Both the position numbers and the translations under genes were made by a program. The notes beneath the pieces were generated by a model. It saw only the letters and a list, made by a program, of their open reading frames with translations, was not told the origin of the DNA and searched no databases. A DNA stretch of 64,000 nucleotides from Henriciella pelagia. Its GTDB lineage: Bacteria > Pseudomonadota > Alphaproteobacteria > Caulobacterales > Hyphomonadaceae. Shown here in pieces: positions 1 through 64,000 of the stretch (within the stretch, counting starts at the first letter, position 1; each line of letters starts with the position of its first letter). Location: NCBI RefSeq assembly GCF_002088945.1, contig NZ_NCSU01000011.1, positions 1 through 64,000 of the forward strand. The letters are read 5' to 3'.

Positions 1-3
1 CCC

Positions 4-1194
4 ATGGCCAAGGAGAAGTTTGAGCGGAACAAGCCGCACGTGAACATTGGCACGATCGGCCACGTTGACCACGGCAAGACGACGTTGACGGCAGCGATCA
101 CGATGACGATGGCGGAGACCTATGGCGGTGCGGCGAAGTCCTATGCGGACATCGACAATGCGCCAGAAGAGAAGGCCCGCGGCATCACCATCAACACCGC
201 GCACGTCGAGTATGAGACTGAGAACCGTCACTATGCGCACGTCGACTGCCCGGGTCACGCTGACTATGTGAAGAACATGATCACGGGTGCGGCGCAGATG
301 GACGGCGCGATCCTGGTTGTGAACGCTGCTGACGGCCCGATGCCGCAGACGCGCGAGCACATCCTGCTGGCCCGCCAGGTTGGCGTTCCTGCGCTTGTTG
401 TGTTCCTGAACAAGGTCGACCAGGTCGATGATGAAGAGCTTCTCGAGCTCGTCGAGATGGAAGTTCGTGAGCTTCTGTCCTCCTACGACTTCCCGGGCGA
501 CGACATTCCGATCGTTGCCGGTTCTGCGCTGGCCGCTGTTGAAGGCCGCGACGCGAACATCGGCAAGGACAAGATCATCGAGCTGATGGCCGCTGTCGAC
601 GAGTACATCCCGACGCCAGAGCGTCCGCTGGACAAGCCGTTCCTGATGCCGGTCGAGGACGTGTTCTCGATCTCCGGCCGCGGTACGGTTGTGACCGGCC
701 GTGTGGAGCAGGGCATCATCAAGGTTGGCGAGGAAGTCGAGATTGTCGGCATCCGCGACACGCAGAAGACGACGGTTACCGGCGTCGAGATGTTCCGCAA
801 GCTGCTCGACCAGGGCCAGGCCGGCGACAATATCGGCGCGCTGATCCGCGGTATCGACCGTGAAGGCGTCGAGCGTGGCCAGGTGCTGTGTAAGCCAGGT
901 TCAATCACGCCGCACACGACGTTCGAGGCAGAAGCCTACATCCTGACCAAGGAAGAGGGTGGCCGTCACACGCCATTCTTCACCAACTACCGTCCACAAT
1001 TCTACTTCCGTACGACGGACGTGACGGGTGTTGTGAAGCTTCCAGCGGACAAGGAAATGGTTCTGCCAGGCGACAACGTCAAAATGGAAGTCGAGCTCAT
1101 CGCGCCGATTGCCATGGACCAGGGCCTGCGCTTCGCCATCCGCGAAGGCGGCCGCACCGTCGGTGCAGGCGTCGTCTCCAGCGTGACGAAGTAA
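4..1194 (+). CDS. tuf: Elongation factor Tu
   Basis: This GTPase brings aminoacyl-tRNA to the ribosomal A site. The 396-residue length is normal for bacterial EF-Tu. The G1 P-loop GHVDHGKT is at residues 19-26, followed by the DCPGH (G3) and NKVD (G4) motifs and the two C-terminal beta-barrel domains. The ATG lies three bases into the window, so the promoter and ribosome-binding site are not visible. A strong terminator follows at 1262-1291, which closes the unit. EF-Tu next to tRNA-Trp suggests the tufB-type copy, but the usual secE and nusG do not follow. Identity is certain; whether a second tuf copy exists cannot be seen here. Confidence 0.99.
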
Positions 1195-1261
1195 GACCGA
1201 CCTTTAGTCCAGTGGACTGAAAACAGGTTGGACTTGCCCCGGCAGGGGGCGACACAAGATC

Positions 1262-1291
1262 AAAGGGCTGTCCGTAAGGGCAGCCCTTTTT
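1262..1291 (+). terminator. Rho-independent terminator after tuf
   Basis: AAGGGCTG and CAGCCCTT form an 8-bp stem around a short loop and run straight into a T tract. It lies about 70 bases after the tuf stop and just before the sulfotransferase gene, so the two genes are probably separate transcripts. Confidence 0.85.
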
Positions 1292-1329
1292 CATTGCCGA
1301 ACGGTGCAGCTTCTGCTGAACACGGAGAC

Positions 1330-2079
1330 ATGCCCAAACGGATCGATTTCATGATTGCCGGGGTGCAGAAGGGCGGGACCACCTCACTCGATGCCTATCT
1401 GCGCCAACATCCGGATATCTCAATGGCGAAGAAGAAAGAGGTTCACTTCTTCGACAAGCGCCCCCCGACCGGCATCCGCCCACTCGATTACTGGATCTAT
1501 CACCAGCAGTTTCACTGGAACGAGAAAGCCCGCGGCGCAAAGCTCGGTGAGGCGACGCCGATCCTGACCTGGTGGACGGGTGCGATGGAGCGGCTCTGGC
1601 GGTACAATCCCCACATCAAGGTCATCATGTTGCTGCGTGATCCGGTCGAGCGCGCCTGGTCGCATTTTCGCATGGACAAGCGCCTGCAGCGTGAAGGCGA
1701 GACCTTCTCCAACGCGATCCGCACCGAGCGCGAACGCGCCCGCCGCTCACTGCCCGGGCAGGATCGTGAACGTTCACAGGTCTCGCGCGGCTTCTACGCT
1801 CATCAGGTCCGTAATCTCAAACGGCTTTTCCCGGACGAGCAGCTCCTCTTCCTGCGAAGTGAAGACCTTTCGGCCAGCTCGCAGCCCGAACTGGACAAGG
1901 TCACTGACTTTCTCGGAGTATCGCGTTTCGTGTTTACCGAAGAGCCCCGGCATAATAGCGCGACCGATCGCGAAACCATGCTCCCAGAAGACCGCGCGTT
2001 GCTGCAAGATGCCTACGGCCTTGATGCGGAAGAGACCCGCAGTCTGCTCGGATGGGACAAGGGACCGTGGAGCGTCTGA
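1330..2079 (+). CDS. Sulfotransferase (PAPS-dependent)
   Basis: Predicted cytoplasmic sulfotransferase that moves sulfate from PAPS to a glycan or other acceptor. The N-terminal GVQKGGTTSL is the 5'-phosphosulfate-binding loop, and LLRDPVERAWSHF matches the 3'-phosphate-binding motif of the heparan-sulfate sulfotransferase-like superfamily. I prefer the ATG at 1330 (249 aa), which follows a GGAG and puts the P-loop at the usual distance from the start. The frame stays open upstream to 1228, but that would run through the tuf terminator. The gene sits alone between tuf and tRNA-Trp, an unusual place that suggests insertion. The acceptor is unknown; surface polysaccharide or lipid is plausible. 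Confidence 0.85.
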   Translation: MPKRIDFMIAGVQKGGTTSLDAYLRQHPDISMAKKKEVHFFDKRPPTGIRPLDYWIYHQQFHWNEKARGAKLGEATPILTWWTGAMERLWRYNPHIKVIMLLRDPVERAWSHFRMDKRLQREGETFSNAIRTERERARRSLPGQDRERSQVSRGFYAHQVRNLKRLFPDEQLLFLRSEDLSASSQPELDKVTDFLGVSRFVFTEEPRHNSATDRETMLPEDRALLQDAYGLDAEETRSLLGWDKGPWSV

Positions 2080-2153
2080 AACGGTTTGCAGTCGCCCGCG
2101 CCGAAGCCTGTTGCACTCAGGCTCGTGATCGGGCATTACACCGCTTCGCCTGA

Positions 2154-2229
2154 GCGGGTATAGCTCAGCTGGTAGAGCGGCGGTCTCCAAAACCGCAGGT
2201 CCTGGGTTCAAGTCCTAGTGCCCGTGCCA
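2154..2229 (+). tRNA. trnW: tRNA-Trp (anticodon CCA)
   Basis: A 76-nt cloverleaf with genomically encoded CCA. The acceptor arm GCGGGTA pairs with TGCCCGT (two wobbles), the T arm has GGTTCAAGTCC, and the 7-nt anticodon loop reads CTCCAAA, giving CCA. tRNA-Trp normally links tuf to secE-nusG in alphaproteobacteria. Here copper genes follow instead. Confidence 0.97.
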
Positions 2230-2309
2230 GGCGATCTTCACCACATTGTCATGCCGTTTGCGAAGCTGCTGCGTTGATCGCCTCCGCAAATCACCTATCT
2301 CTATCCTCG

Positions 2310-2750
2310 ATGACCGCGTTGCTCCGCCTTGCCATTCTAGGCTTCTTTGCGCTCTGCCTATCGGCAGGTCTGCTGGGCTGTAGCGTGTTTGCGCAGACAG
2401 CAGGTGCCGTCGAAGCCAGCTCGCACGTGGCTCCGACGGCGCACCACGCCCATGACCACCACGCGCAGCCCGCCGATCCTGCGAACCCGCCGGTCGGACA
2501 TGCGCATCATGGCGACGATGGCGCACTCGGCTGTGAGGCGTGCGACCAGAGCCTGGTCAATCGCGCCTCAGCCACGCCGGACAAGGCGCTGGACGGCTCC
2601 AGCTTTCCGTTGCCGAGATTGGTGGTCCCGGCAAGGCTTCAACTTGAGCCGCCTTCTCAGGCCGTGCAGCAGACCGATTGGCCGCCCGGCCTGGACCCGC
2701 CTTTACGCGGCTTGACCCTCATCCAGCAGAAAATCAGCCTCCTGATCTGA
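2310..2750 (+). CDS. Small secreted His-rich protein, probably copper-linked
   Basis: Unrecognised 146-residue protein. It begins with a hydrophobic segment (about residues 5-25, with a CSVFAQ stretch that could be a lipobox or cleavage region). A His-rich stretch follows (HHAHDHHAQ, then HAHHGDDG), with a CEACDQ pair that could bind metal. It lies 80 bases upstream of copA on the same strand and looks like the small periplasmic proteins (DUF2946-like) often found at the head of copper-resistance operons. The ATG at 2310 is chosen; a TTG at 2274 is also in frame. No strong Shine-Dalgarno is seen for either. The metal-binding role is inferred from composition and neighbours. Confidence 0.6.
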   Translation: MTALLRLAILGFFALCLSAGLLGCSVFAQTAGAVEASSHVAPTAHHAHDHHAQPADPANPPVGHAHHGDDGALGCEACDQSLVNRASATPDKALDGSSFPLPRLVVPARLQLEPPSQAVQQTDWPPGLDPPLRGLTLIQQKISLLI

Positions 2751-2829
2751 TCGCAGCGATCTTTGCCCCGCGCCGTCGCGCGCTGGCCGATTTCGCTCAT
2801 CCTTCCATCAGACAACACGCTGAAAATCC

Positions 2830-4848
2830 ATGTTCAACAGACGACATTTCCTCGGGATGTCTGGCGCAGCCATCGGCGCGACCAGCCTCCTTCCCGCCTG
2901 GGCCCGCAGTGCTGCCCACGGCAATCTCGGTCTGCCCACCCTGACAGGCACCGAGTTCAATCTCGACATAAGCCAGTTCCCGGTCCGCATTGATGGGCGC
3001 TCCGGCATCGCGACCGGCGTCAATGGCACGCTGCCGGCACCGCTCATCCGCTTCCGCGAGGGCGACGACATCACCATCAATGTGAAGAACAATCTGAAAG
3101 CCGACACCAGCATCCATTGGCATGGGCTTCTGGTGCCATTCTACATGGATGGTGTGCCTGGCGTGTCCTTCCCGGGGATCAGGCCGGGTGAGACCTTTCA
3201 GTACAAATTCGCCGTGCCGCAATCGGGCACCTACTGGTATCACTCGCATTCCGGCCTGCAGGAACAGGTCGGCCATTACGGGCCGATCATCATCGACCCG
3301 GCGGGCGCTGACCCGGTCGCATATGACCGCGAATACGTCCTTGTCCTCTCAGACTGGAGTTTCGAGAATCCGCACCGCATTTTCGCCAAGCTGAAGAAGT
3401 CTTCGGAATCCTACAATTTCAATCAGCGCACATTGGGTGACTTCGCTGACGATGCGGCCAGAGAAGGCTTTGGCACCGCGCTCGAAGACCGCGCCATGTG
3501 GGGGCAGATGCGGATGAGCCCGCGCGACCTCGCAGACGTGACCGGCGCGACCTATACGTATCTGATCAACGGCCATTCGACGCTCGACAACTGGAACGCC
3601 TTGTTTGAACCCGGCGAACGCGTGCGTCTGCGCATCATCAATGCGTCGGCCATGTCGATCTTCAACTTCCGCATCCCGGGCCTGCCGATGAGCGTGGTCG
3701 CGTCTGATGGCCTCAATGTCCGCCCGGTAGAGACTGATGAGTTCCAGATCGGTGTTGCTGAAACATATGATGTGGTCGTTCAGCCTGAGCGGGCAGGGGC
3801 GTATGCGATGGTTGCCGAATCCATCGACCGGTCGGGCCAGGCCGTCGCGACGCTCGGCAGTCAGCCGGGACTGCGCGCCGAAGCACCGCAGATCCGTGCG
3901 GTGCCCACCCTCACCATGAAGGACATGGCGATGGATCATGGCTCAATGAGCGGTATGGATCACGACGCGCATGACATGAAGGCGATGGATCACAGCCAGC
4001 ACGATATGGGTGGTATGGACCATGGCGATCACGATATGAAAGCTATGGACCATTCAGGCCACGACACGGATGGCAAGGATCATTCCGGTCATGACATGGG
4101 CGGGATGGATCATTCCGGTCACGATATGGACGGTATGGATCACTCGCAGCATGATATGGGTGACGGTAGCGAGATGCAGATGCACGCGCACAAGACCGGC
4201 CCGGGCGTTGCCAACACGGCGATGATGCCCGTGAGCCGGCTGGACGAGCCGGGTATCGGCCTCGACGATGTGAACCACCGCGTGCTGACCTATTCGCAGC
4301 TGCGCTCGCTCGACATGAACCCGGACATGCGGGCGCCAGACCGCGAGCTTCAGATCCACCTCACGTCAAACATGCACCGCTATATGTGGTCGTTTAACGG
4401 GGTGAAATTCTCTGAGGTGAAGGAATCGATCCGATTGCAGGAAGGCGAGCGCGTGCGCTTCAATCTCGTCAACGATACGATGATGCCGCATCCGATCCAC
4501 CTGCACGGCATGTTCTTCGATCTCGTGAATGGCGGCGGCCACCACAAGCCACGCAAGCACACCGTCATCGTCAAACCGGGAGAGAAAGTCGCCTTCGACG
4601 TTACGGCCGAACATGTCGGCGACTGGGCGTTCCACTGCCACCTTCTCTATCACATGCATGCCGGGATGATGAATGTAGTCTCGGTGATGCCGAAGGACGG
4701 AAATGTGCCGACGCCAACCTCACACGATCCGCATGCTGGCCACGACATGTCCTCAGGAAAGATGGATCATTCAGGCCATGAGGGACATGACATGCCAAAG
4801 GATGATCCCCATGCAGGCCATGATATGAGCAAGGGAGAGCACCACTGA
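2830..4848 (+). CDS. copA: Copper-resistance multicopper oxidase CopA
   Basis: Periplasmic multicopper oxidase that oxidises or sequesters copper. The N-terminus has a twin-arginine signal (RRHFLG at residues 4-9). The copper ligands are visible: HWH at 96-98, HSH at 138-140, HPIHLHG at 554-560 and HCHLLYHMHAGM at 602-613, covering the type 1, 2 and 3 sites. A Met/His-rich insert of seven decapeptides occupies residues 376-445, and a second HDM-rich tail fills the last 40 residues. At 672 aa it is a little longer than typical CopA because of these repeats. The stop overlaps the copB start (TGATG), so the two are translationally coupled. Confidence 0.96.
   Translation: MFNRRHFLGMSGAAIGATSLLPAWARSAAHGNLGLPTLTGTEFNLDISQFPVRIDGRSGIATGVNGTLPAPLIRFREGDDITINVKNNLKADTSIHWHGLLVPFYMDGVPGVSFPGIRPGETFQYKFAVPQSGTYWYHSHSGLQEQVGHYGPIIIDPAGADPVAYDREYVLVLSDWSFENPHRIFAKLKKSSESYNFNQRTLGDFADDAAREGFGTALEDRAMWGQMRMSPRDLADVTGATYTYLINGHSTLDNWNALFEPGERVRLRIINASAMSIFNFRIPGLPMSVVASDGLNVRPVETDEFQIGVAETYDVVVQPERAGAYAMVAESIDRSGQAVATLGSQPGLRAEAPQIRAVPTLTMKDMAMDHGSMSGMDHDAHDMKAMDHSQHDMGGMDHGDHDMKAMDHSGHDTDGKDHSGHDMGGMDHSGHDMDGMDHSQHDMGDGSEMQMHAHKTGPGVANTAMMPVSRLDEPGIGLDDVNHRVLTYSQLRSLDMNPDMRAPDRELQIHLTSNMHRYMWSFNGVKFSEVKESIRLQEGERVRFNLVNDTMMPHPIHLHGMFFDLVNGGGHHKPRKHTVIVKPGEKVAFDVTAEHVGDWAFHCHLLYHMHAGMMNVVSVMPKDGNVPTPTSHDPHAGHDMSSGKMDHSGHEGHDMPKDDPHAGHDMSKGEHH
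3955..4164 (+). repeat. Seven tandem 30-bp units coding MDHxxHDMxx in copA
   Basis: Seven consecutive in-frame 30-base units encode decapeptides of the form MDHSGHDMGG, each offering two Met and two His as copper ligands. One unit has Thr for the second Met and the next has Lys for the first. Unit number is likely to vary between strains by slippage or recombination. Confidence 0.9.
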
Positions 4849-5645
4849 TGACCAACCGTTTCAGACGCACCCTTTGTCTTGGAGCCGCCAGCCTGCTCGT
4901 CATGCCCGCCGCCATTGCAGAGGAGGGTGATGCGCCCTGGTCAATGGCAGATGAGGTCTTCGGCGAGGAGGCAATGCGCCATTCGCGCGACCACCTGCGC
5001 CATTCGCATGGATCGATGAACACCTTCTATGTTCAGGCCGAGCGGTTCGAATTGCAGGCTTTCGACGACGAGGATGTGCTGCTGCTTGATGGTAATGCCT
5101 GGTATGGCGGCGATATCAACAAGCTCTGGCTCAAGACCGAGCTGGAATATCTGCCCGATGAAAGCGACCTTGAAGAAGCGGAGGTGCAGCTTCTCTGGTC
5201 GCGGGCCGTATCGCCCTATTTCGATATCCAGACCGGCATTCGCCAGGACTTCGAACCGCGGGGTCGGACCCACTTCGTCGCCGGTTTCCAGGGGCTCGCG
5301 CCATACCTGTTCGAACTGGACGGGGCGGCCTTTGTGTCAACCGACGGCGACCTCACCGCCCGAGTCGAGAGCGAGTATGAGCTTCTGCTTACCCAGCGCC
5401 TCATCCTGCAGCCGCGCGCCGAACTCGAACTGTCTGCGCAGGAAATTCCAGAGCTCGAGACCGGTTCCGGCGTAACGAGCCTCAGTGCAGGACTTCGTCT
5501 GCGATACGAAATCAAGCGCGAATTTGCCCCTTACGTCGGCGTGGAGTGGCAAAAAGCCTTCGGCGATACGGCTGACTTTGCAAAAGCGGCAGGGGAAGAG
5601 AGCGAGGCGGTCGCTTTTGTGATCGGCGTCAGAGCCTGGCACTGA
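4848..5645 (+). CDS. copB: Copper-resistance outer-membrane protein CopB
   Basis: Outer-membrane partner of CopA, 265 residues. It has a signal peptide (residues 1-24, ending in a PAAIAE-like cleavage region) and a short charged and His-containing linker. The barrel-forming part has the typical CopB run LWLKTE, then VQLLWSRAVSPYFDIQTGIR, and ends in an aromatic-rich strand (VIGVRAWH). The start codon overlaps the copA stop, so CopA and CopB are made together. The usual Met-rich N-terminal region of CopB is nearly absent here, perhaps because CopA carries so many metal-binding repeats. No copC, copD or regulator gene follows. Confidence 0.93.
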   Translation: MTNRFRRTLCLGAASLLVMPAAIAEEGDAPWSMADEVFGEEAMRHSRDHLRHSHGSMNTFYVQAERFELQAFDDEDVLLLDGNAWYGGDINKLWLKTELEYLPDESDLEEAEVQLLWSRAVSPYFDIQTGIRQDFEPRGRTHFVAGFQGLAPYLFELDGAAFVSTDGDLTARVESEYELLLTQRLILQPRAELELSAQEIPELETGSGVTSLSAGLRLRYEIKREFAPYVGVEWQKAFGDTADFAKAAGEESEAVAFVIGVRAWH

Positions 5646-5668
5646 TCGATACCGATAGAAGCCATGGA

Positions 5669-5700
5669 GCCAGCCTGTTTCACATTTGAGACAGGCTGGC
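5669..5700 (+). terminator. Perfect 10-bp hairpin after copB
   Basis: GCCAGCCTGT and ACAGGCTGGC form a perfect stem with a 12-nt loop, 24 bases after the copB stop. No clear T tract follows, so it may act as an RNA-stabilising or Rho-assisted terminator. Confidence 0.6.
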
Positions 5701-5819
5701 GTCCGTTTGTCCCTCGTGCCGGTCTTCACATCGTGATCAACTGCGCGCATGTTGAGGACAATTATGAGCGTCAGGCGATGCCCTGCGCGTAGCAATGAAA
5801 TCAGGGAGATCAATCGATC

Positions 5820-7778
5820 ATGAGTCACGAGGTAACAACGCATCCGGTTCCGGAAGCTTTCGCTTCCCAGGCCAATCTGACTCCGGAAAAATATCGCGAG
5901 ATGTATTCTGCCTCGATTGACGACCCAGAAGCATTCTGGGGCGAGCATGGCAAGCGCATCAAGTGGATGACGCCGTACACGAAAGTGAAAGACGTCTCTT
6001 GGAATCGCGATGACCTTCATGTGCGCTGGTTTTCAGACGGCACGCTGAATGTCACTGAGAGTTGCCTCGACCGCCATCTGGAAACGCGCGCCGACAAGCC
6101 TGCCATTATCTGGGAGGGCGACGATCCGGAAGACAGCCACACGCTGACCTACAGGCAGATGTATCATGCGGTGTGCCGCTTCTCCAATGTTCTCAAGGAG
6201 ATGGGGGTCAAGAAGGGCGACCGCGTCACGATCTACATGCCAATGATCGTCGAGGCTGCGATGGCAATGCTGGCCTGCGCGCGCATTGGTGCCGTCCACT
6301 CTGTCGTCTTCGGTGGATTTTCGCCTGAAGCGCTCGCAGGGCGGATTACAGACTGCGAATCGAAGTTCGTCATCACCGCAGACGAAGGCGTTCGAGGGGG
6401 CAGGATCGTTCCGCTGAAAGTGAACTGCGACAAGGCATGTGACCTTGCCAATGGCATGGTGGAAAAGGTACTCGTTGTTCGCCGCACTGGAAATGATGTG
6501 GACATGAAAGCAGGCCGTGATCTCTGGCTGCATGAAATTGGCGCTGACGTCGCCGACACCTGCCCACCTGAGCCGATGAACGCAGAAGACCCGCTCTTCA
6601 TCCTCTACACTTCAGGCTCTACCGGCAAGCCGAAAGGCGTCCTGCATACCTGCGGCGGATACCTTGTCTGGGCTTCCATGACGCATGAATACGTGTTCGA
6701 CCTCAAGGAAGATGATGTCTTCTGGTGTTCGGCCGATGTCGGCTGGGTTACGGGGCACACCTACATCGTCTACGGCCCCCTGGCGAACGGTGCGACCTCG
6801 GTCATGTTCGAAGGCGTGCCGACCTATCCGAGCGCTTCGCGCTTCTGGGAAGCGTGTGACAAGCACGGCGTAACCATTTTCTATACTGCGCCGACAGCGA
6901 TTCGCGCCCTGATGCGTGAAGGTGACGAGCCGGTGAAATCGACCGACCGCTCCTCGCTCCGCCTTCTTGGCACGGTGGGCGAGCCCATCAATCCGGAAGC
7001 CTGGGAATGGTATTTCAAGGTGGTGGGTGAAGAACGCTGCCCGATTGTTGACACTTGGTGGCAGACAGAGACCGGCGGCACCATGATCGTTCCGCTTCCT
7101 GGCACAAGCGAGATGAAGCCAGGCGCCGGCTCTCATCCCTTCTTCGGCGTGCAGCCTAAACTGGTCGATGCAGAAGGACATGAGTTGCGCGGTGCAACCG
7201 AAGGCAACCTCATCATCACCGACAGCTGGCCGGGCCAGATGCGGACCGTCTATGGCGACCACCAGCGATTCATAGAAACCTATTTCTCCGCCTATCCCGG
7301 CAATTATTTCACCGGGGATGGCTGCCGGCGCGATGAGGATGGCTTCTACTGGATCACCGGCCGGGTCGACGATGTCATCAACGTTTCCGGCCATCGCATG
7401 GGCACCGCGGAAGTCGAGAGCGCTCTGGTGTCACACGACGCCGTCGCTGAAGCGGCGGTTGTCGGATATCCGCACGATATCAAGGGGCAGGGCATCTATG
7501 CCTATGTCACGACGGTTGCGGAAGTTGAGCCAAGCGATGAGCTGAAGTCGGAACTAGTCAGACATGTCCGGTCGGAAATCGGACCGATCGCCAGCCCGGA
7601 CCTGATCCAGTTTTCCTCAGGGCTTCCGAAAACGCGTTCCGGCAAGATCATGCGTCGGATTCTGCGCAAGATTGCCGAGGACAGTTTCGATAATCTCGGT
7701 GACACGTCCACCCTCGCAGAACCGGAAGTGGTCGAGCAGTTGATCGAAGGTCGCCAGAACCGCAAGGCACATGCCTGA
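5820..7778 (+). CDS. acs: Acetyl-CoA synthetase
   Basis: AMP-forming acetate:CoA ligase that activates acetate for the TCA and glyoxylate cycles. The length of 652 aa is standard. The adenylate-forming loop [11 protein letters not shown] is at residues 263-273. DTWWQTETG, the [15 protein letters not shown] hinge region and the C-terminal [11 protein letters not shown] are present; K609 is the conserved lysine that Pat-type acetyltransferases modify to switch the enzyme off. The start is supported by AGGGAG upstream of the ATG. The gene stands alone between the copB hairpin and a terminator that faces the opposite strand. Confidence 0.98.
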
Positions 7779-7788
7779 TTTATCCCAC

Positions 7789-7820
7789 AAAAAAAGAAGC
7801 GCAGGCCTCTCGGCCTGCGC
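7789..7820 (-). terminator. Rho-independent terminator for the small minus-strand gene
   Basis: GCGCAGGCC and GGCCTGCGC form a 9-bp GC-rich stem with a TCTC loop (7799-7820). Read on the minus strand, the stem is followed by TTC and a run of seven T. It therefore terminates minus-strand transcription from the small gene at 7862-8005. It may also stop acs from the other side, although that side lacks a T run. Confidence 0.8.
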
Positions 7821-7861
7821 TCACTCTTGATGTGCGTCCTCTGGAGAGGACCTCGTAAAGC

Positions 7862-8005
7862 CTAGCGAAGCATCGCCGTCGATACTGGCGCTGGCTGAAC
7901 AGATTCGGCCTCTTTCTGAGTGTCAGCCGTGTCGGTTGCAACGCCAAGCCAGCTGATCAGAACAGCTACAAAGAAGTCGCGAACGGCGATCAATGCGGCA
8001 ATCAT
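7862..8005 (-). CDS. 47-residue small membrane protein, unrecognised
   Basis: A 47-codon frame beginning MIAALIAVRDFFVAVLISWL and ending STAMLR. Residues 1-24 are hydrophobic and could form one membrane helix; the rest is an acidic and polar tail rich in Thr, Glu and Pro. Three independent signals support it. AGGTGG lies seven bases before the ATG. A sigma70-like promoter (TTGCCT, 17 bases, TATAAG) lies at 8037-8065. A T-run terminator on the same strand lies at 7789-7820. It is therefore a self-contained monocistronic unit between acs and the Hpt gene. I do not recognise the family; a small inner-membrane regulator or stress peptide are possibilities, not findings. Confidence 0.7.
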   Translation of the reverse strand: MIAALIAVRDFFVAVLISWLGVATDTADTQKEAESVQPAPVSTAMLR

Positions 8006-8036
8006 GTTTCATCCACCTATTGAAAATCGATAAGTG

Positions 8037-8065
8037 CTTATACGCCCAAGACGCTTCAGAGGCAA
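8037..8065 (-). promoter_or_regulatory. Sigma70-type promoter for the 47-residue gene
   Basis: On the minus strand TTGCCT (8060-8065) and TATAAG (8037-8042) are separated by exactly 17 bases. The -10 box ends about 32 bases before the ATG at 8005, a normal leader length. Confidence 0.6.
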
Positions 8066-8152
8066 TTACAAAAGTAGCGCGGCGACAGCCGGACGGCTTA
8101 ACGTCTGGATAAGCAATGCCTGCGTCTACTCGTTGTTGACAAGACAGGCAGG

Positions 8153-8545
8153 ATGACCATGCACGCTCAGGCTGAAATCGATCTCGATCATTTGCTCTCC
8201 ATGACGGGCGGCGACGCCGACCTTGCAGAGGAGGTTATTGATATTTTCCGCGAGCAGGCCGCCATCTGGTCCCGGCTGCTTGACCCTCGCGCTGATGCGA
8301 GCCAGTGGGCCGACGCCGCTCACACCTTGAAAGGCGCGGCCCTCAGCATCGGGGCGGACGACCTCGCCGAGGCATGCCGCAAGGCAGAGACAGCCGGTCG
8401 TGACCTGCCTCCGTCGGTCGCGGGTGCAGCCCTGCTACTGAATGAGGTGAAAGATCAGATCGCCATGACGCTCGAAGCGTGCGGGCGAGCAACTCACGCC
8501 TTGTCGAGGCCGGGTTTGAGGGCATCGAAGGCCTCGAACTCATAG
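8153..8545 (+). CDS. Histidine phosphotransfer (Hpt) domain protein
   Basis: A 130-residue single-domain Hpt protein that relays phosphate between response-regulator receiver domains. The phospho-acceptor is H57 in AHTLKGAALSIGADDL, the standard Hpt HTLKG signature, inside a four-helix-bundle pattern. A second ATG at 8159 fits the AGG spacing slightly better. The gene's last 52 bases overlap the end of the convergent chorismate mutase gene. No kinase or regulator lies next to it. Small Hpt proteins in alphaproteobacteria (ChpT aside) often act in stress or cell-cycle relays, but the partner cannot be named here. Confidence 0.85.
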   Translation: MTMHAQAEIDLDHLLSMTGGDADLAEEVIDIFREQAAIWSRLLDPRADASQWADAAHTLKGAALSIGADDLAEACRKAETAGRDLPPSVAGAALLLNEVKDQIAMTLEACGRATHALSRPGLRASKASNS

Positions 8546-8838
8546 GCGATGCAGCGGTCAATCAGGGTGCGCCACACCGGCTCGGCGATGGCGGGGGACA
8601 GACCCTGCTTCCTGGCCTCGGCGACGACCTTGCTGACCACATCTTCAATTCGTGCGCGATCATGCACGCTCTTGCGGGTCCCCTTGATGCGGGCGGCGGC
8701 ATCCATGAAGGACTGGCGCTCCACGAGCAGCCTGACCAGTGCCCGGTCGAGACGGTCGATCTCGAAGCGCACGTCAGCCATGGTCTGCGCGGATTGTGCC
8801 GTGTGGCGGCGGGTATCGGGATCGGCGGTGTCTGTCAT
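8494..8838 (-). CDS. Chorismate mutase (AroQ class)
   Basis: Converts chorismate to prephenate, the first committed step to Phe and Tyr. The all-helical AroQ fold is recognisable: RFEIDRLDRALVRLLVERQSFMDAAARIKG, then VHDRARIEDVVSKV and a C-terminal WRTLIDRCIAYE helix. The active-site Arg and Lys residues sit in helix 1 and after KGTRKS. I choose the ATG at 8838 because AGGAG lies five bases upstream; the frame extends to 8874. With 114 residues it is monofunctional, with no attached prephenate dehydratase. It ends inside the Hpt gene on the other strand. Confidence 0.9.
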   Translation of the reverse strand: MTDTADPDTRRHTAQSAQTMADVRFEIDRLDRALVRLLVERQSFMDAAARIKGTRKSVHDRARIEDVVSKVVAEARKQGLSPAIAEPVWRTLIDRCIAYEFEAFDALKPGLDKA

Positions 8839-8959
8839 GTCGGCTCCTGATAGTCCCATAAGGCTTTCATTCATATAAGACGAGCCGCCAGACGTAGAGG
8901 TGTGGCGGCTCGACGCAGAGTTTCATTTGCGCTCGATTCGAGCCAGGCGGGCGCAGGCG

Positions 8960-10765
8960 CTAGCGCTCAATGAAGGCTGGCCCGCGGGCCTGGACAGGCG
9001 ACCCGCTCAGGACGCCGCCTTGCTCGATCAGCATCTGGATGCGCTCATTCTCCAGAATGTCTGCAGCGCGCGACAGCGTGGCGAGGTCACCGGCAGACGA
9101 TTCGGCCATTGGGCCGAGGCCCGGCAGTCCGCCCTGTGGCACGGGATAGAACATGATGCGGGTCTCTTCGTCTTCGCCAATTCCAGCGAGCTCGCGAGCC
9201 TTGGCCAGGGCGTCCATCAGCCCACCCAGCTGATCCACGATGCCGACTTCCAGACCGTCTTCACCAGTCCAGACACGACCCTTCGCGATCTCGCGAACCT
9301 CGGCTTCGCTCATGTCTCGTCCCTCCGCGACGAGCGAGATGAAGCGGTCATAGCCGCGCTCAAGCCATGCATGCAGCAGGCTACGCTGTTCCTCGGTAAA
9401 TCCGTCAAGTGTCGTCAGGGCCCCGGCAAATGGACCACCAACCGTGATCGCTTCAGTGTTCACGCCGATCTGGCGAAGGCCGTCGGCCAGTGCGAACTTG
9501 CCGCCAAAGATACCGATGGAGCCAGTAATGGTCGTGCGGTTCGCCACGATCCAGTCCGCTCCCGTTGACACATAATAGCCACCGGATGCTGCATAAGCGC
9601 CCATGGAGACGACCACGGGCTTGTCCATTTCCTGCACGCGTTCGACGGCGCGCCAGATCTGGTCGGATGCGGTCGGAGACCCGCCTGGGCTGTCGACGCG
9701 GAACACGATTGCCTTCACGCGCTCGTTGCGACCGGCTTCCAGGATGGCACCTGCGATTGCGTCGGAAGCGAATGCGGCGCCGCCGCTGAAGAAATCGCCA
9801 TCGCTGCCACCGGTCACAATCGGGCCTTCTCCGCCTACAATCGCAATGGCAGGCGTACCAAGCGGCGCTGTTGGCGGTGAGTATGACATGATGTCGATGA
9901 TTTCGGTGCCTTCGCCGCCGCGCTCCTTGGCGGTGTCCATCGCGTCTTCGGGCCATCCAAGTTCGGTGGCGAGGCCGAGTTCAATCAGGCGGTCGGGGCT
10001 GAGCGGGGCAGCATTGAAGGCGTCCTTGACGGCCTGCACAGTCAGGCCGCGGTCTTCCGCAATGTCGGCAACCGTCGTTTCCCATAGCGATTCGGCCAGG
10101 ACCGTCATGGCTTCGAGGTGGGCGTCGGTGAAGTCGGTCTGCTTGTAGACGTTCGGAGCGTTCTTGTATTCGTAGAACTGCTCGATCTCGGCACGAACAT
10201 TGAGCTTGTCGAACAGGCCTTTCAGGAACATCGTTTCGAATGTGATCCCGCCAGGCAGGAAATCGCCGCCTGGCTGCACGACAATGTCGTCGGCGGCTGC
10301 CATGATGCGCATCATGGCCGGTCCGCCCGCATAGGTTCCCTGCGAATGAACGATCACGAACTTGCCCTCGCCGCGCAGCGCATGGATGGCCTGGCGCAAT
10401 TCTTCCGCACGAGATGAGCCAACAGAGTATTCGCTGGCGCGGATAAGCACGCCTTTCACAGATGAGTCAGACTTTGCGGCATCGAGGCGGGTCAGCACGT
10501 TTACGAAGCCTTTTTCACCGAACAGCGCACCCAGTCCGCTGGTGGCCGGCTGGTCGGCCAGCGGATCGCGCAGGTCAATGGACAGGACGGTCGATTCCGG
10601 ATTTTCGCCTCCTCCGGTCAGGGATGCGCCGGCGGAATTGATCCAGCCGCCAATAACTGCCGAAGCTATGAAGAAGAGTAGCACAGCGCCAAGAAGTGCG
10701 CCGATCACCGCACCTCCGAGTGCCACAAAAAAAGTCCGCACGACGAAATTACCTCCGAACCGCAA
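8960..10765 (-). CDS. sppA: Signal peptide peptidase SppA, long (67K) type
   Basis: Inner-membrane protease that degrades cleaved signal peptides in the periplasm. At 601 residues it is the two-domain form: an N-terminal membrane anchor (about residues 8-40), an N-terminal half carrying the general-base lysine (K201 in YEYKNAPN) and a C-terminal half carrying the nucleophile (S394 in GAYAASGGYY). This Ser-Lys pairing across the two halves is the E. coli SppA arrangement. The TTITGSIG segment and DSPGGS turn are conserved. The gene is isolated, with tRNA-Pro 96 bases upstream on the same strand. Confidence 0.97.
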   Translation of the reverse strand: MRFGGNFVVRTFFVALGGAVIGALLGAVLLFFIASAVIGGWINSAGASLTGGGENPESTVLSIDLRDPLADQPATSGLGALFGEKGFVNVLTRLDAAKSDSSVKGVLIRASEYSVGSSRAEELRQAIHALRGEGKFVIVHSQGTYAGGPAMMRIMAAADDIVVQPGGDFLPGGITFETMFLKGLFDKLNVRAEIEQFYEYKNAPNVYKQTDFTDAHLEAMTVLAESLWETTVADIAEDRGLTVQAVKDAFNAAPLSPDRLIELGLATELGWPEDAMDTAKERGGEGTEIIDIMSYSPPTAPLGTPAIAIVGGEGPIVTGGSDGDFFSGGAAFASDAIAGAILEAGRNERVKAIVFRVDSPGGSPTASDQIWRAVERVQEMDKPVVVSMGAYAASGGYYVSTGADWIVANRTTITGSIGIFGGKFALADGLRQIGVNTEAITVGGPFAGALTTLDGFTEEQRSLLHAWLERGYDRFISLVAEGRDMSEAEVREIAKGRVWTGEDGLEVGIVDQLGGLMDALAKARELAGIGEDEETRIMFYPVPQGGLPGLGPMAESSAGDLATLSRAADILENERIQMLIEQGGVLSGSPVQARGPAFIER

Positions 10766-10860
10766 AATTTATCAATAAACGATATGAAGCATATCGAATA
10801 AAAGTAAAGGGCCGATGTCATACATCGATCGGATTGATTCCATCTGTCGGGAAACTGAAT

Positions 10861-10937
10861 TGGTCGGAATAGGAGGATTCGAACCTCCGACCCCCGCCTC
10901 CCGAAGACGGTGCTCTACCAGGCTGAGCTATATTCCG
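10861..10937 (-). tRNA. trnP: tRNA-Pro (anticodon CGG)
   Basis: A 77-nt cloverleaf with encoded CCA. The acceptor CGGAATA pairs with TATTCCG, the C1-G72 pair typical of tRNA-Pro is present, the T arm has GGTTCGAATCC, and the anticodon loop TTCGGGA gives CGG. Confidence 0.97.
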
Positions 10938-11085
10938 AGCCAAGGCGAGGCCCTATAACTTACAGGGGGTGCAGTGACAAGCGGACCAAGTTTTCCAATC
11001 GCACAAATCAGCAGCTGTTTTTTGGTTGAGTTTGGGAGTTGCAAGGCGAAACCGGATTGAGTATGTCCCGGCCTTCTTCCGCTGT

Positions 11086-11160
11086 TGGGGTGTCGCCAAG
11101 TGGTAAGGCACCGGTTTTTGGTATCGGCATTCCCAGGTTCGAATCCTGGCACCCCAGCCA
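11086..11160 (+). tRNA. trnQ: tRNA-Gln (anticodon TTG)
   Basis: A 75-nt cloverleaf with encoded CCA. TGGGGTG pairs with CACCCCA, the T arm has GGTTCGAATCC, and the anticodon loop TTTTGGT gives TTG. It is divergent from tRNA-Pro. Confidence 0.97.
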
Positions 11161-11655
11161 CTCTTCTGAGTATCGCTATTTCCTGGCGCGTAAGGTTTCT
11201 GCCTTCCTGCCACGGTCATTGCAGGTTCGCGGACTTCAGGCTGATCAAACGTGGCGCTCCTGCCGTCAGAAAATGATCATGTCGCGATTTAGTCATGAAA
11301 ATCAGTACTGTGATGCATGATTGTGCTTGCGCTACAATTCGGTAAGTTTTTTAAACGGTTTCTGAACGACCATTGATCCGGAGCGAAGCTGTTGCTAGCG
11401 TCCGGCGCGGTGGTCGCTTCGGCGGCCTGCATGGCGACAGCCGTAAATCTGAATAAGAAGAGAGTGCGCAGAAGCATTCCGAAAAATTTGGGGGAGGTTT
11501 CGAGGTGTTTCCGCATCTCCTCCTTCGACTGCGGACCTGTGTGTGTGTCCGATTTAGCAGAGTGGCGGCCCGCCAGTATTCAGGGGGCAGGGCCGCAATT
11601 GAAGTTTCACCGTGCACGAGAAGCACGACCATTCGGAGAGTGAGAGGCAAACCTC
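11161..11655 (+). other. 495-base leader between tRNA-Gln and the TonB2 operon
   Basis: No frame here looks like a real gene. The stretch includes an AT-rich part near 11320-11360 that could hold the operon promoter (a TACAAT at 11333-11338 is the best -10, with no convincing -35). A long leader of about 300 bases would follow. GAGAGG before 11656 is the ribosome-binding site of the next gene. Confidence 0.4.
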
Positions 11656-12438
11656 ATGAAAAAAGTACTCACACCGGCGCGAGGTGCCGTAGCAGCGGCG
11701 CTAATTGCCGGGATGGCAATGCCCGCTGTGGCACAAGGCCAACTACGCCAGGCTCTTGAAACCGGCGAGCAAGCGACCCGCAAAGCCGAACAGGTACAGG
11801 AGCAGATCAACCAGCTGGACGATCAGCGCTCCGACATGGTCAGCGAGTTCCGTACCCTTCTGCAACGCACCCAGGCCGCACAACTCTATGCGCGCCAGCA
11901 GGAGAAAGTTGTCGAGAGCCAGCGTCGCGAACTGGCGTCGCTGGAAGAGCAGCTGGGCCGCGTCGACGAGATCACCGCTCAGACAACGCCGATGCTGATC
12001 GACATGATTTCGGACCTGGAAACCTTCATCCAGGCCGACCTGCCGTTCAAGATCAATGAGCGGACCGAAACCATCAACGAGCTTCGCACCGCGATGGAAA
12101 ATCCGCAGGTGCCGATCGTTGAGCAATATCGCCTCATCATCGAAGCCTACAAGCGTGAGATGGAATACGGTCGCACGATCCAGACCTGGCCGGAAGAAAT
12201 CGACATCGACGGCAATCCCGTCATGGTCGACATGTTCCTCTATGGTCGTGTCGCACTGGTCTATCTGTCCCCGGACAACAAATACGCCGCGCGTTATGAT
12301 CGTGCGTCTAATGCCTGGGTGCCGGTTCAGAGCAAGTTCAAGGAAGACATCGCACAGGCCATCAAGGTCGCGAAAGGCACCACGACGCCTAGCGTTCTTT
12401 ACGCTCCTGCGACGCGCCTGAATGTGTCGGCCCAGTAA
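11656..12438 (+). CDS. DUF3450 periplasmic protein of the TonB2 system
   Basis: First gene of the TonB2-type operon. It has a signal peptide (residues 1-27, PAVAQG cleavage), then a long coiled coil (about residues 30-110, rich in Glu and Gln). The DUF3450 core follows, including LPFKINERTETI and TWPEEIDIDGNPVMVDMFLYGR. In vibrios the same family lies directly upstream of ttpC, exbB2, exbD2 and tonB2, an order reproduced here. Its role is not established in detail; it may be a periplasmic scaffold for the TtpC complex. The next gene starts 28 bases after the stop with its own GAGGA. Confidence 0.9.
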   Translation: MKKVLTPARGAVAAALIAGMAMPAVAQGQLRQALETGEQATRKAEQVQEQINQLDDQRSDMVSEFRTLLQRTQAAQLYARQQEKVVESQRRELASLEEQLGRVDEITAQTTPMLIDMISDLETFIQADLPFKINERTETINELRTAMENPQVPIVEQYRLIIEAYKREMEYGRTIQTWPEEIDIDGNPVMVDMFLYGRVALVYLSPDNKYAARYDRASNAWVPVQSKFKEDIAQAIKVAKGTTTPSVLYAPATRLNVSAQ

Positions 12439-12466
12439 GCGCCAGAGAATTCAGAGGAATATACAG

Positions 12467-13867
12467 ATGAAAGTATTCAAAAAATCTCTGCAGGCCCTCG
12501 GCGCGACTGCGCTGGTCATGGGATCTGCAATCACCTTCTCCGCCCCCGCCACGGCTCAGGACGTCTCTCTCAGCGACATCCTCGATCTGGTGCGTCGGGA
12601 CTCCCAGCAGATGTCGGCTGAAGACGAACGCCGTCTTCAGGAGTTCCGCCAGCAGACCGCCGAACAGGCCCGTCTGATGAGCGAGGCTCGCGGACAGCTC
12701 AACGCTGCCGAAGCCCGTGGCCGTGCCCTATCTGCGGAGTTCGACGAGAATGAGCGTCAGCTGACCCAACTGTCGGCAGAGCTCGAAACCCAGGCAGGTG
12801 ATTTCGGTGAGCTTCTCGGCCAGTTCCGGACTGCAGCCGGCGAGACCATGCCGATCATTCGTGAGTCGCTTTCCAACTACGAATATACCGGCCGTGCCGA
12901 GCGCCTCGCCGAGGTTTCCGAAGCCCGTTCACTTCCGACCCGCGAAGACCTCGACGCGCTGCCGAAGGCGATGCTTCAGGAAATGGTTGCCCAGTCCGAG
13001 GTGAAGACCTTCACGGCACCAGTTGCCGGCGCAGGCCCTGACGCAACCATTGCTGATGTCGAAGTGATGCGCGTTGGTGTGTTCACCGCGGCGACCACAG
13101 ATGACACTCGTTTCCTCGAGATCATCACGGCCAATACCGACGAGCCTTATCTGCGCGTCCTGAAAGCCCAGCCGGGCGGTGATTTCCAGGCTGCCATGAA
13201 AAAGCTGATCGCTGCCGACGAAGGTGAAGTCGTCATCACGCCGGTCGACCCGACCAAAGGCCAGCTCTTCGCAGTTGCCGGCGAAATGCCGGGCCTCGGT
13301 GAGCGGGTGAACCAAGGTGGTGTTGTGGGTTATGTGATCCTCTTCCTGCTGGCGGTTGGTGCAGCGTTTGCGATCTTCAAGATTGTCACGCTCTTCCTCA
13401 TGGGCGGCGCGATGCGCAAAACTGCGAAGACCCGTCAGGCCGGAACCGGCAACCCGCTGGCTCGTGTCTTCGAAGCCTACGAAACCAACAAGCACCACGA
13501 CATCGAATCGCTCGAACTCAAGCTCGACGAACAGATCCTGCGTGAGTCGCCGAAAATCGAACGCTTCAACGACATCGTCAAAGTGCTTGCCGCTGTTGCA
13601 CCGCTCCTCGGTCTTCTCGGTACGGTTATCGGTATGATCATCACCTTTACCGCCATCACCAACTTCGGTGCCGGCGATCCGAAGCTGATGGCTGGTGGTA
13701 TCTCGGTAGCTCTCATGACGACCGTTCTCGGTCTGGTCGCAGCGATCCCGCTGCTTCTGCTCCACGCTGTTGCAGCCTCTCTGGCCCGCGGCAACCAGCA
13801 GATTCTCGATGAGCAAGCAGCCGGCCTCGTCGCCGAGCGTGCAGAGTCCAACACGGGAGTGGCTTAA
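12467..13867 (+). CDS. TtpC-like long ExbB (MotA/TolQ/ExbB family)
   Basis: A 466-residue energiser subunit. Residues 1-27 are a signal peptide. Residues 30-130 form a periplasmic coiled coil. The C-terminal 170 residues carry three membrane segments with the proton-channel family core, APLLGLLGTVIGMI followed by GGISVALMTTVLGLVAAIPLLL. This architecture matches TtpC of the vibrio TonB2 complex, which is required together with ExbB2 and ExbD2. The ATG at 12467 is preceded by GAGGA; an earlier in-frame ATG at 12422 would overlap the DUF3450 gene and break the signal peptide. Confidence 0.92.
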   Translation: MKVFKKSLQALGATALVMGSAITFSAPATAQDVSLSDILDLVRRDSQQMSAEDERRLQEFRQQTAEQARLMSEARGQLNAAEARGRALSAEFDENERQLTQLSAELETQAGDFGELLGQFRTAAGETMPIIRESLSNYEYTGRAERLAEVSEARSLPTREDLDALPKAMLQEMVAQSEVKTFTAPVAGAGPDATIADVEVMRVGVFTAATTDDTRFLEIITANTDEPYLRVLKAQPGGDFQAAMKKLIAADEGEVVITPVDPTKGQLFAVAGEMPGLGERVNQGGVVGYVILFLLAVGAAFAIFKIVTLFLMGGAMRKTAKTRQAGTGNPLARVFEAYETNKHHDIESLELKLDEQILRESPKIERFNDIVKVLAAVAPLLGLLGTVIGMIITFTAITNFGAGDPKLMAGGISVALMTTVLGLVAAIPLLLLHAVAASLARGNQQILDEQAAGLVAERAESNTGVA

Positions 13868-13875
13868 CGCCACTC

Positions 13876-13889
13876 CCTCCTTCGGGAGG
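13876..13889 (+). promoter_or_regulatory. cUUCGg hairpin that sequesters the exbB ribosome-binding site
   Basis: CCTCC-TTCG-GGAGG forms a 5-bp stem closed by the very stable C(UUCG)G tetraloop. Its 3' arm GGAGG is the Shine-Dalgarno of the exbB gene at 13897. The hairpin sits between the ttpC-like stop and the exbB ATG, so translation of exbB may be throttled or coupled to ribosomes finishing the upstream gene. Confidence 0.55.
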
Positions 13890-13896
13890 TTAGTAC

Positions 13897-14412
13897 ATGG
13901 ACTTAGGACTAAACGATCTTGAGGCCTTTCTGGCACGGGGTGGACCAGTCCTGCTTGTCATCATGGTGGCCACATTTATCATGTGGGCGCTGATCCTGGA
14001 GCGGCTGTTTTACTTCCGCTTTGCCCACAAGGGTGTCGCCGAAGACGCGATTGCCGAGTGGAATGCCCGGTCGGACCGCAAGTCTGTCCTGGCGCACTGG
14101 GTCAGGGACAAGCTGGTATCTGAAGTTCGCGCCAAGGCGGAAGCCAATGTAAGCATGACCAAGGCGATGGTGGCGCTCGCGCCGCTGCTCGGTCTGCTCG
14201 GAACGGTGACGGGTATGGTGACGGTGTTTGACGTCATGGCCATCACCGATGGTGCAGATGCAAAGGCCATGTCGGGCGGTGTGTCTCGTGCCACCATTCC
14301 GACCATGGCGGGCATGGTTGCGTCGATTTCCGGCATCATTTTCACCTCCGGCATGGACAGCAAGGTGAACCGCCTTGTCCAGCAGGTCGAAGACGAAATG
14401 GAGATCAGCTGA
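13897..14412 (+). CDS. exbB: ExbB2-type proton-channel subunit
   Basis: A 171-residue inner-membrane proton-channel subunit that works with ExbD to power TonB. Three membrane segments are visible: about 15-40 (LLVIMVATFIMWALILERL), 88-110 (APLLGLLGTVTGMVTVFD) and 130-150 (ATIPTMAGMVASISGIIF). There is no N-terminal extension, unlike the upstream TtpC-like paralogue. The ATG follows a GGGAGG that lies in a tetraloop hairpin. The stop TGA overlaps the exbD ATG (TGATG), so the two are translationally coupled. Confidence 0.94.
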   Translation: MDLGLNDLEAFLARGGPVLLVIMVATFIMWALILERLFYFRFAHKGVAEDAIAEWNARSDRKSVLAHWVRDKLVSEVRAKAEANVSMTKAMVALAPLLGLLGTVTGMVTVFDVMAITDGADAKAMSGGVSRATIPTMAGMVASISGIIFTSGMDSKVNRLVQQVEDEMEIS

Positions 14413-14822
14413 TGCGTGGACGTAGTCATAAGGCGCCTGAAGAGGCCAGTGTCGACCTCACGCCAATGCTGGATGTGGTGTTCATTCTCCTCATCTTCTT
14501 TATCGTGACTTCGACCTTCATCCAGGAGGAGGCGATCGGCCTTGAGCCGCCACCGCCGCCATCCCCGGACCAGAATCAGGACCAGCAGCAGCAGGCCATC
14601 CTGGTTTACGTTGGAGAGGATAATCTGATCACCGTGAACGGCCGTTACACCGAACTTGCAGGTGTGCGGGCAAACATGGAGCGGCTGCGGGCTGAGAATC
14701 CTGACAGTGCGTTGATCATTCAGGCTCATCCTCGTGCCAAGACCGGCACCATCGTGAAAATCCGCGACGAGGCGTATAACGCCAAGATGACGCGGGTGAA
14801 CATCGTGCAGAGCGAAGAGTAG
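14412..14822 (+). CDS. exbD: ExbD biopolymer transporter, first copy
   Basis: A 136-residue single-span protein of the ExbD/TolR family. The membrane segment starts at LTPMLDVVFILLIFFIVT, with the essential proton-carrying Asp in PMLDVV. A Pro- and Gln-rich linker (PPPPPSPDQNQDQQQQ) leads to the periplasmic domain. The gene overlaps exbB by one base and is followed ten bases later by a second exbD with the same transmembrane motif but a different linker, so the operon holds two non-identical ExbDs. Confidence 0.94.
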   Translation: MRGRSHKAPEEASVDLTPMLDVVFILLIFFIVTSTFIQEEAIGLEPPPPPSPDQNQDQQQQAILVYVGEDNLITVNGRYTELAGVRANMERLRAENPDSALIIQAHPRAKTGTIVKIRDEAYNAKMTRVNIVQSEE

Positions 14823-14831
14823 GAGACAGAT

Positions 14832-15245
14832 ATGGCCCGTAGAAAACGCATGTTGGTCTCTGAAGGCAGCGATGAGGACATCAACCTCACGCCGATGCTG
14901 GACGTGGTTTTCATCCTGCTCATCTTCTTCATTGTCACGGCGCAGTTCATCAAGGAGCCTGGTGTCGACATTATCCGTCAGGAAGTCGACAATCTGGACC
15001 GTCAGAACCCGCTCGGAATCCTGATCGCTATCGATGATAATAGTGAAATCTACATCGATAAGGAGCAGGTCCCGATGCAGGAAGTGACCTTCCGGATCCG
15101 GGAGCTTCGCGAAGACAATCCCAAGGGTGAACTTGTTGTTCAGGCAGACAAGGATTCGGATGCTGGGGTGCTGATCGACTTGATGGAAATCATCAACAAG
15201 GTTGACGGCTCAAACGCCATCAACGTGTCGGTCGAGCGAGAATAG
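14832..15245 (+). CDS. exbD: ExbD biopolymer transporter, second copy
   Basis: A 137-residue ExbD/TolR-family protein whose membrane segment LTPMLDVVFILLIFFIVT is identical to the first copy, including the essential Asp. Its periplasmic part differs: no proline-rich linker, and a conserved ELREDNPKGELVVQAD segment. The start follows AGGAGAC. ExbD works as a dimer, so two copies could give a heterodimer in which each subunit touches a different TonB or TtpC partner. That is inference. Confidence 0.94.
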   Translation: MARRKRMLVSEGSDEDINLTPMLDVVFILLIFFIVTAQFIKEPGVDIIRQEVDNLDRQNPLGILIAIDDNSEIYIDKEQVPMQEVTFRIRELREDNPKGELVVQADKDSDAGVLIDLMEIINKVDGSNAINVSVERE

Positions 15246-15254
15246 GAGACTCCA

Positions 15255-15881
15255 ATGCTTAGCAATCCAATTCTTAGACTTGTCATCGGCATCCCGCTCG
15301 CGGCAATTGTTGTCTATCTCCTCTTCACCTTCATGTACTCCATGATCAATCAGGATTACGTGCAGCCTGAAGTCGAGGAAGAACGTGTCCTGGCGCGGAT
15401 CACGCCAGCTGAGGAAGATACTGAAGTCCGCACCCGGACCCGTAACAAGGCCCAGCGGATTCAGTCGGCCGACAAGCCGCCTCCACCGCCAAAGATGTCG
15501 GCGACGCGGTCTGATATCGACCTGCCAACGCCAAACATCCAGGGCGCGGCTCCGACGGAGCTGAACATCCAGCGTCTCGATTCGCTTGCCATCGACCCGG
15601 TGGCCATCTCGGACCGGGATGCCCAGCCGATCCGCCCACCTGTGCCGACCTATCCGTCGCGTGCGGCTGAGCGCGGCATTGAAGGGTCCTGCGAAGTTCG
15701 CTTCGACGTGGATACGCGGGGACGCCCGTACAATGTACAGGCAAACTGCACTGACAGCGTGTTCAAGCGCGAGGCCGAACGGGCCGTCAGCCGGGTGGAG
15801 TTTGCACCAAAGATTGTCCGAGGACAGCCTGCGGAGCGCCGCAATGTGGTCTATCCGCTGGAGTTCCAGCTGGACGGCTAG
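15255..15881 (+). CDS. tonB: Energy transducer TonB, first copy
   Basis: A 208-residue TonB of the short TonB2 type. One N-terminal membrane helix (about residues 10-30) is followed by a short linker with PPPPPK. The C-terminal TonB domain runs from about residue 125 (PTYPSRAAERGIEGSCEVRF, containing the YP motif) through YPLEFQLDG. It carries force from the ExbB/ExbD complex to outer-membrane receptors. AGGAG lies before the ATG, and a strong terminator follows 25 bases after the stop, ending the main operon. Confidence 0.94.
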   Translation: MLSNPILRLVIGIPLAAIVVYLLFTFMYSMINQDYVQPEVEEERVLARITPAEEDTEVRTRTRNKAQRIQSADKPPPPPKMSATRSDIDLPTPNIQGAAPTELNIQRLDSLAIDPVAISDRDAQPIRPPVPTYPSRAAERGIEGSCEVRFDVDTRGRPYNVQANCTDSVFKREAERAVSRVEFAPKIVRGQPAERRNVVYPLEFQLDG

Positions 15882-15905
15882 ATCGCGCTTCAAGCAATTT
15901 TTGAG

Positions 15906-15938
15906 AAGGGCCTTTTCCGTCGGAAGAGGCCCTTTTTT
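15906..15938 (+). terminator. Rho-independent terminator after the first tonB
   Basis: AAGGGCCTTTTCC and GGAAGAGGCCCTT form a long stem with a GTC loop (one mismatched position) and run directly into TTTTTT. It separates the main TonB2 operon from the second tonB, which has its own promoter. Confidence 0.9.
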
Positions 15939-16003
15939 ATTGCCGGCCGAGACCTGCCTGAACGCATTATCTACATCACCGACTCTCCGCATTAGACGCT
16001 AGG

Positions 16004-16032
16004 TTGACGTAACGAACTCTGTAATGTAATAA
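16004..16032 (+). promoter_or_regulatory. Sigma70-type promoter for the second tonB
   Basis: TTGACG (16004-16009) and TAATAA (16027-16032) are separated by 17 bases, 25 bases before the ATG. The match to TTGACA/TATAAT is good and the position after a terminator makes sense. Confidence 0.6.
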
Positions 16033-16056
16033 TGTTGCACAAAAAGGGAGAGATCA

Positions 16057-16674
16057 ATGTTGCAGAATGCTCTTGTTCGGCCCGTAATCGGCCTGCCTCT
16101 GGCCGGTCTGGTCGTGTTCGCACTGTTTGCCTTCATGCAGTCGATGATAGCGGTCGACTATGTGCCCCCGCAGCCCGCCCAGGAGCGTGACCTCACCGCG
16201 CTGACACCGAAACTGCCCGAGAAGCCTGAAGTCGGCGAGCGGCCCCGTCCACAGCCGCTTCCCATCGCACACAGGCCTTCGCCTCCGCCCAAATATGCGG
16301 CGACCCAAGGAGACATAGACCTGCCCGGCGTTTCGCTCTCGGGAGCAGTTCCTGCCAGGGTGGATGTGAACATACTCCGTGATCTCCACATTGCGCCCGT
16401 TGCGATAGGCAATCGAGACATCCAGCCGATCAGCCCGCCCGTAGTGAACTATCCACAATCCCTGGCCAACCGGAACATCCAAGGGGACTGCGAAGTACGA
16501 TTCGATGTCGACACGCGAGGACGCCCTTACAATCTGATATCAAACTGTTCCCATCCAGGCTTTGAACGAGAGGCAATAAGGGCTGTATCCCGCGTACAAT
16601 TTGCGCCGATGGTGCAGCGGGGACAGGCAGTGGAAAGGAAAAATGTTGTGTATCCGATCGAGTTTCGGCTTTGA
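16057..16674 (+). CDS. tonB: Energy transducer TonB, second copy
   Basis: A 205-residue paralogue of the TonB just upstream. The N-terminal helix, the proline-rich linker, the DIDLPGVSLSGA segment and the TonB domain (VNYPQSLANRNIQGDCEVRF through YPIEFRL) align along the whole length, so this is a tandem duplication that has since diverged. A GGGAGAGATC ribosome-binding site lies before the ATG, and a dedicated promoter lies at 16004-16032. Separate expression suggests service to a different receptor set or condition. Confidence 0.93.
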   Translation: MLQNALVRPVIGLPLAGLVVFALFAFMQSMIAVDYVPPQPAQERDLTALTPKLPEKPEVGERPRPQPLPIAHRPSPPPKYAATQGDIDLPGVSLSGAVPARVDVNILRDLHIAPVAIGNRDIQPISPPVVNYPQSLANRNIQGDCEVRFDVDTRGRPYNLISNCSHPGFEREAIRAVSRVQFAPMVQRGQAVERKNVVYPIEFRL

Positions 16675-16880
16675 GCGAAATTGATGCACAAGGTCAGGCG
16701 CAAAGCGTTGACGTGACGGGCCTGACCGCTCATACGTTAACAGGACATTTTTTCGCGAAATTGATCGCCTATAAACTCTGATAAATAGAGGGCAGTCATT
16801 TCGGACAATCGCAAGCGCTTCAGCAGTGACAGCGTTTGTCATCAACGACCCGCCGGAAACGGCAGAAGGAGTGAGACACC

Positions 16881-18272
16881 ATGACAATCAAGGCGATCTT
16901 GAAGGGAGCTGTCATCGCAGGTGCAGTTTCGTGTTTCGGTGCCGGAGCGGCCCTTGCTCAGGGCGCAGGCTGCGAGGCAACCGAGTTCAGTGCAAAAACT
17001 GGCGAGCTGTACCTCAAGGCGGAAACCGAGCTGTTGCAGAACAAGAATGCGCAAGCTGCATTGCAGGCGCTCAACCAGCTTCGCAACCAGGAGCTGAACT
17101 GCTACGAGCAGGGCGCAGTCCTGAAGCTTGGCGCCGCCATCAAGATCGAAGCGGGTGACTATGCCGGCGCTGTACGTGATCTCGAATCTGCTCTCAATCA
17201 GGGCTACATCCCTGCAAGCGAGTCGACGAACACCTATTACAATATCTTCCAGATCTATCTCAGCCAGAACGACCTGAACAAGGCGATCGAATACGCTACG
17301 AAATGGATCAATGCGGGCGGCAAGCCTGACCGTGACGGCATGTGGCAGCTGGCTGTCATCAACCAGAAGCTTGACCGCAACCAGGAAGCCCTGAAATGGG
17401 CCGAGCAGGTCTTCGCAAAAGATGGCCCGAATGCTGACCGCCAAGTCTATGATTTTCTGATCTATCTTTACGACGCGACCGGCCAGCGTGCGAAAAAGGC
17501 CCAGCTGCTCGAACAGCTTCTGGCAAAGAACCCGAATGAGCGTAAGCTCTGGGACGCCATTGCCGGCGACTACTTTCAGGCAGACCAGGAGCGCAAGGCG
17601 TTTGAAGTCCAGAAGGCCATGTATCTCGGTGGCATTCTCAAGACTGAAGATGAGCTGATGCGGATTGTGAATTTCTACAACCGCTTCAACGCGCCGTTCC
17701 CGGCGGCCCGCATTCTGGAAAAGGAAATGAATGCAGGCCGCATTTCAAAGACCTATGAAAGGATGGAATTGCTAGCGAACCTCTATCAGGTGGCCCGCGA
17801 ATTCGACCGTGCCATTCCGGTCATTGAAGAGGCGGCCCGGATGAACAATAGCGGGGCCATGTATGAGCGTCTTGGCCGCTCCTATGCGGAGCTGCAGGAA
17901 TGGGCGAAAGCTGAAGATGCTCTGATCAAGGCCATCAATAGCGGTGGCGTGAAAGACAAGGGCCTCGCATGGGTCCTCATCGGTCAATCTCGGTATGAAC
18001 GAGATGATCGTGCGGGTGCTCGCGAAGCCTTCCGGAATGCCAACAACCGTGGTGGACGCGGCTGGCTCGCCTTCATGGACTCTGAGGAAGCAACCGAAGT
18101 TGCGCTTGTCCGCTTCGAAGCGCAGAGCCTTGTTCAGGACACCAAGAACGAAAAAGAACGCTGCGCCCAGCTCGCTGTTCTGGGTGAAGGCAATGCTCCA
18201 GAAGCCTGCGCAACGGTTGATGAACGCCTGAAAGCAGCTGAAGAAGCGCTCGCCAAACTTGGCGGCAGCTGA
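16881..18272 (+). CDS. TPR-repeat periplasmic protein of the TonB2 system
   Basis: A 463-residue exported protein (signal peptide to about residue 26, ALAQG) built of tetratricopeptide-like helical repeats along most of its length, for example GDYAGAVRDLESALNQGYIP and QEWAKAEDALIKAINSGGVK. A TPR protein closes the TonB2 cluster in vibrios too, so I assign it to this system by position and architecture. It has its own 200-base upstream region and is followed by a terminator at 18297-18324. The partner is not known. Confidence 0.85.
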   Translation: MTIKAILKGAVIAGAVSCFGAGAALAQGAGCEATEFSAKTGELYLKAETELLQNKNAQAALQALNQLRNQELNCYEQGAVLKLGAAIKIEAGDYAGAVRDLESALNQGYIPASESTNTYYNIFQIYLSQNDLNKAIEYATKWINAGGKPDRDGMWQLAVINQKLDRNQEALKWAEQVFAKDGPNADRQVYDFLIYLYDATGQRAKKAQLLEQLLAKNPNERKLWDAIAGDYFQADQERKAFEVQKAMYLGGILKTEDELMRIVNFYNRFNAPFPAARILEKEMNAGRISKTYERMELLANLYQVAREFDRAIPVIEEAARMNNSGAMYERLGRSYAELQEWAKAEDALIKAINSGGVKDKGLAWVLIGQSRYERDDRAGAREAFRNANNRGGRGWLAFMDSEEATEVALVRFEAQSLVQDTKNEKERCAQLAVLGEGNAPEACATVDERLKAAEEALAKLGGS

Positions 18273-18296
18273 TCTTCACGTTCAATGAATTAAGAG

Positions 18297-18324
18297 AACC
18301 CCGGCGGCGACGTCGGGGTTTTTC
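18297..18324 (+). terminator. Rho-independent terminator after the TPR gene
   Basis: AACCCCG and CGGGGTT pair across a 10-nt loop, followed by a T run. It ends the TonB2 region. Confidence 0.85.
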
Positions 18325-18399
18325 GTTTCTGGCCGCAGGCTTGCGCTTGCATCCGGTTCTCAAATGGTTTCACTTGAAACAAAATTTGAGGAGCAGCCG

Positions 18400-19689
18400 A
18401 TGGCGAAACCTGACAAGTCCTACCGCAAGCGCAAGATTGGTAATCACGATCTGAAGCCCGAATCCCTCGTGATGGGGTATGGCTTCGATCCGGCCATGTC
18501 TGAAGGATCCATCAAGCCACCAATCTTCATGACGTCGACATTTGCGTTCAAGTCGGCCCGTGATGGCGAAGTCCTGTTTCGTCAACTTGCGGGTAAACGT
18601 GAAGAGGGTGATCCAGAAGAGGCAGACCTCATCTACACCCGCTTCAATAATCCCAATATGGAAGTGCTTGAAGACCGCCTGACGCTGTACGACGCCGGCG
18701 AAGACGCGCTGGTTTTCTCGTCCGGTATGGGTGCCATCACGACCGCGCTTCTCGCCTGTGCGGGTGCTGGAACAACGATCCTTCATTCCAGCCCGCTTTA
18801 TGGCGGCACGGAAGTGTTCATGCGGACCTTCATGCCGGACTTTGGCGTGACCCCTTTTGAGATGGATGCATGGGCGACTGAAGAGCTGATTCTGGCTCAG
18901 GCGCGCAAGGCAGCAGCCAAAGGCCCGCTCAGCGTCATTTTCACAGAGTCACCGGCAAATCCGACATGCGCGCTGGTGGACATCCGGGCATGTGCGCGCG
19001 TTGCTGAAACAATCGAGACGGAAACCGGCCACCGTCCGATCATCATGTGTGACAACACCATGATGGGCCCCATTGGACATGCGCCTCTGAAGCACGGTGC
19101 CGATCTCGCGCTTTACTCCCTCACCAAGTATATAGGTGGGCATTCGGACCTCGTTGCAGGTGCAGCGATTGGCACCGAAGCGGCGATCAGCAAGATCCGC
19201 CGGGTCAGGAACTATCTCGGCACGACGCTCGATGCACACACATGCTGGCTGGTTACCAGATCGCTTGAAACGGTTCAGCTGCGCATGGAAAAGGCTTTCG
19301 CCAATGCGCGCTTATGCGCCGAATTCCTGCGTGACCATTCCAAGATCGGCAAGGTCATGTACCCAGCCTTTTTCGAAGAGGGTGACCCGCAAAAGACGGT
19401 ATATGATGAGCAGTGTCAGGCGGCCGGGTCAACATTCTCGTTTGATGTGAAGGGCGGCAAGGAAGCGGCGTTCCGTCTGCTCGACTCGCTGCAGCTGGTG
19501 AAGCTGGCTGTCAGTCTTGGCGGCACAGAATCACTGATGTGCCATCCTGGCTCAACGACCCATTCCGGGGTCTCGGAAGACATCCGGAAGCGCATCGGGT
19601 TTACCGATGGACTGGTGCGGTTCTCGGTCGGCATTGAGGCTGCCGAAGACCTCATTGCCGACCTGACGCAGGCTCTTGAAAAGGTCTAG
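18400..19689 (+). CDS. Cystathionine gamma-synthase family PLP enzyme
   Basis: PLP-dependent Cys/Met-metabolism enzyme of 429 residues. The cofactor lysine is K243 in YSLTKYIGGHSD; the SSGMGAITTALLA phosphate-binding region and the SLGGTESLMCHP region near the C-terminus are typical. The family includes cystathionine synthases and lyases and methionine gamma-lyase, and sequence reading alone does not separate these. The ATG at 18400 has GAGGAG upstream; the frame extends to 18364. Its stop codon overlaps the stop of the convergent DUF481 gene by three bases. Confidence 0.9.
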   Translation: MAKPDKSYRKRKIGNHDLKPESLVMGYGFDPAMSEGSIKPPIFMTSTFAFKSARDGEVLFRQLAGKREEGDPEEADLIYTRFNNPNMEVLEDRLTLYDAGEDALVFSSGMGAITTALLACAGAGTTILHSSPLYGGTEVFMRTFMPDFGVTPFEMDAWATEELILAQARKAAAKGPLSVIFTESPANPTCALVDIRACARVAETIETETGHRPIIMCDNTMMGPIGHAPLKHGADLALYSLTKYIGGHSDLVAGAAIGTEAAISKIRRVRNYLGTTLDAHTCWLVTRSLETVQLRMEKAFANARLCAEFLRDHSKIGKVMYPAFFEEGDPQKTVYDEQCQAAGSTFSFDVKGGKEAAFRLLDSLQLVKLAVSLGGTESLMCHPGSTTHSGVSEDIRKRIGFTDGLVRFSVGIEAAEDLIADLTQALEKV

Positions 19690-20435
19690 TTTCCGAAGGC
19701 GTAGACGATCGATGCACGAGTGACCGTGTCAGTGGCTTCAAAGCCTTCTGGCGGGTTCGTGTCGTGGCGCACGTCGAATGAGAAGCGCGCCGAAAATGCA
19801 TCCGTTAGGGCGGCCGTGAGCGCGATGACATTGCCGAACTGCGTCGACTCCGAAGCATAGATCGCATTCGTCGAATTGCTCAGACTAACCGCATCATTGA
19901 ACTGGTGAGCAAATTCGGAGTTCGCGATGACCGAAAACGATTCTTCGGTAGAGCCCGGAATGACTGTGGGGACACCATTCACGTTTGTGATCGTGTCGCG
20001 AACTTCGTCAATCTTGATACCGGGACCGCCCTGGATGCTCCAGTTTGTCGTCTCGTTTTCGAGGACTGGATAGCCCAGTCCGCCGCCAGCGAACCATCGC
20101 GATTCGAAGCCGGAAAACTCATCTTTCTCATAAGATGTGCGGGCAAAGCCGAAAAGCTTGTCGCCAAGCTGTCGGTCCACCTCACCGGCGAGAAAGAACC
20201 GGTTCTTCGTTTCAACAGAATCAGTTTCGCCATAATCCGCTGCGGCTTCACCCGTATAGGTCCAGATGCCGACTTCACGGTTGAGCTTCAGGGCGAGGCC
20301 CAGGTCCGTTGTCTCCGTATTGCCAGTCGTGTATCCAGCGCTCAGCGAGCCCTCGCCGGTCCAGTCATCCTGTGCGACGGCAACGGGCACCAGGCAGATG
20401 CTGGCGCTCAGGAAAAGTGTGATTGGCTTTGTCAT
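19686..20435 (-). CDS. DUF481 outer-membrane protein (YdiY-like)
   Basis: A 249-residue exported protein. A signal peptide of about 21 residues (VPVAVAQDD) is followed by the DUF481 beta-barrel pattern: WTGEGSLSAGYTTGNTETTDLG, alternating strands and a C-terminal ASIVYAFGN strand. Family members are outer-membrane barrels, YdiY of E. coli being acid- and salt-inducible. The transport role is unknown. It converges with the PLP enzyme gene and diverges from the arginine operon. Confidence 0.88.
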   Translation of the reverse strand: MTKPITLFLSASICLVPVAVAQDDWTGEGSLSAGYTTGNTETTDLGLALKLNREVGIWTYTGEAAADYGETDSVETKNRFFLAGEVDRQLGDKLFGFARTSYEKDEFSGFESRWFAGGGLGYPVLENETTNWSIQGGPGIKIDEVRDTITNVNGVPTVIPGSTEESFSVIANSEFAHQFNDAVSLSNSTNAIYASESTQFGNVIALTAALTDAFSARFSFDVRHDTNPPEGFEATDTVTRASIVYAFGN

Positions 20436-20573
20436 GATCGGCCTCGTTCTTGTCTTCGGGCACGTCCTCTCAGATGACTGGAAACAACTCGTTAACCACG
20501 ATGCCTGCGATGGCTGGACTGTCTGTGTATGAGACGGGCTTGCAGGAATTGAATTCCCGTGAAACCAAAGGGC

Positions 20574-21830
20574 ATGACTGACTTAGCACTCAAGACCTCG
20601 GAAGATGAGGCGATCATTGAGCGTATCGCCTCATCCGAGGCACTCCTTCAACAGCGAACGCTGGAATGGTCCGCAATCAATACTGGCAGCCACAACAAGG
20701 CCGGCCTCGAACAGCTGGCGCCTGTGCTCGCTGATGCGTTTTCAGCTCTCGACGCCGACGTACGGCTCGACAAGTCGCTGCCCTTTGAAAACGTCGATGG
20801 CAAGGGCAGGGCGGTGGAAATGGAGACCGGGCCAGTGATCCGCGTGAAGGCGCGGTCAGACGCGCCCGTTCAGATCATCATGAGTGGACACTACGATACG
20901 GTGTTTCCCGAAGGTACTTTTACCGAGATCAGGGATCTGGGCGAGGGGCGCATGAACGGTCCCGGCCTCGCTGATATGAAAGGCGGCCTGTCGGTCATGC
21001 TCGGTGCGCTCGAGGCTTTCGAGGCAGGGCCCCTGAAAGACCGTCTGGGTTATCAGATTGTCATCACGCCCGATGAGGAAATTGGAAATTTCGCCAGCGC
21101 AGGTGCACTGAAGAAAGCTGCGCAGTCGGGTGCCATGGTAGGCATGACCTATGAGCCTTGCATGGAAACTGGCGCCATGTCGGGTGGCCGCAAGGGCTCT
21201 GCCGTGTTCGACATTGTTCTTCACGGTCACTCGGCTCATGCGGGGCGATCAAAGGAGGAAGGGCGCAGCGCAATCGAGGCAGCGGCGCACATGGTCGTCG
21301 ACCTGGAGGCGCTGAACAATCGACGGCCGGGCGTTTCCTTCAATGTCGGCGCCATTGATGGCGGCGGCGCTGTCAACATCGTGCCGGATCTGGCCATCGT
21401 GCGTTTCGGCGCGCGTGCGCCCGATGCCGATGCGGCGCAATGGGCGACGTGGGAAGTTGAGCGCCTGTTCCGCGAGGCGACAGCACGCGATGGAATTTCA
21501 GGTCATATCCACGGCGGCTTCTATCGCCCGCCAAAACCGCGAAATGCCGCGCAGGATGCGCTCTTCAACGCTGTTTCCGGTACTGGAAAGGCACTGGGAC
21601 TGGACCTTGAATTTGTCGACACAGGCGGGGTCTGCGAGGGAAACAATATATTTGCTGCAGGCGTTCCGAATGTCGATACGCTCGGTGTCATGGGCGGGCG
21701 CATCCATTCCCATGAAGAATATGTCGTCATGTCATCTTTCGTTGAGCGGGCAAGCTTGTCAGGGCTGTTGCTCAACCGATTTGCTGACGGGCGTATAGAT
21801 GCAAAAAAAATCAAGGCGCTAATGGAATGA
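20574..21830 (+). CDS. M20-family metallohydrolase heading the arginine succinylation operon
   Basis: A zinc-dependent amidohydrolase of the M20 (carboxypeptidase G2/ArgE/DapE) family, about 418 residues. Metal-binding motifs are visible: SGHYDTVFPEG, GPGLADMKGG, and TPDEEIGNF with the general-base Glu. HSAHAG marks the dimerisation domain and GGRIHSHEEYV the last metal His. It overlaps astA by four bases (ATGA) and lacks a signal peptide. No astE desuccinylase is seen here, so it may cleave N-succinylglutamate in its place. That is inference from context. A GTG start at 20559 is possible. Confidence 0.85.
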   Translation: MTDLALKTSEDEAIIERIASSEALLQQRTLEWSAINTGSHNKAGLEQLAPVLADAFSALDADVRLDKSLPFENVDGKGRAVEMETGPVIRVKARSDAPVQIIMSGHYDTVFPEGTFTEIRDLGEGRMNGPGLADMKGGLSVMLGALEAFEAGPLKDRLGYQIVITPDEEIGNFASAGALKKAAQSGAMVGMTYEPCMETGAMSGGRKGSAVFDIVLHGHSAHAGRSKEEGRSAIEAAAHMVVDLEALNNRRPGVSFNVGAIDGGGAVNIVPDLAIVRFGARAPDADAAQWATWEVERLFREATARDGISGHIHGGFYRPPKPRNAAQDALFNAVSGTGKALGLDLEFVDTGGVCEGNNIFAAGVPNVDTLGVMGGRIHSHEEYVVMSSFVERASLSGLLLNRFADGRIDAKKIKALME

Positions 21831-22846
21831 GTTCGTCCTATGTCATGCGGCCATCCAGGCTGGATGATTTTGAAGTCCTGATGCAGCTCGCCGAGGAGTC
21901 CGGGCCGGGTTTTACCAGCCTGCCGGTTCACGAGCGCATTCTACGCGAGCGGTTGGAAAAGTCTCAGAAGTCGTTCGCGGGTGAGCTTACCGAGCCCCAG
22001 TACGGCAAGTATCTGATGATGCTTGAAGATCAGGAATCGGGCGAGATCGGTGGCTGTAGTGCTGTAAAGGCGGGTGTCGGCATCGACCAACCCTTCTTCA
22101 ATTATCGCGTCATCACCGTCGCGCAGGCCAGTCAAGCAGCTGATCGCCGGTTTGATCTGGACGCACTGGTCCTTACCAATGAATTCGTTGGGTATACCGA
22201 AGTCGGTACGCTCTTCCTACGCGAAGCTCATCGCGGCAGCGGTGCAGGACGATTGCTCGCCCAGTCGAGATATCTGCTCGTGGCAAGTGCGCCCGACCGG
22301 TTTGGCGACATGATTCTCGCGGAACTTCGCGGCGTTGTTGACGGCGATGGTCAGACGCCGTTCTGGGATGCCATCGGACGGCATTTCTTCCGGATGGAGT
22401 TCACCGAGGCTGATATCCTGTCCGCGATCACGGACAATCAGTTCATTCTGGACCTGATGCCGAAATATCCGATCTATGTGGACCTGCTTCCGCCTGAGGC
22501 GAGAGAGGTTATCGGGCGCTGCCATGCCGATGGCGTGGGGGCGATGAAGCTGCTCGAATGGGAAGGGTTTCGCTTCGAGCGCACGGTCGACATCTTCGAT
22601 GGCGGGCCTCTGGTCGCCGCGGCCAGAAGTACAGTCCGGACAATTCGTGAAAGCCGGACCGTGACGGTGCGAACAGGAGATGCCGGCGGCAGAACAGGCA
22701 TCATGTCGAATGACCGTTTCAGCGACTTCCGGGCCACCATGGTGGAGGGGGCGCTGGCAGACGACATCTTTTACACATCCGCAGCCGTACTGGACCGACT
22801 TCGGATATCCGAAGGTGAGACGGCAAGGATATGGTTGAGGAGCTGA
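21827..22846 (+). CDS. astA: Arginine N-succinyltransferase
   Basis: First enzyme of the arginine succinyltransferase pathway: succinyl-CoA + L-arginine gives N2-succinylarginine. The 339-residue length and family signatures fit AstA: the N-terminal YVMRPSRLDDFEVLMQLAEE, the central EVGTLFLREAHRGSGAGRLL acyl-CoA-binding region and LMPKYPIYVDLLP. It is GNAT-like in fold. It overlaps both neighbours' reading space: ATGA with the M20 gene upstream, and astD starts two bases after its stop. Confidence 0.96.
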   Translation: MSSSYVMRPSRLDDFEVLMQLAEESGPGFTSLPVHERILRERLEKSQKSFAGELTEPQYGKYLMMLEDQESGEIGGCSAVKAGVGIDQPFFNYRVITVAQASQAADRRFDLDALVLTNEFVGYTEVGTLFLREAHRGSGAGRLLAQSRYLLVASAPDRFGDMILAELRGVVDGDGQTPFWDAIGRHFFRMEFTEADILSAITDNQFILDLMPKYPIYVDLLPPEAREVIGRCHADGVGAMKLLEWEGFRFERTVDIFDGGPLVAAARSTVRTIRESRTVTVRTGDAGGRTGIMSNDRFSDFRATMVEGALADDIFYTSAAVLDRLRISEGETARIWLRS

Positions 22847-22848
22847 GT

Positions 22849-24303
22849 ATGGCCAAAGGGGCATATATCGACGGAAAGTGGAGTGCGGGCGAGGACGATT
22901 GGTTCGAAAAGACCTGTCCGGCGACTGGCGAGACGAGCTGGGAAGGCCAGGCCGCCAGTTCGGCGCAGGTGCATCAGGCCATCGAAGTGGCCCGACGTGC
23001 AGGTGAGAGTTGGCGCAAGCTGCCGCAGCATGACCGCACGCAAATTCTTGAACGCTATGCGGATGCTGTCGGTGAGCGTGCAGAGCGCATTTCCGAAGCG
23101 ATCAGCCGCGACATGGGAAAGCCCCGCTGGGAATCGCTCGGCGAAGCTGGTGCCATGAAAGGCAAGATCGCCATCTCCATTGATGCACAGATTGAGCGTG
23201 CCGGCGGTCGCCATGATGACACTGCTTTCGGGTCCGCGATCCTGTCTCACCGTCCGCATGGCGTGATGGCCGTTTTTGGACCGTTCAACTTTCCAGGTCA
23301 TTTGCCCAACGGGCACATCGTGCCGGCTCTGCTCGCTGGAAACACATGTGTCTTCAAACCGTCCGAGCTTGCGCCTGCCGTCGCGGAGATCATGGTCGAG
23401 TGTTTCGAGGCAGCCGGTCTTCCCCCCGGTGTGCTGAACGTCGTTCATGGTGGGCGTTCGACAGGCGCGGCTCTGCTAGACGGTGACATCAACGGCGTCC
23501 TGTTCACAGGCTCAGCTGCGACAGGCACAGCCTTCCATCGCCATTTTGCCGGTCGTCCCGAAGTCATCCTCGCGCTGGAAATGGGCGGCAACAACCCGCT
23601 CATTATCTGGGACCCGGCAGATGTTGACGCTGCTGCAGACATCGCAGCGCAATCAGCATTCCTGACAAGCGGTCAGAGATGCTCCTGCGCGCGGCGTGTC
23701 ATCGTGCCGGACAACGCGTTTGGTGAAAACGTGGTTGAGGCAATCGTTGAGCGTGCGCGCGGCCTGACAATCGGGGCGTGGGATGAAGACAATGTCTTTA
23801 TGGGGCCACTCGTATCGGAGAAAGCGGCCGAAGCAGCGACCGATTTCCAGATGATGTTGTCGAAGTCTGGCGGCAGATCGCTGCGCAGGCTGAAGCGCAT
23901 GGAGCGTGGCGGAGGTTTTGTCACCGCCGGTGTGATCGACGTGACCGCGGCGACAAACATACCGGACGAAGAGCTCTTCGGTCCTCTCATGCAGATTTAC
24001 CGCGTCAAAGACTTCGATACCGCCATTGCCCGGGCGAACGATACACGCTTTGGCCTGTCTGGCGGACTTGTCAGCGATGATGACGCGCTGTGGCTTCAGG
24101 CGCATCGTGAGCTGAAGGCCGGCATACTCAACCGAAACCGGCCCACTGCGGGCGCTGCGGGGAACATGCCGTTTGGCGGTCCGGGCCTGTCAGGCAACTT
24201 CCGGCCGGGTGCCTATTATGCTGCCGATTACTGCGCCTGGCCTCAGGCTAGCCAGGTATCGGACAAGGCTGAACGGCTCAAGGCACAGGGGTTTCCCGGC
24301 TGA
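22849..24303 (+). CDS. astD: Succinylglutamate-semialdehyde dehydrogenase
   Basis: NAD-dependent aldehyde dehydrogenase oxidising N-succinylglutamate 5-semialdehyde to N-succinylglutamate. Length 484 aa. ALDH landmarks: FGPFNFPGHLPNGHIVPALL, LFTGSAATG for NAD binding, LEMGGNNPLI with the general-base Glu, and SGQRCSCARR with the nucleophilic Cys. The ATG at 22849 follows GGAG; an earlier in-frame GTG at 22831 would overlap astA. The stop overlaps the astB start (TGATG). Confidence 0.96.
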   Translation: MAKGAYIDGKWSAGEDDWFEKTCPATGETSWEGQAASSAQVHQAIEVARRAGESWRKLPQHDRTQILERYADAVGERAERISEAISRDMGKPRWESLGEAGAMKGKIAISIDAQIERAGGRHDDTAFGSAILSHRPHGVMAVFGPFNFPGHLPNGHIVPALLAGNTCVFKPSELAPAVAEIMVECFEAAGLPPGVLNVVHGGRSTGAALLDGDINGVLFTGSAATGTAFHRHFAGRPEVILALEMGGNNPLIIWDPADVDAAADIAAQSAFLTSGQRCSCARRVIVPDNAFGENVVEAIVERARGLTIGAWDEDNVFMGPLVSEKAAEAATDFQMMLSKSGGRSLRRLKRMERGGGFVTAGVIDVTAATNIPDEELFGPLMQIYRVKDFDTAIARANDTRFGLSGGLVSDDDALWLQAHRELKAGILNRNRPTAGAAGNMPFGGPGLSGNFRPGAYYAADYCAWPQASQVSDKAERLKAQGFPG

Positions 24304-25625
24304 TGAGCAAAGCGGTTGAAGTCAACTTCGATGGCCTGATCGGCCCCAGTCACAATTATGGGGGCATGTCGCGGGGCAATCTTGCGAGCGCGACCAATGA
24401 GGGCGAGGTCTCCAATCCGCGCGAAGCTGCACTTCAGGGGCTGGAGAAAATGCGGCTTCTGCTGCGGGCAGGTCTGGTGCAGGGTATCCTGCCGCCGCTG
24501 CCGCGTCCGAATTTCGACCTTCTTGCGGCTGCCGGCTTCTCCGGAACCGACGCGGAAATCATTGAGGGCGCGTCGCGGTCCGCTCCTGGCCTGCTGAAGG
24601 CAGCTTACAGCGCCAGTTCGATGTGGGCGGCCAATGCAGCAACGGTTTCCCCGTCATCTGACACGGCCGACGGTCGCCTGCATCTGACAACAGCCAATCT
24701 TTCAACCATGCTGCACCGGTCGATCGAGGCACCCGATACCACCGCGAGCCTTCTTTCGATTTTTGAGAACGAGGACAGGTTTGCTGTGCATGGCGGTCTG
24801 CCGGCGCACGCTGATTTCTCCGATGAAGGGGCAGCGAACCATGTTCGCCTGTGCGCGGAACATGGCGCTGAAGGCGTTGAGCTTTTCGTCTACGGCCGCG
24901 AAGCTGGAGAGAGCACTCTCGGTTATCCGGCCCGTCAGACAAGGCTGGCCAGCGAAAGCATCGCGCGCGGGCATGGGCTCCAGAAGGACCGGTCCGTCTT
25001 CGCACGCCAGTCCAAAGCCGCGATCGATGCAGGTGCATTCCACAATGATGTCGTGTGTGTCGGATCGCTCGAGACGCTGTTTTTTCATGAGCTCGCCTTT
25101 GAAGATACAGAGGCAACAATCGGAGCCTTGAGACAGGCCGCTCGGGGCCTCTTCGAATTGAAGCCTGTCATGGTTCCGCAGGCCGACGTGCCGATCGAGG
25201 ACGCCATCAGATCCTACCTCTTTAACTCGCAATTGCTGCAATGGCCGGGAGAGGACCGACTAGTTCTGCTCGCGCCGCTCGAGACGCAGGAAACGGAATC
25301 GACGCGTGCCTTCTGCGAGCGCATGACGTCCGGAAACGGCCCGATCGGGCGGGTCCAGTATGTCGACGTCCGCCAGTCCATGCGCAATGGGGGCGGTCCT
25401 GCCTGTCTTCGACTTCGTGTCGTGATGACGGAGGCCGAGATTGCGGCCTGTCACCAGGGCGTGCTGCTTGATGAGGCGAAGATTGATGCGCTTCAGGATA
25501 TTGTCCGGAGAACGTATCGGGACAGCTTGTCGCCTCAGGACCTTGGCGACCCTGCCTTTGCCAGTGAATGCCAGCTTGCGCGTGAAGCGCTGCTGGAAGA
25601 GCTGGGGCTCGGTGGTCTCGTCTAG
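24303..25625 (+). CDS. astB: N-succinylarginine dihydrolase
   Basis: Hydrolyses N2-succinylarginine to N2-succinylornithine, two ammonia and CO2. The 440-residue length is normal. N-terminal NFDGLIGPSHNYGGMSRGN and the later HNDVVCVG with its catalytic His, plus the MRNGGGPACLRLRV strand with the catalytic Cys, mark the AstB branch of the pentein (guanidine-modifying) fold. It is last in the operon order M20-astA-astD-astB. The transaminase AstC is not in this window. Its end overlaps the convergent small gene by four bases. Confidence 0.96.
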   Translation: MSKAVEVNFDGLIGPSHNYGGMSRGNLASATNEGEVSNPREAALQGLEKMRLLLRAGLVQGILPPLPRPNFDLLAAAGFSGTDAEIIEGASRSAPGLLKAAYSASSMWAANAATVSPSSDTADGRLHLTTANLSTMLHRSIEAPDTTASLLSIFENEDRFAVHGGLPAHADFSDEGAANHVRLCAEHGAEGVELFVYGREAGESTLGYPARQTRLASESIARGHGLQKDRSVFARQSKAAIDAGAFHNDVVCVGSLETLFFHELAFEDTEATIGALRQAARGLFELKPVMVPQADVPIEDAIRSYLFNSQLLQWPGEDRLVLLAPLETQETESTRAFCERMTSGNGPIGRVQYVDVRQSMRNGGGPACLRLRVVMTEAEIAACHQGVLLDEAKIDALQDIVRRTYRDSLSPQDLGDPAFASECQLAREALLEELGLGGLV

Positions 25626-25936
25626 GGCAGGCCTGGGAAGCTCTCGACCATCCGTATTTCCAGATCCGGAAAACTGTCGACATAACGGATTGTGAAGTCA
25701 GGAAAGCTTTCGACGAATTGCCATTCGCCGCAATCGTCCGCGAAGCTCTCGACCGACTTCACATCGATATCCGGGAAACTGGTGACGACTTTCACCTCAA
25801 TGTCCGGGAAGCTTTCGACTACTTTCACCCTGCCGTGAAGGAAGATGCCCTGGAACTCACAGTCGTCACTGACCGAGCTTTCTGCCGCCACCGGCAGGGC
25901 AATTGCCAGCGCGAGAAGCGCGATGGAAAACTTCAC
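25622..25936 (-). CDS. Small secreted repeat protein, probable 7(1) septoil-knot family
   Basis: A 104-residue protein with a signal peptide (residues 1-19, PVAAES) and five or six imperfect repeats of the form V-x-SFPD-(I/F/L)-x-(V/I)-(K/R), for example VVTSFPDIDVK, FVESFPDFTIR and MVESFPGLP. A DDCGEWQ insert in the middle probably pairs with an earlier cysteine (DDCEFQ). From memory, this repeat pattern is that of the Septknot family, predicted to fold into the 7(1) protein knot. Function is unknown. It overlaps phhA by four bases (ATGA), so it is translated with phenylalanine hydroxylase. Confidence 0.65.
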   Translation of the reverse strand: MKFSIALLALAIALPVAAESSVSDDCEFQGIFLHGRVKVVESFPDIEVKVVTSFPDIDVKSVESFADDCGEWQFVESFPDFTIRYVDSFPDLEIRMVESFPGLP

Positions 25937-26814
25937 GTCCGCTGGCCTGCGTCCGCAAATCGTCCGCCGGCCTTGGCATAGGCTTGTGATCCACGGTGCA
26001 GGACCTCGTCATCGGAAAGCACTGTCTCAGGCGAATGGGCGAACTGGCCCTTCATTTGCTCGTAAAGGGGCGCAAAATCGGTATCGACCGTCGCCCGAAA
26101 GAGCTGTTCGTAAGAATCGATGACGAAGTAGGTCTGCTGGAAATCGTCGATCCTGTAGTCGGTCTGCATGAGGCGCTCCAGCCCGAAACCGATGCGATTG
26201 GGCGAAGGGTCCTCAAGCGCGAAAATGCTCTCCGTCTTCGAAGAGACGATGCCGGCCCCGTATATCCTGAGGCCTTCATCAGTCCTGATCAGGCCGAATT
26301 CCACCGTGTACCAGTAGAGCGCGGCAAGGTTCTTCAGCGCCGCGAAGTTCAGGCTGCGGAGCCCCCCCTTGCCGTAAGCCTCCATATAGTCTGCAAAGAC
26401 AGGATTGGTCAGCATCGGCACGTGGCCGAAGACATCGTGAAAAACGTCGGGCTCTTGCAGATAATCAAGCTGATGGCGCTTGCGGATGAACTGGCCGGCC
26501 GGGAAGCGGCGATTGGCGAGGTGGTCAAAGAAGACTTCGTCCGGCACCAGACCCGGGACAGCGACGACGCGCCAGCCCGTCAGGGACTCCAGTTCGTCTG
26601 ACATCGATTCGAATTCCGGAATGCCGCCCTTGCCGAGATCGAGAGCCTTGAGGCCCTGCATGAATTCGGACGCAGCGCGGCCCGGCAAGACGTCCATCTG
26701 CCGCTTGTACAGCAGGTTCCAGACCTCATGTTCATCTTCAGTGTAGTTTGACCAGCCCTGATCGATGGTCCAGTCGTCCCGGGCGTGATCGGGTTTCTGC
26801 AAATGGTTGCTCAT
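25933..26814 (-). CDS. phhA: Phenylalanine 4-monooxygenase
   Basis: Iron- and pterin-dependent hydroxylase making tyrosine from phenylalanine, the entry to the homogentisate pathway. About 293 residues, the short bacterial form without a regulatory domain. Iron ligands are in DVFHDVFGHVPML (two His) and the Glu of YWYTVEFGL. The ATG at 26814 is chosen; a TTG six codons earlier is in frame. It diverges from fahA and maiA, which act later in the same catabolic route. hppD and hmgA are not in the window. Confidence 0.96.
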   Translation of the reverse strand: MSNHLQKPDHARDDWTIDQGWSNYTEDEHEVWNLLYKRQMDVLPGRAASEFMQGLKALDLGKGGIPEFESMSDELESLTGWRVVAVPGLVPDEVFFDHLANRRFPAGQFIRKRHQLDYLQEPDVFHDVFGHVPMLTNPVFADYMEAYGKGGLRSLNFAALKNLAALYWYTVEFGLIRTDEGLRIYGAGIVSSKTESIFALEDPSPNRIGFGLERLMQTDYRIDDFQQTYFVIDSYEQLFRATVDTDFAPLYEQMKGQFAHSPETVLSDDEVLHRGSQAYAKAGGRFADAGQRT

Positions 26815-26923
26815 GCAACTAATATAGCGCAAAACGCGCTCAAGAGAACGTTATTTGTCGGCAGCTGCGTTCCCGGACTTCGAAAGCGATGGCGCCGCTA
26901 GGATCGAGAAGAGGAAGAAAACC

Positions 26924-27931
26924 ATGAAGCTCGCAAGCCTGAAATCCGGACGGGATGGACACCTCGTCGTGGTGTCGAAAGACCTCACGAAATATTCCGA
27001 TGCGAGCCATATCGCACCGACGCTGCAGGCGGCGCTGGACAATTGGAGCGCGCTCGCACCCAAGCTGCAGTCATTGGCTCAGGAAATCGAAGTCGGATCC
27101 GTGCCAACACAGCGCTTCCACGAACATGAATGCGCCTCGCCGCTTCCTCGTGCCTTTCAATGGGCTGATGGCTCAGCTTACATCAATCACGTCGAACTTG
27201 TACGCAAAGCTCGCGATGCTGAAGTGCCAGAGAGCTTCTATTCCGATCCCCTCATGTACCAGGGGGTGAGCGGTCCAACGCTTGGACCGCGCGACCCCAT
27301 CCCGCTGGGCGACCCGGCCTGGGGATGCGATATGGAGGCGGAAGTCTGTGTCATCACCGACGACGTCTCAATGGGCGTTAGCGTCGAAGATGCCGCCAAG
27401 CACATCAAGCTCATCCTGCTTTGCAACGATGTATCGCTTCGGGGGCTCATTCCGCAGGAACTCGCCAAGGGCTTCGGCTTTTTCCAGTCAAAGCCACCCT
27501 GCGCCTTTTCGCCCGTTGCCGTGACACCCGACGAACTGGGTGACGCCTGGAAAGACAGTCTCGTGCACCTTCCGCTTCGCGTGGACTATCGCGGCGAACC
27601 GTTCGGACGTGCCGACGCAGGCGTCGATGCAACCTTCAACATGGCAGAGCTGGTTGCGCATGCCGCAAAGACCCGTCCGCTTGTAGCCGGTTCGATTGTG
27701 GGGTCTGGCACGATCTCCAACAAAGGGGCAGATGGTGGTCCCGGAAAGCCGGTAGCAGAGGGGGGGCTTGGCTATTCCTGTATTGCTGAAATTCGCATGA
27801 TCGAAAAAATCGCAACCGGTGAATTCAAGACACCGTTCATGACGGCAGGTGATACAGTTCGCATCGAGATGCTCGACAAGGCGGGCCACACGATCTTTGG
27901 CGCCATCGAACAAGAGGTTGTCAACGTATGA
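26924..27931 (+). CDS. fahA: Fumarylacetoacetate hydrolase family protein
   Basis: Predicted fumarylacetoacetase, the last step of Phe/Tyr breakdown, giving fumarate and acetoacetate. About 335 residues. The FAH metal-binding core is seen in WGCDMEAEVCVITDD (acidic metal ligands), LCNDVSLRGLIPQE and GSGTISNKG. A GAGGAAG lies before the chosen ATG at 26924; the frame extends upstream to 26855. It overlaps maiA by four bases, so both come from one mRNA, divergent from phhA. Confidence 0.92.
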   Translation: MKLASLKSGRDGHLVVVSKDLTKYSDASHIAPTLQAALDNWSALAPKLQSLAQEIEVGSVPTQRFHEHECASPLPRAFQWADGSAYINHVELVRKARDAEVPESFYSDPLMYQGVSGPTLGPRDPIPLGDPAWGCDMEAEVCVITDDVSMGVSVEDAAKHIKLILLCNDVSLRGLIPQELAKGFGFFQSKPPCAFSPVAVTPDELGDAWKDSLVHLPLRVDYRGEPFGRADAGVDATFNMAELVAHAAKTRPLVAGSIVGSGTISNKGADGGPGKPVAEGGLGYSCIAEIRMIEKIATGEFKTPFMTAGDTVRIEMLDKAGHTIFGAIEQEVVNV

Positions 27932-28575
27932 AGGACCTCAAGCTCTATGATTTCTGGCGGTCTTCAGCCGCCTATCGCCTGCGGATCGCTTTGAACCTGA
28001 AAGGTGTCGAGTTCGAGTCATTGCCGGTGAACATCGCTCCGGGCGCTGACGAGCAAATGCAGGAGCCTTACCGCGCGCTGAATCCGCAGATGCGGGTGCC
28101 CGCCATCGCGCTGGATGACCGGATCGCCAATCAGTCCATGGCCATACTCGAATGGCTGGAAGAGACGTATCCCGACCCGCCACTGCTTACGGGGGATGCC
28201 TGGCGGCGGATGGAAATCCGCGCTTTTGCCGACACCATTGCCTGCGATATTCACCCGCTCAACAATCTGTCTGTCCTGTCCAGGCTACGCGAAAGTTTCG
28301 GTGCTGATGAGGCGGCCATCGCGACCTGGTATCGCAGCTGGATCGTGACCGGCTTCAGCGCGCTCGAAACGATTGCACTGCGCCACCCGGGCAGCGATTT
28401 CCTGTTCGGCGACCAGCCGACCCTCGCAGAGGTGTGTCTCGTGCCACAAATGTACAATGCACGTCGGTTTGAAACCGATCTTTCACCGTTCCCGAAGCTG
28501 TTGGAAGTGGATGCGGTCTGTCGGGAAATCCCGGCCTTTGCCGCCGCATCGCCCGAAGCCGTCAAAGCGGGCTGA
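27928..28575 (+). CDS. maiA: Maleylacetoacetate isomerase
   Basis: Zeta-class glutathione S-transferase that isomerises maleylacetoacetate to fumarylacetoacetate. 215 residues. The N-terminal thioredoxin-like domain has the zeta signature SSAAYRLRIALNLKG (catalytic Ser region), and NQSMAILEWLEE is the glutathione-binding turn. The C-terminal helical domain contains CDIHPLNNLSVL. The start overlaps the fahA stop (ATGA). It converges with hspQ, whose stop codon begins at the next base. Confidence 0.94.
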   Translation: MKDLKLYDFWRSSAAYRLRIALNLKGVEFESLPVNIAPGADEQMQEPYRALNPQMRVPAIALDDRIANQSMAILEWLEETYPDPPLLTGDAWRRMEIRAFADTIACDIHPLNNLSVLSRLRESFGADEAAIATWYRSWIVTGFSALETIALRHPGSDFLFGDQPTLAEVCLVPQMYNARRFETDLSPFPKLLEVDAVCREIPAFAAASPEAVKAG

Positions 28576-29067
28576 TCAGTGCGCGTGGCCGCTCTTGAGC
28601 AGATAGCCACCGCTTGGCGTCATTTCGAAGAAATCAGGAATGTCGGGATGTGATACCGGAGCATCGGTCTCGTCGGGGAGCAGATTTCCCTCCGAGACAT
28701 AGGCGACATAATGCGTTTTGTCGTTCTCGGCGAAGAGATGGTAGTAGGGCTGGTCCTTGGAGGGGCGCATGTCTTCCGGGATCGCTTCGTACCATTCATC
28801 AGAATTGGCGAACACCGGATCGACATCAAAGATGACACCACGAAAATCGAAAAGCCGGTGGCGCACGATCTGTCCGATCTGGAATTTGGCTTGGCGGTGA
28901 TCAATCGCAGAATGCGGGTAACCGTCTTCACGAAGGTCCAGTGCTGGTGCTTCAGCGCTACCGGATGAATCATCCGCAACTGCCGACGCCTCGCTCGTCA
29001 CTACCGCCTGCTTTCGGCGTCCAAACAGCGCTGCGATGCGCTTTGCTATGCCTCGTTCTTGGCTCAT
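28576..29067 (-). CDS. hspQ: HspQ-family protein (YccV-like) with N-terminal extension
   Basis: Heat-shock protein HspQ, a specificity factor for Lon in E. coli, also called the hemimethylated-DNA-binding (YccV) domain. The domain runs from about residue 60 (QAKFQIGQIVRHRLFDFRGVIFDVDP) to YVSEGNLLPDETDAPVSHPDI. About 60 extra N-terminal residues, basic then acidic (RRKQAVVTSEASAV), precede the domain; HspQ is usually near 105 residues, so this 163-residue form is long. The ATG at 29067 is used; a TTG ten codons upstream is in frame. It diverges from the Ppx/GppA gene. Confidence 0.88.
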   Translation of the reverse strand: MSQERGIAKRIAALFGRRKQAVVTSEASAVADDSSGSAEAPALDLREDGYPHSAIDHRQAKFQIGQIVRHRLFDFRGVIFDVDPVFANSDEWYEAIPEDMRPSKDQPYYHLFAENDKTHYVAYVSEGNLLPDETDAPVSHPDIPDFFEMTPSGGYLLKSGHAH

Positions 29068-29118
29068 CACCGGCCAATGTGATAGAGGTTGCAGCAACCG
29101 ACAAGATTTGGGCCGCAG

Positions 29119-30237
29119 ATGGCTGAAAAAAAATCGCGCAGCCGGCGGCCTCGGGGACGGTCGGCGCGCAAGACCGGAGGGTCACCGCTCTACGCTGCGG
29201 TGGACCTTGGTACGAACAATTGCAGACTGTTGATCGCTGCGCCGAACCGCAGCGGTTTTAGCGTGGTCGATTCGCACTCGCAAATCGCACGCCTCGGAGA
29301 GGGGCTTGCTGAAACCGGCCGACTGTCCGACGCAGCAATGGAGCGGGCCTTCAGCGCCATGGAAGCGATTTCCAGAAAACTGAAGGCGAGACGCGTTGGC
29401 CGCATCCGTTGCATCGCCACAGAAGCCTGTCGCAAAGCCGAGAACGGCGCTGAATTCATAGCAGAGATCCGCAAGCGCACCGGCCTGACATTCAAGATCA
29501 TAGGCCCTTCGGAAGAGGCGCGGCTGGCATTGATTGGCTGCCACAACCTGATCGACCAGGCGGCAGAACATGTTCTGGTGCTCGATATTGGCGGGGGATC
29601 GACAGAGCTTTCTCTTGTCGACGCGCACCGCGCCCGCGAGAATGGCCTCAACGGCATGCTCAAACATGCGCCAATCAAGGCGTGGACGAGTATTCCCTAT
29701 GGTGTCGTCACGCTGACGGAGGCCTATCAGCATCTCGGCGAGGCTGACGCCTATCCGGCTATGCTCGCAGCAGTGAAAGAGCATGTTGAGACATGGGCCG
29801 GGCAACACAATATTCGACAGGCTCTTGAGAAAGAGACGTCGCACATCATCGGAACGTCCGGCACGGTGACGTGTGTTGCGGGCGTGCATTTCGGACTGGA
29901 GCGCTATCGCCGGGACCTGGTCGATGGAAAGTGGATGGACCGTGCCGGAGGCGTAGAGACGATGCAGGCCCTGATAGAAGCAGGGCCGGAAGGGCGCGCG
30001 CAATTCGCCACGATCGGTGAAGATCGGGCCGGACTCATGCTGGCAGGCTGCGTGCTCATGGAGGCCGTGTGGTCCCTCGCGCCGCATGCGAGGATCAGGG
30101 TCGCCGATCGCGGCCTGAGGGAAGGTCTGCTGCTATCGATGATGCGAGGGCCCAAGAAGAAACGCCGCAGCAGGGGCGGCCGCGGCAAGGGCAAAACAAG
30201 GACAGGTGCTACAGACGCACCGAAGGTGGCAGAATGA
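29119..30237 (+). CDS. Ppx/GppA phosphatase family protein
   Basis: Exopolyphosphatase or pppGpp phosphatase of the ASKHA fold, 372 residues. YAAVDLGTNNCRLLIA is the phosphate-1 loop and VLDIGGGSTELSLVD the phosphate-2 loop; IGTSGTVTCVAG completes the site. The N- and C-termini are very basic (KKSRSRRPRGRSARK and KKKRRSRGGRGKGK), suggesting nucleic-acid or polyphosphate binding. It overlaps rlmE by four bases (ATGA), an arrangement common in alphaproteobacteria. It could be either Ppx or GppA; only the core domain is present. Confidence 0.92.
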   Translation: MAEKKSRSRRPRGRSARKTGGSPLYAAVDLGTNNCRLLIAAPNRSGFSVVDSHSQIARLGEGLAETGRLSDAAMERAFSAMEAISRKLKARRVGRIRCIATEACRKAENGAEFIAEIRKRTGLTFKIIGPSEEARLALIGCHNLIDQAAEHVLVLDIGGGSTELSLVDAHRARENGLNGMLKHAPIKAWTSIPYGVVTLTEAYQHLGEADAYPAMLAAVKEHVETWAGQHNIRQALEKETSHIIGTSGTVTCVAGVHFGLERYRRDLVDGKWMDRAGGVETMQALIEAGPEGRAQFATIGEDRAGLMLAGCVLMEAVWSLAPHARIRVADRGLREGLLLSMMRGPKKKRRSRGGRGKGKTRTGATDAPKVAE

Positions 30238-30947
30238 CAGATGATGGAAAGCGCCGCTGGAAAGGGCCTCCCAAGCAGGAAAAGCAGACCTCCGGCCGGC
30301 GGATGACCGAGCGGAAGATTATTGCGTACAACGCCAAGGATGAGAGTTCCAAGCGCTGGATCGAGCGGCAGCTCTCTGACCCCTATGTGCAGCGCGCCAA
30401 GGCGGACAATTTTCGCGCACGCGCCGCATACAAGCTGATTGAGATCGACGAAAAGGCCAATCTGCTCAAAGGCGCGACGCGTGTTGTCGACCTTGGTTGC
30501 GCACCGGGCGGCTGGCTTCAGGTCTGCCTGCGGCGCGGCGTGAAGGAAATTGTGGGCATAGACCTTCTAGCCGTTGACCCGATTCCTGGCGCTCACATTG
30601 TTCAGGGTGACATTAACGAGCCGGAAGATGTTGAGCAGATGATGCAGGGGCTGTCGGGACGGCCGGATCTTGTCCTGTCCGACATGGCGGCCAACACGAC
30701 CGGCCACAAGCAGACCGACAGTCTACGCACTGCAGCGCTTGCGGAGATGGCGCTCTGGTTTGCTGGCGAACATCTCGTCCGCGGTGGAAGCTTCTGTAGC
30801 AAAGTGTTCCAGGGCGGCGCGACACCTGACATGCAGAAGCAGCTCAAAGCCATGTTCAAGACCGTCAAACACGTGAAGCCACCGGCTAGCCGCGCCGGTT
30901 CGCCGGAACTCTTCGTCGTGGCTCAAGGGTTTCGCGGCAAGTCATGA
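30234..30947 (+). CDS. rlmE: 23S rRNA 2'-O-methyltransferase RlmE (FtsJ)
   Basis: Methylates U2552 of 23S rRNA in the A-loop, a late step in 50S assembly. 237 residues. SAM-binding motif VVDLGCAPGGWLQVC is present. The K-D-K-E catalytic tetrad appears in ARAAYKL (K), LVLSDMAANTTGH (D), GSFCSKVFQG (K) and the Glu of the C-terminal SPELFVVAQGF. GAAGGTGG precedes the ATG, which overlaps the Ppx/GppA stop. The stop in turn overlaps the next gene (ATGA), giving a tight four-gene unit to yacG. Confidence 0.96.
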   Translation: MTDDGKRRWKGPPKQEKQTSGRRMTERKIIAYNAKDESSKRWIERQLSDPYVQRAKADNFRARAAYKLIEIDEKANLLKGATRVVDLGCAPGGWLQVCLRRGVKEIVGIDLLAVDPIPGAHIVQGDINEPEDVEQMMQGLSGRPDLVLSDMAANTTGHKQTDSLRTAALAEMALWFAGEHLVRGGSFCSKVFQGGATPDMQKQLKAMFKTVKHVKPPASRAGSPELFVVAQGFRGKS

Positions 30948-31993
30948 GTGCTGTGCGAATTGCCCGGGCGGCGTCACCCGGCGAAGTAAGGGCCGTCGCC
31001 TTCGACGCAGGCGGACGCCCCATTTCAACCTTCATCGAGCGCTGGGGCGGACATGGCCAGCCGCCTTCGGCCGGAGAGACGGTGACGGGTCGGCTTCGAC
31101 AGGTATCTCCATCCGATGGCGGCGCTTTCTTTGAGCTGGAGAGCGGTACAGAAGTTTTCGTGCGCGGGGAGGTTTCCGGGGGGCTCACTCAGGGTGCCCA
31201 GGCGAATCTTGTCATCGTTGCAGAGCAGCGAGGAGGCAAACTCGCCAGAGCACGGATCACCGCGGGACCAGCGCTGGAGATGTCGGCGTTTGAGCGATGG
31301 CAGTCCTCATTGCCGGGAGAGGGCGGCAGCCCTGTTGAAGAAGGGCGGGACGCTACGGACGATGTAGGGCGAGTGTTCGATGACGTCCTCTCACCGATGG
31401 CGGGGCTTTCCGGCGGTGGCAAGATCCAGATCACTCCGACACCCGCCCTTGTTGCAGTGGATATAGACAGCGCCGGCAGACTGTCGAAAGGCAGCGCTGG
31501 CGCCAGAGCGCTGGCGATCAATCGCGAAGCCGTCGCCGAAGCGGCTCGGCAGATCGCAGTGCGGCGGTTGGGTGGCCTTATCGCCATCGACTGTGTTGCA
31601 CCGATCAACCGTGAGGCGGGCGAGAAACTGAGAGCCGGGTTCGTGGCGTCATTTTCTCGGTGTTCCGACCGGGCCGTCGACGCGCTCCGGCCATCCAGGT
31701 TCGGTCTCCTGGAAGCAAAGATCGAGTGGCGACGAACGCCGCTAAGCGAACTGATGCTAGACGAATCTGGTGAACCAAGTGCGGAAACCCGGCTTCTGGC
31801 GCTGTTTCGAGAAGTAGAGCGAGAAGCAGGTGCAGATCGTACGGCGTTTTTCAGTGTGATCCTGTCTAAAGCGCTGATGGATGTCTATAAGGCGCGCAAA
31901 AGGATGTGTGACGCGCTGCTGAGCGATGCGTTTTCAGGACGCGTTTCAGTCTCACAGGAGATCAGCACGACAAACAAGGTGGCCCGCATATGA
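30944..31993 (+). CDS. RNase E/G-family protein, short form
   Basis: A 349-residue relative of RNase G/E. An N-terminal S1-like stretch (GQPPSAGETVTGRLRQVSPSDGGAFFEL) is followed by the catalytic half: ITPTPALVAVDIDSAG and RRLGGLIAIDC correspond to the segments carrying E. coli RNase E Asp303 and Asp346. The Asn at the Asn305 position is replaced by Asp (DID instead of DVN). The zinc-link and scaffold regions are absent, as is the usual length of about 450-500 aa. It overlaps rlmE and yacG at both ends. It may be an active minimal RNase or a diverged RNA-binding protein. Confidence 0.82.
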   Translation: MSAVRIARAASPGEVRAVAFDAGGRPISTFIERWGGHGQPPSAGETVTGRLRQVSPSDGGAFFELESGTEVFVRGEVSGGLTQGAQANLVIVAEQRGGKLARARITAGPALEMSAFERWQSSLPGEGGSPVEEGRDATDDVGRVFDDVLSPMAGLSGGGKIQITPTPALVAVDIDSAGRLSKGSAGARALAINREAVAEAARQIAVRRLGGLIAIDCVAPINREAGEKLRAGFVASFSRCSDRAVDALRPSRFGLLEAKIEWRRTPLSELMLDESGEPSAETRLLALFREVEREAGADRTAFFSVILSKALMDVYKARKRMCDALLSDAFSGRVSVSQEISTTNKVARI

Positions 31994-32175
31994 GCAAAGC
32001 CAAATGTCCCGTCTGCGAAACCCGCATGGCGCAGGCCGAATTCCGGCCTTTTTGTTCCAAGCGCTGCGCAGACGTCGATCTATCGCGGTGGCTGAAGGGC
32101 GGATACGCCATTCCCGGCCGTCCGGCAGATCAGGCGGAGGAGACGCCGAGTTACAAGGAAGAGCGGGACGAATAG
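31990..32175 (+). CDS. yacG: Zinc-binding DNA gyrase inhibitor family protein YacG
   Basis: A 61-residue zinc-finger protein. KCPVCETR and FCSKRCADVDLSRWL are the two halves of the YacG zinc ribbon (Cys4), followed by an acidic tail. In E. coli YacG inhibits DNA gyrase. Its position immediately after an RNase E/G-like gene, with a four-base overlap, is the usual alphaproteobacterial arrangement. Confidence 0.95.
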   Translation: MSKAKCPVCETRMAQAEFRPFCSKRCADVDLSRWLKGGYAIPGRPADQAEETPSYKEERDE

Positions 32176-32250
32176 CGCGACTGAGCCGGTCAATCGGAAC
32201 CGGAAGGCGTTGAAGCCATTTCATTAAACCAGATCTGAAGGACCGTTCCG

Positions 32251-32661
32251 ATGAAAGCCCTGCCGCTCATTTCCGCCATTTGCATCTTTGCGGCCTGTAC
32301 GGGGCCAACGCCGGCCGAAAGGCCCGGCGAAACGGTGGATGCCTCGACAAACGCCACCTATCAGCGCGTAACGTTTGAGGGTCGGGAAGCCACCGAGATG
32401 GAGATCGCGGCTTGTGAAGCGGTTGGTGGAGAAGTGCAGAAGGCTGGCTTGCTCGGCGCCGAACATTGTATCCAGTCGCTGCCTGACGATGGCAAGGTCT
32501 GCACGGATAGTTCCGATTGTGTCGGGCGGTGCATGGTGTCCGGCGAGTCAGTTGAGGTCGGGGCTGAAACAGTGGGGCAATGCGCGGCCACCGACAATCC
32601 ATTCGGCTGCTTCCAGCTGGTCAAGGACGGCGTTGCCGACGGCATGCTCTGCGTCGACTAG
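32251..32661 (+). CDS. Cys-rich putative lipoprotein
   Basis: Unrecognised 136-residue protein. LISAICIFAACTG at residues 6-18 is a plausible lipobox with Cys16 as the lipidated residue. The mature part has about eight further Cys (IAACEAV, AEHCIQ, VCTDSSDCVGRC, QCAA, FGCFQ, MLCVD), suggesting several disulfides. AAGGA lies seven bases before the ATG. It stands between yacG and the convergent dioxygenase gene and is probably transcribed separately. Function unknown. Confidence 0.75.
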   Translation: MKALPLISAICIFAACTGPTPAERPGETVDASTNATYQRVTFEGREATEMEIAACEAVGGEVQKAGLLGAEHCIQSLPDDGKVCTDSSDCVGRCMVSGESVEVGAETVGQCAATDNPFGCFQLVKDGVADGMLCVD

Positions 32662-32677
32662 TCTGGGACCATCATTC

Positions 32678-33877
32678 TTATTCGGCGGCGCGGGGTGGTG
32701 ACACGTCGAGCAGGTGGGCCTGTGCTTCATCGCGGTGCTTCTTGAGATATTTCATGAAGGGCGTGCCGCCTGTTCCGACTTCGGTATCGTTGCCAGGACC
32801 GCCCTTTGACTGCTTGTTAATATAGGTCGCCGCGTATTCCAGATGACGCGTGCGGAAGCGGGCGAGCTTCAGGACATTGTCATTATAGAGCTGCCGGATG
32901 GCGGAGTCTTCGGACTGGCCAACCCAGTCTCGCACATTGCTGACGGCGCGGACGTCCTCAATGAAGCGACGATGCCCGACAGGGCGGTAGGCATGCAGCT
33001 CGTCAAGATAATGGCGCAGCGGATCGTCTGCGTGGGAGATGCCGAACAGTGCGTCCATTGTCGGCACGATGGATGACTGCGAACCAGTCTGGCCGCGGAA
33101 AGCCTGCGGCTTGCCCTTACCTTGGGGAACGCCTTCATAAATCAGTCCGTCGCCAAGCGCCGGATTGTCTTTCCAGCCATGGATGTAGGGGCGGACGCGA
33201 TTGAAATAGATGTAGGGGTCGCAGCGCTCCGGCATCCGGTCGAAGATGGCGTTGACGTCATCCCAGCCAACGGAGAGGCGCTGAAGTGCGGCTTTGATAG
33301 CGTCAGCGTCTTCGGCTGTGCAGGCGGCGATGAGTTCGGGAATTGTAGCAAGCATATCGCCTGCCCGGGCCTCGATGGCGACATGAACAAGCACGAACCA
33401 GGCCTCGTCGGCGCCGGAGAGGAAGGGCTGGATCATGTAGACATTGGAGAGATCAACCGGCCTATCGGTGTCGACCTTCGCCCAGTTGTCGAGCACATAG
33501 CTCGAATAGGTCAGGAGGGGCTTCTGGTCGAGCGCGTCAGCAAGCTGCCAGCAGGGCAGGGCAAGGCACTTGGGCAGGCTTGTTGGGGCTTCCGGCTCAC
33601 CCCAGACATAAGACTGGACCATGAAGGTGTAATGCACGAAAGCCTTACGGATCTGATGGTCGGTGGCGGTCTTGCAGAATGCAGCGAGGTCGATAACAGG
33701 CAGGCGCGCAAGCAGTTCGCGCACGCGACCGGTCACGATGAGGTGCGGCAGATTCATCGCCATCTCGACGGCTGGGTCGAGCATGGAGGGGAGCGCGACT
33801 TTGTCTGCATCGTGACTGCAGAGAAAACCGCGTTCGCGTGAAATACCGTAAGCGTCGAGTGGTTGAATGCTGGCCAT
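32678..33877 (-). CDS. Indoleamine 2,3-dioxygenase family protein
   Basis: Heme enzyme that opens the indole ring of tryptophan to N-formylkynurenine. 399 residues, close to typical IDO length and much longer than bacterial tryptophan 2,3-dioxygenase. The family signature YRPVGHRRFIEDV and the proximal heme-His region RFRTRHLEYAATYI are clear, as is FRGQTGSQSSIVP. The start follows AGGGAG. Kynurenine-pathway partners are not adjacent. Bacterial IDOs are less common than TDOs, and its substrate range may be wider than Trp. Confidence 0.9.
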   Translation of the reverse strand: MASIQPLDAYGISRERGFLCSHDADKVALPSMLDPAVEMAMNLPHLIVTGRVRELLARLPVIDLAAFCKTATDHQIRKAFVHYTFMVQSYVWGEPEAPTSLPKCLALPCWQLADALDQKPLLTYSSYVLDNWAKVDTDRPVDLSNVYMIQPFLSGADEAWFVLVHVAIEARAGDMLATIPELIAACTAEDADAIKAALQRLSVGWDDVNAIFDRMPERCDPYIYFNRVRPYIHGWKDNPALGDGLIYEGVPQGKGKPQAFRGQTGSQSSIVPTMDALFGISHADDPLRHYLDELHAYRPVGHRRFIEDVRAVSNVRDWVGQSEDSAIRQLYNDNVLKLARFRTRHLEYAATYINKQSKGGPGNDTEVGTGGTPFMKYLKKHRDEAQAHLLDVSPPRAAE

Positions 33878-34200
33878 GTCTCGCTCCCTGATAGTTGTGT
33901 TTGAAACTATCTTTCACCGAATTCACGCAAGGTAAAGCCCCAGTCTTCAGCCGGGATCGGCAATGCGAAATGGCGGCAGTCGGCGCCTATTTACGTGCTG
34001 GTTCATAGTCGAGCAGTTTCGTTCCAGCGCGCTCGCACCGCAGCCGACAAAGCGGACTGAGGCGGCTTCTATCGTGATTGGTTCGCGCGAATTGGCTGAG
34101 CTGATATTGCCGCTTCGAATGCTGAGACGGCATTGTCGTGTAAGTTACCAGAGTTGGTGCTACTGTCGTTTTCGAGAGATTCGACTAGGGGGCATTCGAC
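33878..34200 (+). other. 323-base divergent intergenic region
   Basis: It lies between the divergent dioxygenase and DUF885 genes and should contain both promoters. No frame looks genuine and no clear -35/-10 pair was found. AGGGGG eight bases before 34201 is the DUF885 ribosome-binding site. Confidence 0.5.
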
Positions 34201-35511
34201 ATGACTAAGATCAGCATTTTGTTTTCCGTATTGCTCGCGACTTTCGTCGTATCTTCGTGCGGTTCCCGTGCGGGCACCTCGGAGCACCCCACTTTCGCCG
34301 TAGATCCGGGTGAACGATACGTCAAACTGGCTCTTGCCCTCGATGTCGTGACCGACGGTGGATTCCTTTTTGAGTATCGCGGGCCCGAAGCGTGGAAGAT
34401 TGAAGCGAGCGAGCAGTCGATGTCACTCGCAGACATTGAAGCTGAAGCGCGGGCACTTGTTTCAGAACTTTCGAGCGTGAGAGATGGCCACCCGGAGCAG
34501 GAACGTCTTGAATCGCTTCGATTTCAAGTTCGTGGCATGATTGGGCGCATCAAGGTGCTGCTGGGTGAGACGAAAGGATTCAATGAAGAGGCTCAGGAGA
34601 TATTCGGCGTATCTCCGCCACAGATTTCTAATTTGCAGGCCGAGGCTGCACTTGCGCGGCTCAATGAACTGGTGCCGGGTGAAGGCGATCTGGCTGAGCG
34701 TGTCGCGGCATTCAAGGCTCGCATGAGAGTACCTGACGAGAAGCTCGAAGTGGTCTACCGTGCTGCGGTCGAGGCCTGTCGCGATGAGACCGCAAAATAC
34801 ATCGACCTTCCTGCTGGCGAAGGGGTAGAGCTTGTGTTCGTAGACCAGCTTCCGGCCGCTGGCCGGTACGATTATCTAGGAGACTTTCAGGGGCGAGTCA
34901 CGATCAATCGCGCGACAGCTGGAATCGGAAATGCGCTATACATTGGATGCCACGAGGCTTATCCGGGACACCACTTGCGGGCGATCCTGAGGGAAGCGAA
35001 ATATGGTCGTCACGATTGGCCAGAGTTCGATGCGCTCACACTCTTCGGGCCAGATTCTCTTCTTTCCGAGGGCCTGGGGCAATATGCCGTCGACCTCGCG
35101 TTTCCATTGGACGCAAGAACTACTTACTATGAACAGACGCTATTTCCGCTCGCTGGACTTGAACCGGCTGATGCTGCCCTGTTTGCCCAGTTCAACGAAA
35201 CGCTGAAAGCTGTTGAGCCGTACGCGACAATCGAAGTGCCGCGAGCCTACCTCGACGGACGCATGACGCGCGATGAGGCTATAGATGCTCAAGTTCGATA
35301 TGGCCTGCAGCCGCGCGAGCGAATGGCCGGCATGTTCGGGTTCGTCGATGCGTTCCGCACCTACGTCATCACATACTCCCTGGGCGAGCGGCTTGTCGAA
35401 ACGCTTATCGGCGACGATGCGTCAGGTCCGGAAACCCATTGGTCAGCGTTCAAGTCACTCAATGAGGCGATGGTGACGCCAGACCTGCTGGCGGTCAAAG
35501 AGTGGGAGTGA
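34201..35511 (+). CDS. DUF885 family lipoprotein, predicted metallopeptidase
   Basis: A 436-residue protein with a lipobox-like start (VVSSCGS, Cys20), so probably anchored in the envelope. The DUF885 signature HEAYPGHH at residues 251-258 is a zinc-binding HExxxGHH-type motif, with SEGLGQYAVDLA further on as the likely third ligand region. It is shorter than usual DUF885 proteins (550-600 aa), mainly in the N-terminal helical part. Its last codons end GAGTGGGAGTGA, which by chance resembles the guaA-end repeat described elsewhere. Substrate unknown; a peptidase role is inferred from the motif. Confidence 0.85.
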   Translation: MTKISILFSVLLATFVVSSCGSRAGTSEHPTFAVDPGERYVKLALALDVVTDGGFLFEYRGPEAWKIEASEQSMSLADIEAEARALVSELSSVRDGHPEQERLESLRFQVRGMIGRIKVLLGETKGFNEEAQEIFGVSPPQISNLQAEAALARLNELVPGEGDLAERVAAFKARMRVPDEKLEVVYRAAVEACRDETAKYIDLPAGEGVELVFVDQLPAAGRYDYLGDFQGRVTINRATAGIGNALYIGCHEAYPGHHLRAILREAKYGRHDWPEFDALTLFGPDSLLSEGLGQYAVDLAFPLDARTTYYEQTLFPLAGLEPADAALFAQFNETLKAVEPYATIEVPRAYLDGRMTRDEAIDAQVRYGLQPRERMAGMFGFVDAFRTYVITYSLGERLVETLIGDDASGPETHWSAFKSLNEAMVTPDLLAVKEWE

Positions 35512-35580
35512 TCATCGCGGGCAATGCATGCCCGTAGCCGATCGACAGATAGCGGATTTCAGCTTCTCCGAACAAAGGGG

Positions 35581-37680
<2,100 letters not shown>

Positions 37681-37708
<28 letters not shown>

Positions 37709-38292
37709 ATGGGTGTCATCGGGGGGCTTTCCCCCAACACGCTGAATTCGTCAATTTTCTTGAATCCGAACGCCGAGTAGAAACCGTAGTTTGCGGGGTT
37801 TGAGTTCTCAAGGTAGACAGGCAGGCCCTCCTTGTCGGCCGCAGTCAGTACCGGATTCATCATCGCCTTTCCAAGTCCCTTGCCGCGCGCGGCTTTTCGT
37901 GTGCCAATCGTGAAAAGATAGATGTGCGGCTCGCGGGGATGATGCTTTTCCATTGCTCTGCCAGCCGCCATGCCGCGCCTCATCGAGCCTTTCGTGCCGT
38001 GAATTACTTGCGCGGCCATCAGCTGTAAGAGCGAAAAAGGCGGGAAGCGCAGGTTGGCTTCATGGGTGGCCCACATGGTCGCGGCCTCGTTGCCATGCAT
38101 GTGACAAAACCCCTGCTTCAGATAGATATCGCGCGCCATGATCCGGAAGAGGGGGCGCAGAGCACGCCCGCTACCGAACAGCCAGAGGTTGAATGGGTCT
38201 TCCGCGAACGCCTCGGCTGTAATGTCGCCCAGCTGGCGCCAGTCTGCGTGATCGCTGAGACGGATCTCTGGCGGAAGGTCAACGTGCATCAT
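37681..38292 (-). CDS. GNAT-family N-acetyltransferase
   Basis: A 203-residue acetyltransferase. The acetyl-CoA-binding motif A is IYLFTIGTRKAARGKGLGKAMM, and motif B is LENSNPANYGFYSAFGFKKIDEF. The N-terminal half (AEAFAEDPFNLWLFG) is typical of the family of small-molecule or protein acetyltransferases often found in alphaproteobacteria. Two adjacent ATGs begin the frame. It overlaps the downstream membrane-protein gene by 28 bases, so the two form a pair. The acceptor is unknown. Confidence 0.88.
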
Positions 38293-38313
38293 CTGAAGCG
38301 CGGGCTCGTTTGG

Positions 38314-38793
38314 TTATTGGTGTTTGCGGATGCAGTCATGGAACCCGCTATGCATATCCTCCTCGAAATCAATGCTGATGTCGAGGACGTCGTCTTCTCC
38401 GAATTTACCCATCCGCAGCCTGTCCGCCACCCAGAAATAGTCGATGAGCTTCCGGCTGAGTTCCAGGCTGTAGATATGATGGTCCGTCCTGACCCCACGG
38501 TAGTCCAGCTGTCGGTTCAGGCTCATGTTCATGCCGGGCAGCCCCCATTGCAGAATCATTTTGGGGGTGTCGCCCTGGTAGCTTTTCAGTCCGAACGTGA
38601 AGAGGTGAACGCCCTCATTGTCGCGTCCTAGCAGCAGGTAGCCTAAATCTGCTGACAGGCTGACAACGCACTGCTCAGCCTTGTAATTGTATACGACCAC
38701 CCAGTTACCGCCTTCGCTGAAATCGTCGTACTGCGCATGTGCCTGTGCTGTGAGCAGCATGCCAGCCGCCATAAACGATGCGAGTTTTTTCAA
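38314..38793 (-). CDS. Secreted protein of unknown function
   Basis: A 159-residue protein with a clear signal peptide (residues 1-20, LLTAQAHAQ). No family was recognised. The mature part is beta-rich (NWVVVYNYKAEQCVVSLSADLGY), contains two Cys and a run of aromatic residues, and ends HSGFHDCIRKHQ. The start appears to be TTG, preceded by GGGAGACGGAGA. It may share a transcript with the GNAT gene 21 bases downstream. Confidence 0.6.
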   Translation of the reverse strand: MKKLASFMAAGMLLTAQAHAQYDDFSEGGNWVVVYNYKAEQCVVSLSADLGYLLLGRDNEGVHLFTFGLKSYQGDTPKMILQWGLPGMNMSLNRQLDYRGVRTDHHIYSLELSRKLIDYFWVADRLRMGKFGEDDVLDISIDFEEDMHSGFHDCIRKHQ

Positions 38794-38910
38794 TCTCTCC
38801 GTCTCCCACCCTGTAATTCGAGGTCCAGCTTACGGGCGGTTGGATCGTCGGGGCAAGTTGAGGTGGCGGGGTGGATCGTACCGGGTCAATCGCGCAGCGC
38901 GGGGATAACC

Positions 38911-39204
38911 CTAGACTGCGAGCCCGTTGAGCAGGGCGATGCTACCGACCGACGCTGCGTTGCGATGCTTCATCAGCGCCTGGTACTCGTCGCAGTGATA
39001 CCAGCCTCTGGCGGTGTCCTGATCTGGAAACTCCGCGATGATGGTGCGTGTGCAGGACCATTCACCTTCCAGCACGGTCGGGCTTTCCTCGACAGCGAGG
39101 AGCTTGCCGCCATGCGCGGAAAAGATGTCCATGAACCCGGCTTCATATTTGCCGTATGTTTCGCGGTCATAAATGGTGATTTGCGCGACGATGTATGCGG
39201 CCAT
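38911..39204 (-). CDS. DUF1330 domain protein
   Basis: A 97-residue single-domain protein of the dimeric alpha/beta-barrel superfamily. The DUF1330 pattern is clear: AYIVAQITIYDRETYGKY, then GGKLLAVEESPTVLEG and IAEFPDQDTARGWYHCDEYQ. GGAGGAGGAC lies before the ATG. Function of the family is not settled; it is cytoplasmic and stands alone. Confidence 0.9.
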   Translation of the reverse strand: MAAYIVAQITIYDRETYGKYEAGFMDIFSAHGGKLLAVEESPTVLEGEWSCTRTIIAEFPDQDTARGWYHCDEYQALMKHRNAASVGSIALLNGLAV

Positions 39205-39323
39205 TGTCTGTCCTCCTCCTCCAGCCGCGCCATCTAAGAATACACATGAACAGGTGTCTATTGGTTTCCATGACGGGCAAGCGGGCTTAAAGCGAGCCTC
39301 ACAAATACCGATGAGGTCTACCC

Positions 39324-40631
39324 ATGCGCGACGGCGGAAGAATTGCAGCAGCGATTGATGTGCTGACGGACGTTCTCAACCGGCACCAGCCGGTCAAGTC
39401 GGCCGCGCGCGACTGGGGCAAGCGGGCCCGCTACGCAGGCTCCAAGGATCGCGCCTGGGTGTCCGGCCTCGTTCTTGATGCCCTGCGCAAGCGCAATTCC
39501 ATCGCGCACGCCATGGGCTCGGATGAGCCGCGTGCGCTCGTTCTCGGCGCGCTCGCCCATGCCTGGAAGTGGGACATCATGCGTATCGACGGCGCGATGG
39601 ATGAAGACCACGCCCCCTCCAAGCTGACGCTTGAAGAGCGTGAGCGCCTCGTCATGGCACCCGATGTCACCGCAGCGCCGCATGTTTCCGGTGACTATCC
39701 CGAATGGATGGAGCCGATGATGGACCGCGTCTTCGGAGAGGAGAAGGTGGTTGAGGCGCAGGCCATGGCCGTGCGGGCCGATGTCGACATCCGTGTGAAC
39801 ACGCTGAAGGTCGATGCCGAAAAGGCGAGCGGCCCAATGCGGTCTGCCAGCGCCGAAGTTTCACCGCTCCTCAAGAACGCCTATCACATTCCGGCGCGCG
39901 ATCCGTCCGAACGCGAAGCGTCGCTCGAAAGCATCCCGGCCTATTCCAAGGGCTGGGTCGAGGTGCAGGATGCCGGCTCGCAGATCGCAGCCGCCGCATC
40001 GAATGCCAAGCCGGGTGAACAGGTCCTCGATTACTGCGCAGGTGGTGGCGGCAAGACGTTGGCCATGGCCGCGATGATGGAAGGCAAGGGGCAGGTTCAC
40101 GCCTATGACATTGATGGTCGCAGGTTGTCAGCGCTGATCCCCCGCCTGAAGCGCTCTGGCGCGCACAATGTCCAGCTTGTCCATCCGAAGGAGCCGGAAG
40201 CGCTTGAAGCGCTGAAGGGCCAGATGGATGTCGTCTTTGTCGATGCCCCGTGCACCGGTACGGGCACCTGGCGGCGCCGGCCGGATGCGAAATGGCGTCT
40301 GAAGGACAAGCAGCTCGCCAAGCGTGTCGAAGAGCAGCGCGAAATCCTGCAGGTGGCAAGCGCCTTCGTGAAGCCGGGCGGCCGGCTGGTCTATGCAACC
40401 TGCTCATTCCTGATCGAGGAAGACGAGGACAGGGTGTCGGAGTTTCTCGCGGCGAATGACGGATTTTCCGAGCTCAGCGCCGCCGAGGCCGCGATCGCGT
40501 CGGGCCTGCTGACAGATGAAGGGGCGGCGGCGGTGAAAGCAGGTTGCAAGTACGGGACATCAGTGCGACTCACCCCACGCAGCGCGGGGACCGACGGCTT
40601 CTTCTTTTCAGTAATGAAAAGGGTGCGTTGA
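39324..40631 (+). CDS. RsmB/NOP-family RNA (cytosine-C5) methyltransferase
   Basis: SAM-dependent m5C methyltransferase acting on rRNA, 435 residues. An N-terminal helical NusB-like part is followed by the Rossmann domain. GGGGKTLAM is SAM motif I. The two conserved cysteines are C310 in VDAPCTGTGTWRRRPD (motif IV) and C360 in YATCSFL (motif VI, the nucleophile). The shape fits RsmB, which modifies C967 of 16S rRNA, but the N-terminal domain is divergent, so the exact target is uncertain. GAGG precedes the ATG. Confidence 0.88.
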   Translation: MRDGGRIAAAIDVLTDVLNRHQPVKSAARDWGKRARYAGSKDRAWVSGLVLDALRKRNSIAHAMGSDEPRALVLGALAHAWKWDIMRIDGAMDEDHAPSKLTLEERERLVMAPDVTAAPHVSGDYPEWMEPMMDRVFGEEKVVEAQAMAVRADVDIRVNTLKVDAEKASGPMRSASAEVSPLLKNAYHIPARDPSEREASLESIPAYSKGWVEVQDAGSQIAAAASNAKPGEQVLDYCAGGGGKTLAMAAMMEGKGQVHAYDIDGRRLSALIPRLKRSGAHNVQLVHPKEPEALEALKGQMDVVFVDAPCTGTGTWRRRPDAKWRLKDKQLAKRVEEQREILQVASAFVKPGGRLVYATCSFLIEEDEDRVSEFLAANDGFSELSAAEAAIASGLLTDEGAAAVKAGCKYGTSVRLTPRSAGTDGFFFSVMKRVR

Positions 40632-40645
40632 CCCTTGGGCCAATT

Positions 40646-41632
40646 TCATTCGACTTCGGCGTTGTTGGAGCTGATGATCTGTTCAAGCTGAGACTGGCTC
40701 AGGTCACTTGTCAGTTTCAAGCCGGCGAAGATTTCATTGAGCCATCGAACGGTGGCTTTCAGGTACATTCCGTCCACCTCCACGGCCACAACCCGCTTGC
40801 GCGTTATCGCGCCGTCATGCTTCAGCTTCATGCCCTGGAGCGTGATGTCAGTTATCGCTGCGCGAACCGTTCTGTTGCCAATTCTGACAATCACAAACCG
40901 ATTGCAATGGTAACGTTGAGATCGCTCCACCTGCCGTCTGGTATGAGTTTGCGCAATCGCAAATGAGACAATGCCGCCTACTATGAAGGCTGCCATAATC
41001 AGCCAGTTGGACGGATTGTTCAGCTGCGATACCGTGTCCATGGTGCTGCGCTGCTGGGCCGCTGAAGCCGTGTGGAGCTGCTGTGAGCCGTGTCCCGGCA
41101 TCGCGGCCCGGTCGTTTGCTTCTTCCGTCGACGGCGTCGATCCGGCCGACCCCGCAAACTGACCGGCTTGATCACGCATTTTTGCGACTGGTGGCGGATT
41201 CGCGACAACACAGCCGTTCATCTTCTGAACCTTGCCCAGGTGATCGCCGACGTCGGCAGGTATCTGAGCCTTCAACTCGTCGCTCGCGATGCCCTCCCTG
41301 CCCAGCACGTAAAGATTGACAGTCTGCTGAAGGCTATCAGCGTAGTCCCTTATGGTATCGAGTTCCTCCTGAATACTTTCCGGATTTTCGACACCGGACG
41401 CGACAGGAGTGGCAGACCAAGCTTGCAATCTCTCCTGGAGTACGGCGACATCTTCCTTCGGAATAATCGCCCCGCCCGCAGCCTGGACTTCGCGGACCTG
41501 TATCAGAAGCTTGAGATAGTCATCGAGAGAACTGCAAGTGTCGTCTGCGAGAGCTGAAGGTACGATTCCCAGACATAACAGTGCGGCAGTCAGATGCCTG
41601 CCAAAATATCGATGCAGCGTCTCAATTTCCAT
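40646..41632 (-). CDS. Membrane-anchored PilZ-domain protein
   Basis: About 328 residues. A signal-like N-terminus (LTAALLCLGIVPSALADD) leads to a predicted periplasmic region with coiled-coil character and paired Cys (DDTCSSL, MNGCVV). A membrane span near residue 240 (NWLIMAAFIVGGIVSFAIA) follows, then a C-terminal cytoplasmic domain resembling PilZ (RQVERSQRYHCNRFVIV, ITDITLQGMKLKHDG). The canonical c-di-GMP RxxxR and D/NxSxxG motifs are weak (DITLQG for DxSxxG), so binding is uncertain. The ATG at 41632 is chosen from the signal peptide; the frame continues to 41770. It is 112 bases from the hydroxylase gene. Confidence 0.65.
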   Translation of the reverse strand: MEIETLHRYFGRHLTAALLCLGIVPSALADDTCSSLDDYLKLLIQVREVQAAGGAIIPKEDVAVLQERLQAWSATPVASGVENPESIQEELDTIRDYADSLQQTVNLYVLGREGIASDELKAQIPADVGDHLGKVQKMNGCVVANPPPVAKMRDQAGQFAGSAGSTPSTEEANDRAAMPGHGSQQLHTASAAQQRSTMDTVSQLNNPSNWLIMAAFIVGGIVSFAIAQTHTRRQVERSQRYHCNRFVIVRIGNRTVRAAITDITLQGMKLKHDGAITRKRVVAVEVDGMYLKATVRWLNEIFAGLKLTSDLSQSQLEQIISSNNAEVE

Positions 41633-41744
41633 CTGCCTATACTTTCCGTGAAGGAAGGGTAGCAGAGAATATACTATTCCGTATACGATAAAAAATAAGG
41701 AAGTGAGAAGTTGCTGCTGAAATACTCTGCTGCATTCGGCCTGA

Positions 41745-42923
41745 TCAGGTTTTGTCTGTTGGTCCGCCAAAGGTGCTGAAGAGTTTCGTTACGAGGTTCC
41801 TCTGTCGATGAGAAAGTTCGGGACGCCAGATTTCGAAAATTAGAATGTAACGGGGCTGTTCACTCCTGTTCCAGGCTTCATGTTCGATGGTGTCATCGAA
41901 AATGAAGACCTCGCCGTCCTTCCACTCGCGTGTGTCGTTGCCGACGCGCAGGCTACACTGACCCGGCAGGATTATCGGCAAGTGACAGATCAGCCGGGTG
42001 TTCAGCATACCGTGGTGCGGGGGAATGCTGGCTCCAGGCTTGAGCAGAGAGAATAGCACGGACGGGGCCGGAGCAGGTTCAGCGTCCTCGCCGATGGCCT
42101 TGATTGCTGCATGCGTGCGCGGGCATTGCGCAATATTCTCCTCAATCGGTTGGCCCTGCTTGATCAGATAGAAGGCGCTCCATTCCGGATTGTCGAGCAG
42201 TGGGTGTGAGACGCCAGAGCCTTCCCGGCCACCGCTTTCAACATATGGGGAAAACCGGGTTGTCTCTTCTTTCTGACGTTGCAGCAAGGCTTGCAGTTCT
42301 GCCCGAATTTCCGGCGTCCTGGCCGCGAGGGTGTCTGTCCAGGCAAATTGCGACGCCGGGTGGAACTGTCGGTCGGGCAGCCCTGGATAATAATAACGTG
42401 TCGGTCTGGACGTGAAAGGCTGAGCACGGCCAGCGAGAATGTCGAGCGATAGTTTGAACAGTTCGTCTTCCTCATCGCCGCGAACTCCATGTTCGTCTGC
42501 AAACTTGTCCAGCGGGTGAAGGGTGGATGGGGCCGAATCGCCAAGAAAATCCCTCGCAGCGTGTGCCAGTTGCTCCATCTCTGCCGAGCGTGTCGCAAGG
42601 ATTGCGAACGCTTCGAGGCCCCGGCCGAACGCGACCTTTGCGTCCGCATTGCGGCCAGCGCCGACAAGGGCCTGCCCGTAGTGGAGGTTGGCACGGGCGC
42701 TTGAGGGATCGATTTCCAATGCCTTCTCGAGCGCGCTGAGGCGACCTGGCATGTCTCCGAGCAACGATTTCGCTATCGACAGGGTAATCCAGACATCGCT
42801 TCCGGGCCAGCCGAGTTCGATCGCTTTCAGGAATGCTGCGTTTGCTTGTGCGCCATCGGACTTGCCCAGGGCTGTCATGCCTGCAGCGGCGTACTGTCTG
42901 GCCTGCGCGAGTTGGTCGTCCAT
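41745..42923 (-). CDS. TPR plus aspartyl/asparaginyl beta-hydroxylase domain protein
   Basis: 392 residues. The N-terminal third is tetratricopeptide-like (AFLKAIELGWPGSDVW, SALEKALEIDPSSARANLHYG). The C-terminal third is an Asp/Asn beta-hydroxylase domain with jelly-roll motifs IPPHHGMLNTRLICHLPI (metal His) and WKDGEVFIFDDTIEHEAWN (second metal His). It is an Fe(II)/2-oxoglutarate oxygenase; protein or small-molecule substrates are known for the family, and the target here is unknown. It diverges from guaA with about 60 bases between them. Confidence 0.9.
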   Translation of the reverse strand: MDDQLAQARQYAAAGMTALGKSDGAQANAAFLKAIELGWPGSDVWITLSIAKSLLGDMPGRLSALEKALEIDPSSARANLHYGQALVGAGRNADAKVAFGRGLEAFAILATRSAEMEQLAHAARDFLGDSAPSTLHPLDKFADEHGVRGDEEDELFKLSLDILAGRAQPFTSRPTRYYYPGLPDRQFHPASQFAWTDTLAARTPEIRAELQALLQRQKEETTRFSPYVESGGREGSGVSHPLLDNPEWSAFYLIKQGQPIEENIAQCPRTHAAIKAIGEDAEPAPAPSVLFSLLKPGASIPPHHGMLNTRLICHLPIILPGQCSLRVGNDTREWKDGEVFIFDDTIEHEAWNRSEQPRYILIFEIWRPELSHRQRNLVTKLFSTFGGPTDKT

Positions 42924-42984
42924 ATGGGCAATTCTCTACATAAACGGCTCTTCCAGCCCAACCGATTAGCGGTTAGGAGGCTGC

Positions 42985-44565
42985 ATGGCCAGCAAACCCG
43001 ATTCTGTCGCAGACAAACACGAACACGTCCTGATTGTCGATTTTGGAAGTCAGGTCACGCAGCTCATTGCCAGACGGCTGAGGGAATTGGGGGTCTATTG
43101 CGAGATCCACCCCTTCAACAAGGTAGACAGAGACCTGCTCCAGGCGTTCAATCCCAAAGCCGTCATCCTGTCCGGTGGCCCGGCGAGCGTCTACTGGGAT
43201 GATGCGCCGATGGCGGATCAGGCTGTGTTTGACTTTGGCGTGCCGGTGCTGGGAATTTGCTATGGCCAGCAAGTCATGATGCACCAGCTTGGGGGCCGCG
43301 TCGAAGGCGGAACGAGCCGCGAGTTTGGCCGCGCCTTCATCGAGAAGGTTGTCGACGATCCATTCCTCAGTGGCCTTCTTGAGAATGGCGAACATGAGCA
43401 GGTCTGGATGAGTCATGGCGATCATGTCGCCGAGATGGCGCCCGGCTTCGGGGTCATCGCAAAGTCACCAGGTGCGCCCTATGCGATCATTGCAGACCCG
43501 GAGCGGCGCTTCTACGGCACGCAGTTCCATCCGGAAGTCGTGCACACGACGAATGGCAGGCAGCTCCTCCGCAACTTCATCCATGGCGTCGCCGGGCTCA
43601 AGGGCGACTGGACAATGGCTGCCTACCGCGCCGAAGCGATCGATAAGATCCGCGCGCAGGTGGGCGATGGGAAAGTGATTTGCGGACTCTCTGGCGGGGT
43701 GGACAGCTCGGTAGCCGCCGTGCTGATCCATGAGGCGATCGGCGACCAGCTGACCTGCGTATATGTCGACCATGGTCTGATGCGCCTCAATGAGAGTGAG
43801 GAAGTCGTGGGCCTGTTCCGCGACCATTACAATATCCCACTCGTGCATGTGGATGCGTCCGACCTGTTCCTCGGGGAACTCGCCGGCGTCAGCGATCCGG
43901 AACAGAAGCGCAAGACCATCGGCAGGCTGTTCATTGATGTGTTCGAAGCTGAGGCGAAGAAGATTGGCGGCGCAGATTATCTGGCCCAGGGAACGCTGTA
44001 TCCCGATGTCATCGAGAGCGTATCGCCGACCGGCGGGCCGAGCCACACGATCAAGTCCCATCACAATGTAGGCGGTCTGCCCGAGCGGATGAACATGAAG
44101 CTGGTGGAGCCACTGCGGGATCTCTTCAAGGATGAGGTGCGGGTGCTTGGCCGAGAACTGGGACTGCCCGAGGCCTTTGTCGGTCGACATCCGTTTCCGG
44201 GGCCCGGTCTTGCTATTCGAATCCCTGGTGAGATCACCCGCGAGAAGGCTGACACGCTGCGCAAGGCCGACGCGATCTACATCGAGGAAATCAAGGCTGC
44301 TGGCCTCTACGATGAAATCTGGCAGGCTTTCTCTGTTCTGCTGCCGGTCAATACGGTTGGCGTCATGGGAGATGTCCGCACATATGAGGCGGTGCTGGCC
44401 CTGCGTGCGGTTACATCGACCGATGGCATGACTGCAGACTACTACCCTTACGATCACGCCTTCCTTGGCCGCGTCGCCACGCGAATCATCAATGAAGTGA
44501 AGGGCGTGAACCGGGTCGTCTACGACGTCACCAGCAAGCCCCCCGGCACAATTGAGTGGGAATGA
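42985..44565 (+). CDS. guaA: GMP synthase (glutamine-hydrolysing)
   Basis: Converts XMP to GMP with ATP and glutamine. 526 residues. The class I amidotransferase domain has the nucleophile C92 in LGICYGQQ and FHPEVVHT with the catalytic His and Glu. The ATP-pyrophosphatase domain has the PP-loop SGGVDS at 236-241, and the C-terminal dimerisation domain ends in [16 protein letters not shown] lies before the ATG. The last 15 bases (44551-44565) double as the integration site of the adjoining islands; the gene itself is intact. Confidence 0.99.
44551..44565 (+). repeat. guaA 3'-end attachment repeat, left copy
   Basis: ATTGAGTGGGAATGA is the guaA terminus (IEWE-stop). Thirteen of its 15 bases recur at 48464-48478 and its first 13 recur exactly at 60821-60833, all in the same orientation. 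The guaA 3' end is a known target of tyrosine integrases, and an integrase remnant starts 280 bases downstream, so this is the likely attL. Confidence 0.7.
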
Positions 44566-44679
44566 TTCCACGTCTCGCGCGGCCTATCGCGAACGATCAA
44601 TAAATCAAACAAATACAATAGCTTGATACCGATTTTCGTTGGGTATCTATCGCCCTCCATCGCGGACCAACGGGACATT

Positions 44680-44822
44680 CTGACGGTATACAAATTGCCT
44701 CTTCCTGCCTAAAGTCAAAATACCGTCAGCCCATTTTGGCGGCCTGACGGTATTTTTTCGGCATAACGCATTGAAAAACCAGCGTTTCCTTGTCGAAAAA
44801 CGGCCATTTTGACCTGACGGTA
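44680..44822 (+). repeat. Four CTGACGGTA arm-type repeats upstream of the integrase
   Basis: CTGACGGTA occurs at 44680-44688, 44744-44752 and 44814-44822 on the plus strand, and inverted at 44721-44729. The two middle copies form a 13-bp perfect inverted repeat (44717-44729 with 44744-44756) followed by a T run. Repeats between an attachment site and the integrase gene are the expected place for arm-type integrase binding sites. The hairpin might also act as a terminator for guaA. Confidence 0.6.
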
Positions 44823-44846
44823 AAATTGGTGGGAAGGAGGCGCTCT

Positions 44847-45315
44847 GTGCTAACCGATATTGCAATCAAGTCATTGAAACCAAAGGATAAACCCTTCAAG
44901 GTCGCTGACCGTGACGGTCTCTATGTGTCCGTCGCGCCGACCGGTACCAAGCCTTCCGCTACGACTACCGTGTGAACGGGCGCCGGGAGACGCTGACCAT
45001 CGGGCGTTATGGCAAGTATGGGATCACGCTGGCGGTTGCGCGCGAGAAGCTGATCGACGCGAAGAAGCTCGTGGATGAGGGTGTCTCGGCCGCCAAGGAA
45101 AAGAAGCGGGCCAAGGCTAAGACGAAATCTGAAGGGACATTCGGGGAGCTTGCTCTGCGCTGGCTCGCTGAGAGCGAAATGTCGGACTCGACCCGCGACA
45201 TGCGCCGGCACATTGTCGATCGGGACCTGATCCCGGCGCTCGGGAACTACACGCTGCGCGAAGTAACGGGCGAGGATGTCCGTTAGCTCTGCGACAAGAT
45301 CAAGAAAACGGCGTG
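44847..45315 (+). pseudogene. Tyrosine integrase (P4 type), frameshifted and truncated
   Basis: The N-terminal arm-DNA-binding domain (DUF4102 type) is recognisable: VLTDIAIKSLKPKDKPFKVADRDGLYVSV, then YRVNGRRETLTIGRYGKYG after a one-base deletion near 44950 (AAGCC where AAGGCC is expected). Reading continues to GEDVR, where TAG interrupts at 45284-45286, and resumes LCDKIKKTA. The whole catalytic domain is missing. The GTG start has AAGGAGG six bases upstream, so the gene was once functional. It lies directly after guaA, as expected for a guaA-targeting integrase. Confidence 0.85.
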
Positions 45316-45355
45316 ATGGGAAAAAAGAGGGCCTAAAAAGCTTCGCCCCGGGCGC

Positions 45356-46267
45356 ATGCGAAGCAGAGGCGGGTCCGGGGAGCCCTTATCGCTCTATCTC
45401 GTTATTCCGCCCTCGGACCTTTCGCAGACAAAGCCGCTGATCCGGCTCATTCTTAACCAGATCGGACGCAGGCTGACGGAAGAGCTGCCCGGTAAGGGCC
45501 AGCGCCGGCTTCTTCTGATGCTGGATGAGTTTCCAGCACTCGGGCGGCTCGACTTCTTCGAAAGCGCGCTCGCCTTCATGGCGGGCTATGGCATCCGCGC
45601 CTATCTGATCGCCCAGTCGCTGAACCAGATCGAGAAGGCCTACGGGCCAAACAATTCGATCCTCGACAACTGCCATGTGCGCATCGCCTTTGCGACCAAT
45701 GATGAGCGCACGGCAAGGCGGGTCTCCGATGCGCTCGGCACGACGACGGAACTTCGCTCTCAGAAGAACTATACCGGCCACCGGCTCGCGCCCTGGCTCT
45801 CGCACATGATGATCTCGCGCCAGGAAACCCAGCGCGAGCTGGTCACGCCCGGCGAAGTCATGCAACTCGCCGCAACCGACGAGATCGTCATGGTCTCCAG
45901 CGCGCCGCCGGTGCTCGCAAAGAAGCTGCGCTATTTCGAGGATGGGAGTTTCACACGGCGGGTTTTGCCACCTGCTTCCGCCGAATGGCGCTGGGATCGG
46001 GCGCCGGAGAACTGGACAGGGACGGTTGTGGCACCGGTCGCTGCGGATTTGGGAGAGCAGCACGCCGGGACGGACGGCCTGTCGCTGAAACTCACGCAAG
46101 AGCCGGAGCATGAGATCGAGACAGAGCCGCCGGTAATGACCGCTGAGTCGGAAACTGTGCCCGATCTGGAAGATACAGCCGATCCGTCTGACGACCGCAA
46201 CCTCGAAACCATCCGGCGCGCGGTCGCTGCCGATCGCGGTGATCCTGATTTCCTGCCGGAGTTCTGA
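45356..46267 (+). pseudogene. traG: TraG/VirD4 coupling-protein C-terminal fragment
   Basis: About 300 residues correspond to the C-terminal half of a conjugal coupling ATPase. The match begins at about 45380 (LSLYLVIPPSDLSQTKPLIR) and includes the Walker B region LLLMLDEFPALGRLDFFESA and IAQSLNQIEKAYG. The N-terminal membrane domain and Walker A loop, about half of the roughly 650-residue protein, are gone. It is joined almost directly to the broken integrase, so a deletion has removed the middle of the element. The reading frame is otherwise clean to its natural stop. Confidence 0.88.
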
Positions 46268-46271
46268 ACCC

Positions 46272-46637
46272 ATGGGCAAGCCACGTGTGAACATAAGGAT
46301 TTTAACAAAGCTCTATGCCCAGCTCTGCGAGGCGGCGGACAGGCCAGGCGCCACGAAGACGGCTATTGTCGAAGACGCGCTTCGGGCCTGGTTCGATCCA
46401 GAAGCGCGCTCGGTTCTGGAAGAGCGGCTCCTGGCAAGAATGGATGCCTTCGACCGGCGGCAGGCTGAGATCGAGCGCGATGTCGCCTACACCTATGAAA
46501 CGCTCGCTCACTATATCTATTATTGGCTCACGCGCACCGAACCGATCCCGGAAGGCGAGCGCGACATTGCCCACGCGCTCGGCCAGAAGCGGTTCGATCA
46601 TTTCATCGGGCAGGTGGCGCGGAAGATTGGAACCTGA
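46272..46637 (+). CDS. CopG-family ribbon-helix-helix protein
   Basis: A 121-residue protein, five bases after the traG fragment. The N-terminus KPRVNIRILTKLYAQLCEAA plus GATKTAIVEDALRAW matches the ribbon-helix-helix fold. The long C-terminal part (MDAFDRRQAEIERDVAYTYETLAHYIYYWLTRTEPIPEGE) is typical of the CopG-like proteins that sit between traG and trbB in integrative elements. It appears intact, but trbB and the rest of the mating-pair genes are missing. Confidence 0.82.
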   Translation: MGKPRVNIRILTKLYAQLCEAADRPGATKTAIVEDALRAWFDPEARSVLEERLLARMDAFDRRQAEIERDVAYTYETLAHYIYYWLTRTEPIPEGERDIAHALGQKRFDHFIGQVARKIGT

Positions 46638-46690
46638 TAGCGGTTGAAGCCCACTTGTCGACCTAGCGACCAGATCAAGACAAGTGGAGC

Positions 46691-47556
46691 TCAGCCGCTT
46701 CTGGGTACGTCAACAGCGGTACGCAGATACTCCCATATGTCTCCCGCGACCGTGCTTAGTGGAACGTTTTGGAGTTCGGTGCCGTCGGCATAAGTCAGCC
46801 ATTGCCTGACCTTCGCTGGATCCTCTGCGAACGCAGCGGATAGGCCTTGGGGCACGTCCGTTGGGAGAGGTGTGTTCCGGCGTTCGAACGTGGCCGAGAT
46901 GGCTGCACTCAGCTCTGCCGGATCGATCTTGGTTGCTTTCGGAATGGCCCAGAGATCGTAGAAGTCTTTCATGCGGCCGTTGATGAGGCCGAGGGCGACG
47001 ACCGCCTGGAATTTTTCGGCGATCACCGTTGCCGGTGAAGAGGCGCGGATTCGGGCGGGCTTAAAGTCGAGGATCGATCCGTATTCGATCTCATAGTGCG
47101 GATCGGGCAGGGCGTCACCAAAGCCGAGATCGACGGTGATCGGAACTTATGTCTTGCCGAGATGGGCCACCGTGCGGAGACGTTTGCCGCCATAGACCTG
47201 ATCCTCACGGATGTCGGCCGTGGTAATCGTGTCGATGCTGAACTTGAGTCCGTCGTCGGCGTCGAGCGACAGGATTTCGGCAAAGATCGAGGTCAGCGTC
47301 GCATCGTCGGTTTTCTGCCGAAGGCGAGGAAATCAATGTAGCGTGTGAAGCGGCCAGGGTCGGTGGTTCATAGAGTGACCAGCATTCCGCCCTTCAGAAC
47401 AAACTTGTCACGGTGTGGAGATTTGGACAGGCGGTAGATGAGACGCTCCAGGCCGAATGCGACGAGAAGGGTCTGGAAGTCGCGGCCTTTCGTTCGGGCA
47501 AGGTTCAGGATGCGCTGGCGAACTGACGCTGCGATGTTGGTCGGCTTTCTAGCCAT
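46691..47556 (-). pseudogene. AbiEii-type nucleotidyltransferase toxin, disrupted
   Basis: Homology to the AbiEii toxin continues along this stretch but is broken by at least three lesions. After KGGMLVTL a TGA replaces an expected Trp codon. After PGRFTRYIDFLAFG the frame shifts to DDATLTSIFAEIL. After VAHLGKT a TAA precedes VPITVDLGFGDALPD. The last part, IAEKFQAVVALGLINGRMKDFYDLW to the end, is clean. The usual R-D-I-D metal-binding motif reads RYID, so a catalytic Asp may also be lost. The start overlaps the antitoxin stop region, the normal AbiE gene order. Confidence 0.85.
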
Positions 47557-48178
47557 TGGATGTTAGCGCCTCCAGATAGGGACGCATGATCTTTGCCGCA
47601 CCGAAGTCGGCGGCCGCCTGCATCAGGACGGCTGGCGTGGCCTTGCGTTGATCAAGGGCCGCCTTGAGCGCTTCGATCGCCACCGAACGGTCGACCAGTT
47701 TCGGATTGCGGAAAGCATCCGCAATCGATTTTGACACAGAATAGATACGAACCGGCGTTCCGCCGATCTGATGCGCTTCCACGCCGTCCGAAAAGTAGGG
47801 CTCGCGGAACCTGACGACGCGAACCGGCGGATAGGCGATCGTTGGCTCCCAATCTTTCGCGCCAATCGCGAACCAGACCTTGCGGGGGAGTTGATCGATG
47901 AGGCCGTGATACGCCAGAGCCGATACGAGGCAGATGACGGATTTAGGCGCGCGCTTGGCGACTTCGGCCAGATTGGTGTTGAGATCTGCTTCCGCATCGG
48001 CAGCCCGGTAGAGGCCGCGTCCCATCCGGACTACGTCACCGGCGTCGACAGCCCTGGAGATCGCGGTCGCACTCACGCCGATCTTGCGAAGCTCAAACGC
48101 ACGGGCGAACTCGTGCTTCTGAAGATAAGCAAGGAGCCTTTCCTGCTGGGTGGCGGAGGTTGATGGTGCCTGTTTCAT
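47549..48178 (-). CDS. AbiEi-type antitoxin
   Basis: A 209-residue type IV toxin-antitoxin antitoxin and autorepressor. The N-terminal winged helix is seen in ERLLAYLQKHEFARAFELRKIG and SRAVDAGDVVRMGRGLYR; the C-terminal antitoxin domain contains SALAYHGLIDQLPRKVW, then the IYSVSKSIADAFRNPK segment. It reads through without interruption, unlike its partner toxin. The ATG at 48178 starts just inside a 7-bp inverted repeat that is probably its operator. With the toxin dead, the antitoxin is an orphan that may still repress related AbiE operons. Confidence 0.85.
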   Translation of the reverse strand: MKQAPSTSATQQERLLAYLQKHEFARAFELRKIGVSATAISRAVDAGDVVRMGRGLYRAADAEADLNTNLAEVAKRAPKSVICLVSALAYHGLIDQLPRKVWFAIGAKDWEPTIAYPPVRVVRFREPYFSDGVEAHQIGGTPVRIYSVSKSIADAFRNPKLVDRSVAIEALKAALDQRKATPAVLMQAAADFGAAKIMRPYLEALTSNG

Positions 48179-48182
48179 ATTC

Positions 48183-48207
48183 TCGGACACGATGCGTTTT
48201 TGTCCGA
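48183..48207 (-). promoter_or_regulatory. Inverted repeat, likely AbiEi operator
   Basis: TCGGACA (48183-48189) and TGTCCGA (48201-48207) are a perfect 7-bp inverted repeat with an 11-base gap, immediately upstream of the abiEi ATG. AbiEi proteins are known to repress their own promoter by binding inverted repeats. Confidence 0.55.
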
Positions 48208-48463
48208 AGATATGTAACACGCTGATTGTTCCCGTCGAGGGTGCTCGGGGGTGGAAGCTGATGCCAATTAAAAGGCCAAGTGGAGCCAGCACTATTATTC
48301 AGCTATGGTTCGTACGTGCACCGGAATCGTGTCAACTGCAACGACGCCCGTTGCATGCATCATTCGATTTGCCTGCGGAACGATACTGCCGGAATCGACG
48401 ACGGTTTTTCCACAGGTATTTTGCAAGGTATTGATTTCAAAGAAATTTGTCGTTTCTCTCATA

Positions 48464-48478
48464 ATCGAGTGGGAGTGA
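48464..48478 (+). repeat. guaA-end repeat, middle copy (island junction)
   Basis: ATCGAGTGGGAGTGA matches the guaA terminus at 13 of 15 bases (two transitions). It lies in the gene-free stretch 48208-48508, after the AbiE module and 30 bases before the carboxylesterase stop. Nothing else was recognised in that stretch. It is the likely right end of the first, decayed element and left end of the catabolic island. Confidence 0.55.
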
Positions 48479-48508
48479 AGGCTTCGCCTGCGCCGCGAGG
48501 CAGTGGCA

Positions 48509-50221
48509 TCAGCCTGGGCATTCGGCAGTCAGTTCCTGCGCAAGACCGGGACGCAGCAGGCCGAAGGTGCGCGTGAGGCGGCCGGCAAGCGCACACCGGC
48601 GATTGTCCTTGTCGAGCACGGGATCGGTCGCGAGTTCCGAGACGAGGCTATCCAGGTTGCCTGACTCCGCTTGCATGCGGCTGCCGCCGTCCCGAGGTGT
48701 GTCGAAAACCATGGTGTGCTGCCGGCCGCCTGCCTCTATCGCCGACCAGGCCGGGCATTTCCCGCCGGCCAAGAGGGCGTCCGGCCCATCAGCAGCGAAC
48801 CGCGTCCAGCAGGTCATCATTCCCTCGGACAGCGCCATGCGCCCCGCTGCATTCCTTCGGGTGAACAGCCGCTTGTCGAGGCGCCCCAAGAAGTTCTCGA
48901 AGTGGCCGAAGACGAAAGGAATTTCGAGGCTGTGGGCCGCGCCGATTAGATGGCCGAGATCGCTGAGCCCGACCCGGGCGCCTTCATCCCAGTCGAACCG
49001 GTAGGTTCGCACCGGTCCGGTTCCCGCTTCGGCGAGTTGCTGGGCAAATTCCGACACCCCAATCGCGCGCCAGACGCCTGTCATATAGCTGGAAACGGCG
49101 TTGTAGTGATCCGCGTCCCGCGCGACCGGAAACAGGAACAGGGCCTTGCGCGTCATGGCCGGGTCGAAGGCGAGCAGGTATTTCGCCTCGTCGCGATTGG
49201 AACCGATAATGAGCGGCAAGTTCCGCCCGGCCTGGTGGGCCGCGATCGCTTCCGCAAGGGGCCGATCGGACAGTGTCGTCCCGTCGCGGATGACGCCCGG
49301 CGTGCGTCCGTCGCGATAGGCGCCGAAAATGGCTTCGAGCGAGGCGTCCCGCAGAGCGCTGGCGTCGGGCGAAATGCTGTCGGTGAAGGCTTGTGCAGCC
49401 GGTATCGCGCCCACGATCTGAGAGGTTCGCCCGTCTCTCGCGATTTCCAGGGGAAAGCTTGCCGGCAGGCCGCTTTGGGCAATCGCAGCGCGATAGAGGC
49501 CATCGGCCTGCGGCATGGCAAGCAGGGCGAGTACATTGTTGGCGCCAGCGCTTTCGCCAAACAGTGTGACCGCGTCCGGATCGCCGCCGAAGGCCGCGAT
49601 ATTGTTCCGAGTCCAGCGCAGCGCCTGAACAAGGTCCAGCAAGGCAAAATTGGCCACGCCGTCTTCAAGTGCCGGGTGGGCGAACCAGCCGAGCGGTCCC
49701 AACCTGTATTGCACGACAACGACGATAACGTTACCGGCTTCCGCGAGTTTGGAGCCGTCATATTGCTCGGCCCGGCCCCAGACATTCGACCCGCCATGAA
49801 TCCAGACCATGACAGGCAGGGCGAAGGACCCGCTGGCATCCGATGGGGCATAGATGTCGAGATAGAGGCAATCCTCTTCGCCGCGAAGCACACCCTTTTC
49901 GATACCCTTCAGACTGTCCAGCCCGTTGGTGATCTGCGGGCACCAGCTGGCGTGCTGCAAGGCGTTCAGCGTTTCGCTGCGAGGGCTGGGCGGTTTGGTC
50001 GGGTGCCAGCGAAGCGGACCGTCAGGGGGACTGGCATAAGGGATGCCGAGCCAAGTGCGAGCGCCATTCGCCGAAGCACCGCCGACAACCTCCCCTTGCG
50101 CGGTCTGTACCAGCATCGCCGGCTGCGCCGCGAGGGGCGCTGCATGAGGTTGCGGCGGCTTTGCGCAGGCCGCGGCGAGGCACAGGAGGAGGAGCGAGAC
50201 AAGGCTCGGTCTAGAGGCCAA
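48509..50221 (-). CDS. Type-B carboxylesterase lipoprotein
   Basis: A 570-residue alpha/beta-hydrolase. The nucleophile is S224 in LFGESAGANN; WIHGGSNVWGRAEQYDG is the oxyanion-hole region, and EDCLYLDIYAP is the second family signature. I choose the TTG at 50221, because AAGGGAG lies seven bases upstream and the following residues form a lipoprotein signal with Cys19 (LLLCLAAACAKP). The start overlaps the stop of the upstream GH3 gene. It probably removes acyl esters from the substrate in the periplasm. Confidence 0.88.
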   Translation of the reverse strand: MASRPSLVSLLLLCLAAACAKPPQPHAAPLAAQPAMLVQTAQGEVVGGASANGARTWLGIPYASPPDGPLRWHPTKPPSPRSETLNALQHASWCPQITNGLDSLKGIEKGVLRGEEDCLYLDIYAPSDASGSFALPVMVWIHGGSNVWGRAEQYDGSKLAEAGNVIVVVVQYRLGPLGWFAHPALEDGVANFALLDLVQALRWTRNNIAAFGGDPDAVTLFGESAGANNVLALLAMPQADGLYRAAIAQSGLPASFPLEIARDGRTSQIVGAIPAAQAFTDSISPDASALRDASLEAIFGAYRDGRTPGVIRDGTTLSDRPLAEAIAAHQAGRNLPLIIGSNRDEAKYLLAFDPAMTRKALFLFPVARDADHYNAVSSYMTGVWRAIGVSEFAQQLAEAGTGPVRTYRFDWDEGARVGLSDLGHLIGAAHSLEIPFVFGHFENFLGRLDKRLFTRRNAAGRMALSEGMMTCWTRFAADGPDALLAGGKCPAWSAIEAGGRQHTMVFDTPRDGGSRMQAESGNLDSLVSELATDPVLDKDNRRCALAGRLTRTFGLLRPGLAQELTAECPG

Positions 50222-52346
50222 GATCAATCTCCCTTTCGAATGGAATCCGCATCGACAGTGCCTCTGGATCGCCAGCCGACCGGGCGACCGTAACGGTATG
50301 GATACCGGCTTCGATGCGCCAGGTTCGACGGTCAGTATCATACCATGCAAGGTCCCTCGGCTCGACGGTGAAAACGGTCTCGGCGCTTTCACCGGGCGCT
50401 AGCGGGACCCGGCTGAACCCGCGCAGGTTCTTCACCGGGCGCGGTGCGGCCTTTCCTGGCCAGCCGATATAGAGTTGCGGGGTCTCGATGGCTGGCCGGG
50501 TGCCGGTATTGGTAACCGTGACTGCGACGTTGAGCGCGCCATCCTTCCGGCGGGCGGCGCGAAGATTGCCGTATTCAAAACTGCTGTAGGTCAGGCCATG
50601 TCCGAACGGGAAGCGGGGCTCGTTCCGCTCGCGGTCAAGCAGGGCATAACCGTGCCAGTAGCCATAGTCGGCATCGTGGGCCTGGGTATCGAACGGCGGA
50701 TAGTGACTGGCGTCGCGGGCGATGGTGAAAGGCAGGCGTCCCGATGGGCTGACCTTGCCGAAGAGTAGGTTGGCGAGCGCATTGCCGCCTTCCATGCCGG
50801 CGTAGAAGGTCTGCAGCGCAGCAGGAGCCGTATCGATCCAGTCCTCCACCATGACGGCCGAGCCAGCGACGATGACGACGATCACGCGCGGATTTGCAGC
50901 GGCCACCTGCCGTATCAGCTCTACCTGCGCGGGCGGCAGACGAAGGTCGGTACGATCGCCGCCTATGGTCTGGCCGTTGCTGCGCTTGCGCGCGCCATCG
51001 AGGATGGAGGTCAGGTTTTCGGGAATATCCTCCTGGCCGAGATTGATGTGGCTGGGAATATATTCGCCTTCCTCCACGGCCGTGTAGCCGACAATGACGA
51101 TGGCGGCATCAAAGGCGTCAGCGGCCTTGCCGGCGGCAATTGGATCCGCCTCGTCGCCCGCGAGCGTGACCCGATCGGTCCCGAGAAAGGATGTCAGGCC
51201 CTTCAGCGGTGTGACCACATAGGGCGGATTGACCCGTGAGGAGCCGCGATCGCCAGTGTTCTCGAGCGTTGCGAGCTTTCCGAACACGCCGACCCGCCGC
51301 ACCGACCTTTCGTCGAGCGGAAGACTGTCGCGGTTCCACAGGAGCACGGCCGACTGTTCGGCGACCTTGCGCGCAAGGCCGGTATGCTCGCTGCAGGCGA
51401 CCAGGCTCATCGGGTAGGACGCGCGCGGATCGTCTGCCTTGGTAACCTGCTTCAGGGTGCGCAGGATGCGCCGGACGGCGGTGTCGATGGCGGCTTCGGC
51501 AATGTTGCCGTTTCTTACTTCGGCAAGGAGGTTGTCGCCAAACCAGGCTGGTTCGGGGTTTTCCACATCGAGGCCGGCTTCGGCGGCATCTGGGCTGTAG
51601 ACACCCAGCACCCAGTCGGAATGGACGAAGCCTTCAAAGCCCCATTCATTGCGAAGGATCTGGGTAAGAAGATATTCATTCTGGCCGCAATAGGTGCCAT
51701 TGACCTTGTTGTAGGCACTCATCACCGACAGGCAGCCGGATTCGATGATCTTGCGGAAATGCGGCAGGTAGATTTCCCGCAGCGTACGCTCATCGACATG
51801 CACGTCGAGATTGAACCGCGTATTCTCGATACTGTTCAGCGCGAAGTGCTTTACCGTCGAAATGACATTGTGGTGCTGGCTGCCCTGGGAGAGGGCGCGG
51901 CCCATTTCGCCAAGATGGAAGGAGTCTTCGCCATACGTTTCCTGCGCGCGGCCCCATCCGGGATGCCGTAATACATTGACGCAGACCTGGCCCAGAAGGT
52001 TCACCCCCTGCGCGCGCGCTTCGAGCGCCATGGCCTCGCCGACCTGCCACTCGAGCTTCCTGTCAAAGGTCGCACCGCGGGCCATGGAGCAGGGAAAGCA
52101 GGTCGAGTGCCCGACGATCACGCCCCGCGGCCCGTCGCTGAATTTCAGCCCTTCAATGCCAAGGCGCTCATTCGCGCCGCCTGCCGGGTAGGGCTTGGCG
52201 CCCCATTTCTTGGATTCGGCGTGAATGCTGTAGAACCCGCTCCCCGACATCATGGCGATTTTTTCTTCAAGGGTGAGCCTGGCAATGATTTCGCCAATGG
52301 TCATGCTCTGGAAGATGCTGTCCTGGCAGCCGGTCTCGTCGGACAT
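50211..52346 (-). CDS. Glycoside hydrolase family 3 beta-glucosidase-like enzyme
   Basis: 711 residues with the GH3 order: catalytic TIM-barrel domain, C-terminal alpha/beta sandwich domain (VIVIVAGSAVMVEDW) and fibronectin III-like tail (VTVTNTGTRPAIETPQLYIG). The nucleophile is D244 in FVHSDWVLG, and HFALNSIENTRF carries substrate-binding residues. No signal peptide is visible, so it probably acts in the cytoplasm after import. It is followed with overlap by the esterase lipoprotein and preceded by the TonB receptor, all on the minus strand. Confidence 0.93.
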   Translation of the reverse strand: MSDETGCQDSIFQSMTIGEIIARLTLEEKIAMMSGSGFYSIHAESKKWGAKPYPAGGANERLGIEGLKFSDGPRGVIVGHSTCFPCSMARGATFDRKLEWQVGEAMALEARAQGVNLLGQVCVNVLRHPGWGRAQETYGEDSFHLGEMGRALSQGSQHHNVISTVKHFALNSIENTRFNLDVHVDERTLREIYLPHFRKIIESGCLSVMSAYNKVNGTYCGQNEYLLTQILRNEWGFEGFVHSDWVLGVYSPDAAEAGLDVENPEPAWFGDNLLAEVRNGNIAEAAIDTAVRRILRTLKQVTKADDPRASYPMSLVACSEHTGLARKVAEQSAVLLWNRDSLPLDERSVRRVGVFGKLATLENTGDRGSSRVNPPYVVTPLKGLTSFLGTDRVTLAGDEADPIAAGKAADAFDAAIVIVGYTAVEEGEYIPSHINLGQEDIPENLTSILDGARKRSNGQTIGGDRTDLRLPPAQVELIRQVAAANPRVIVVIVAGSAVMVEDWIDTAPAALQTFYAGMEGGNALANLLFGKVSPSGRLPFTIARDASHYPPFDTQAHDADYGYWHGYALLDRERNEPRFPFGHGLTYSSFEYGNLRAARRKDGALNVAVTVTNTGTRPAIETPQLYIGWPGKAAPRPVKNLRGFSRVPLAPGESAETVFTVEPRDLAWYDTDRRTWRIEAGIHTVTVARSAGDPEALSMRIPFEREIDLGL

Positions 52347-52421
52347 TCGTCGTCTTTCGGTCGTCTGGAAAAGGGAGGGGCCGGTTCAGGACCGGCCCCT
52401 TAGGCCAGTGGGAGAGGGGTG

Positions 52422-54713
52422 TCAGAAGGAGGCTGTGAGCCTTGCGCCGACATAGCGTTCGAAGTCGCGGGGCAGATATTGGCTGATGACGCCAGCATAA
52501 AGAGGATCTGCGAATACGTTCGAGGCATAGGTCTCGTCGAGCAGGTTGCGCACGAAGACAGAGGCGGTCCAGCCACCGTCATCGGCCGTGATCCCGGCAC
52601 TCAGATGCAAGAGGCCATAGCCGTCCTGCGTCGTGTTCGGGTTCTGGTCGAGCTGAAACTGGACATCGCTCTGCCAGCTGCCATCGAGCTGGAAGAAGCC
52701 GTCAAAAGGCATGCTTGCGAGAGGGATGTCCTGACGCAGGCTTGCGGTGAAGCGCCAGTCCGGCGAGTTGGGCAGCTCCTCGCCGGAGAGGTCCTGCGCA
52801 CCGTTAACGCAGCCCTCGGCCGGTGTCTGGCCGCGATAGCACTGGGCAAACGGAAAGCTCTCCACGGTGGCATCTGTATAGGCAATACCCCCCTGGAGCA
52901 GGGTGTTGTCGGTCAGAAGGGCCGAGGCGTCCAGCTCGATGCCCTTGGTGCTGACCTTGCCGGCATTGGCAACCACAATGGTGGAGGCAGCCACGTCGCG
53001 TTCCTGGGCCTGGAAGTCGTCATATTCGGTCCAGAAGGCGGCGGCGTTGAACTGCAGGCGGCCGTTCGGCGTCTGGACTTTCAGGCCGGCCTCATAGCTG
53101 TCGGAAACTTCGGCATCGACATATTCGGTCGACTGCGGCGCAGTGAAGATGACGTCGAAGGCGCGCCCCTTATAGCCGCGAGCATAACGCAGATAGGTCA
53201 TCACGCTGTCGGACCATTCCTGTCGCAGGCCGATATTGCCCACCAGCGCCGTGTCGGACGTGTCGCCATCGATGTCAGCCGGTGTGCCGGCCGAGCCGCC
53301 GAGCGGGAAGTCGCCCGGAAGCAGGGTGTTTGTCGGATCACGGAAGACGCGGTAGTCGAGCGTCTCATTAATCACCCGCAGACCACCGAACAGGGTCGTG
53401 CCCTGGCCGAACCTGTAGTTCGCACTGGCGAAAGCGGCATAGTTCCGGTTGCCGACCGAGCCGTTGAACTGGCCGCTCAGGCCAACGACGCCAAGCCCGG
53501 TCAGGGCCTCAATGCGGCGGCGGAAGGAGCGGTCGAGGTCGAGCTGGAAGAGGTAGACACCGACGACATAATCGAAATTGTCCCAACGCGGCGAAGCCAG
53601 GCGGAACTCCTGCGAGGTCTGGGAGAGGCTCGTCTGGCCGCTATTGAGATCGAAGGTGATGACACCCGGGATCGGGTCTTCGAAGTCGAGCGCATCGACA
53701 TCGATATTGTTCTCGAAATCCCATTCCCGGAAGGCTGTGATGGAGGTGAAGGTAAAGCCGTTATCGAACCGGTACTCCGCCTTGCCGGAAACGCCCCATT
53801 GCTCTGAATTGTTGTAGACGGGTGCGTTCAGCTTCGTCTGGTTGTTTTCAGGGCCGGCCACAACCGGATCCAGCAGCGTGTCGAGAGTGACACCAACGAC
53901 AGGGTTGACCGCGGTGGATGTATCGCGGATCTGGTAGGCGCAGCAGTCCTGCTCGGTATCGCGATAATCGGCGATGAAGGTGAGATCGAGCGCGCTGCTC
54001 GGCTGGACAAGGATTTTGCCGCGAACGCCCCAATTGTCATATCCGTTGAGGTCGCGGTCGTCGGACACGTTCTCTATGTGGCCCTTCTGCGATTTTGTGA
54101 ATGCGGTCAGCCGGCCGAGAACGGTGTCCGTGATCGGCCCGGAGACCGTGCCGCGAAGCGCGTACTCCTCCCCTTCGGCGACGGTCAGGTCCACTTTTCC
54201 GGACAAGGTGTCAGTGGGCGCCTGTGTCGTTACGGCAATCACGCCGGCCGAGGCGTTCTTGCCGAACAGGGTGCTTTGCGGACCACGCAGGACTTCGACC
54301 CGCTCCACATCGACAAGGTCCTGGAAGCCCTGGCCCTGACGAGCGAGGACGACGTCGTCGACGACAAAAGACACGCTCGGCTCAACGCCCGAGGAGAAAA
54401 CCTCGGTTCCGACCCCACGGATGCGAACCGAACTGTTCAGCTCGTTGGAGCTTTGCGTGAAGGTCAGTGACGGCACCAGCGTTGCGAGGCCCTCGATCGA
54501 GGACACGCCCGAGTTTTCCAGGTCCTCGCCGGAGCGGGCAGACACGGCGACGGGCACGTCCTGCAGGGTTTCAGGCCGTTTGGTGGCGGAAACCATGATG
54601 GTGTCGAGCTTTCGCTCGGCGTCGCCGGTGCTGTCCTGCGCAGAGGCAGGGGCGGCCAGACAGGTGCCGAGCGCGATGCAGGAAGCCGTAATGGCAAGGC
54701 GATTATGAAGCAT
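52422..54713 (-). CDS. TonB-dependent receptor
   Basis: Outer-membrane receptor of 763 residues. After a signal peptide (APASAQDS) comes a TonB box-like segment (DTIMVSATKRPETLQDVPVA), the plug domain (VVDDVVLARQGQGFQDLVDV, RGPQSTLFGKNASAG) and a 22-strand barrel ending in YVGARLTASF. The chosen ATG at 54713 has GGGAGG seven bases upstream. The sequence type (VSATKR...VPVA) is common among receptors for plant- or algae-derived compounds in sphingomonads and Hyphomonadaceae. It heads a minus-strand group with the GH3 and esterase genes. Confidence 0.95.
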   Translation of the reverse strand: MLHNRLAITASCIALGTCLAAPASAQDSTGDAERKLDTIMVSATKRPETLQDVPVAVSARSGEDLENSGVSSIEGLATLVPSLTFTQSSNELNSSVRIRGVGTEVFSSGVEPSVSFVVDDVVLARQGQGFQDLVDVERVEVLRGPQSTLFGKNASAGVIAVTTQAPTDTLSGKVDLTVAEGEEYALRGTVSGPITDTVLGRLTAFTKSQKGHIENVSDDRDLNGYDNWGVRGKILVQPSSALDLTFIADYRDTEQDCCAYQIRDTSTAVNPVVGVTLDTLLDPVVAGPENNQTKLNAPVYNNSEQWGVSGKAEYRFDNGFTFTSITAFREWDFENNIDVDALDFEDPIPGVITFDLNSGQTSLSQTSQEFRLASPRWDNFDYVVGVYLFQLDLDRSFRRRIEALTGLGVVGLSGQFNGSVGNRNYAAFASANYRFGQGTTLFGGLRVINETLDYRVFRDPTNTLLPGDFPLGGSAGTPADIDGDTSDTALVGNIGLRQEWSDSVMTYLRYARGYKGRAFDVIFTAPQSTEYVDAEVSDSYEAGLKVQTPNGRLQFNAAAFWTEYDDFQAQERDVAASTIVVANAGKVSTKGIELDASALLTDNTLLQGGIAYTDATVESFPFAQCYRGQTPAEGCVNGAQDLSGEELPNSPDWRFTASLRQDIPLASMPFDGFFQLDGSWQSDVQFQLDQNPNTTQDGYGLLHLSAGITADDGGWTASVFVRNLLDETYASNVFADPLYAGVISQYLPRDFERYVGARLTASF

Positions 54714-54750
54714 TGAATATCCTCCCGGTAAAACTGGCTTCACCCAGTTT

Positions 54751-54766
54751 TTCATCCAAGTGGATG
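54751..54766 (-). promoter_or_regulatory. Palindromic operator before the TonB receptor
   Basis: CATCCA-AG-TGGATG is an inverted repeat 38 bases upstream of the receptor ATG. It shares TCCAA(G/T)TGGATG, 11 of 12 bases, with a site in the TetR-MFS intergenic region, so the TetR regulator next door is the likely binder. Confidence 0.6.
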
Positions 54767-54815
54767 GATTTCATGTCAAAGATGTCCTGTCAAGCTCCCG
54801 GGCGGAGAGTTTTTT

Positions 54816-55496
54816 TCAGGCCTTGAGCCAGTCGGGTAGTGCCGGCCAGTCGGCGCGGATTCGCGACGGGTCGCGCAGGAGGAAGGCGAAAACGGAGTCG
54901 ATATGCGCTTCGATCGCCTGTGGCGACAGTATGTCGACGCCGTAGAGTTCGCGCGCCTCGGCGGCGAGAACAAATGGCATCTGGCAGATCGAAGTGATGA
55001 TGAAGATGAGGGAAGGGTGCCAGGCATTGGGGAGGTTGCCAGCTTCCATGTGCCGGCGGGTAGGGCCCGCATAGACTTCATGCCCGGGCTGGATGAAGTT
55101 CTCGACCATCCAGTGCAGGCGCGGGCCGCCGCGCACCGATTCGGATATCATGATGCGCGCATGCTCTGGGTGCTTTGCGCAATAGTGGATGTAGCGACGA
55201 AGGAATTCGCGGTACCCTTCGAGCGTGTCCATTTCGGGCGGGGTGCCGTTTTCGAAGCCAAGCTCCGCGCGCAGGCGTTCGAACATGTCGGCCACCGCCT
55301 CGCGCCAGAGATTGTCCTTTGTTCCGAAATGGTAGCGGATCATGGCGTGAGAGGCGTCGGCGTCGGCAGCAATGTCGCGCGTGTTTGCGGAATCGAAACC
55401 ACGTTCGGCGAAATGATGCCGGGCAACTTCCAGAATGCGGGCGCGTGTGGCTTCGGCCCTTGCCTGCACGGGTTTGCGTGTCGTCTTTCCCGCCAT
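54816..55496 (-). CDS. TetR-family transcriptional regulator
   Basis: A 226-residue regulator. The N-terminal helix-turn-helix domain contains ILEVARHHFAERGFDSANTRDIA and ADADASHAMIRYHFGTKDNLWREAV. The C-terminal ligand domain resembles the TetR_C family with HWMVENFIQPGHE. GGGAG lies before the ATG at 55496. It sits between the receptor (same strand, downstream) and the MFS transporter (divergent), and identical palindromes lie on both sides, so it probably controls the whole locus in response to a substrate-derived ligand. Confidence 0.92.
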   Translation of the reverse strand: MAGKTTRKPVQARAEATRARILEVARHHFAERGFDSANTRDIAADADASHAMIRYHFGTKDNLWREAVADMFERLRAELGFENGTPPEMDTLEGYREFLRRYIHYCAKHPEHARIMISESVRGGPRLHWMVENFIQPGHEVYAGPTRRHMEAGNLPNAWHPSLIFIITSICQMPFVLAAEARELYGVDILSPQAIEAHIDSVFAFLLRDPSRIRADWPALPDWLKA

Positions 55497-55578
55497 TGCC
55501 TGATCTCCCGTCTGTATGGTGCTGGTGTCAGGACCTAACCCGAAACCCGCTGTTATGCACTTTTCATCATAAAAATAT

Positions 55579-55592
55579 TCCAATTGGATGAA
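55579..55592 (+). promoter_or_regulatory. Palindromic operator between tetR and the MFS gene
   Basis: TCCAATTGGATGAA contains the perfect 10-bp palindrome TCCAATTGGA. Read on the minus strand it gives TTCATCCAATTGGA, which matches 54751-54764 at 13 of 14 bases. Its position between two divergent genes fits autorepression plus control of the transporter operon. Confidence 0.6.
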
Positions 55593-55634
55593 CTTTTGGG
55601 TTAAGGCTGCCTGAAGCGTCGAGGGAGGCAGAGC

Positions 55635-57005
55635 GTGAATCGTCAACGGTCAGGGGGCGGCGCGGTCGGGACAGGCCGCGTCCAGCTCGGCACAGTCATT
55701 GGCTATGGTGCGGGCGATTTCGGCCTCAACCTGTTCTATACCGGGCTCAATCTTTACCTGCTCTACTACTACACAGACGTGGTAGGGCTCGCTCCTGGCA
55801 TTGCCGGGTCTCTGTTCATGGTTGCCCTGCTGTGGGATGCAGTGACCGATCCGGTCATGGGGGCAGTTGCCTCGCGCACCCGCTCGCCTTTCGGCCGTTA
55901 CCGGCCCTATCTCCTGTTTGGCGGTCCCCTGCTCGGTGCGAGTTTCGTTCTGCTTTTCGCAGCCCCCGTGCTCTGGCCTGCCCAGCCCGTGATCGCCTGC
56001 CTGCTGACGCACCTCCTGTTCCGGACCGTCTATACGGTGTTTGGCGTTCCCTACGTTTCTCTCAGCGCTGCCATGACGACGGACGGAAAGACGCGTACAT
56101 CCCTTTCCGGTGCACGGATGCAGTTCGCGACGCTCGGTGCCATCGTGACCGCTTTCCTGACACCCTGGCTTGCCGAGCAGTTCGCGAACGGAAGCCTGGT
56201 ACGCGGCTACATGGTCACGGCTGTGGTCTACGCCCTGTTTGCTGAAGCGGTCTTCCTCGTCACCTTCTTCTCGGTAAGGGAGCGGGCAGATATCGGTATC
56301 CAGTGCCCCGATCTCATGGCGTCGATGCGCGCCGTGCGAGGCAATCACGCATTCTGGATCCTGTTTGCCAGCGTGGTGATGAACGTCGTGGCCTCGACCA
56401 TCTTTACCAAGTCCATCATATACTACACCCGATACGTGATCGGTGAGGCCGGAATGGTGCGCGAGGTGCTGACGTTCTACACCATTGCCGCTGCAGCCGC
56501 CGTTTTCGGGTGGACGCTGCTTGCGAGGCGAACCTCCAAGACGCTGGTGCTGAGCATCGGTCTCTCGCTCAATGCCGTAATCTTTCTCCTGCTTTTCCTG
56601 ATCGCGCCAGAGAGCAAGACCATGTTCCTGGGATTTGTCGTCATGGCTGGCATCGGCATGGCGGCCACCATCGTCGCCTTCTGGGCCATGCTGCCGGATA
56701 CGGTCGAATTTGGCGAGTGGAAGACCGGGGTCCGTGACGAGAGTATCTTCTTCGGCCTGTACCAGTTTTCTCAGAAGGCGGCGTCGGGGCTCGCCGTGGG
56801 CGCCGTCGGCCTGATTCTCCAGGCCATCGGCTATGTCGCCAATACCGACCAAGCGGCAGGTACACTCGACGGGCTTAGGGTCCTCAGCTTTGCACTGCCG
56901 GCGGCCGGCATGGCCGCCGCCGCCGCGATCATCGCTTTCTATCCGATGCGCGGAGACCGGCACAGCAGGATCGTCGAGCTGCTCAAGGCAAGAGGAGAGG
57001 GATGA
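55635..57005 (+). CDS. MFS sugar-cation symporter (GPH/MelB-like)
   Basis: A 456-residue permease with about 12 membrane helices. The GPH-family features are present: GYGAGDFGLNLFYTGLNLYLLYYYTDV at the start, DAVTDPVMGAVASRTRSPFGRYRPYLL (the loop 2-3 motif with the cation-site Asp) and WAMLPDTVEFGEWKTG. The start is GTG with GAGGGAGG upstream. It is the first gene of the plus-strand operon and overlaps the sulfatase gene by four bases. It likely imports the glycoside or disaccharide freed outside. Confidence 0.92.
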   Translation: MNRQRSGGGAVGTGRVQLGTVIGYGAGDFGLNLFYTGLNLYLLYYYTDVVGLAPGIAGSLFMVALLWDAVTDPVMGAVASRTRSPFGRYRPYLLFGGPLLGASFVLLFAAPVLWPAQPVIACLLTHLLFRTVYTVFGVPYVSLSAAMTTDGKTRTSLSGARMQFATLGAIVTAFLTPWLAEQFANGSLVRGYMVTAVVYALFAEAVFLVTFFSVRERADIGIQCPDLMASMRAVRGNHAFWILFASVVMNVVASTIFTKSIIYYTRYVIGEAGMVREVLTFYTIAAAAAVFGWTLLARRTSKTLVLSIGLSLNAVIFLLLFLIAPESKTMFLGFVVMAGIGMAATIVAFWAMLPDTVEFGEWKTGVRDESIFFGLYQFSQKAASGLAVGAVGLILQAIGYVANTDQAAGTLDGLRVLSFALPAAGMAAAAAIIAFYPMRGDRHSRIVELLKARGEG

Positions 57006-58753
57006 TGTTGCGCACTTTTCTGACTGCGCTGGTCTTGGTGGCGGCTGCGGGCTGCCAGTCGGTTCCGGGCGAGGCCGGGCGGGCGGCGCAGCGTCCGAAC
57101 ATCCTGCTGGTCGTCTTCGAGGATATGAGCCTCAAGGTGGGCGCTTTCGGCGATCCCGTGGCAACCACGCCGATACTCGACTCCCTGGCGCAGGAAAGCA
57201 TCCTGTTTCCGAACACGTTCACCACCGCCGGTGTGTGCGCGCCGTCGCGGGCTTCGCTGATCACGGGTGTTCACCAGCAGACCCTCGGCGCCCAGCATAT
57301 GCGGACCCATGCCTTCGAAACGGATTTCGAGCCGTCAGGCTTTGAGATCGGCTACGCCGCTGTGCCGCCGCCGGAGGTGAAAGCCTTTCCCGAGCTGTTG
57401 CGCCAGTCGGGATACTACACCTTTGCCGGCTATGGCGGCTGGGTGATTTCGAACAAGAAGGACTACCAGTTCGGAACGCCTTTCACTGTTTGGGATGAGG
57501 ATAGCGAGGCCGCGAGCTGGCGGGGGCGGGCACCCGGCCAGCCCTTCTTCGGCATGGTTACCCTGGCAACGACTCACGAATCCTTCCTGTTTCCCGTCCC
57601 GGCCATTCGCGACACCGAGCTTGCGAAGACTGTCGCCGCCCGCAACGAAAGACTGCTGTCGGGCAAGGTCGCGGTCACGGATCCGTCCGATGTGACCGTG
57701 CCGGCCTGGCTGCCGGACGTGTCTGAAGTGCGCCGGGAGATTGCGACCCAATATGACAACATCGCCTTTACCGAACAGAAGCTTGCCATGCTCCTCGAGG
57801 ACCTAGAGCGGGACGGCCTTGCGGATGATACAATAGTCATCGTCACCACCGACCATGGCGACGGATTCCCCCGGGCCAAACGTTCGGTCTACGATTCGGG
57901 TATTCGCGTTCCGCTATTGGTCCGGTTTCCGGACGGCCGGGGCGCCAGCGAGGTGCGCGACGAACTGGTGAGCTTCGTCGATCTTGCGCCAACGATCCTG
58001 TCGCTTGCGGGGGCGCCCACGCCTGAATGGCTGCACGGGCAGGTCTTCCTCGGCGAGGCTCGGGACGCGCCCAATTCCTACATCTTCGCCGCAAGCGACC
58101 GGATGGATCAATGGATGGACCGTAGCAAGGCGGTGCGCGATGAACGCTACAAGCTCATCCGGAACTACATGCCCCAAGTGGCGCTGTTGCAGCCCGTCGC
58201 GTTCCGGGAGGAGTTGCGATCCATGCAGGCGCTCCAGCGGCTGCATGATGAAGGCAGGCTCAGTGACCTGCAGGCGAGCTATCTCGACGTCCCGCGTGCG
58301 CGGCTTGAGCTTTACGACATGGAAGAGGATCCCGAGGAAACCCGCAACCTTGCCGGCAAGCCCGCGCTGCGTGCCGTTCGTCAACGCCTTGTCGATGCGC
58401 TTGATGACTGGCTGGAACGGACACCGGACCTCTCCGCCGTGTTCGAAACCGAAATGGTCGAAGCGATGTGGCCGGGCGGCCGGCAGCCTGTCACAAGCGC
58501 TCCGTCGATCAGCGTATCCAGGGCGGACGATTCCGGGCTCGTCCTTGCCTCCGAAACCGAAGGCGCCTCTATTGCGTGGCGACGGCAGGGGAATGCGGCC
58601 GGGGCCTGGCAGCTTTACACGCCGGGAACGCGCCTGCCGGCAGACCCCTGCATTGAGGCGCGCGCGGTTCGCTATGGCTACGGCGCCAGCGATATCGTGA
58701 CAAACTGCGTTCAGGACGGAGATACCGCAAAGACAGGTGAAGGAGAGCACTGA
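57002..58753 (+). CDS. Sulfatase lipoprotein
   Basis: A 583-residue sulfatase that removes sulfate esters. The N-terminus is a lipoprotein signal (LVLVAAAGCQS, Cys18). RPNILLVVFEDM gives metal-binding Asp residues. C79-A-P-S-R is the CxPSR formylglycine motif with SLITG following, and TTDHGDGFPRAK is the second metal-site segment. A formylglycine-generating enzyme or anSME is needed for activity but is not in this window. It overlaps the transporter gene, and the esterase start follows one base after its stop. The extra C-terminal 90 residues look like a beta domain. Confidence 0.93.
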   Translation: MMLRTFLTALVLVAAAGCQSVPGEAGRAAQRPNILLVVFEDMSLKVGAFGDPVATTPILDSLAQESILFPNTFTTAGVCAPSRASLITGVHQQTLGAQHMRTHAFETDFEPSGFEIGYAAVPPPEVKAFPELLRQSGYYTFAGYGGWVISNKKDYQFGTPFTVWDEDSEAASWRGRAPGQPFFGMVTLATTHESFLFPVPAIRDTELAKTVAARNERLLSGKVAVTDPSDVTVPAWLPDVSEVRREIATQYDNIAFTEQKLAMLLEDLERDGLADDTIVIVTTDHGDGFPRAKRSVYDSGIRVPLLVRFPDGRGASEVRDELVSFVDLAPTILSLAGAPTPEWLHGQVFLGEARDAPNSYIFAASDRMDQWMDRSKAVRDERYKLIRNYMPQVALLQPVAFREELRSMQALQRLHDEGRLSDLQASYLDVPRARLELYDMEEDPEETRNLAGKPALRAVRQRLVDALDDWLERTPDLSAVFETEMVEAMWPGGRQPVTSAPSISVSRADDSGLVLASETEGASIAWRRQGNAAGAWQLYTPGTRLPADPCIEARAVRYGYGASDIVTNCVQDGDTAKTGEGEH

Positions 58754-58754
58754 T

Positions 58755-59675
58755 ATGCTGCGAACGTGTGCAAGACTGGCCGTTGGTGGCCTTTTCCTGA
58801 TTGCAGGAGGCAGTCCCGTGCTGGCGCAAACGGACACGGGCTCTGACGAGAGGCCAATGGCGCTGCCACCGGTGCCGGTGCCGGCAGATCCGCCAGAACA
58901 TGCCGCCATTTCGCTCGGCGGGGCTTTGGACGATCGTGCACTGTGGGAGCATTTTCTGGATCAGCTTACGGTTCGCAATGTAACCGCAGCGGAACTCTAT
59001 CCCGTGCTGCCAGCGTCCGATGCGGGCAATGGCAAGGCCGTGATCGTCGTACCAGGTGGCGGTTACATGTTCGTCTCGGTCGAGAATGAGGGATTTCCGG
59101 TTGCAGAGCGGCTGGCCGCAGAAGGCTATACGGCCTTTGTTCTGAAATACCGGACGCGGCCAACGCCCGCCGATCCTGAGGCGTTTCTTGCCTTCCTTGC
59201 GCCGCTCGCCGCCCAGCTCGGCAAGGTGGAGCTGGAGGCCTATGTCCCGGCGGTGGAAGATCTTGCGTCGGCCATGACTTATGTTTCACGGCACTGTCCG
59301 GATTATGGTTGCGCATCAGGACGCGTTGACCTGATCGGCTTTTCGGCGGGTGGCCTGTCCATTATCCGGATGCTGGAAACGCAGCCAAAGGATGTGACGG
59401 TTGCCTCGGCGGCGCTAGTCTATCCGCCTCTGTCCCAGACGGTGCGGGCCCGGAGCAAGCCACCGCTCTTCCTTGCCGTTGCGTCTGACGACCCTCTTTT
59501 CCGGCAAGGCGGTTTTACCGTGCCACAAGCCTGGTACCGCGCCACCGGACGGCTCGAGTTTCATCTTTACGATCATGGCGGGCATGGCTTTGGCACCCTG
59601 CGCAAGGGTGCGACGAGCGAGCGCTGGCTGGACCAGTATGTGAGCTGGCTATCGGTCGCGCACGATCAGGATTGA
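58755..59675 (+). CDS. Secreted alpha/beta-hydrolase (acetyl-esterase-like)
   Basis: A 306-residue exported esterase. The signal peptide ends near GGSPVLAQT. VIVVPGGGYMFVSVENEGFPVAERLA is the oxyanion-hole region, GFSAGG the nucleophile elbow with the catalytic Ser, and YDHGGHGFG carries the catalytic His. This form is common in acetyl-xylan or acyl-sugar esterases of polysaccharide loci. GAAGGAG lies before the ATG at 58755. It is the third gene of the MFS-sulfatase-esterase operon. Confidence 0.88.
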   Translation: MLRTCARLAVGGLFLIAGGSPVLAQTDTGSDERPMALPPVPVPADPPEHAAISLGGALDDRALWEHFLDQLTVRNVTAAELYPVLPASDAGNGKAVIVVPGGGYMFVSVENEGFPVAERLAAEGYTAFVLKYRTRPTPADPEAFLAFLAPLAAQLGKVELEAYVPAVEDLASAMTYVSRHCPDYGCASGRVDLIGFSAGGLSIIRMLETQPKDVTVASAALVYPPLSQTVRARSKPPLFLAVASDDPLFRQGGFTVPQAWYRATGRLEFHLYDHGGHGFGTLRKGATSERWLDQYVSWLSVAHDQD

Positions 59676-59696
59676 TGGTTCGCAGCACTGCTTGGC

Positions 59697-59963
59697 TCAA
59701 AGCGACGCCATGATGCTGCGGCTAGGTGTGACCTTGTTGTCGAGGAAGTCGCGCCAGATGTCGGCGATCGCATCCGGACCGCTGATGCGCTCGACTGTGA
59801 CCTCGCTGGCGGCCGTGTGGGCGAGGCGCGCGCTGGCTTCACCGGCCTTTTTGTAGAGCACGCCGGGGCCTCACTCCTTGTTGCGCTTGGCGATCTGTGC
59901 TGGCGCAAAGAAAAAGGTCGGCCTAGCGCCCGGCAGGTCCTTCGCTACGCCGCGTTTTTCCCA
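59697..59963 (-). pseudogene. C-terminal remnant, probably DUF2855 family
   Basis: About 89 codons on the minus strand read WEKRGVAKDLPGARPTFFFAP, QIAKRNKE, then TGA (59871-59873), then GPGVLYKKAGEASARLAHTA through VTPSRSIMASL to the natural stop at 59697. The TGA sits where Trp is expected (NKEWG), so it looks like a nonsense mutation. The pattern FFAPAQIAKR resembles DUF2855 proteins from memory. The upstream part is lost where the P450 remnant begins. Confidence 0.5.
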
Positions 59964-60518
59964 ATGGGTCGCCCCGACTATGCAGCTTTCGACCATGTCA
60001 AGGTGCCTGTGCAGTTTGCCGGTCAGTTCGCCATTGCCGGGCTCGACACAGTGGCGGCCGCCATCGGCTTCGGCCTCTTGCACCTCGCCCGTCATCCGGA
60101 AGACCAGAAACGTCTACGCGACAAGCCGTCCGTTATTCCCGGCGCCGTGGAAGAGATGCTGCGGGCCTTCTCGACCGTTCAGATGATCCGCAAGACGACA
60201 AAGGATACCGAGCTGTGCGTTGTGAAGATCAAGGCCGGCGACCTCGTCTGCTGCCCGTCCATGGTGGCGAACCGCGACCCGGAGGAGTATCCCGACCCCG
60301 ACCAAATCGACTTCGACCGCAACGCTAACCGTCATATGGCCTTCGCCTATGGCGTTCACCGCTGTCTGGGTTCGCATCTGGCCCGCCGGGAACTCGTGAC
60401 TGCGCTGGAGGAGTGGTATAAGTGTATTCCAGCGTTCCGGATCAAGGAGGGCAGCCCTCCTGTCACTTATGGTGGGTTCGTCTTCGGCGTGGACTCGCTA
60501 CACCTCGTCTGGGACTGA
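59964..60518 (+). pseudogene. Cytochrome P450 C-terminal half
   Basis: About 184 residues match the C-terminal half of a bacterial P450. The I-helix is AIAGLDTVAAAIGF, the K-helix ExxR is VEEMLR, and the heme-binding loop is MAFAYGVHRCLGSHLARREL with the Cys ligand at 60363-60365. The N-terminal half, including the substrate-recognition regions before the I-helix, is absent, so it cannot be an active enzyme. The frame is clean to its stop. It converges with the DUF2855 remnant, so two truncated genes meet at about 59963. Confidence 0.85.
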
Positions 60519-60903
60519 ACGATCAGGTCTTATAGGCCCAGGCGGAACATATTCTGGCCGCCGGGGAACAGCCCTTCGTACCTGATCTGTCATTCTGTTC
60601 GATTAGGCTCTGGAGCGGGCCAATCGCCGGTTCAGGATTGCGGGAGAATGTCACTTTTAGCGTTCGATCTGTGTATGCTGTTCCGAAGAACACAAAAGTG
60701 TGAGTCCATTCACTATCAAGAAGCCCCGCAGAAACAGAAAGCTGGCTTTCTTGGCGGTATTTTCATCCACAGATTTTCATGCTCTGCAGTAACTACAACA
60801 GGTTACGGTGCTAGTTCATCATTGAGTGGGAATAGGAATAAGTACCTGATTTCGTCCTCGCATACCCCGCTAGGGCTGTGTCTTGATCGCCTTGGGGGTG
60901 GGC
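60519..60903 (+). other. Gene-poor junction region
   Basis: No real gene was recognised in this relatively AT-rich stretch. It contains the third guaA-end repeat at 60821-60833 and leads into the IS1595-type remnant at 60904. Confidence 0.5.
60821..60833 (+). repeat. guaA-end repeat, right copy
   Basis: ATTGAGTGGGAAT is identical to the first 13 bases of the guaA terminal repeat at 44551-44563 and in the same orientation. It would be the right attachment site of the catabolic island. Confidence 0.6.
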
Positions 60904-61205
60904 ATGTCGTACCTGCTTTTGCCTCAATTCCACGACGAGAAGGCTGCTCGCGAATTTGCGGAAGCTCGGGTCCGGGCTGACGGTGATGCTTGTCCACACT
61001 GCGGCGTCATGGGTGAATTGGGTGTTCTCAAAGGCTGACTACCTGCACTGGCGTCTACAAGTGCTACGCTTGCCGCAAGCCTTTCTCCTGCTAGCATCCG
61101 GCAAGAAGGCTATGGCAGCAACAACTGTCCCGCACGCTTGTCATGACGCTGAATGCCGCTTGGTTCATGTCTCACCTGTCAGACAGCTCGTACGTGTGGT
61201 CGATT
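60904..61205 (+). mobile_element. IS1595-type transposase remnant
   Basis: The start MSYLLLPQFHDEKAAREFAE and the zinc-ribbon half CPHCGVMGE match IS1595-family transposases. A stop follows after VLKG (61036). The second zinc-ribbon half TGVYKCYACRKPFS appears in another frame (61041-61088), and NAAWFMSHL in yet another (about 61146-61175). The DDE catalytic core is missing. It is a decayed 5' fragment. Confidence 0.7.
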
Positions 61206-61434
61206 GGTATACCGAAAAAAGCCAAACGATGACAAAAAGCCGCAATGCCAAAGATTTTTCGATGCCGCTCGAGAGAGCGGTGGCGACGAATCTGCCGAAG
61301 CGTTTGAGCTGGTTTTTCGAGAAATTGTTCCAGCCAAAGCGCGTCAGCAGGAATGCCTGAAGACTTTCAAGAGCTCGCGACTGGGCAAAGCCGCATTCCA
61401 GCAGTTTGATACTGTCCTCAAGGGGAGCATATGA
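61206..61434 (+). pseudogene. Small hypothetical protein fragment after the IS remnant
   Basis: About 70 codons read KKPNDDKKPQCQRFFDAARE, then GGDESAEAFELVFREIVPAK to a stop at 61434. This resembles small proteins of unknown function that I recall accompanying IS1595-type elements. It has no clear start or ribosome-binding site and is fused in frame to shifted transposase sequence, so I treat it as a remnant. Confidence 0.35.
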
Positions 61435-62174
61435 GCCCGTTTACGTATAGTGCAAGCCACCGGGCAAGCGACTTCCGCGTTCAGGCGATTCACTGATCGC
61501 AACATCGAAACATTGCTGTCAGTTTACCGGTCTTGAGGAGATGTTCTGCACGGCCATTTTCCCAGGGCGACAGCGCACAGCTAGGTCAGACCCCGACTTT
61601 CGACGCCGGGAGAAGGCCTGTATTGGACCTTGCCAGTATCAAATGAACAGATTGGATCAGTCCAAGTTTCGTTCCAACGCAGGTAGCCAGTTGCAATATA
61701 GATCTTGTCAGCTTCAGCGGTCAGCAGCCTGCCATAGTGAATGGGTTTCTGAATTGACCGAACTGTTGATGTTGGAAATTTCGCAACGAGCCACCGCAAT
61801 GAAAATTCAGCCAAAGAAAACTATGGATGAAACGACGGCAGAATTTCCAATAGAAGTCTATTGGGCATTGTATCTAAACAGTAACAGTGGATCGCTCGTC
61901 ATCGAGAAAGAAACCAAAGCCGCAAGCATTGCTTCTGCAGCAATTCCAGACGGCACGTTTTTTTACTCTTTGTGAGTCATTCAGTCTCACTCAACACAGC
62001 CATTCAGTAGATCGGGGTGTTGAATATCGCTAAACGAGAAAAATTATCGTTAACGATAGTTTATAATTGACGAATTGTTAATCCTTGGTAATGTTACGGC
62101 GATGCGTGCAGCGGTGTGGGGACACCGCAGCCTAGATGGTCTGGGCAGGCACGTTGTAGATACGGGGACGCTCA
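61435..62174 (+). other. 740-base gene-poor region and csgF leader
   Basis: Relatively AT-rich DNA with no recognised gene. Its last 150 bases probably hold the csgF promoter. A perfect 14-bp palindrome TATCGTTAACGATA lies at 62045-62058, about 117 bases before the csgF start, and a TTAA-N7-TTAT (62050-62064) overlaps it, close to the CtrA consensus TTAA-N7-TTAA. Confidence 0.4.
62045..62058. promoter_or_regulatory. Perfect palindrome upstream of csgF
   Basis: TATCGTTAACGATA is a perfect 14-bp palindrome about 117 bases upstream of the csgF start. Its length and symmetry fit a dimeric regulator site; which regulator is not known. Confidence 0.45.
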
Positions 62175-62735
62175 ATGAGGGGACGCCTTTCAGCAGCATT
62201 GCTGTCTACCGCAATCGCTACAGTACTCGGTTTATCCGCTTCCGCACAGGAACTTGTTTACGAGCCAATCAATCCTTCCTTCGGGGGCGACAGCTTCAAT
62301 TCATCTCACCTTCTTGGCATCGCCAACGCCCAGAACGATTATCGCGATCCTGACCAGCAGAAGAATGCGGCCAGCCAGTCAGAGCAATTCGTCCGGCAGC
62401 TGCAGAGCCGCCTTCTGTCTTCGCTTGCCGGCGAAGTAAATGAGGCGATTTTCGGTGATAACCCACAGGATTCCGGGACAATCACTTTTGGTGATCAGAT
62501 TATCGAGTTCTATCGCGGGCTTGATTCAGTTCAGTTGACGATCACTGATCTCACGACAGGAGCGATCACTGAAATTGAGGTCCCATTACTTTATGCTGGT
62601 GGCGCGGTAAGCGGGGCCAGTCCAACCAGTCTTGGCGCCATGAGCGGCCTTTATGGCGACGAGGCCGGCCAGTCTGGCGATATTCTTGATCCTTCAATCA
62701 CCGGTGATGCCGGCTCAGATTCGGGGATCTACTAG
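62175..62735 (+). CDS. csgF: Curli production assembly/transport protein CsgF
   Basis: A 186-residue exported protein (signal peptide to about residue 24, LSASAQE). The mature N-terminus LVYEPINPSFGGDSFNSSHLLGIANAQND is the CsgF signature that inserts into the CsgG pore. CsgF couples secretion of curlin subunits to fibre nucleation at the cell surface. The C-terminal Gly-, Ser- and Asp-rich tail is longer than in enterobacteria. csgG starts one base after the stop, so the two are co-translated. CsgA, CsgB and CsgE are not in the window. Confidence 0.93.
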   Translation: MRGRLSAALLSTAIATVLGLSASAQELVYEPINPSFGGDSFNSSHLLGIANAQNDYRDPDQQKNAASQSEQFVRQLQSRLLSSLAGEVNEAIFGDNPQDSGTITFGDQIIEFYRGLDSVQLTITDLTTGAITEIEVPLLYAGGAVSGASPTSLGAMSGLYGDEAGQSGDILDPSITGDAGSDSGIY

Positions 62736-62736
62736 G

Positions 62737-64000
62737 ATGTGGGGATATCTGAAGGTTTCATCGTTTGCTGCGATTGCAGCAACGTTCCTGGCAGCTTGTA
62801 CGACGACGACTGACGCAATGCAGTCCATCGTCAACGAGCCTGCCATTTCTGAAGTTGTGACCGAAACACAGTCTTCGCTTCGCGCGCTTCCACCTCCGCG
62901 TGAGCGCGCTGCTGTCGCTGTATACAGCTTCGAGGACCAGACGGGGCAGTTCAAGCCGACATCCGGCGTTCAGACGCTGTCTAAGGCGGTCACACAGGGG
63001 GCAACGTCTGTCCTGCTGAAGGCACTGCAGGATGCTGGCAACCGGTCCTGGTTCACGGTCATTGAGCGGGAAAATCTGGATAACTTGCTCAAGGAGCGCC
63101 AGATCATCCGTGAAATGCGCCGGCAATATCTTGGCGAAGAGGATGTCAACGAAGCGGCCCTGCCTCCTCTGCTGTTCGCAGGCATAATTCTGGAAGGCGG
63201 TATTATCGGATATGATTCCAATACCGTAACAGGCGGTGCTGGCGCGCGCTTTCTCGGTATTGGCGCGCATGCGAATTACCGTGAAGACAAGGTGACCGTG
63301 TATCTGCGCGCGGTGAGCGTGAAGACGGGTGAGGTGATCACCACTGTGGTTGCCTCCAAGAAGATCGCGTCGGTCGGCGTTGCGTCAAACGTATTCCGCT
63401 ATGTTGCCTTCAAGGAGCTGCTGGAAGTCGACACGGGCATCACGACGAATGAACCGGACCTGCTTGCGCTCCGCCAGGCAACGGAAAAGGCCGTCGAGCT
63501 GCTGATCCTTGAAGGCGCCGATCTCGGGGTGTGGGGGTTTGCCGACCGTGTCGCGGGCGCTGACATTCTGGAGCAGTACCGCGCAGAACGTGATGGCGTG
63601 TTTGACGACATTGAATCGGCCTACGCATCCCGTGTCTCCAGCCCTGTCGAGCAGGCTGCTGTTTCGGACGAGGTCACCCGGTCCGTGAGTGCGCCGCCAG
63701 CCCGGGAACGCCGTGCACCTTCGCAGTCGTCCGCACCTGCAGAGCCGGAGGTGCCGACGTCCGGCAATGACCCGGCAGATGGAGTATTACCGTCCAGTAT
63801 GACGCTGAACAAGCCAATCGCGAGCCGTGACCGGCGCGCCATGCTGAGCCTCAGCAACAGTAATTTCCTGCCTCAGAACCGTATGCTCGCCAGAGCGACC
63901 AATACCGCGTTCCGCAAGCAGGACCAAGTCGCCGCGCAGACCATCTCCGCGGTAGCAGCGGCCGTCGGACCAGTCACGCAAGGGGACGGCGAAGACGGAC
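62737..64000 (+). CDS. csgG: Curli secretion pore CsgG (partial, runs off the window)
   Basis: Outer-membrane lipoprotein forming the nonameric curlin secretion channel. The frame starts ATG at 62737 and stays open to the end (421 residues so far). The lipobox is FLAACTT (Cys20). The core follows CsgG: AVAVYSFEDQTGQFKP, WFTVIERENLDNLLKERQII, GIILEGGIIGYDSNTVTGG and YLRAVSVKTGEVITTVVASK. The canonical domain ends near residue 280. The remaining 140 or more residues, Pro- and Ser-rich then basic, are an extension that E. coli CsgG lacks. The true end is outside the window. Confidence 0.93.
   Translation, partial: MWGYLKVSSFAAIAATFLAACTTTTDAMQSIVNEPAISEVVTETQSSLRALPPPRERAAVAVYSFEDQTGQFKPTSGVQTLSKAVTQGATSVLLKALQDAGNRSWFTVIERENLDNLLKERQIIREMRRQYLGEEDVNEAALPPLLFAGIILEGGIIGYDSNTVTGGAGARFLGIGAHANYREDKVTVYLRAVSVKTGEVITTVVASKKIASVGVASNVFRYVAFKELLEVDTGITTNEPDLLALRQATEKAVELLILEGADLGVWGFADRVAGADILEQYRAERDGVFDDIESAYASRVSSPVEQAAVSDEVTRSVSAPPARERRAPSQSSAPAEPEVPTSGNDPADGVLPSSMTLNKPIASRDRRAMLSLSNSNFLPQNRMLARATNTAFRKQDQVAAQTISAVAAAVGPVTQGDGEDG

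Follow-up and report, generated by a model that had tools for sequence, protein, structure and literature searches.

A probable accreted array of islands at the 3' end of guaA in Henriciella pelagia

Introduction

The 3' end of guaA recurs twice downstream of the gene itself in the window, by which the whole analysed stretch of 64,000 nucleotides of Henriciella pelagia is meant. This raises the question of whether the copies are the boundaries of integrated islands and, if so, how a conjugative remnant and a set of catabolic genes came to lie between them. An earlier note on this DNA had proposed two tandem islands at this site, and right-end homology at both 48478 and 60833 bears this out. 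The account favoured here is that 44551-60833 probably arose as an array by accretion at the 3' end of guaA, with the history proposed below.

Islands at guaA are already known, as are arrays in tandem and att-bounded units that have no integrase (e.g., GIsul2/CR2-sul2). The available text of PMC9376610 places GIsul2/CR2-sul2 at the guaA 3' end, with the core GAGTGGGA, three att sites, and a unit without an integrase from the middle site to the right one; GIsul2 has a working integrase and demonstrated mobility, and the unit is ISCR2-related and carries a resistance gene. Compared with that part of the description, the present locus shares the guaA site, the core, the three att sites, and an integrase-less unit, whereas its integrase is broken and its cargo is catabolic. 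Mesorhizobium ICEs adjoining guaA are described in the available text of PMC8627217, and ICERspD18B (PMC7775301, where guaA is counted 13 times) probably adjoins guaA as well. These elements belong to other lineages than the present array. Among the matches listed in a literature search, none dealt with guaA islands in Henriciella or Hyphomonas.

The attachment site and its copies

The target gene is present in 61 of 61 genomes, own included. The target and the att copies are as follows.

42985-44565, + strand: guaA (GMP synthase), the attachment target, an ORF of 526 aa
44551-44565, + strand: attL, the guaA end, core GAGTGGGAAT, with a TGA stop assigned to the element by stop-codon comparison
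48459-48478, + strand: middle att, closing element 1 on the right, TCATAATCGAGTGGGAGTGA, assigned because its flank is homologous to the right ends in G030 and G020
60765-60833, + strand: outer right end, core ATTGAGTGGGAAT at 60821-60833, 79% identical to the right end of element A in G025

The 3' end of guaA reads ATTGAGTGGGAATGA. The copy at 48464-48478 is ATCGAGTGGGAGTGA, with two mismatches, and that at 60821-60835 is ATTGAGTGGGAATAG, in which 13 of 13 bases match and AG follows; both lie on the same strand as guaA. The three copies are thus found as described earlier, in one orientation and with matches of 13/15 and 13/13. At the middle site GAGTGGGAGTGA is read, as it is at the right end in G020.

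When the 15-mer was searched for on the same strand of 44566-64000 with at most two mismatches, two matches were observed, against a mean of 0.03 in 300 dinucleotide shuffles (one match in 10 shuffles, two or more in none). Loose matching alone is weak, because the whole window holds five matches at up to three mismatches against a shuffle mean of 1.65; a near-copy at 35497 has three mismatches. Across the whole genome (3.44 Mb), the degenerate form with at most two mismatches gave 11 matches, three of them the copies described here, against 4 for a reversed control pattern. The site G000:C2:312125 was considered as a further att and rejected, the flanking bases inspected being without right-end or left-arm sequence. 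Flank homology together with the shuffles rules out a chance origin of the copies. That all three copies of the guaA end truly bound islands is shown by flank homology with relatives, not by the 15-mer by itself. No RNA family was found at gathering score in 40000-64000, and the three tRNA genes of the window all lie below 11.2 kb.

The stop codon of guaA was compared at 30 family loci, representing 30 of 37 family genomes; the 7 genomes without an assigned locus were not counted. The integrase test covered 1.5 kb past guaA, and less at L023 (691), L031 (923), and L034 (392); one scoring of candidates among genomes took at most three candidates per genome. At the 15 loci with a guaA-integrase match, the stop was TGA in 14 and TAA in one. 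The 15 loci without a match had TAG in 13 and TGA in two, one of these with a left-arm piece (TAG versus not TAG by integrase match, Fisher p 1.8e-6). On this comparison, the TGA within 44551-44565 belongs to the element and not to native guaA, and the native TAG is displaced to 60833-60835. The interval 44551-44565, previously given as the last bases of guaA, is the current end of the gene, but its original stop is now the outer one.

Element 1, a shrunken conjugative element

The first interval, 44551-48478, contains the following features.

44566-44846, + strand: left arm of element 1, in which TGACGGTA occurs four times (three direct, one inverted)
44847-45307, + strand: frame-broken integrase remnant, covering aa 1-154 of a guaA-type tyrosine integrase of 419 aa
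45356-46267, + strand: C-terminal part of a TraG/TraD coupling protein (Pfam T4SS-DNA_transf, 1.9e-45)
46272-46637, + strand: small ORF adjoining traG, kept in the G030 element (weak sub-threshold Pfam match)
46691-47560, - strand: AbiEii-type toxin gene, broken (Pfam AbiEii on the open piece 46691-47026 only)
47549-48292, - strand: AbiEi-type antitoxin ORF (Pfam AbiEi_4, 1.4e-8)

The right end of this interval is defined by G030, a relative with a 59-kb integrative-conjugative element (ICE). Of the last 700 bases up to 48478, 692 align at 79% to the right end of that element (E 4e-169), and the end point of the alignment is its attR. In addition, 46706-48478 aligns at 82% to the right end in G020. 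Collinearity with G030 extends over the interval, since 44566-45306 matches G030 up to 2973, 45382-45978 matches 44094-44690 (the TraG/TraD region, 83% DNA identity), 46202-46625 matches 44905-45325, and 46724-48474 matches 59818-61569. Relative to G030, about 41 kb and 14.5 kb have been lost. The G030 element has a left att, an intact integrase, and one right end within the 80 kb fetched, and the 10 ORFs scanned in it gave Pfam matches to TrbI, TrbL, CagX, CagE_TrbE_VirB, T2SSE, a relaxase domain, and T4SS-DNA_transf. Of a conjugation gene set, only the C-terminal part of TraG and its small neighbour were found in element 1.

By these alignments, the copy at 48464 closes a shrunken ICE of the G030 family, in agreement with the earlier view of the first interval as a decayed conjugative element. 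The integrase remnant noticed just after guaA is likewise present; it is without the catalytic domain, so the guaA-type integrase at the left end is not intact. Elsewhere in the own genome the search gave no guaA-type integrase (next best match 30% identical), and full-length matches occur in G030, G021, G019, G020, G018, G010, G025, and G035.

Segment 2, its cargo and its outer end

Between the middle att and 60833 lies a second interval, with the following content.

48509-50392, - strand: carboxylesterase, cargo (Pfam COesterase, 2.4e-84)
50211-52346, - strand: glycoside hydrolase family 3, cargo
52422-54755, - strand: TonB-dependent receptor, cargo
54816-55646, - strand: TetR-type regulator, cargo
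55635-57005, + strand: GPH-family sugar:cation symporter, cargo (TIGR00792, 328.8 bits, cut-off 231.35)
57002-58753, + strand: sulfatase, cargo (Pfam Sulfatase, 3.3e-42)
58737-59675, + strand: alpha/beta hydrolase, cargo (Pfam DLH/BD-FAE)
59697-60051, - strand: DUF2855 gene fragment (84% over 364 columns to G020; Pfam DUF2855 on the G020 ORF)
59817-60518, + strand: ORF with a C-terminal cytochrome P450 fragment (Pfam p450, profile 267-425 of 462), its 5' part overlapping the DUF2855 fragment on the opposite strand

The seven-gene cluster is predicted to serve, probably, in the use of an esterified or sulfated glycoside. Neither an integrase nor a left arm was found in 48479-60833, including beside 48478, and no ISCR-type rcr gene was found among the main ORFs of this interval scanned with Pfam.

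Repeated integration at one att, as in SXT arrays and cis-mobilizable elements (CIMEs), leaves att-bounded segments, some of them without a recombinase. Segment 2 is of this tandem-array or CIME type, being att-bounded, recombinase-less, and adjacent to another element. The att-bounded segments are alike in both cases, but the SXT arrays and CIMEs use other target genes, and here both members are decayed.

An island right end had also been placed at 60821. The 69 bases ending at 60833 are 79% identical to the right end of element A in G025 (E 5e-10); the match is confined to these bases, those further left being unlike G025. The right-end signature was found in 28 of 398 genomes and its reversed control in none. 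The 69 bases and the signature point to a right terminus common with another guaA element family, which supports the earlier placement.

Beyond this terminus, bases 60834-62038 have no match in the relatives compared. They are followed by one chromosomal feature in the window.

62175-62735, + strand: csgF, downstream chromosomal flank (Pfam CsgF, 3e-33)

csgF also stands behind guaA-type right ends in G020, G019, and G025, and the gene at 68097 lies 4-6 kb after guaA in four relatives whose guaA end is of the empty type. Judged from this synteny, native gene order resumes downstream of the array. A direct junction of guaA with the bases after 60833, expected by the earlier note in an island-free relative, was not found: in G025 and in G012, which are nearest, guaA is itself occupied, and neither shows the empty site of the own lineage.

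The sister genome G025 has the same layout, namely a 77-kb element, an att at 82204, and then an integrase-less island. The island that is second in G025 sits at guaA in G012, with a weak integrase remnant (39%); the right end of this G012/G025 island was looked for and not found. The comparison of G025 with G012 suggests loss of an integrase beside an att. Segment 2 would once have been a complete element, because of its right end and of G025 and G012. Tandem sites differ among themselves: behind the first right end in G019 and in G334 stands a TAG of native type, so part of the DNA that leads up to the next right end may be chromosomal there.

Proposed history and alternative readings

In the proposed history, a guaA-type tyrosine integrase would join the guaA 3' end, at its core, to the attP of a circular element. 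Integration would rebuild the guaA frame with the TGA of the element and push the native TAG end outward. The boundaries and the stop exchange are read from comparison, and the recombination itself is proposed by analogy with known integrases. An older element would have entered first, its right terminus surviving at 60765-60833. A later ICE of the G030 family would then have entered the same guaA end, presumably in this order, giving guaA-attL-element 1-att-segment 2-attR. Element 1 would have shrunk from about 59 kb to 3.9 kb through two large deletions, which took the catalytic domain of the integrase and most transfer genes. Segment 2 would have lost, or never had, its left arm and integrase, and the GH3, sulfatase, esterase, TonB, and GPH-symporter cluster now lies inside it. 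By its own means, the array can probably no longer move.

How the cargo arrived is a separate matter. Among 398 genomes of the order, the search for the seven-gene cluster gave 5 carriers: the own genome, G262, G220, G138, and G148. It is possible, if rather unlikely, that the array is real but the cluster came later, by homologous or illegitimate recombination. The module lies away from guaA in three of the four other carriers (G220, G138, and G148), and the cargo proteins of the window are mostly nearest to G220 (TonB 89%, with TetR as the exception). Moreover, the DUF2855 gene of G020 lies about 50 bases after the att with no cargo between, and in the window there is no att between the cargo and the DUF2855 fragment. 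G020 could, however, equally have lost the cargo, and only 31 bp separate the cargo from the middle att. In G262, which belongs to another genus, the whole module stands in the same order; its end lies on the inner side of a guaA-type attR, 1.4 kb away, and rpiB (Pfam) comes after that attR. By sequence likeness, rpiB is likewise found behind guaA in G220 and behind an attR in G281. The earlier claim that the cargo came by guaA-targeted integration is consistent with the G262 arrangement, but no integrase or left arm was found in segment 2 itself. Arrival by guaA integration is plausible, not proven, because three carriers hold the module elsewhere and G020 has DUF2855 near the att without cargo.

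It is improbable that segment 2 never had a left arm, being instead a cassette bounded by att sites and devoid of an integrase, which an integrase acting in trans inserted into the attR of a guaA element already in place. The attL-attLR-attR layout, with no integrase between the last two sites, resembles GIsul2 in the available text of PMC9376610, and the bases read at the middle site equal the start of the CR2 boundary quoted there. No intact integrase was found behind any of eight right ends with an apparent further island or right end downstream (two checked over 1.5 kb only). Against this, no copy with an att at both sides was seen elsewhere, an att was seen at the G262 copy on the right alone, the assembly being fragmented on its left, and G025 compared with G012 suggests integrase loss beside the att. 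The wider proposition, that the distal members of guaA arrays here are systematically such catabolic cassettes moved in trans by guaA-type integrases, is decidedly doubtful.

Finally, a single element spanning 44551-60833 with a fortuitous copy at 48464 is hardly credible: there is one integrase remnant only, and loose 15-mer matches are not rare in the window, but the right-terminus alignment to G030, which runs up to its attR, contradicts this reading, and the G020 match also opposes it.

Significance

If distal members were indeed such cassettes, guaA would be a slow cassette-loading site for environmental metabolism besides resistance genes. The family offers a well-bounded natural series, in which the same attachment site is empty in some genomes and in others holds a single element, elements nearly identical between genera, a tandem array, or decayed remains. 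A simple marker is the guaA stop codon, which is TAG at most ends of the empty type and TGA or TAA at occupied ones. Under the favoured reading of an accreted array, the locus of H. pelagia shows how islands can leave catabolic genes at guaA once their own mobility is lost.

Repeats of the guaA end and right ends of guaA elements

The Henriciella pelagia genome containing the window comprises 3.44 Mb in 16 contigs. The guaA terminus, reading ATTGAGTGGGAATGA, lies at 44565, and copies of this end recur on the guaA strand at 48464 (two mismatches) and 60821 (13/13). Within 44566-64000, none of 300 shuffles reached two such same-strand matches, and 10 had one. Matches with up to three mismatches number five in the window, where shuffles average 1.65, so the repeats had to be established by other evidence. 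The flanks of both copies align to right ends in relatives, and the three guaA-end copies proposed in the earlier note as island boundaries are borne out. The 700 bases up to 48478 align over 692 of their positions, at 79%, to the bases ending at attR of a 59.4-kb element in G030, a relative of another genus, which runs from the guaA end to one right end; 46706-48478 aligns at 82% to a right end in the relative G020. The 69 bases up to 60833 align at 79% to the right end of element A, a 77-kb guaA element of the relative G025, and left of those bases the two diverge. At the level of sequence, this comparison shows right ends belonging to two different guaA families, with site-specific boundaries.

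A right-end signature, TTCATCATYGAGTGGGAAT (at most one mismatch), occurs in 28 of the 398 genomes of the order, own included, and its reversed control in 0/398. In the 80 bases before it, a GACGGT-like motif is present in 29/30 right-end loci and a TTWTCCACA-like box, resembling a DnaA box, in 28/30 (at most one mismatch; counts with no control run). The window's left arm contains four TGACGGTA sites in 285 bases, of ten in 184 kb.

Motif and box before the core of guaA elements in the window:
60753-60771 and 48400-48414, GACGGT-like motif and TTWTCCACA-like box

Decay of the first element

Four stretches of the window match the G030 element with order kept: 44566-45306, 45382-45978, 46202-46625 and 46724-48474. 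About 41 kb and 14.5 kb of that element are missing from the window. A Pfam scan of ten ORFs from the G030 element returned an intact 419-aa tyrosine integrase, TrbI, TrbL, CagX, CagE_TrbE_VirB, T2SSE, ParB, a relaxase domain, T4SS-DNA_transf (TraG) and an AcrB-type pump. Since this collinear counterpart carries conjugation genes, the first interval (44551-48478) is a worn conjugative element, as had been proposed. Its integrase retains aa 1-154, split over two frames and missing the catalytic domain, while the right part retains a broken AbiEii gene and an AbiEi ORF; at the sequence level, comparison shows that the element has decayed. No other guaA-type integrase was found in the genome. The next-best match there, on contig C6 (315467-316645), is an intact tyrosine integrase that shares 30% identity with the guaA type.

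Displacement of the native guaA end

All 61 genomes compared, own included, have guaA; 3' ends were compared in the best-scoring 30 loci of one family, representing 30 of its 37 genomes. Empty-type ends read GAGTGGGAATAG, and element-bearing ends mostly GAGTGGGAATGAT, then an arm. The 15 loci with a guaA-type integrase match in the flank have TGA stops in 14 cases and TAA in one; the 15 without have TAG in 13 and TGA in two, one of which (L032) retains a left-arm piece. Fisher's test gives p 1.8e-6, which is no strict probability because the loci are related. AG directly follows the 60821 copy and restores the native TAG there; the present stop of guaA therefore came with the element. Comparison shows the native guaA end displaced outward by 16 kb, with an element-derived stop now in use.

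Catabolic cargo and its distribution

The second interval (48479-60833) encodes a carboxylesterase, GH3, TonB receptor, TetR regulator, GPH symporter, sulfatase and hydrolase, a cluster probably directed at an esterified or sulfated glycoside. Beyond it lie a 355-base DUF2855 gene fragment, a P450 fragment and the right end. Neither an integrase match nor a TGACGGTA arm was found in 48479-60833; the segment would have lost its left arm.

At E 1e-170 or better, the sulfatase occurs in 5/398 genomes of the order, own included. All four other carriers have six of the seven genes in the same order, and the last hydrolase is present in G220 and G262 and was not found in G138 and G148. In a looser search of 61 genomes, four apart from own had sulfatase relatives (47-52%) and nine apart from own had GH3 relatives (40-66%); G022 has five of the genes, rearranged. 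The earlier proposal that the cargo arrived by guaA integration is plausible but only partly supported. It is favored by G262, where the module stops 1.4 kb ahead of TTCATCATCGAGTGGGAATAGG, followed by rpiB (Pfam LacAB_rpiB); an rpiB-like gene starts directly after guaA in G220 and after an attR in G281. The guaA of G262, on another contig, bears a left end, and the integrase there is 69% identical. Against it stand G020, where the DUF2855 gene that is a fragment in the window lies about 50 bases after att with no cargo between, and the module's other places, one common to G138 and G148 and yet another in G220.

Outer flank

The distance from the right end to csgF is 1.3 kb in the window, about 14 kb in G020 and 62 kb in G019; in G025 csgF lies 27 kb beyond att at 82204. 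The gene at 68097 is found about 4-6 kb after guaA in four relatives (G002, G004, G014, G017). Between the outer att and csgF, 60834-62057 (1.2 kb) has lower G+C (0.51) and at the DNA level matches the compared relatives almost nowhere (60834-62038 not at all), and three ORFs overlapping it gave no Pfam match.

Other guaA arrays and order of events

At guaA, G025 and G035, of different genera in one family, carry a near-identical element of about 77 kb (99.6% over 78.2 kb, which takes in part of guaA). This suggests, from sequence, very recent transfer.

Shared near-identical element:
G025, C1:1849783-1928216
G035, C23:72406-150806

In G025 an integrase-less island follows element A; in G012 that island adjoins guaA itself and shows a weak integrase remnant. 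Further right ends within one stretch occur in G019, G334 and G164, and part of the interval in G019 and G334 may be chromosomal. The G164 stretch, from a same-order genome, has three guaA-element right ends in 21 kb (C33:291-21616).

Integration at guaA is known for GIsul2, with core GAGTGGGA and sites attL, attLR and attR; its integrase excises and integrates the integrase-less CR2-sul2 unit (PMC9376610). In a Terricaulis MAG (L084), past position 11571, GTGACGGGCACTGGC after guaA matches the CR2 boundary quoted in the same paper. ICEs adjoining guaA are reported in Mesorhizobium (PMC8627217). A literature search of limited reach found no paper on guaA islands of Henriciella or Hyphomonas. 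In the window, the 60821 member would have come first and the first element later. Downstream of eight right ends there is further island DNA or another right end (the window, G019, G334, two in G164, G025 and, with less certainty, G138 and G308), and an intact guaA-type integrase follows 0/8 (G138 and G308 over 1.5 kb only, with a 36-aa fragment in G138). Only integrase-less distal members may persist at guaA, or such units may be captured as they are.
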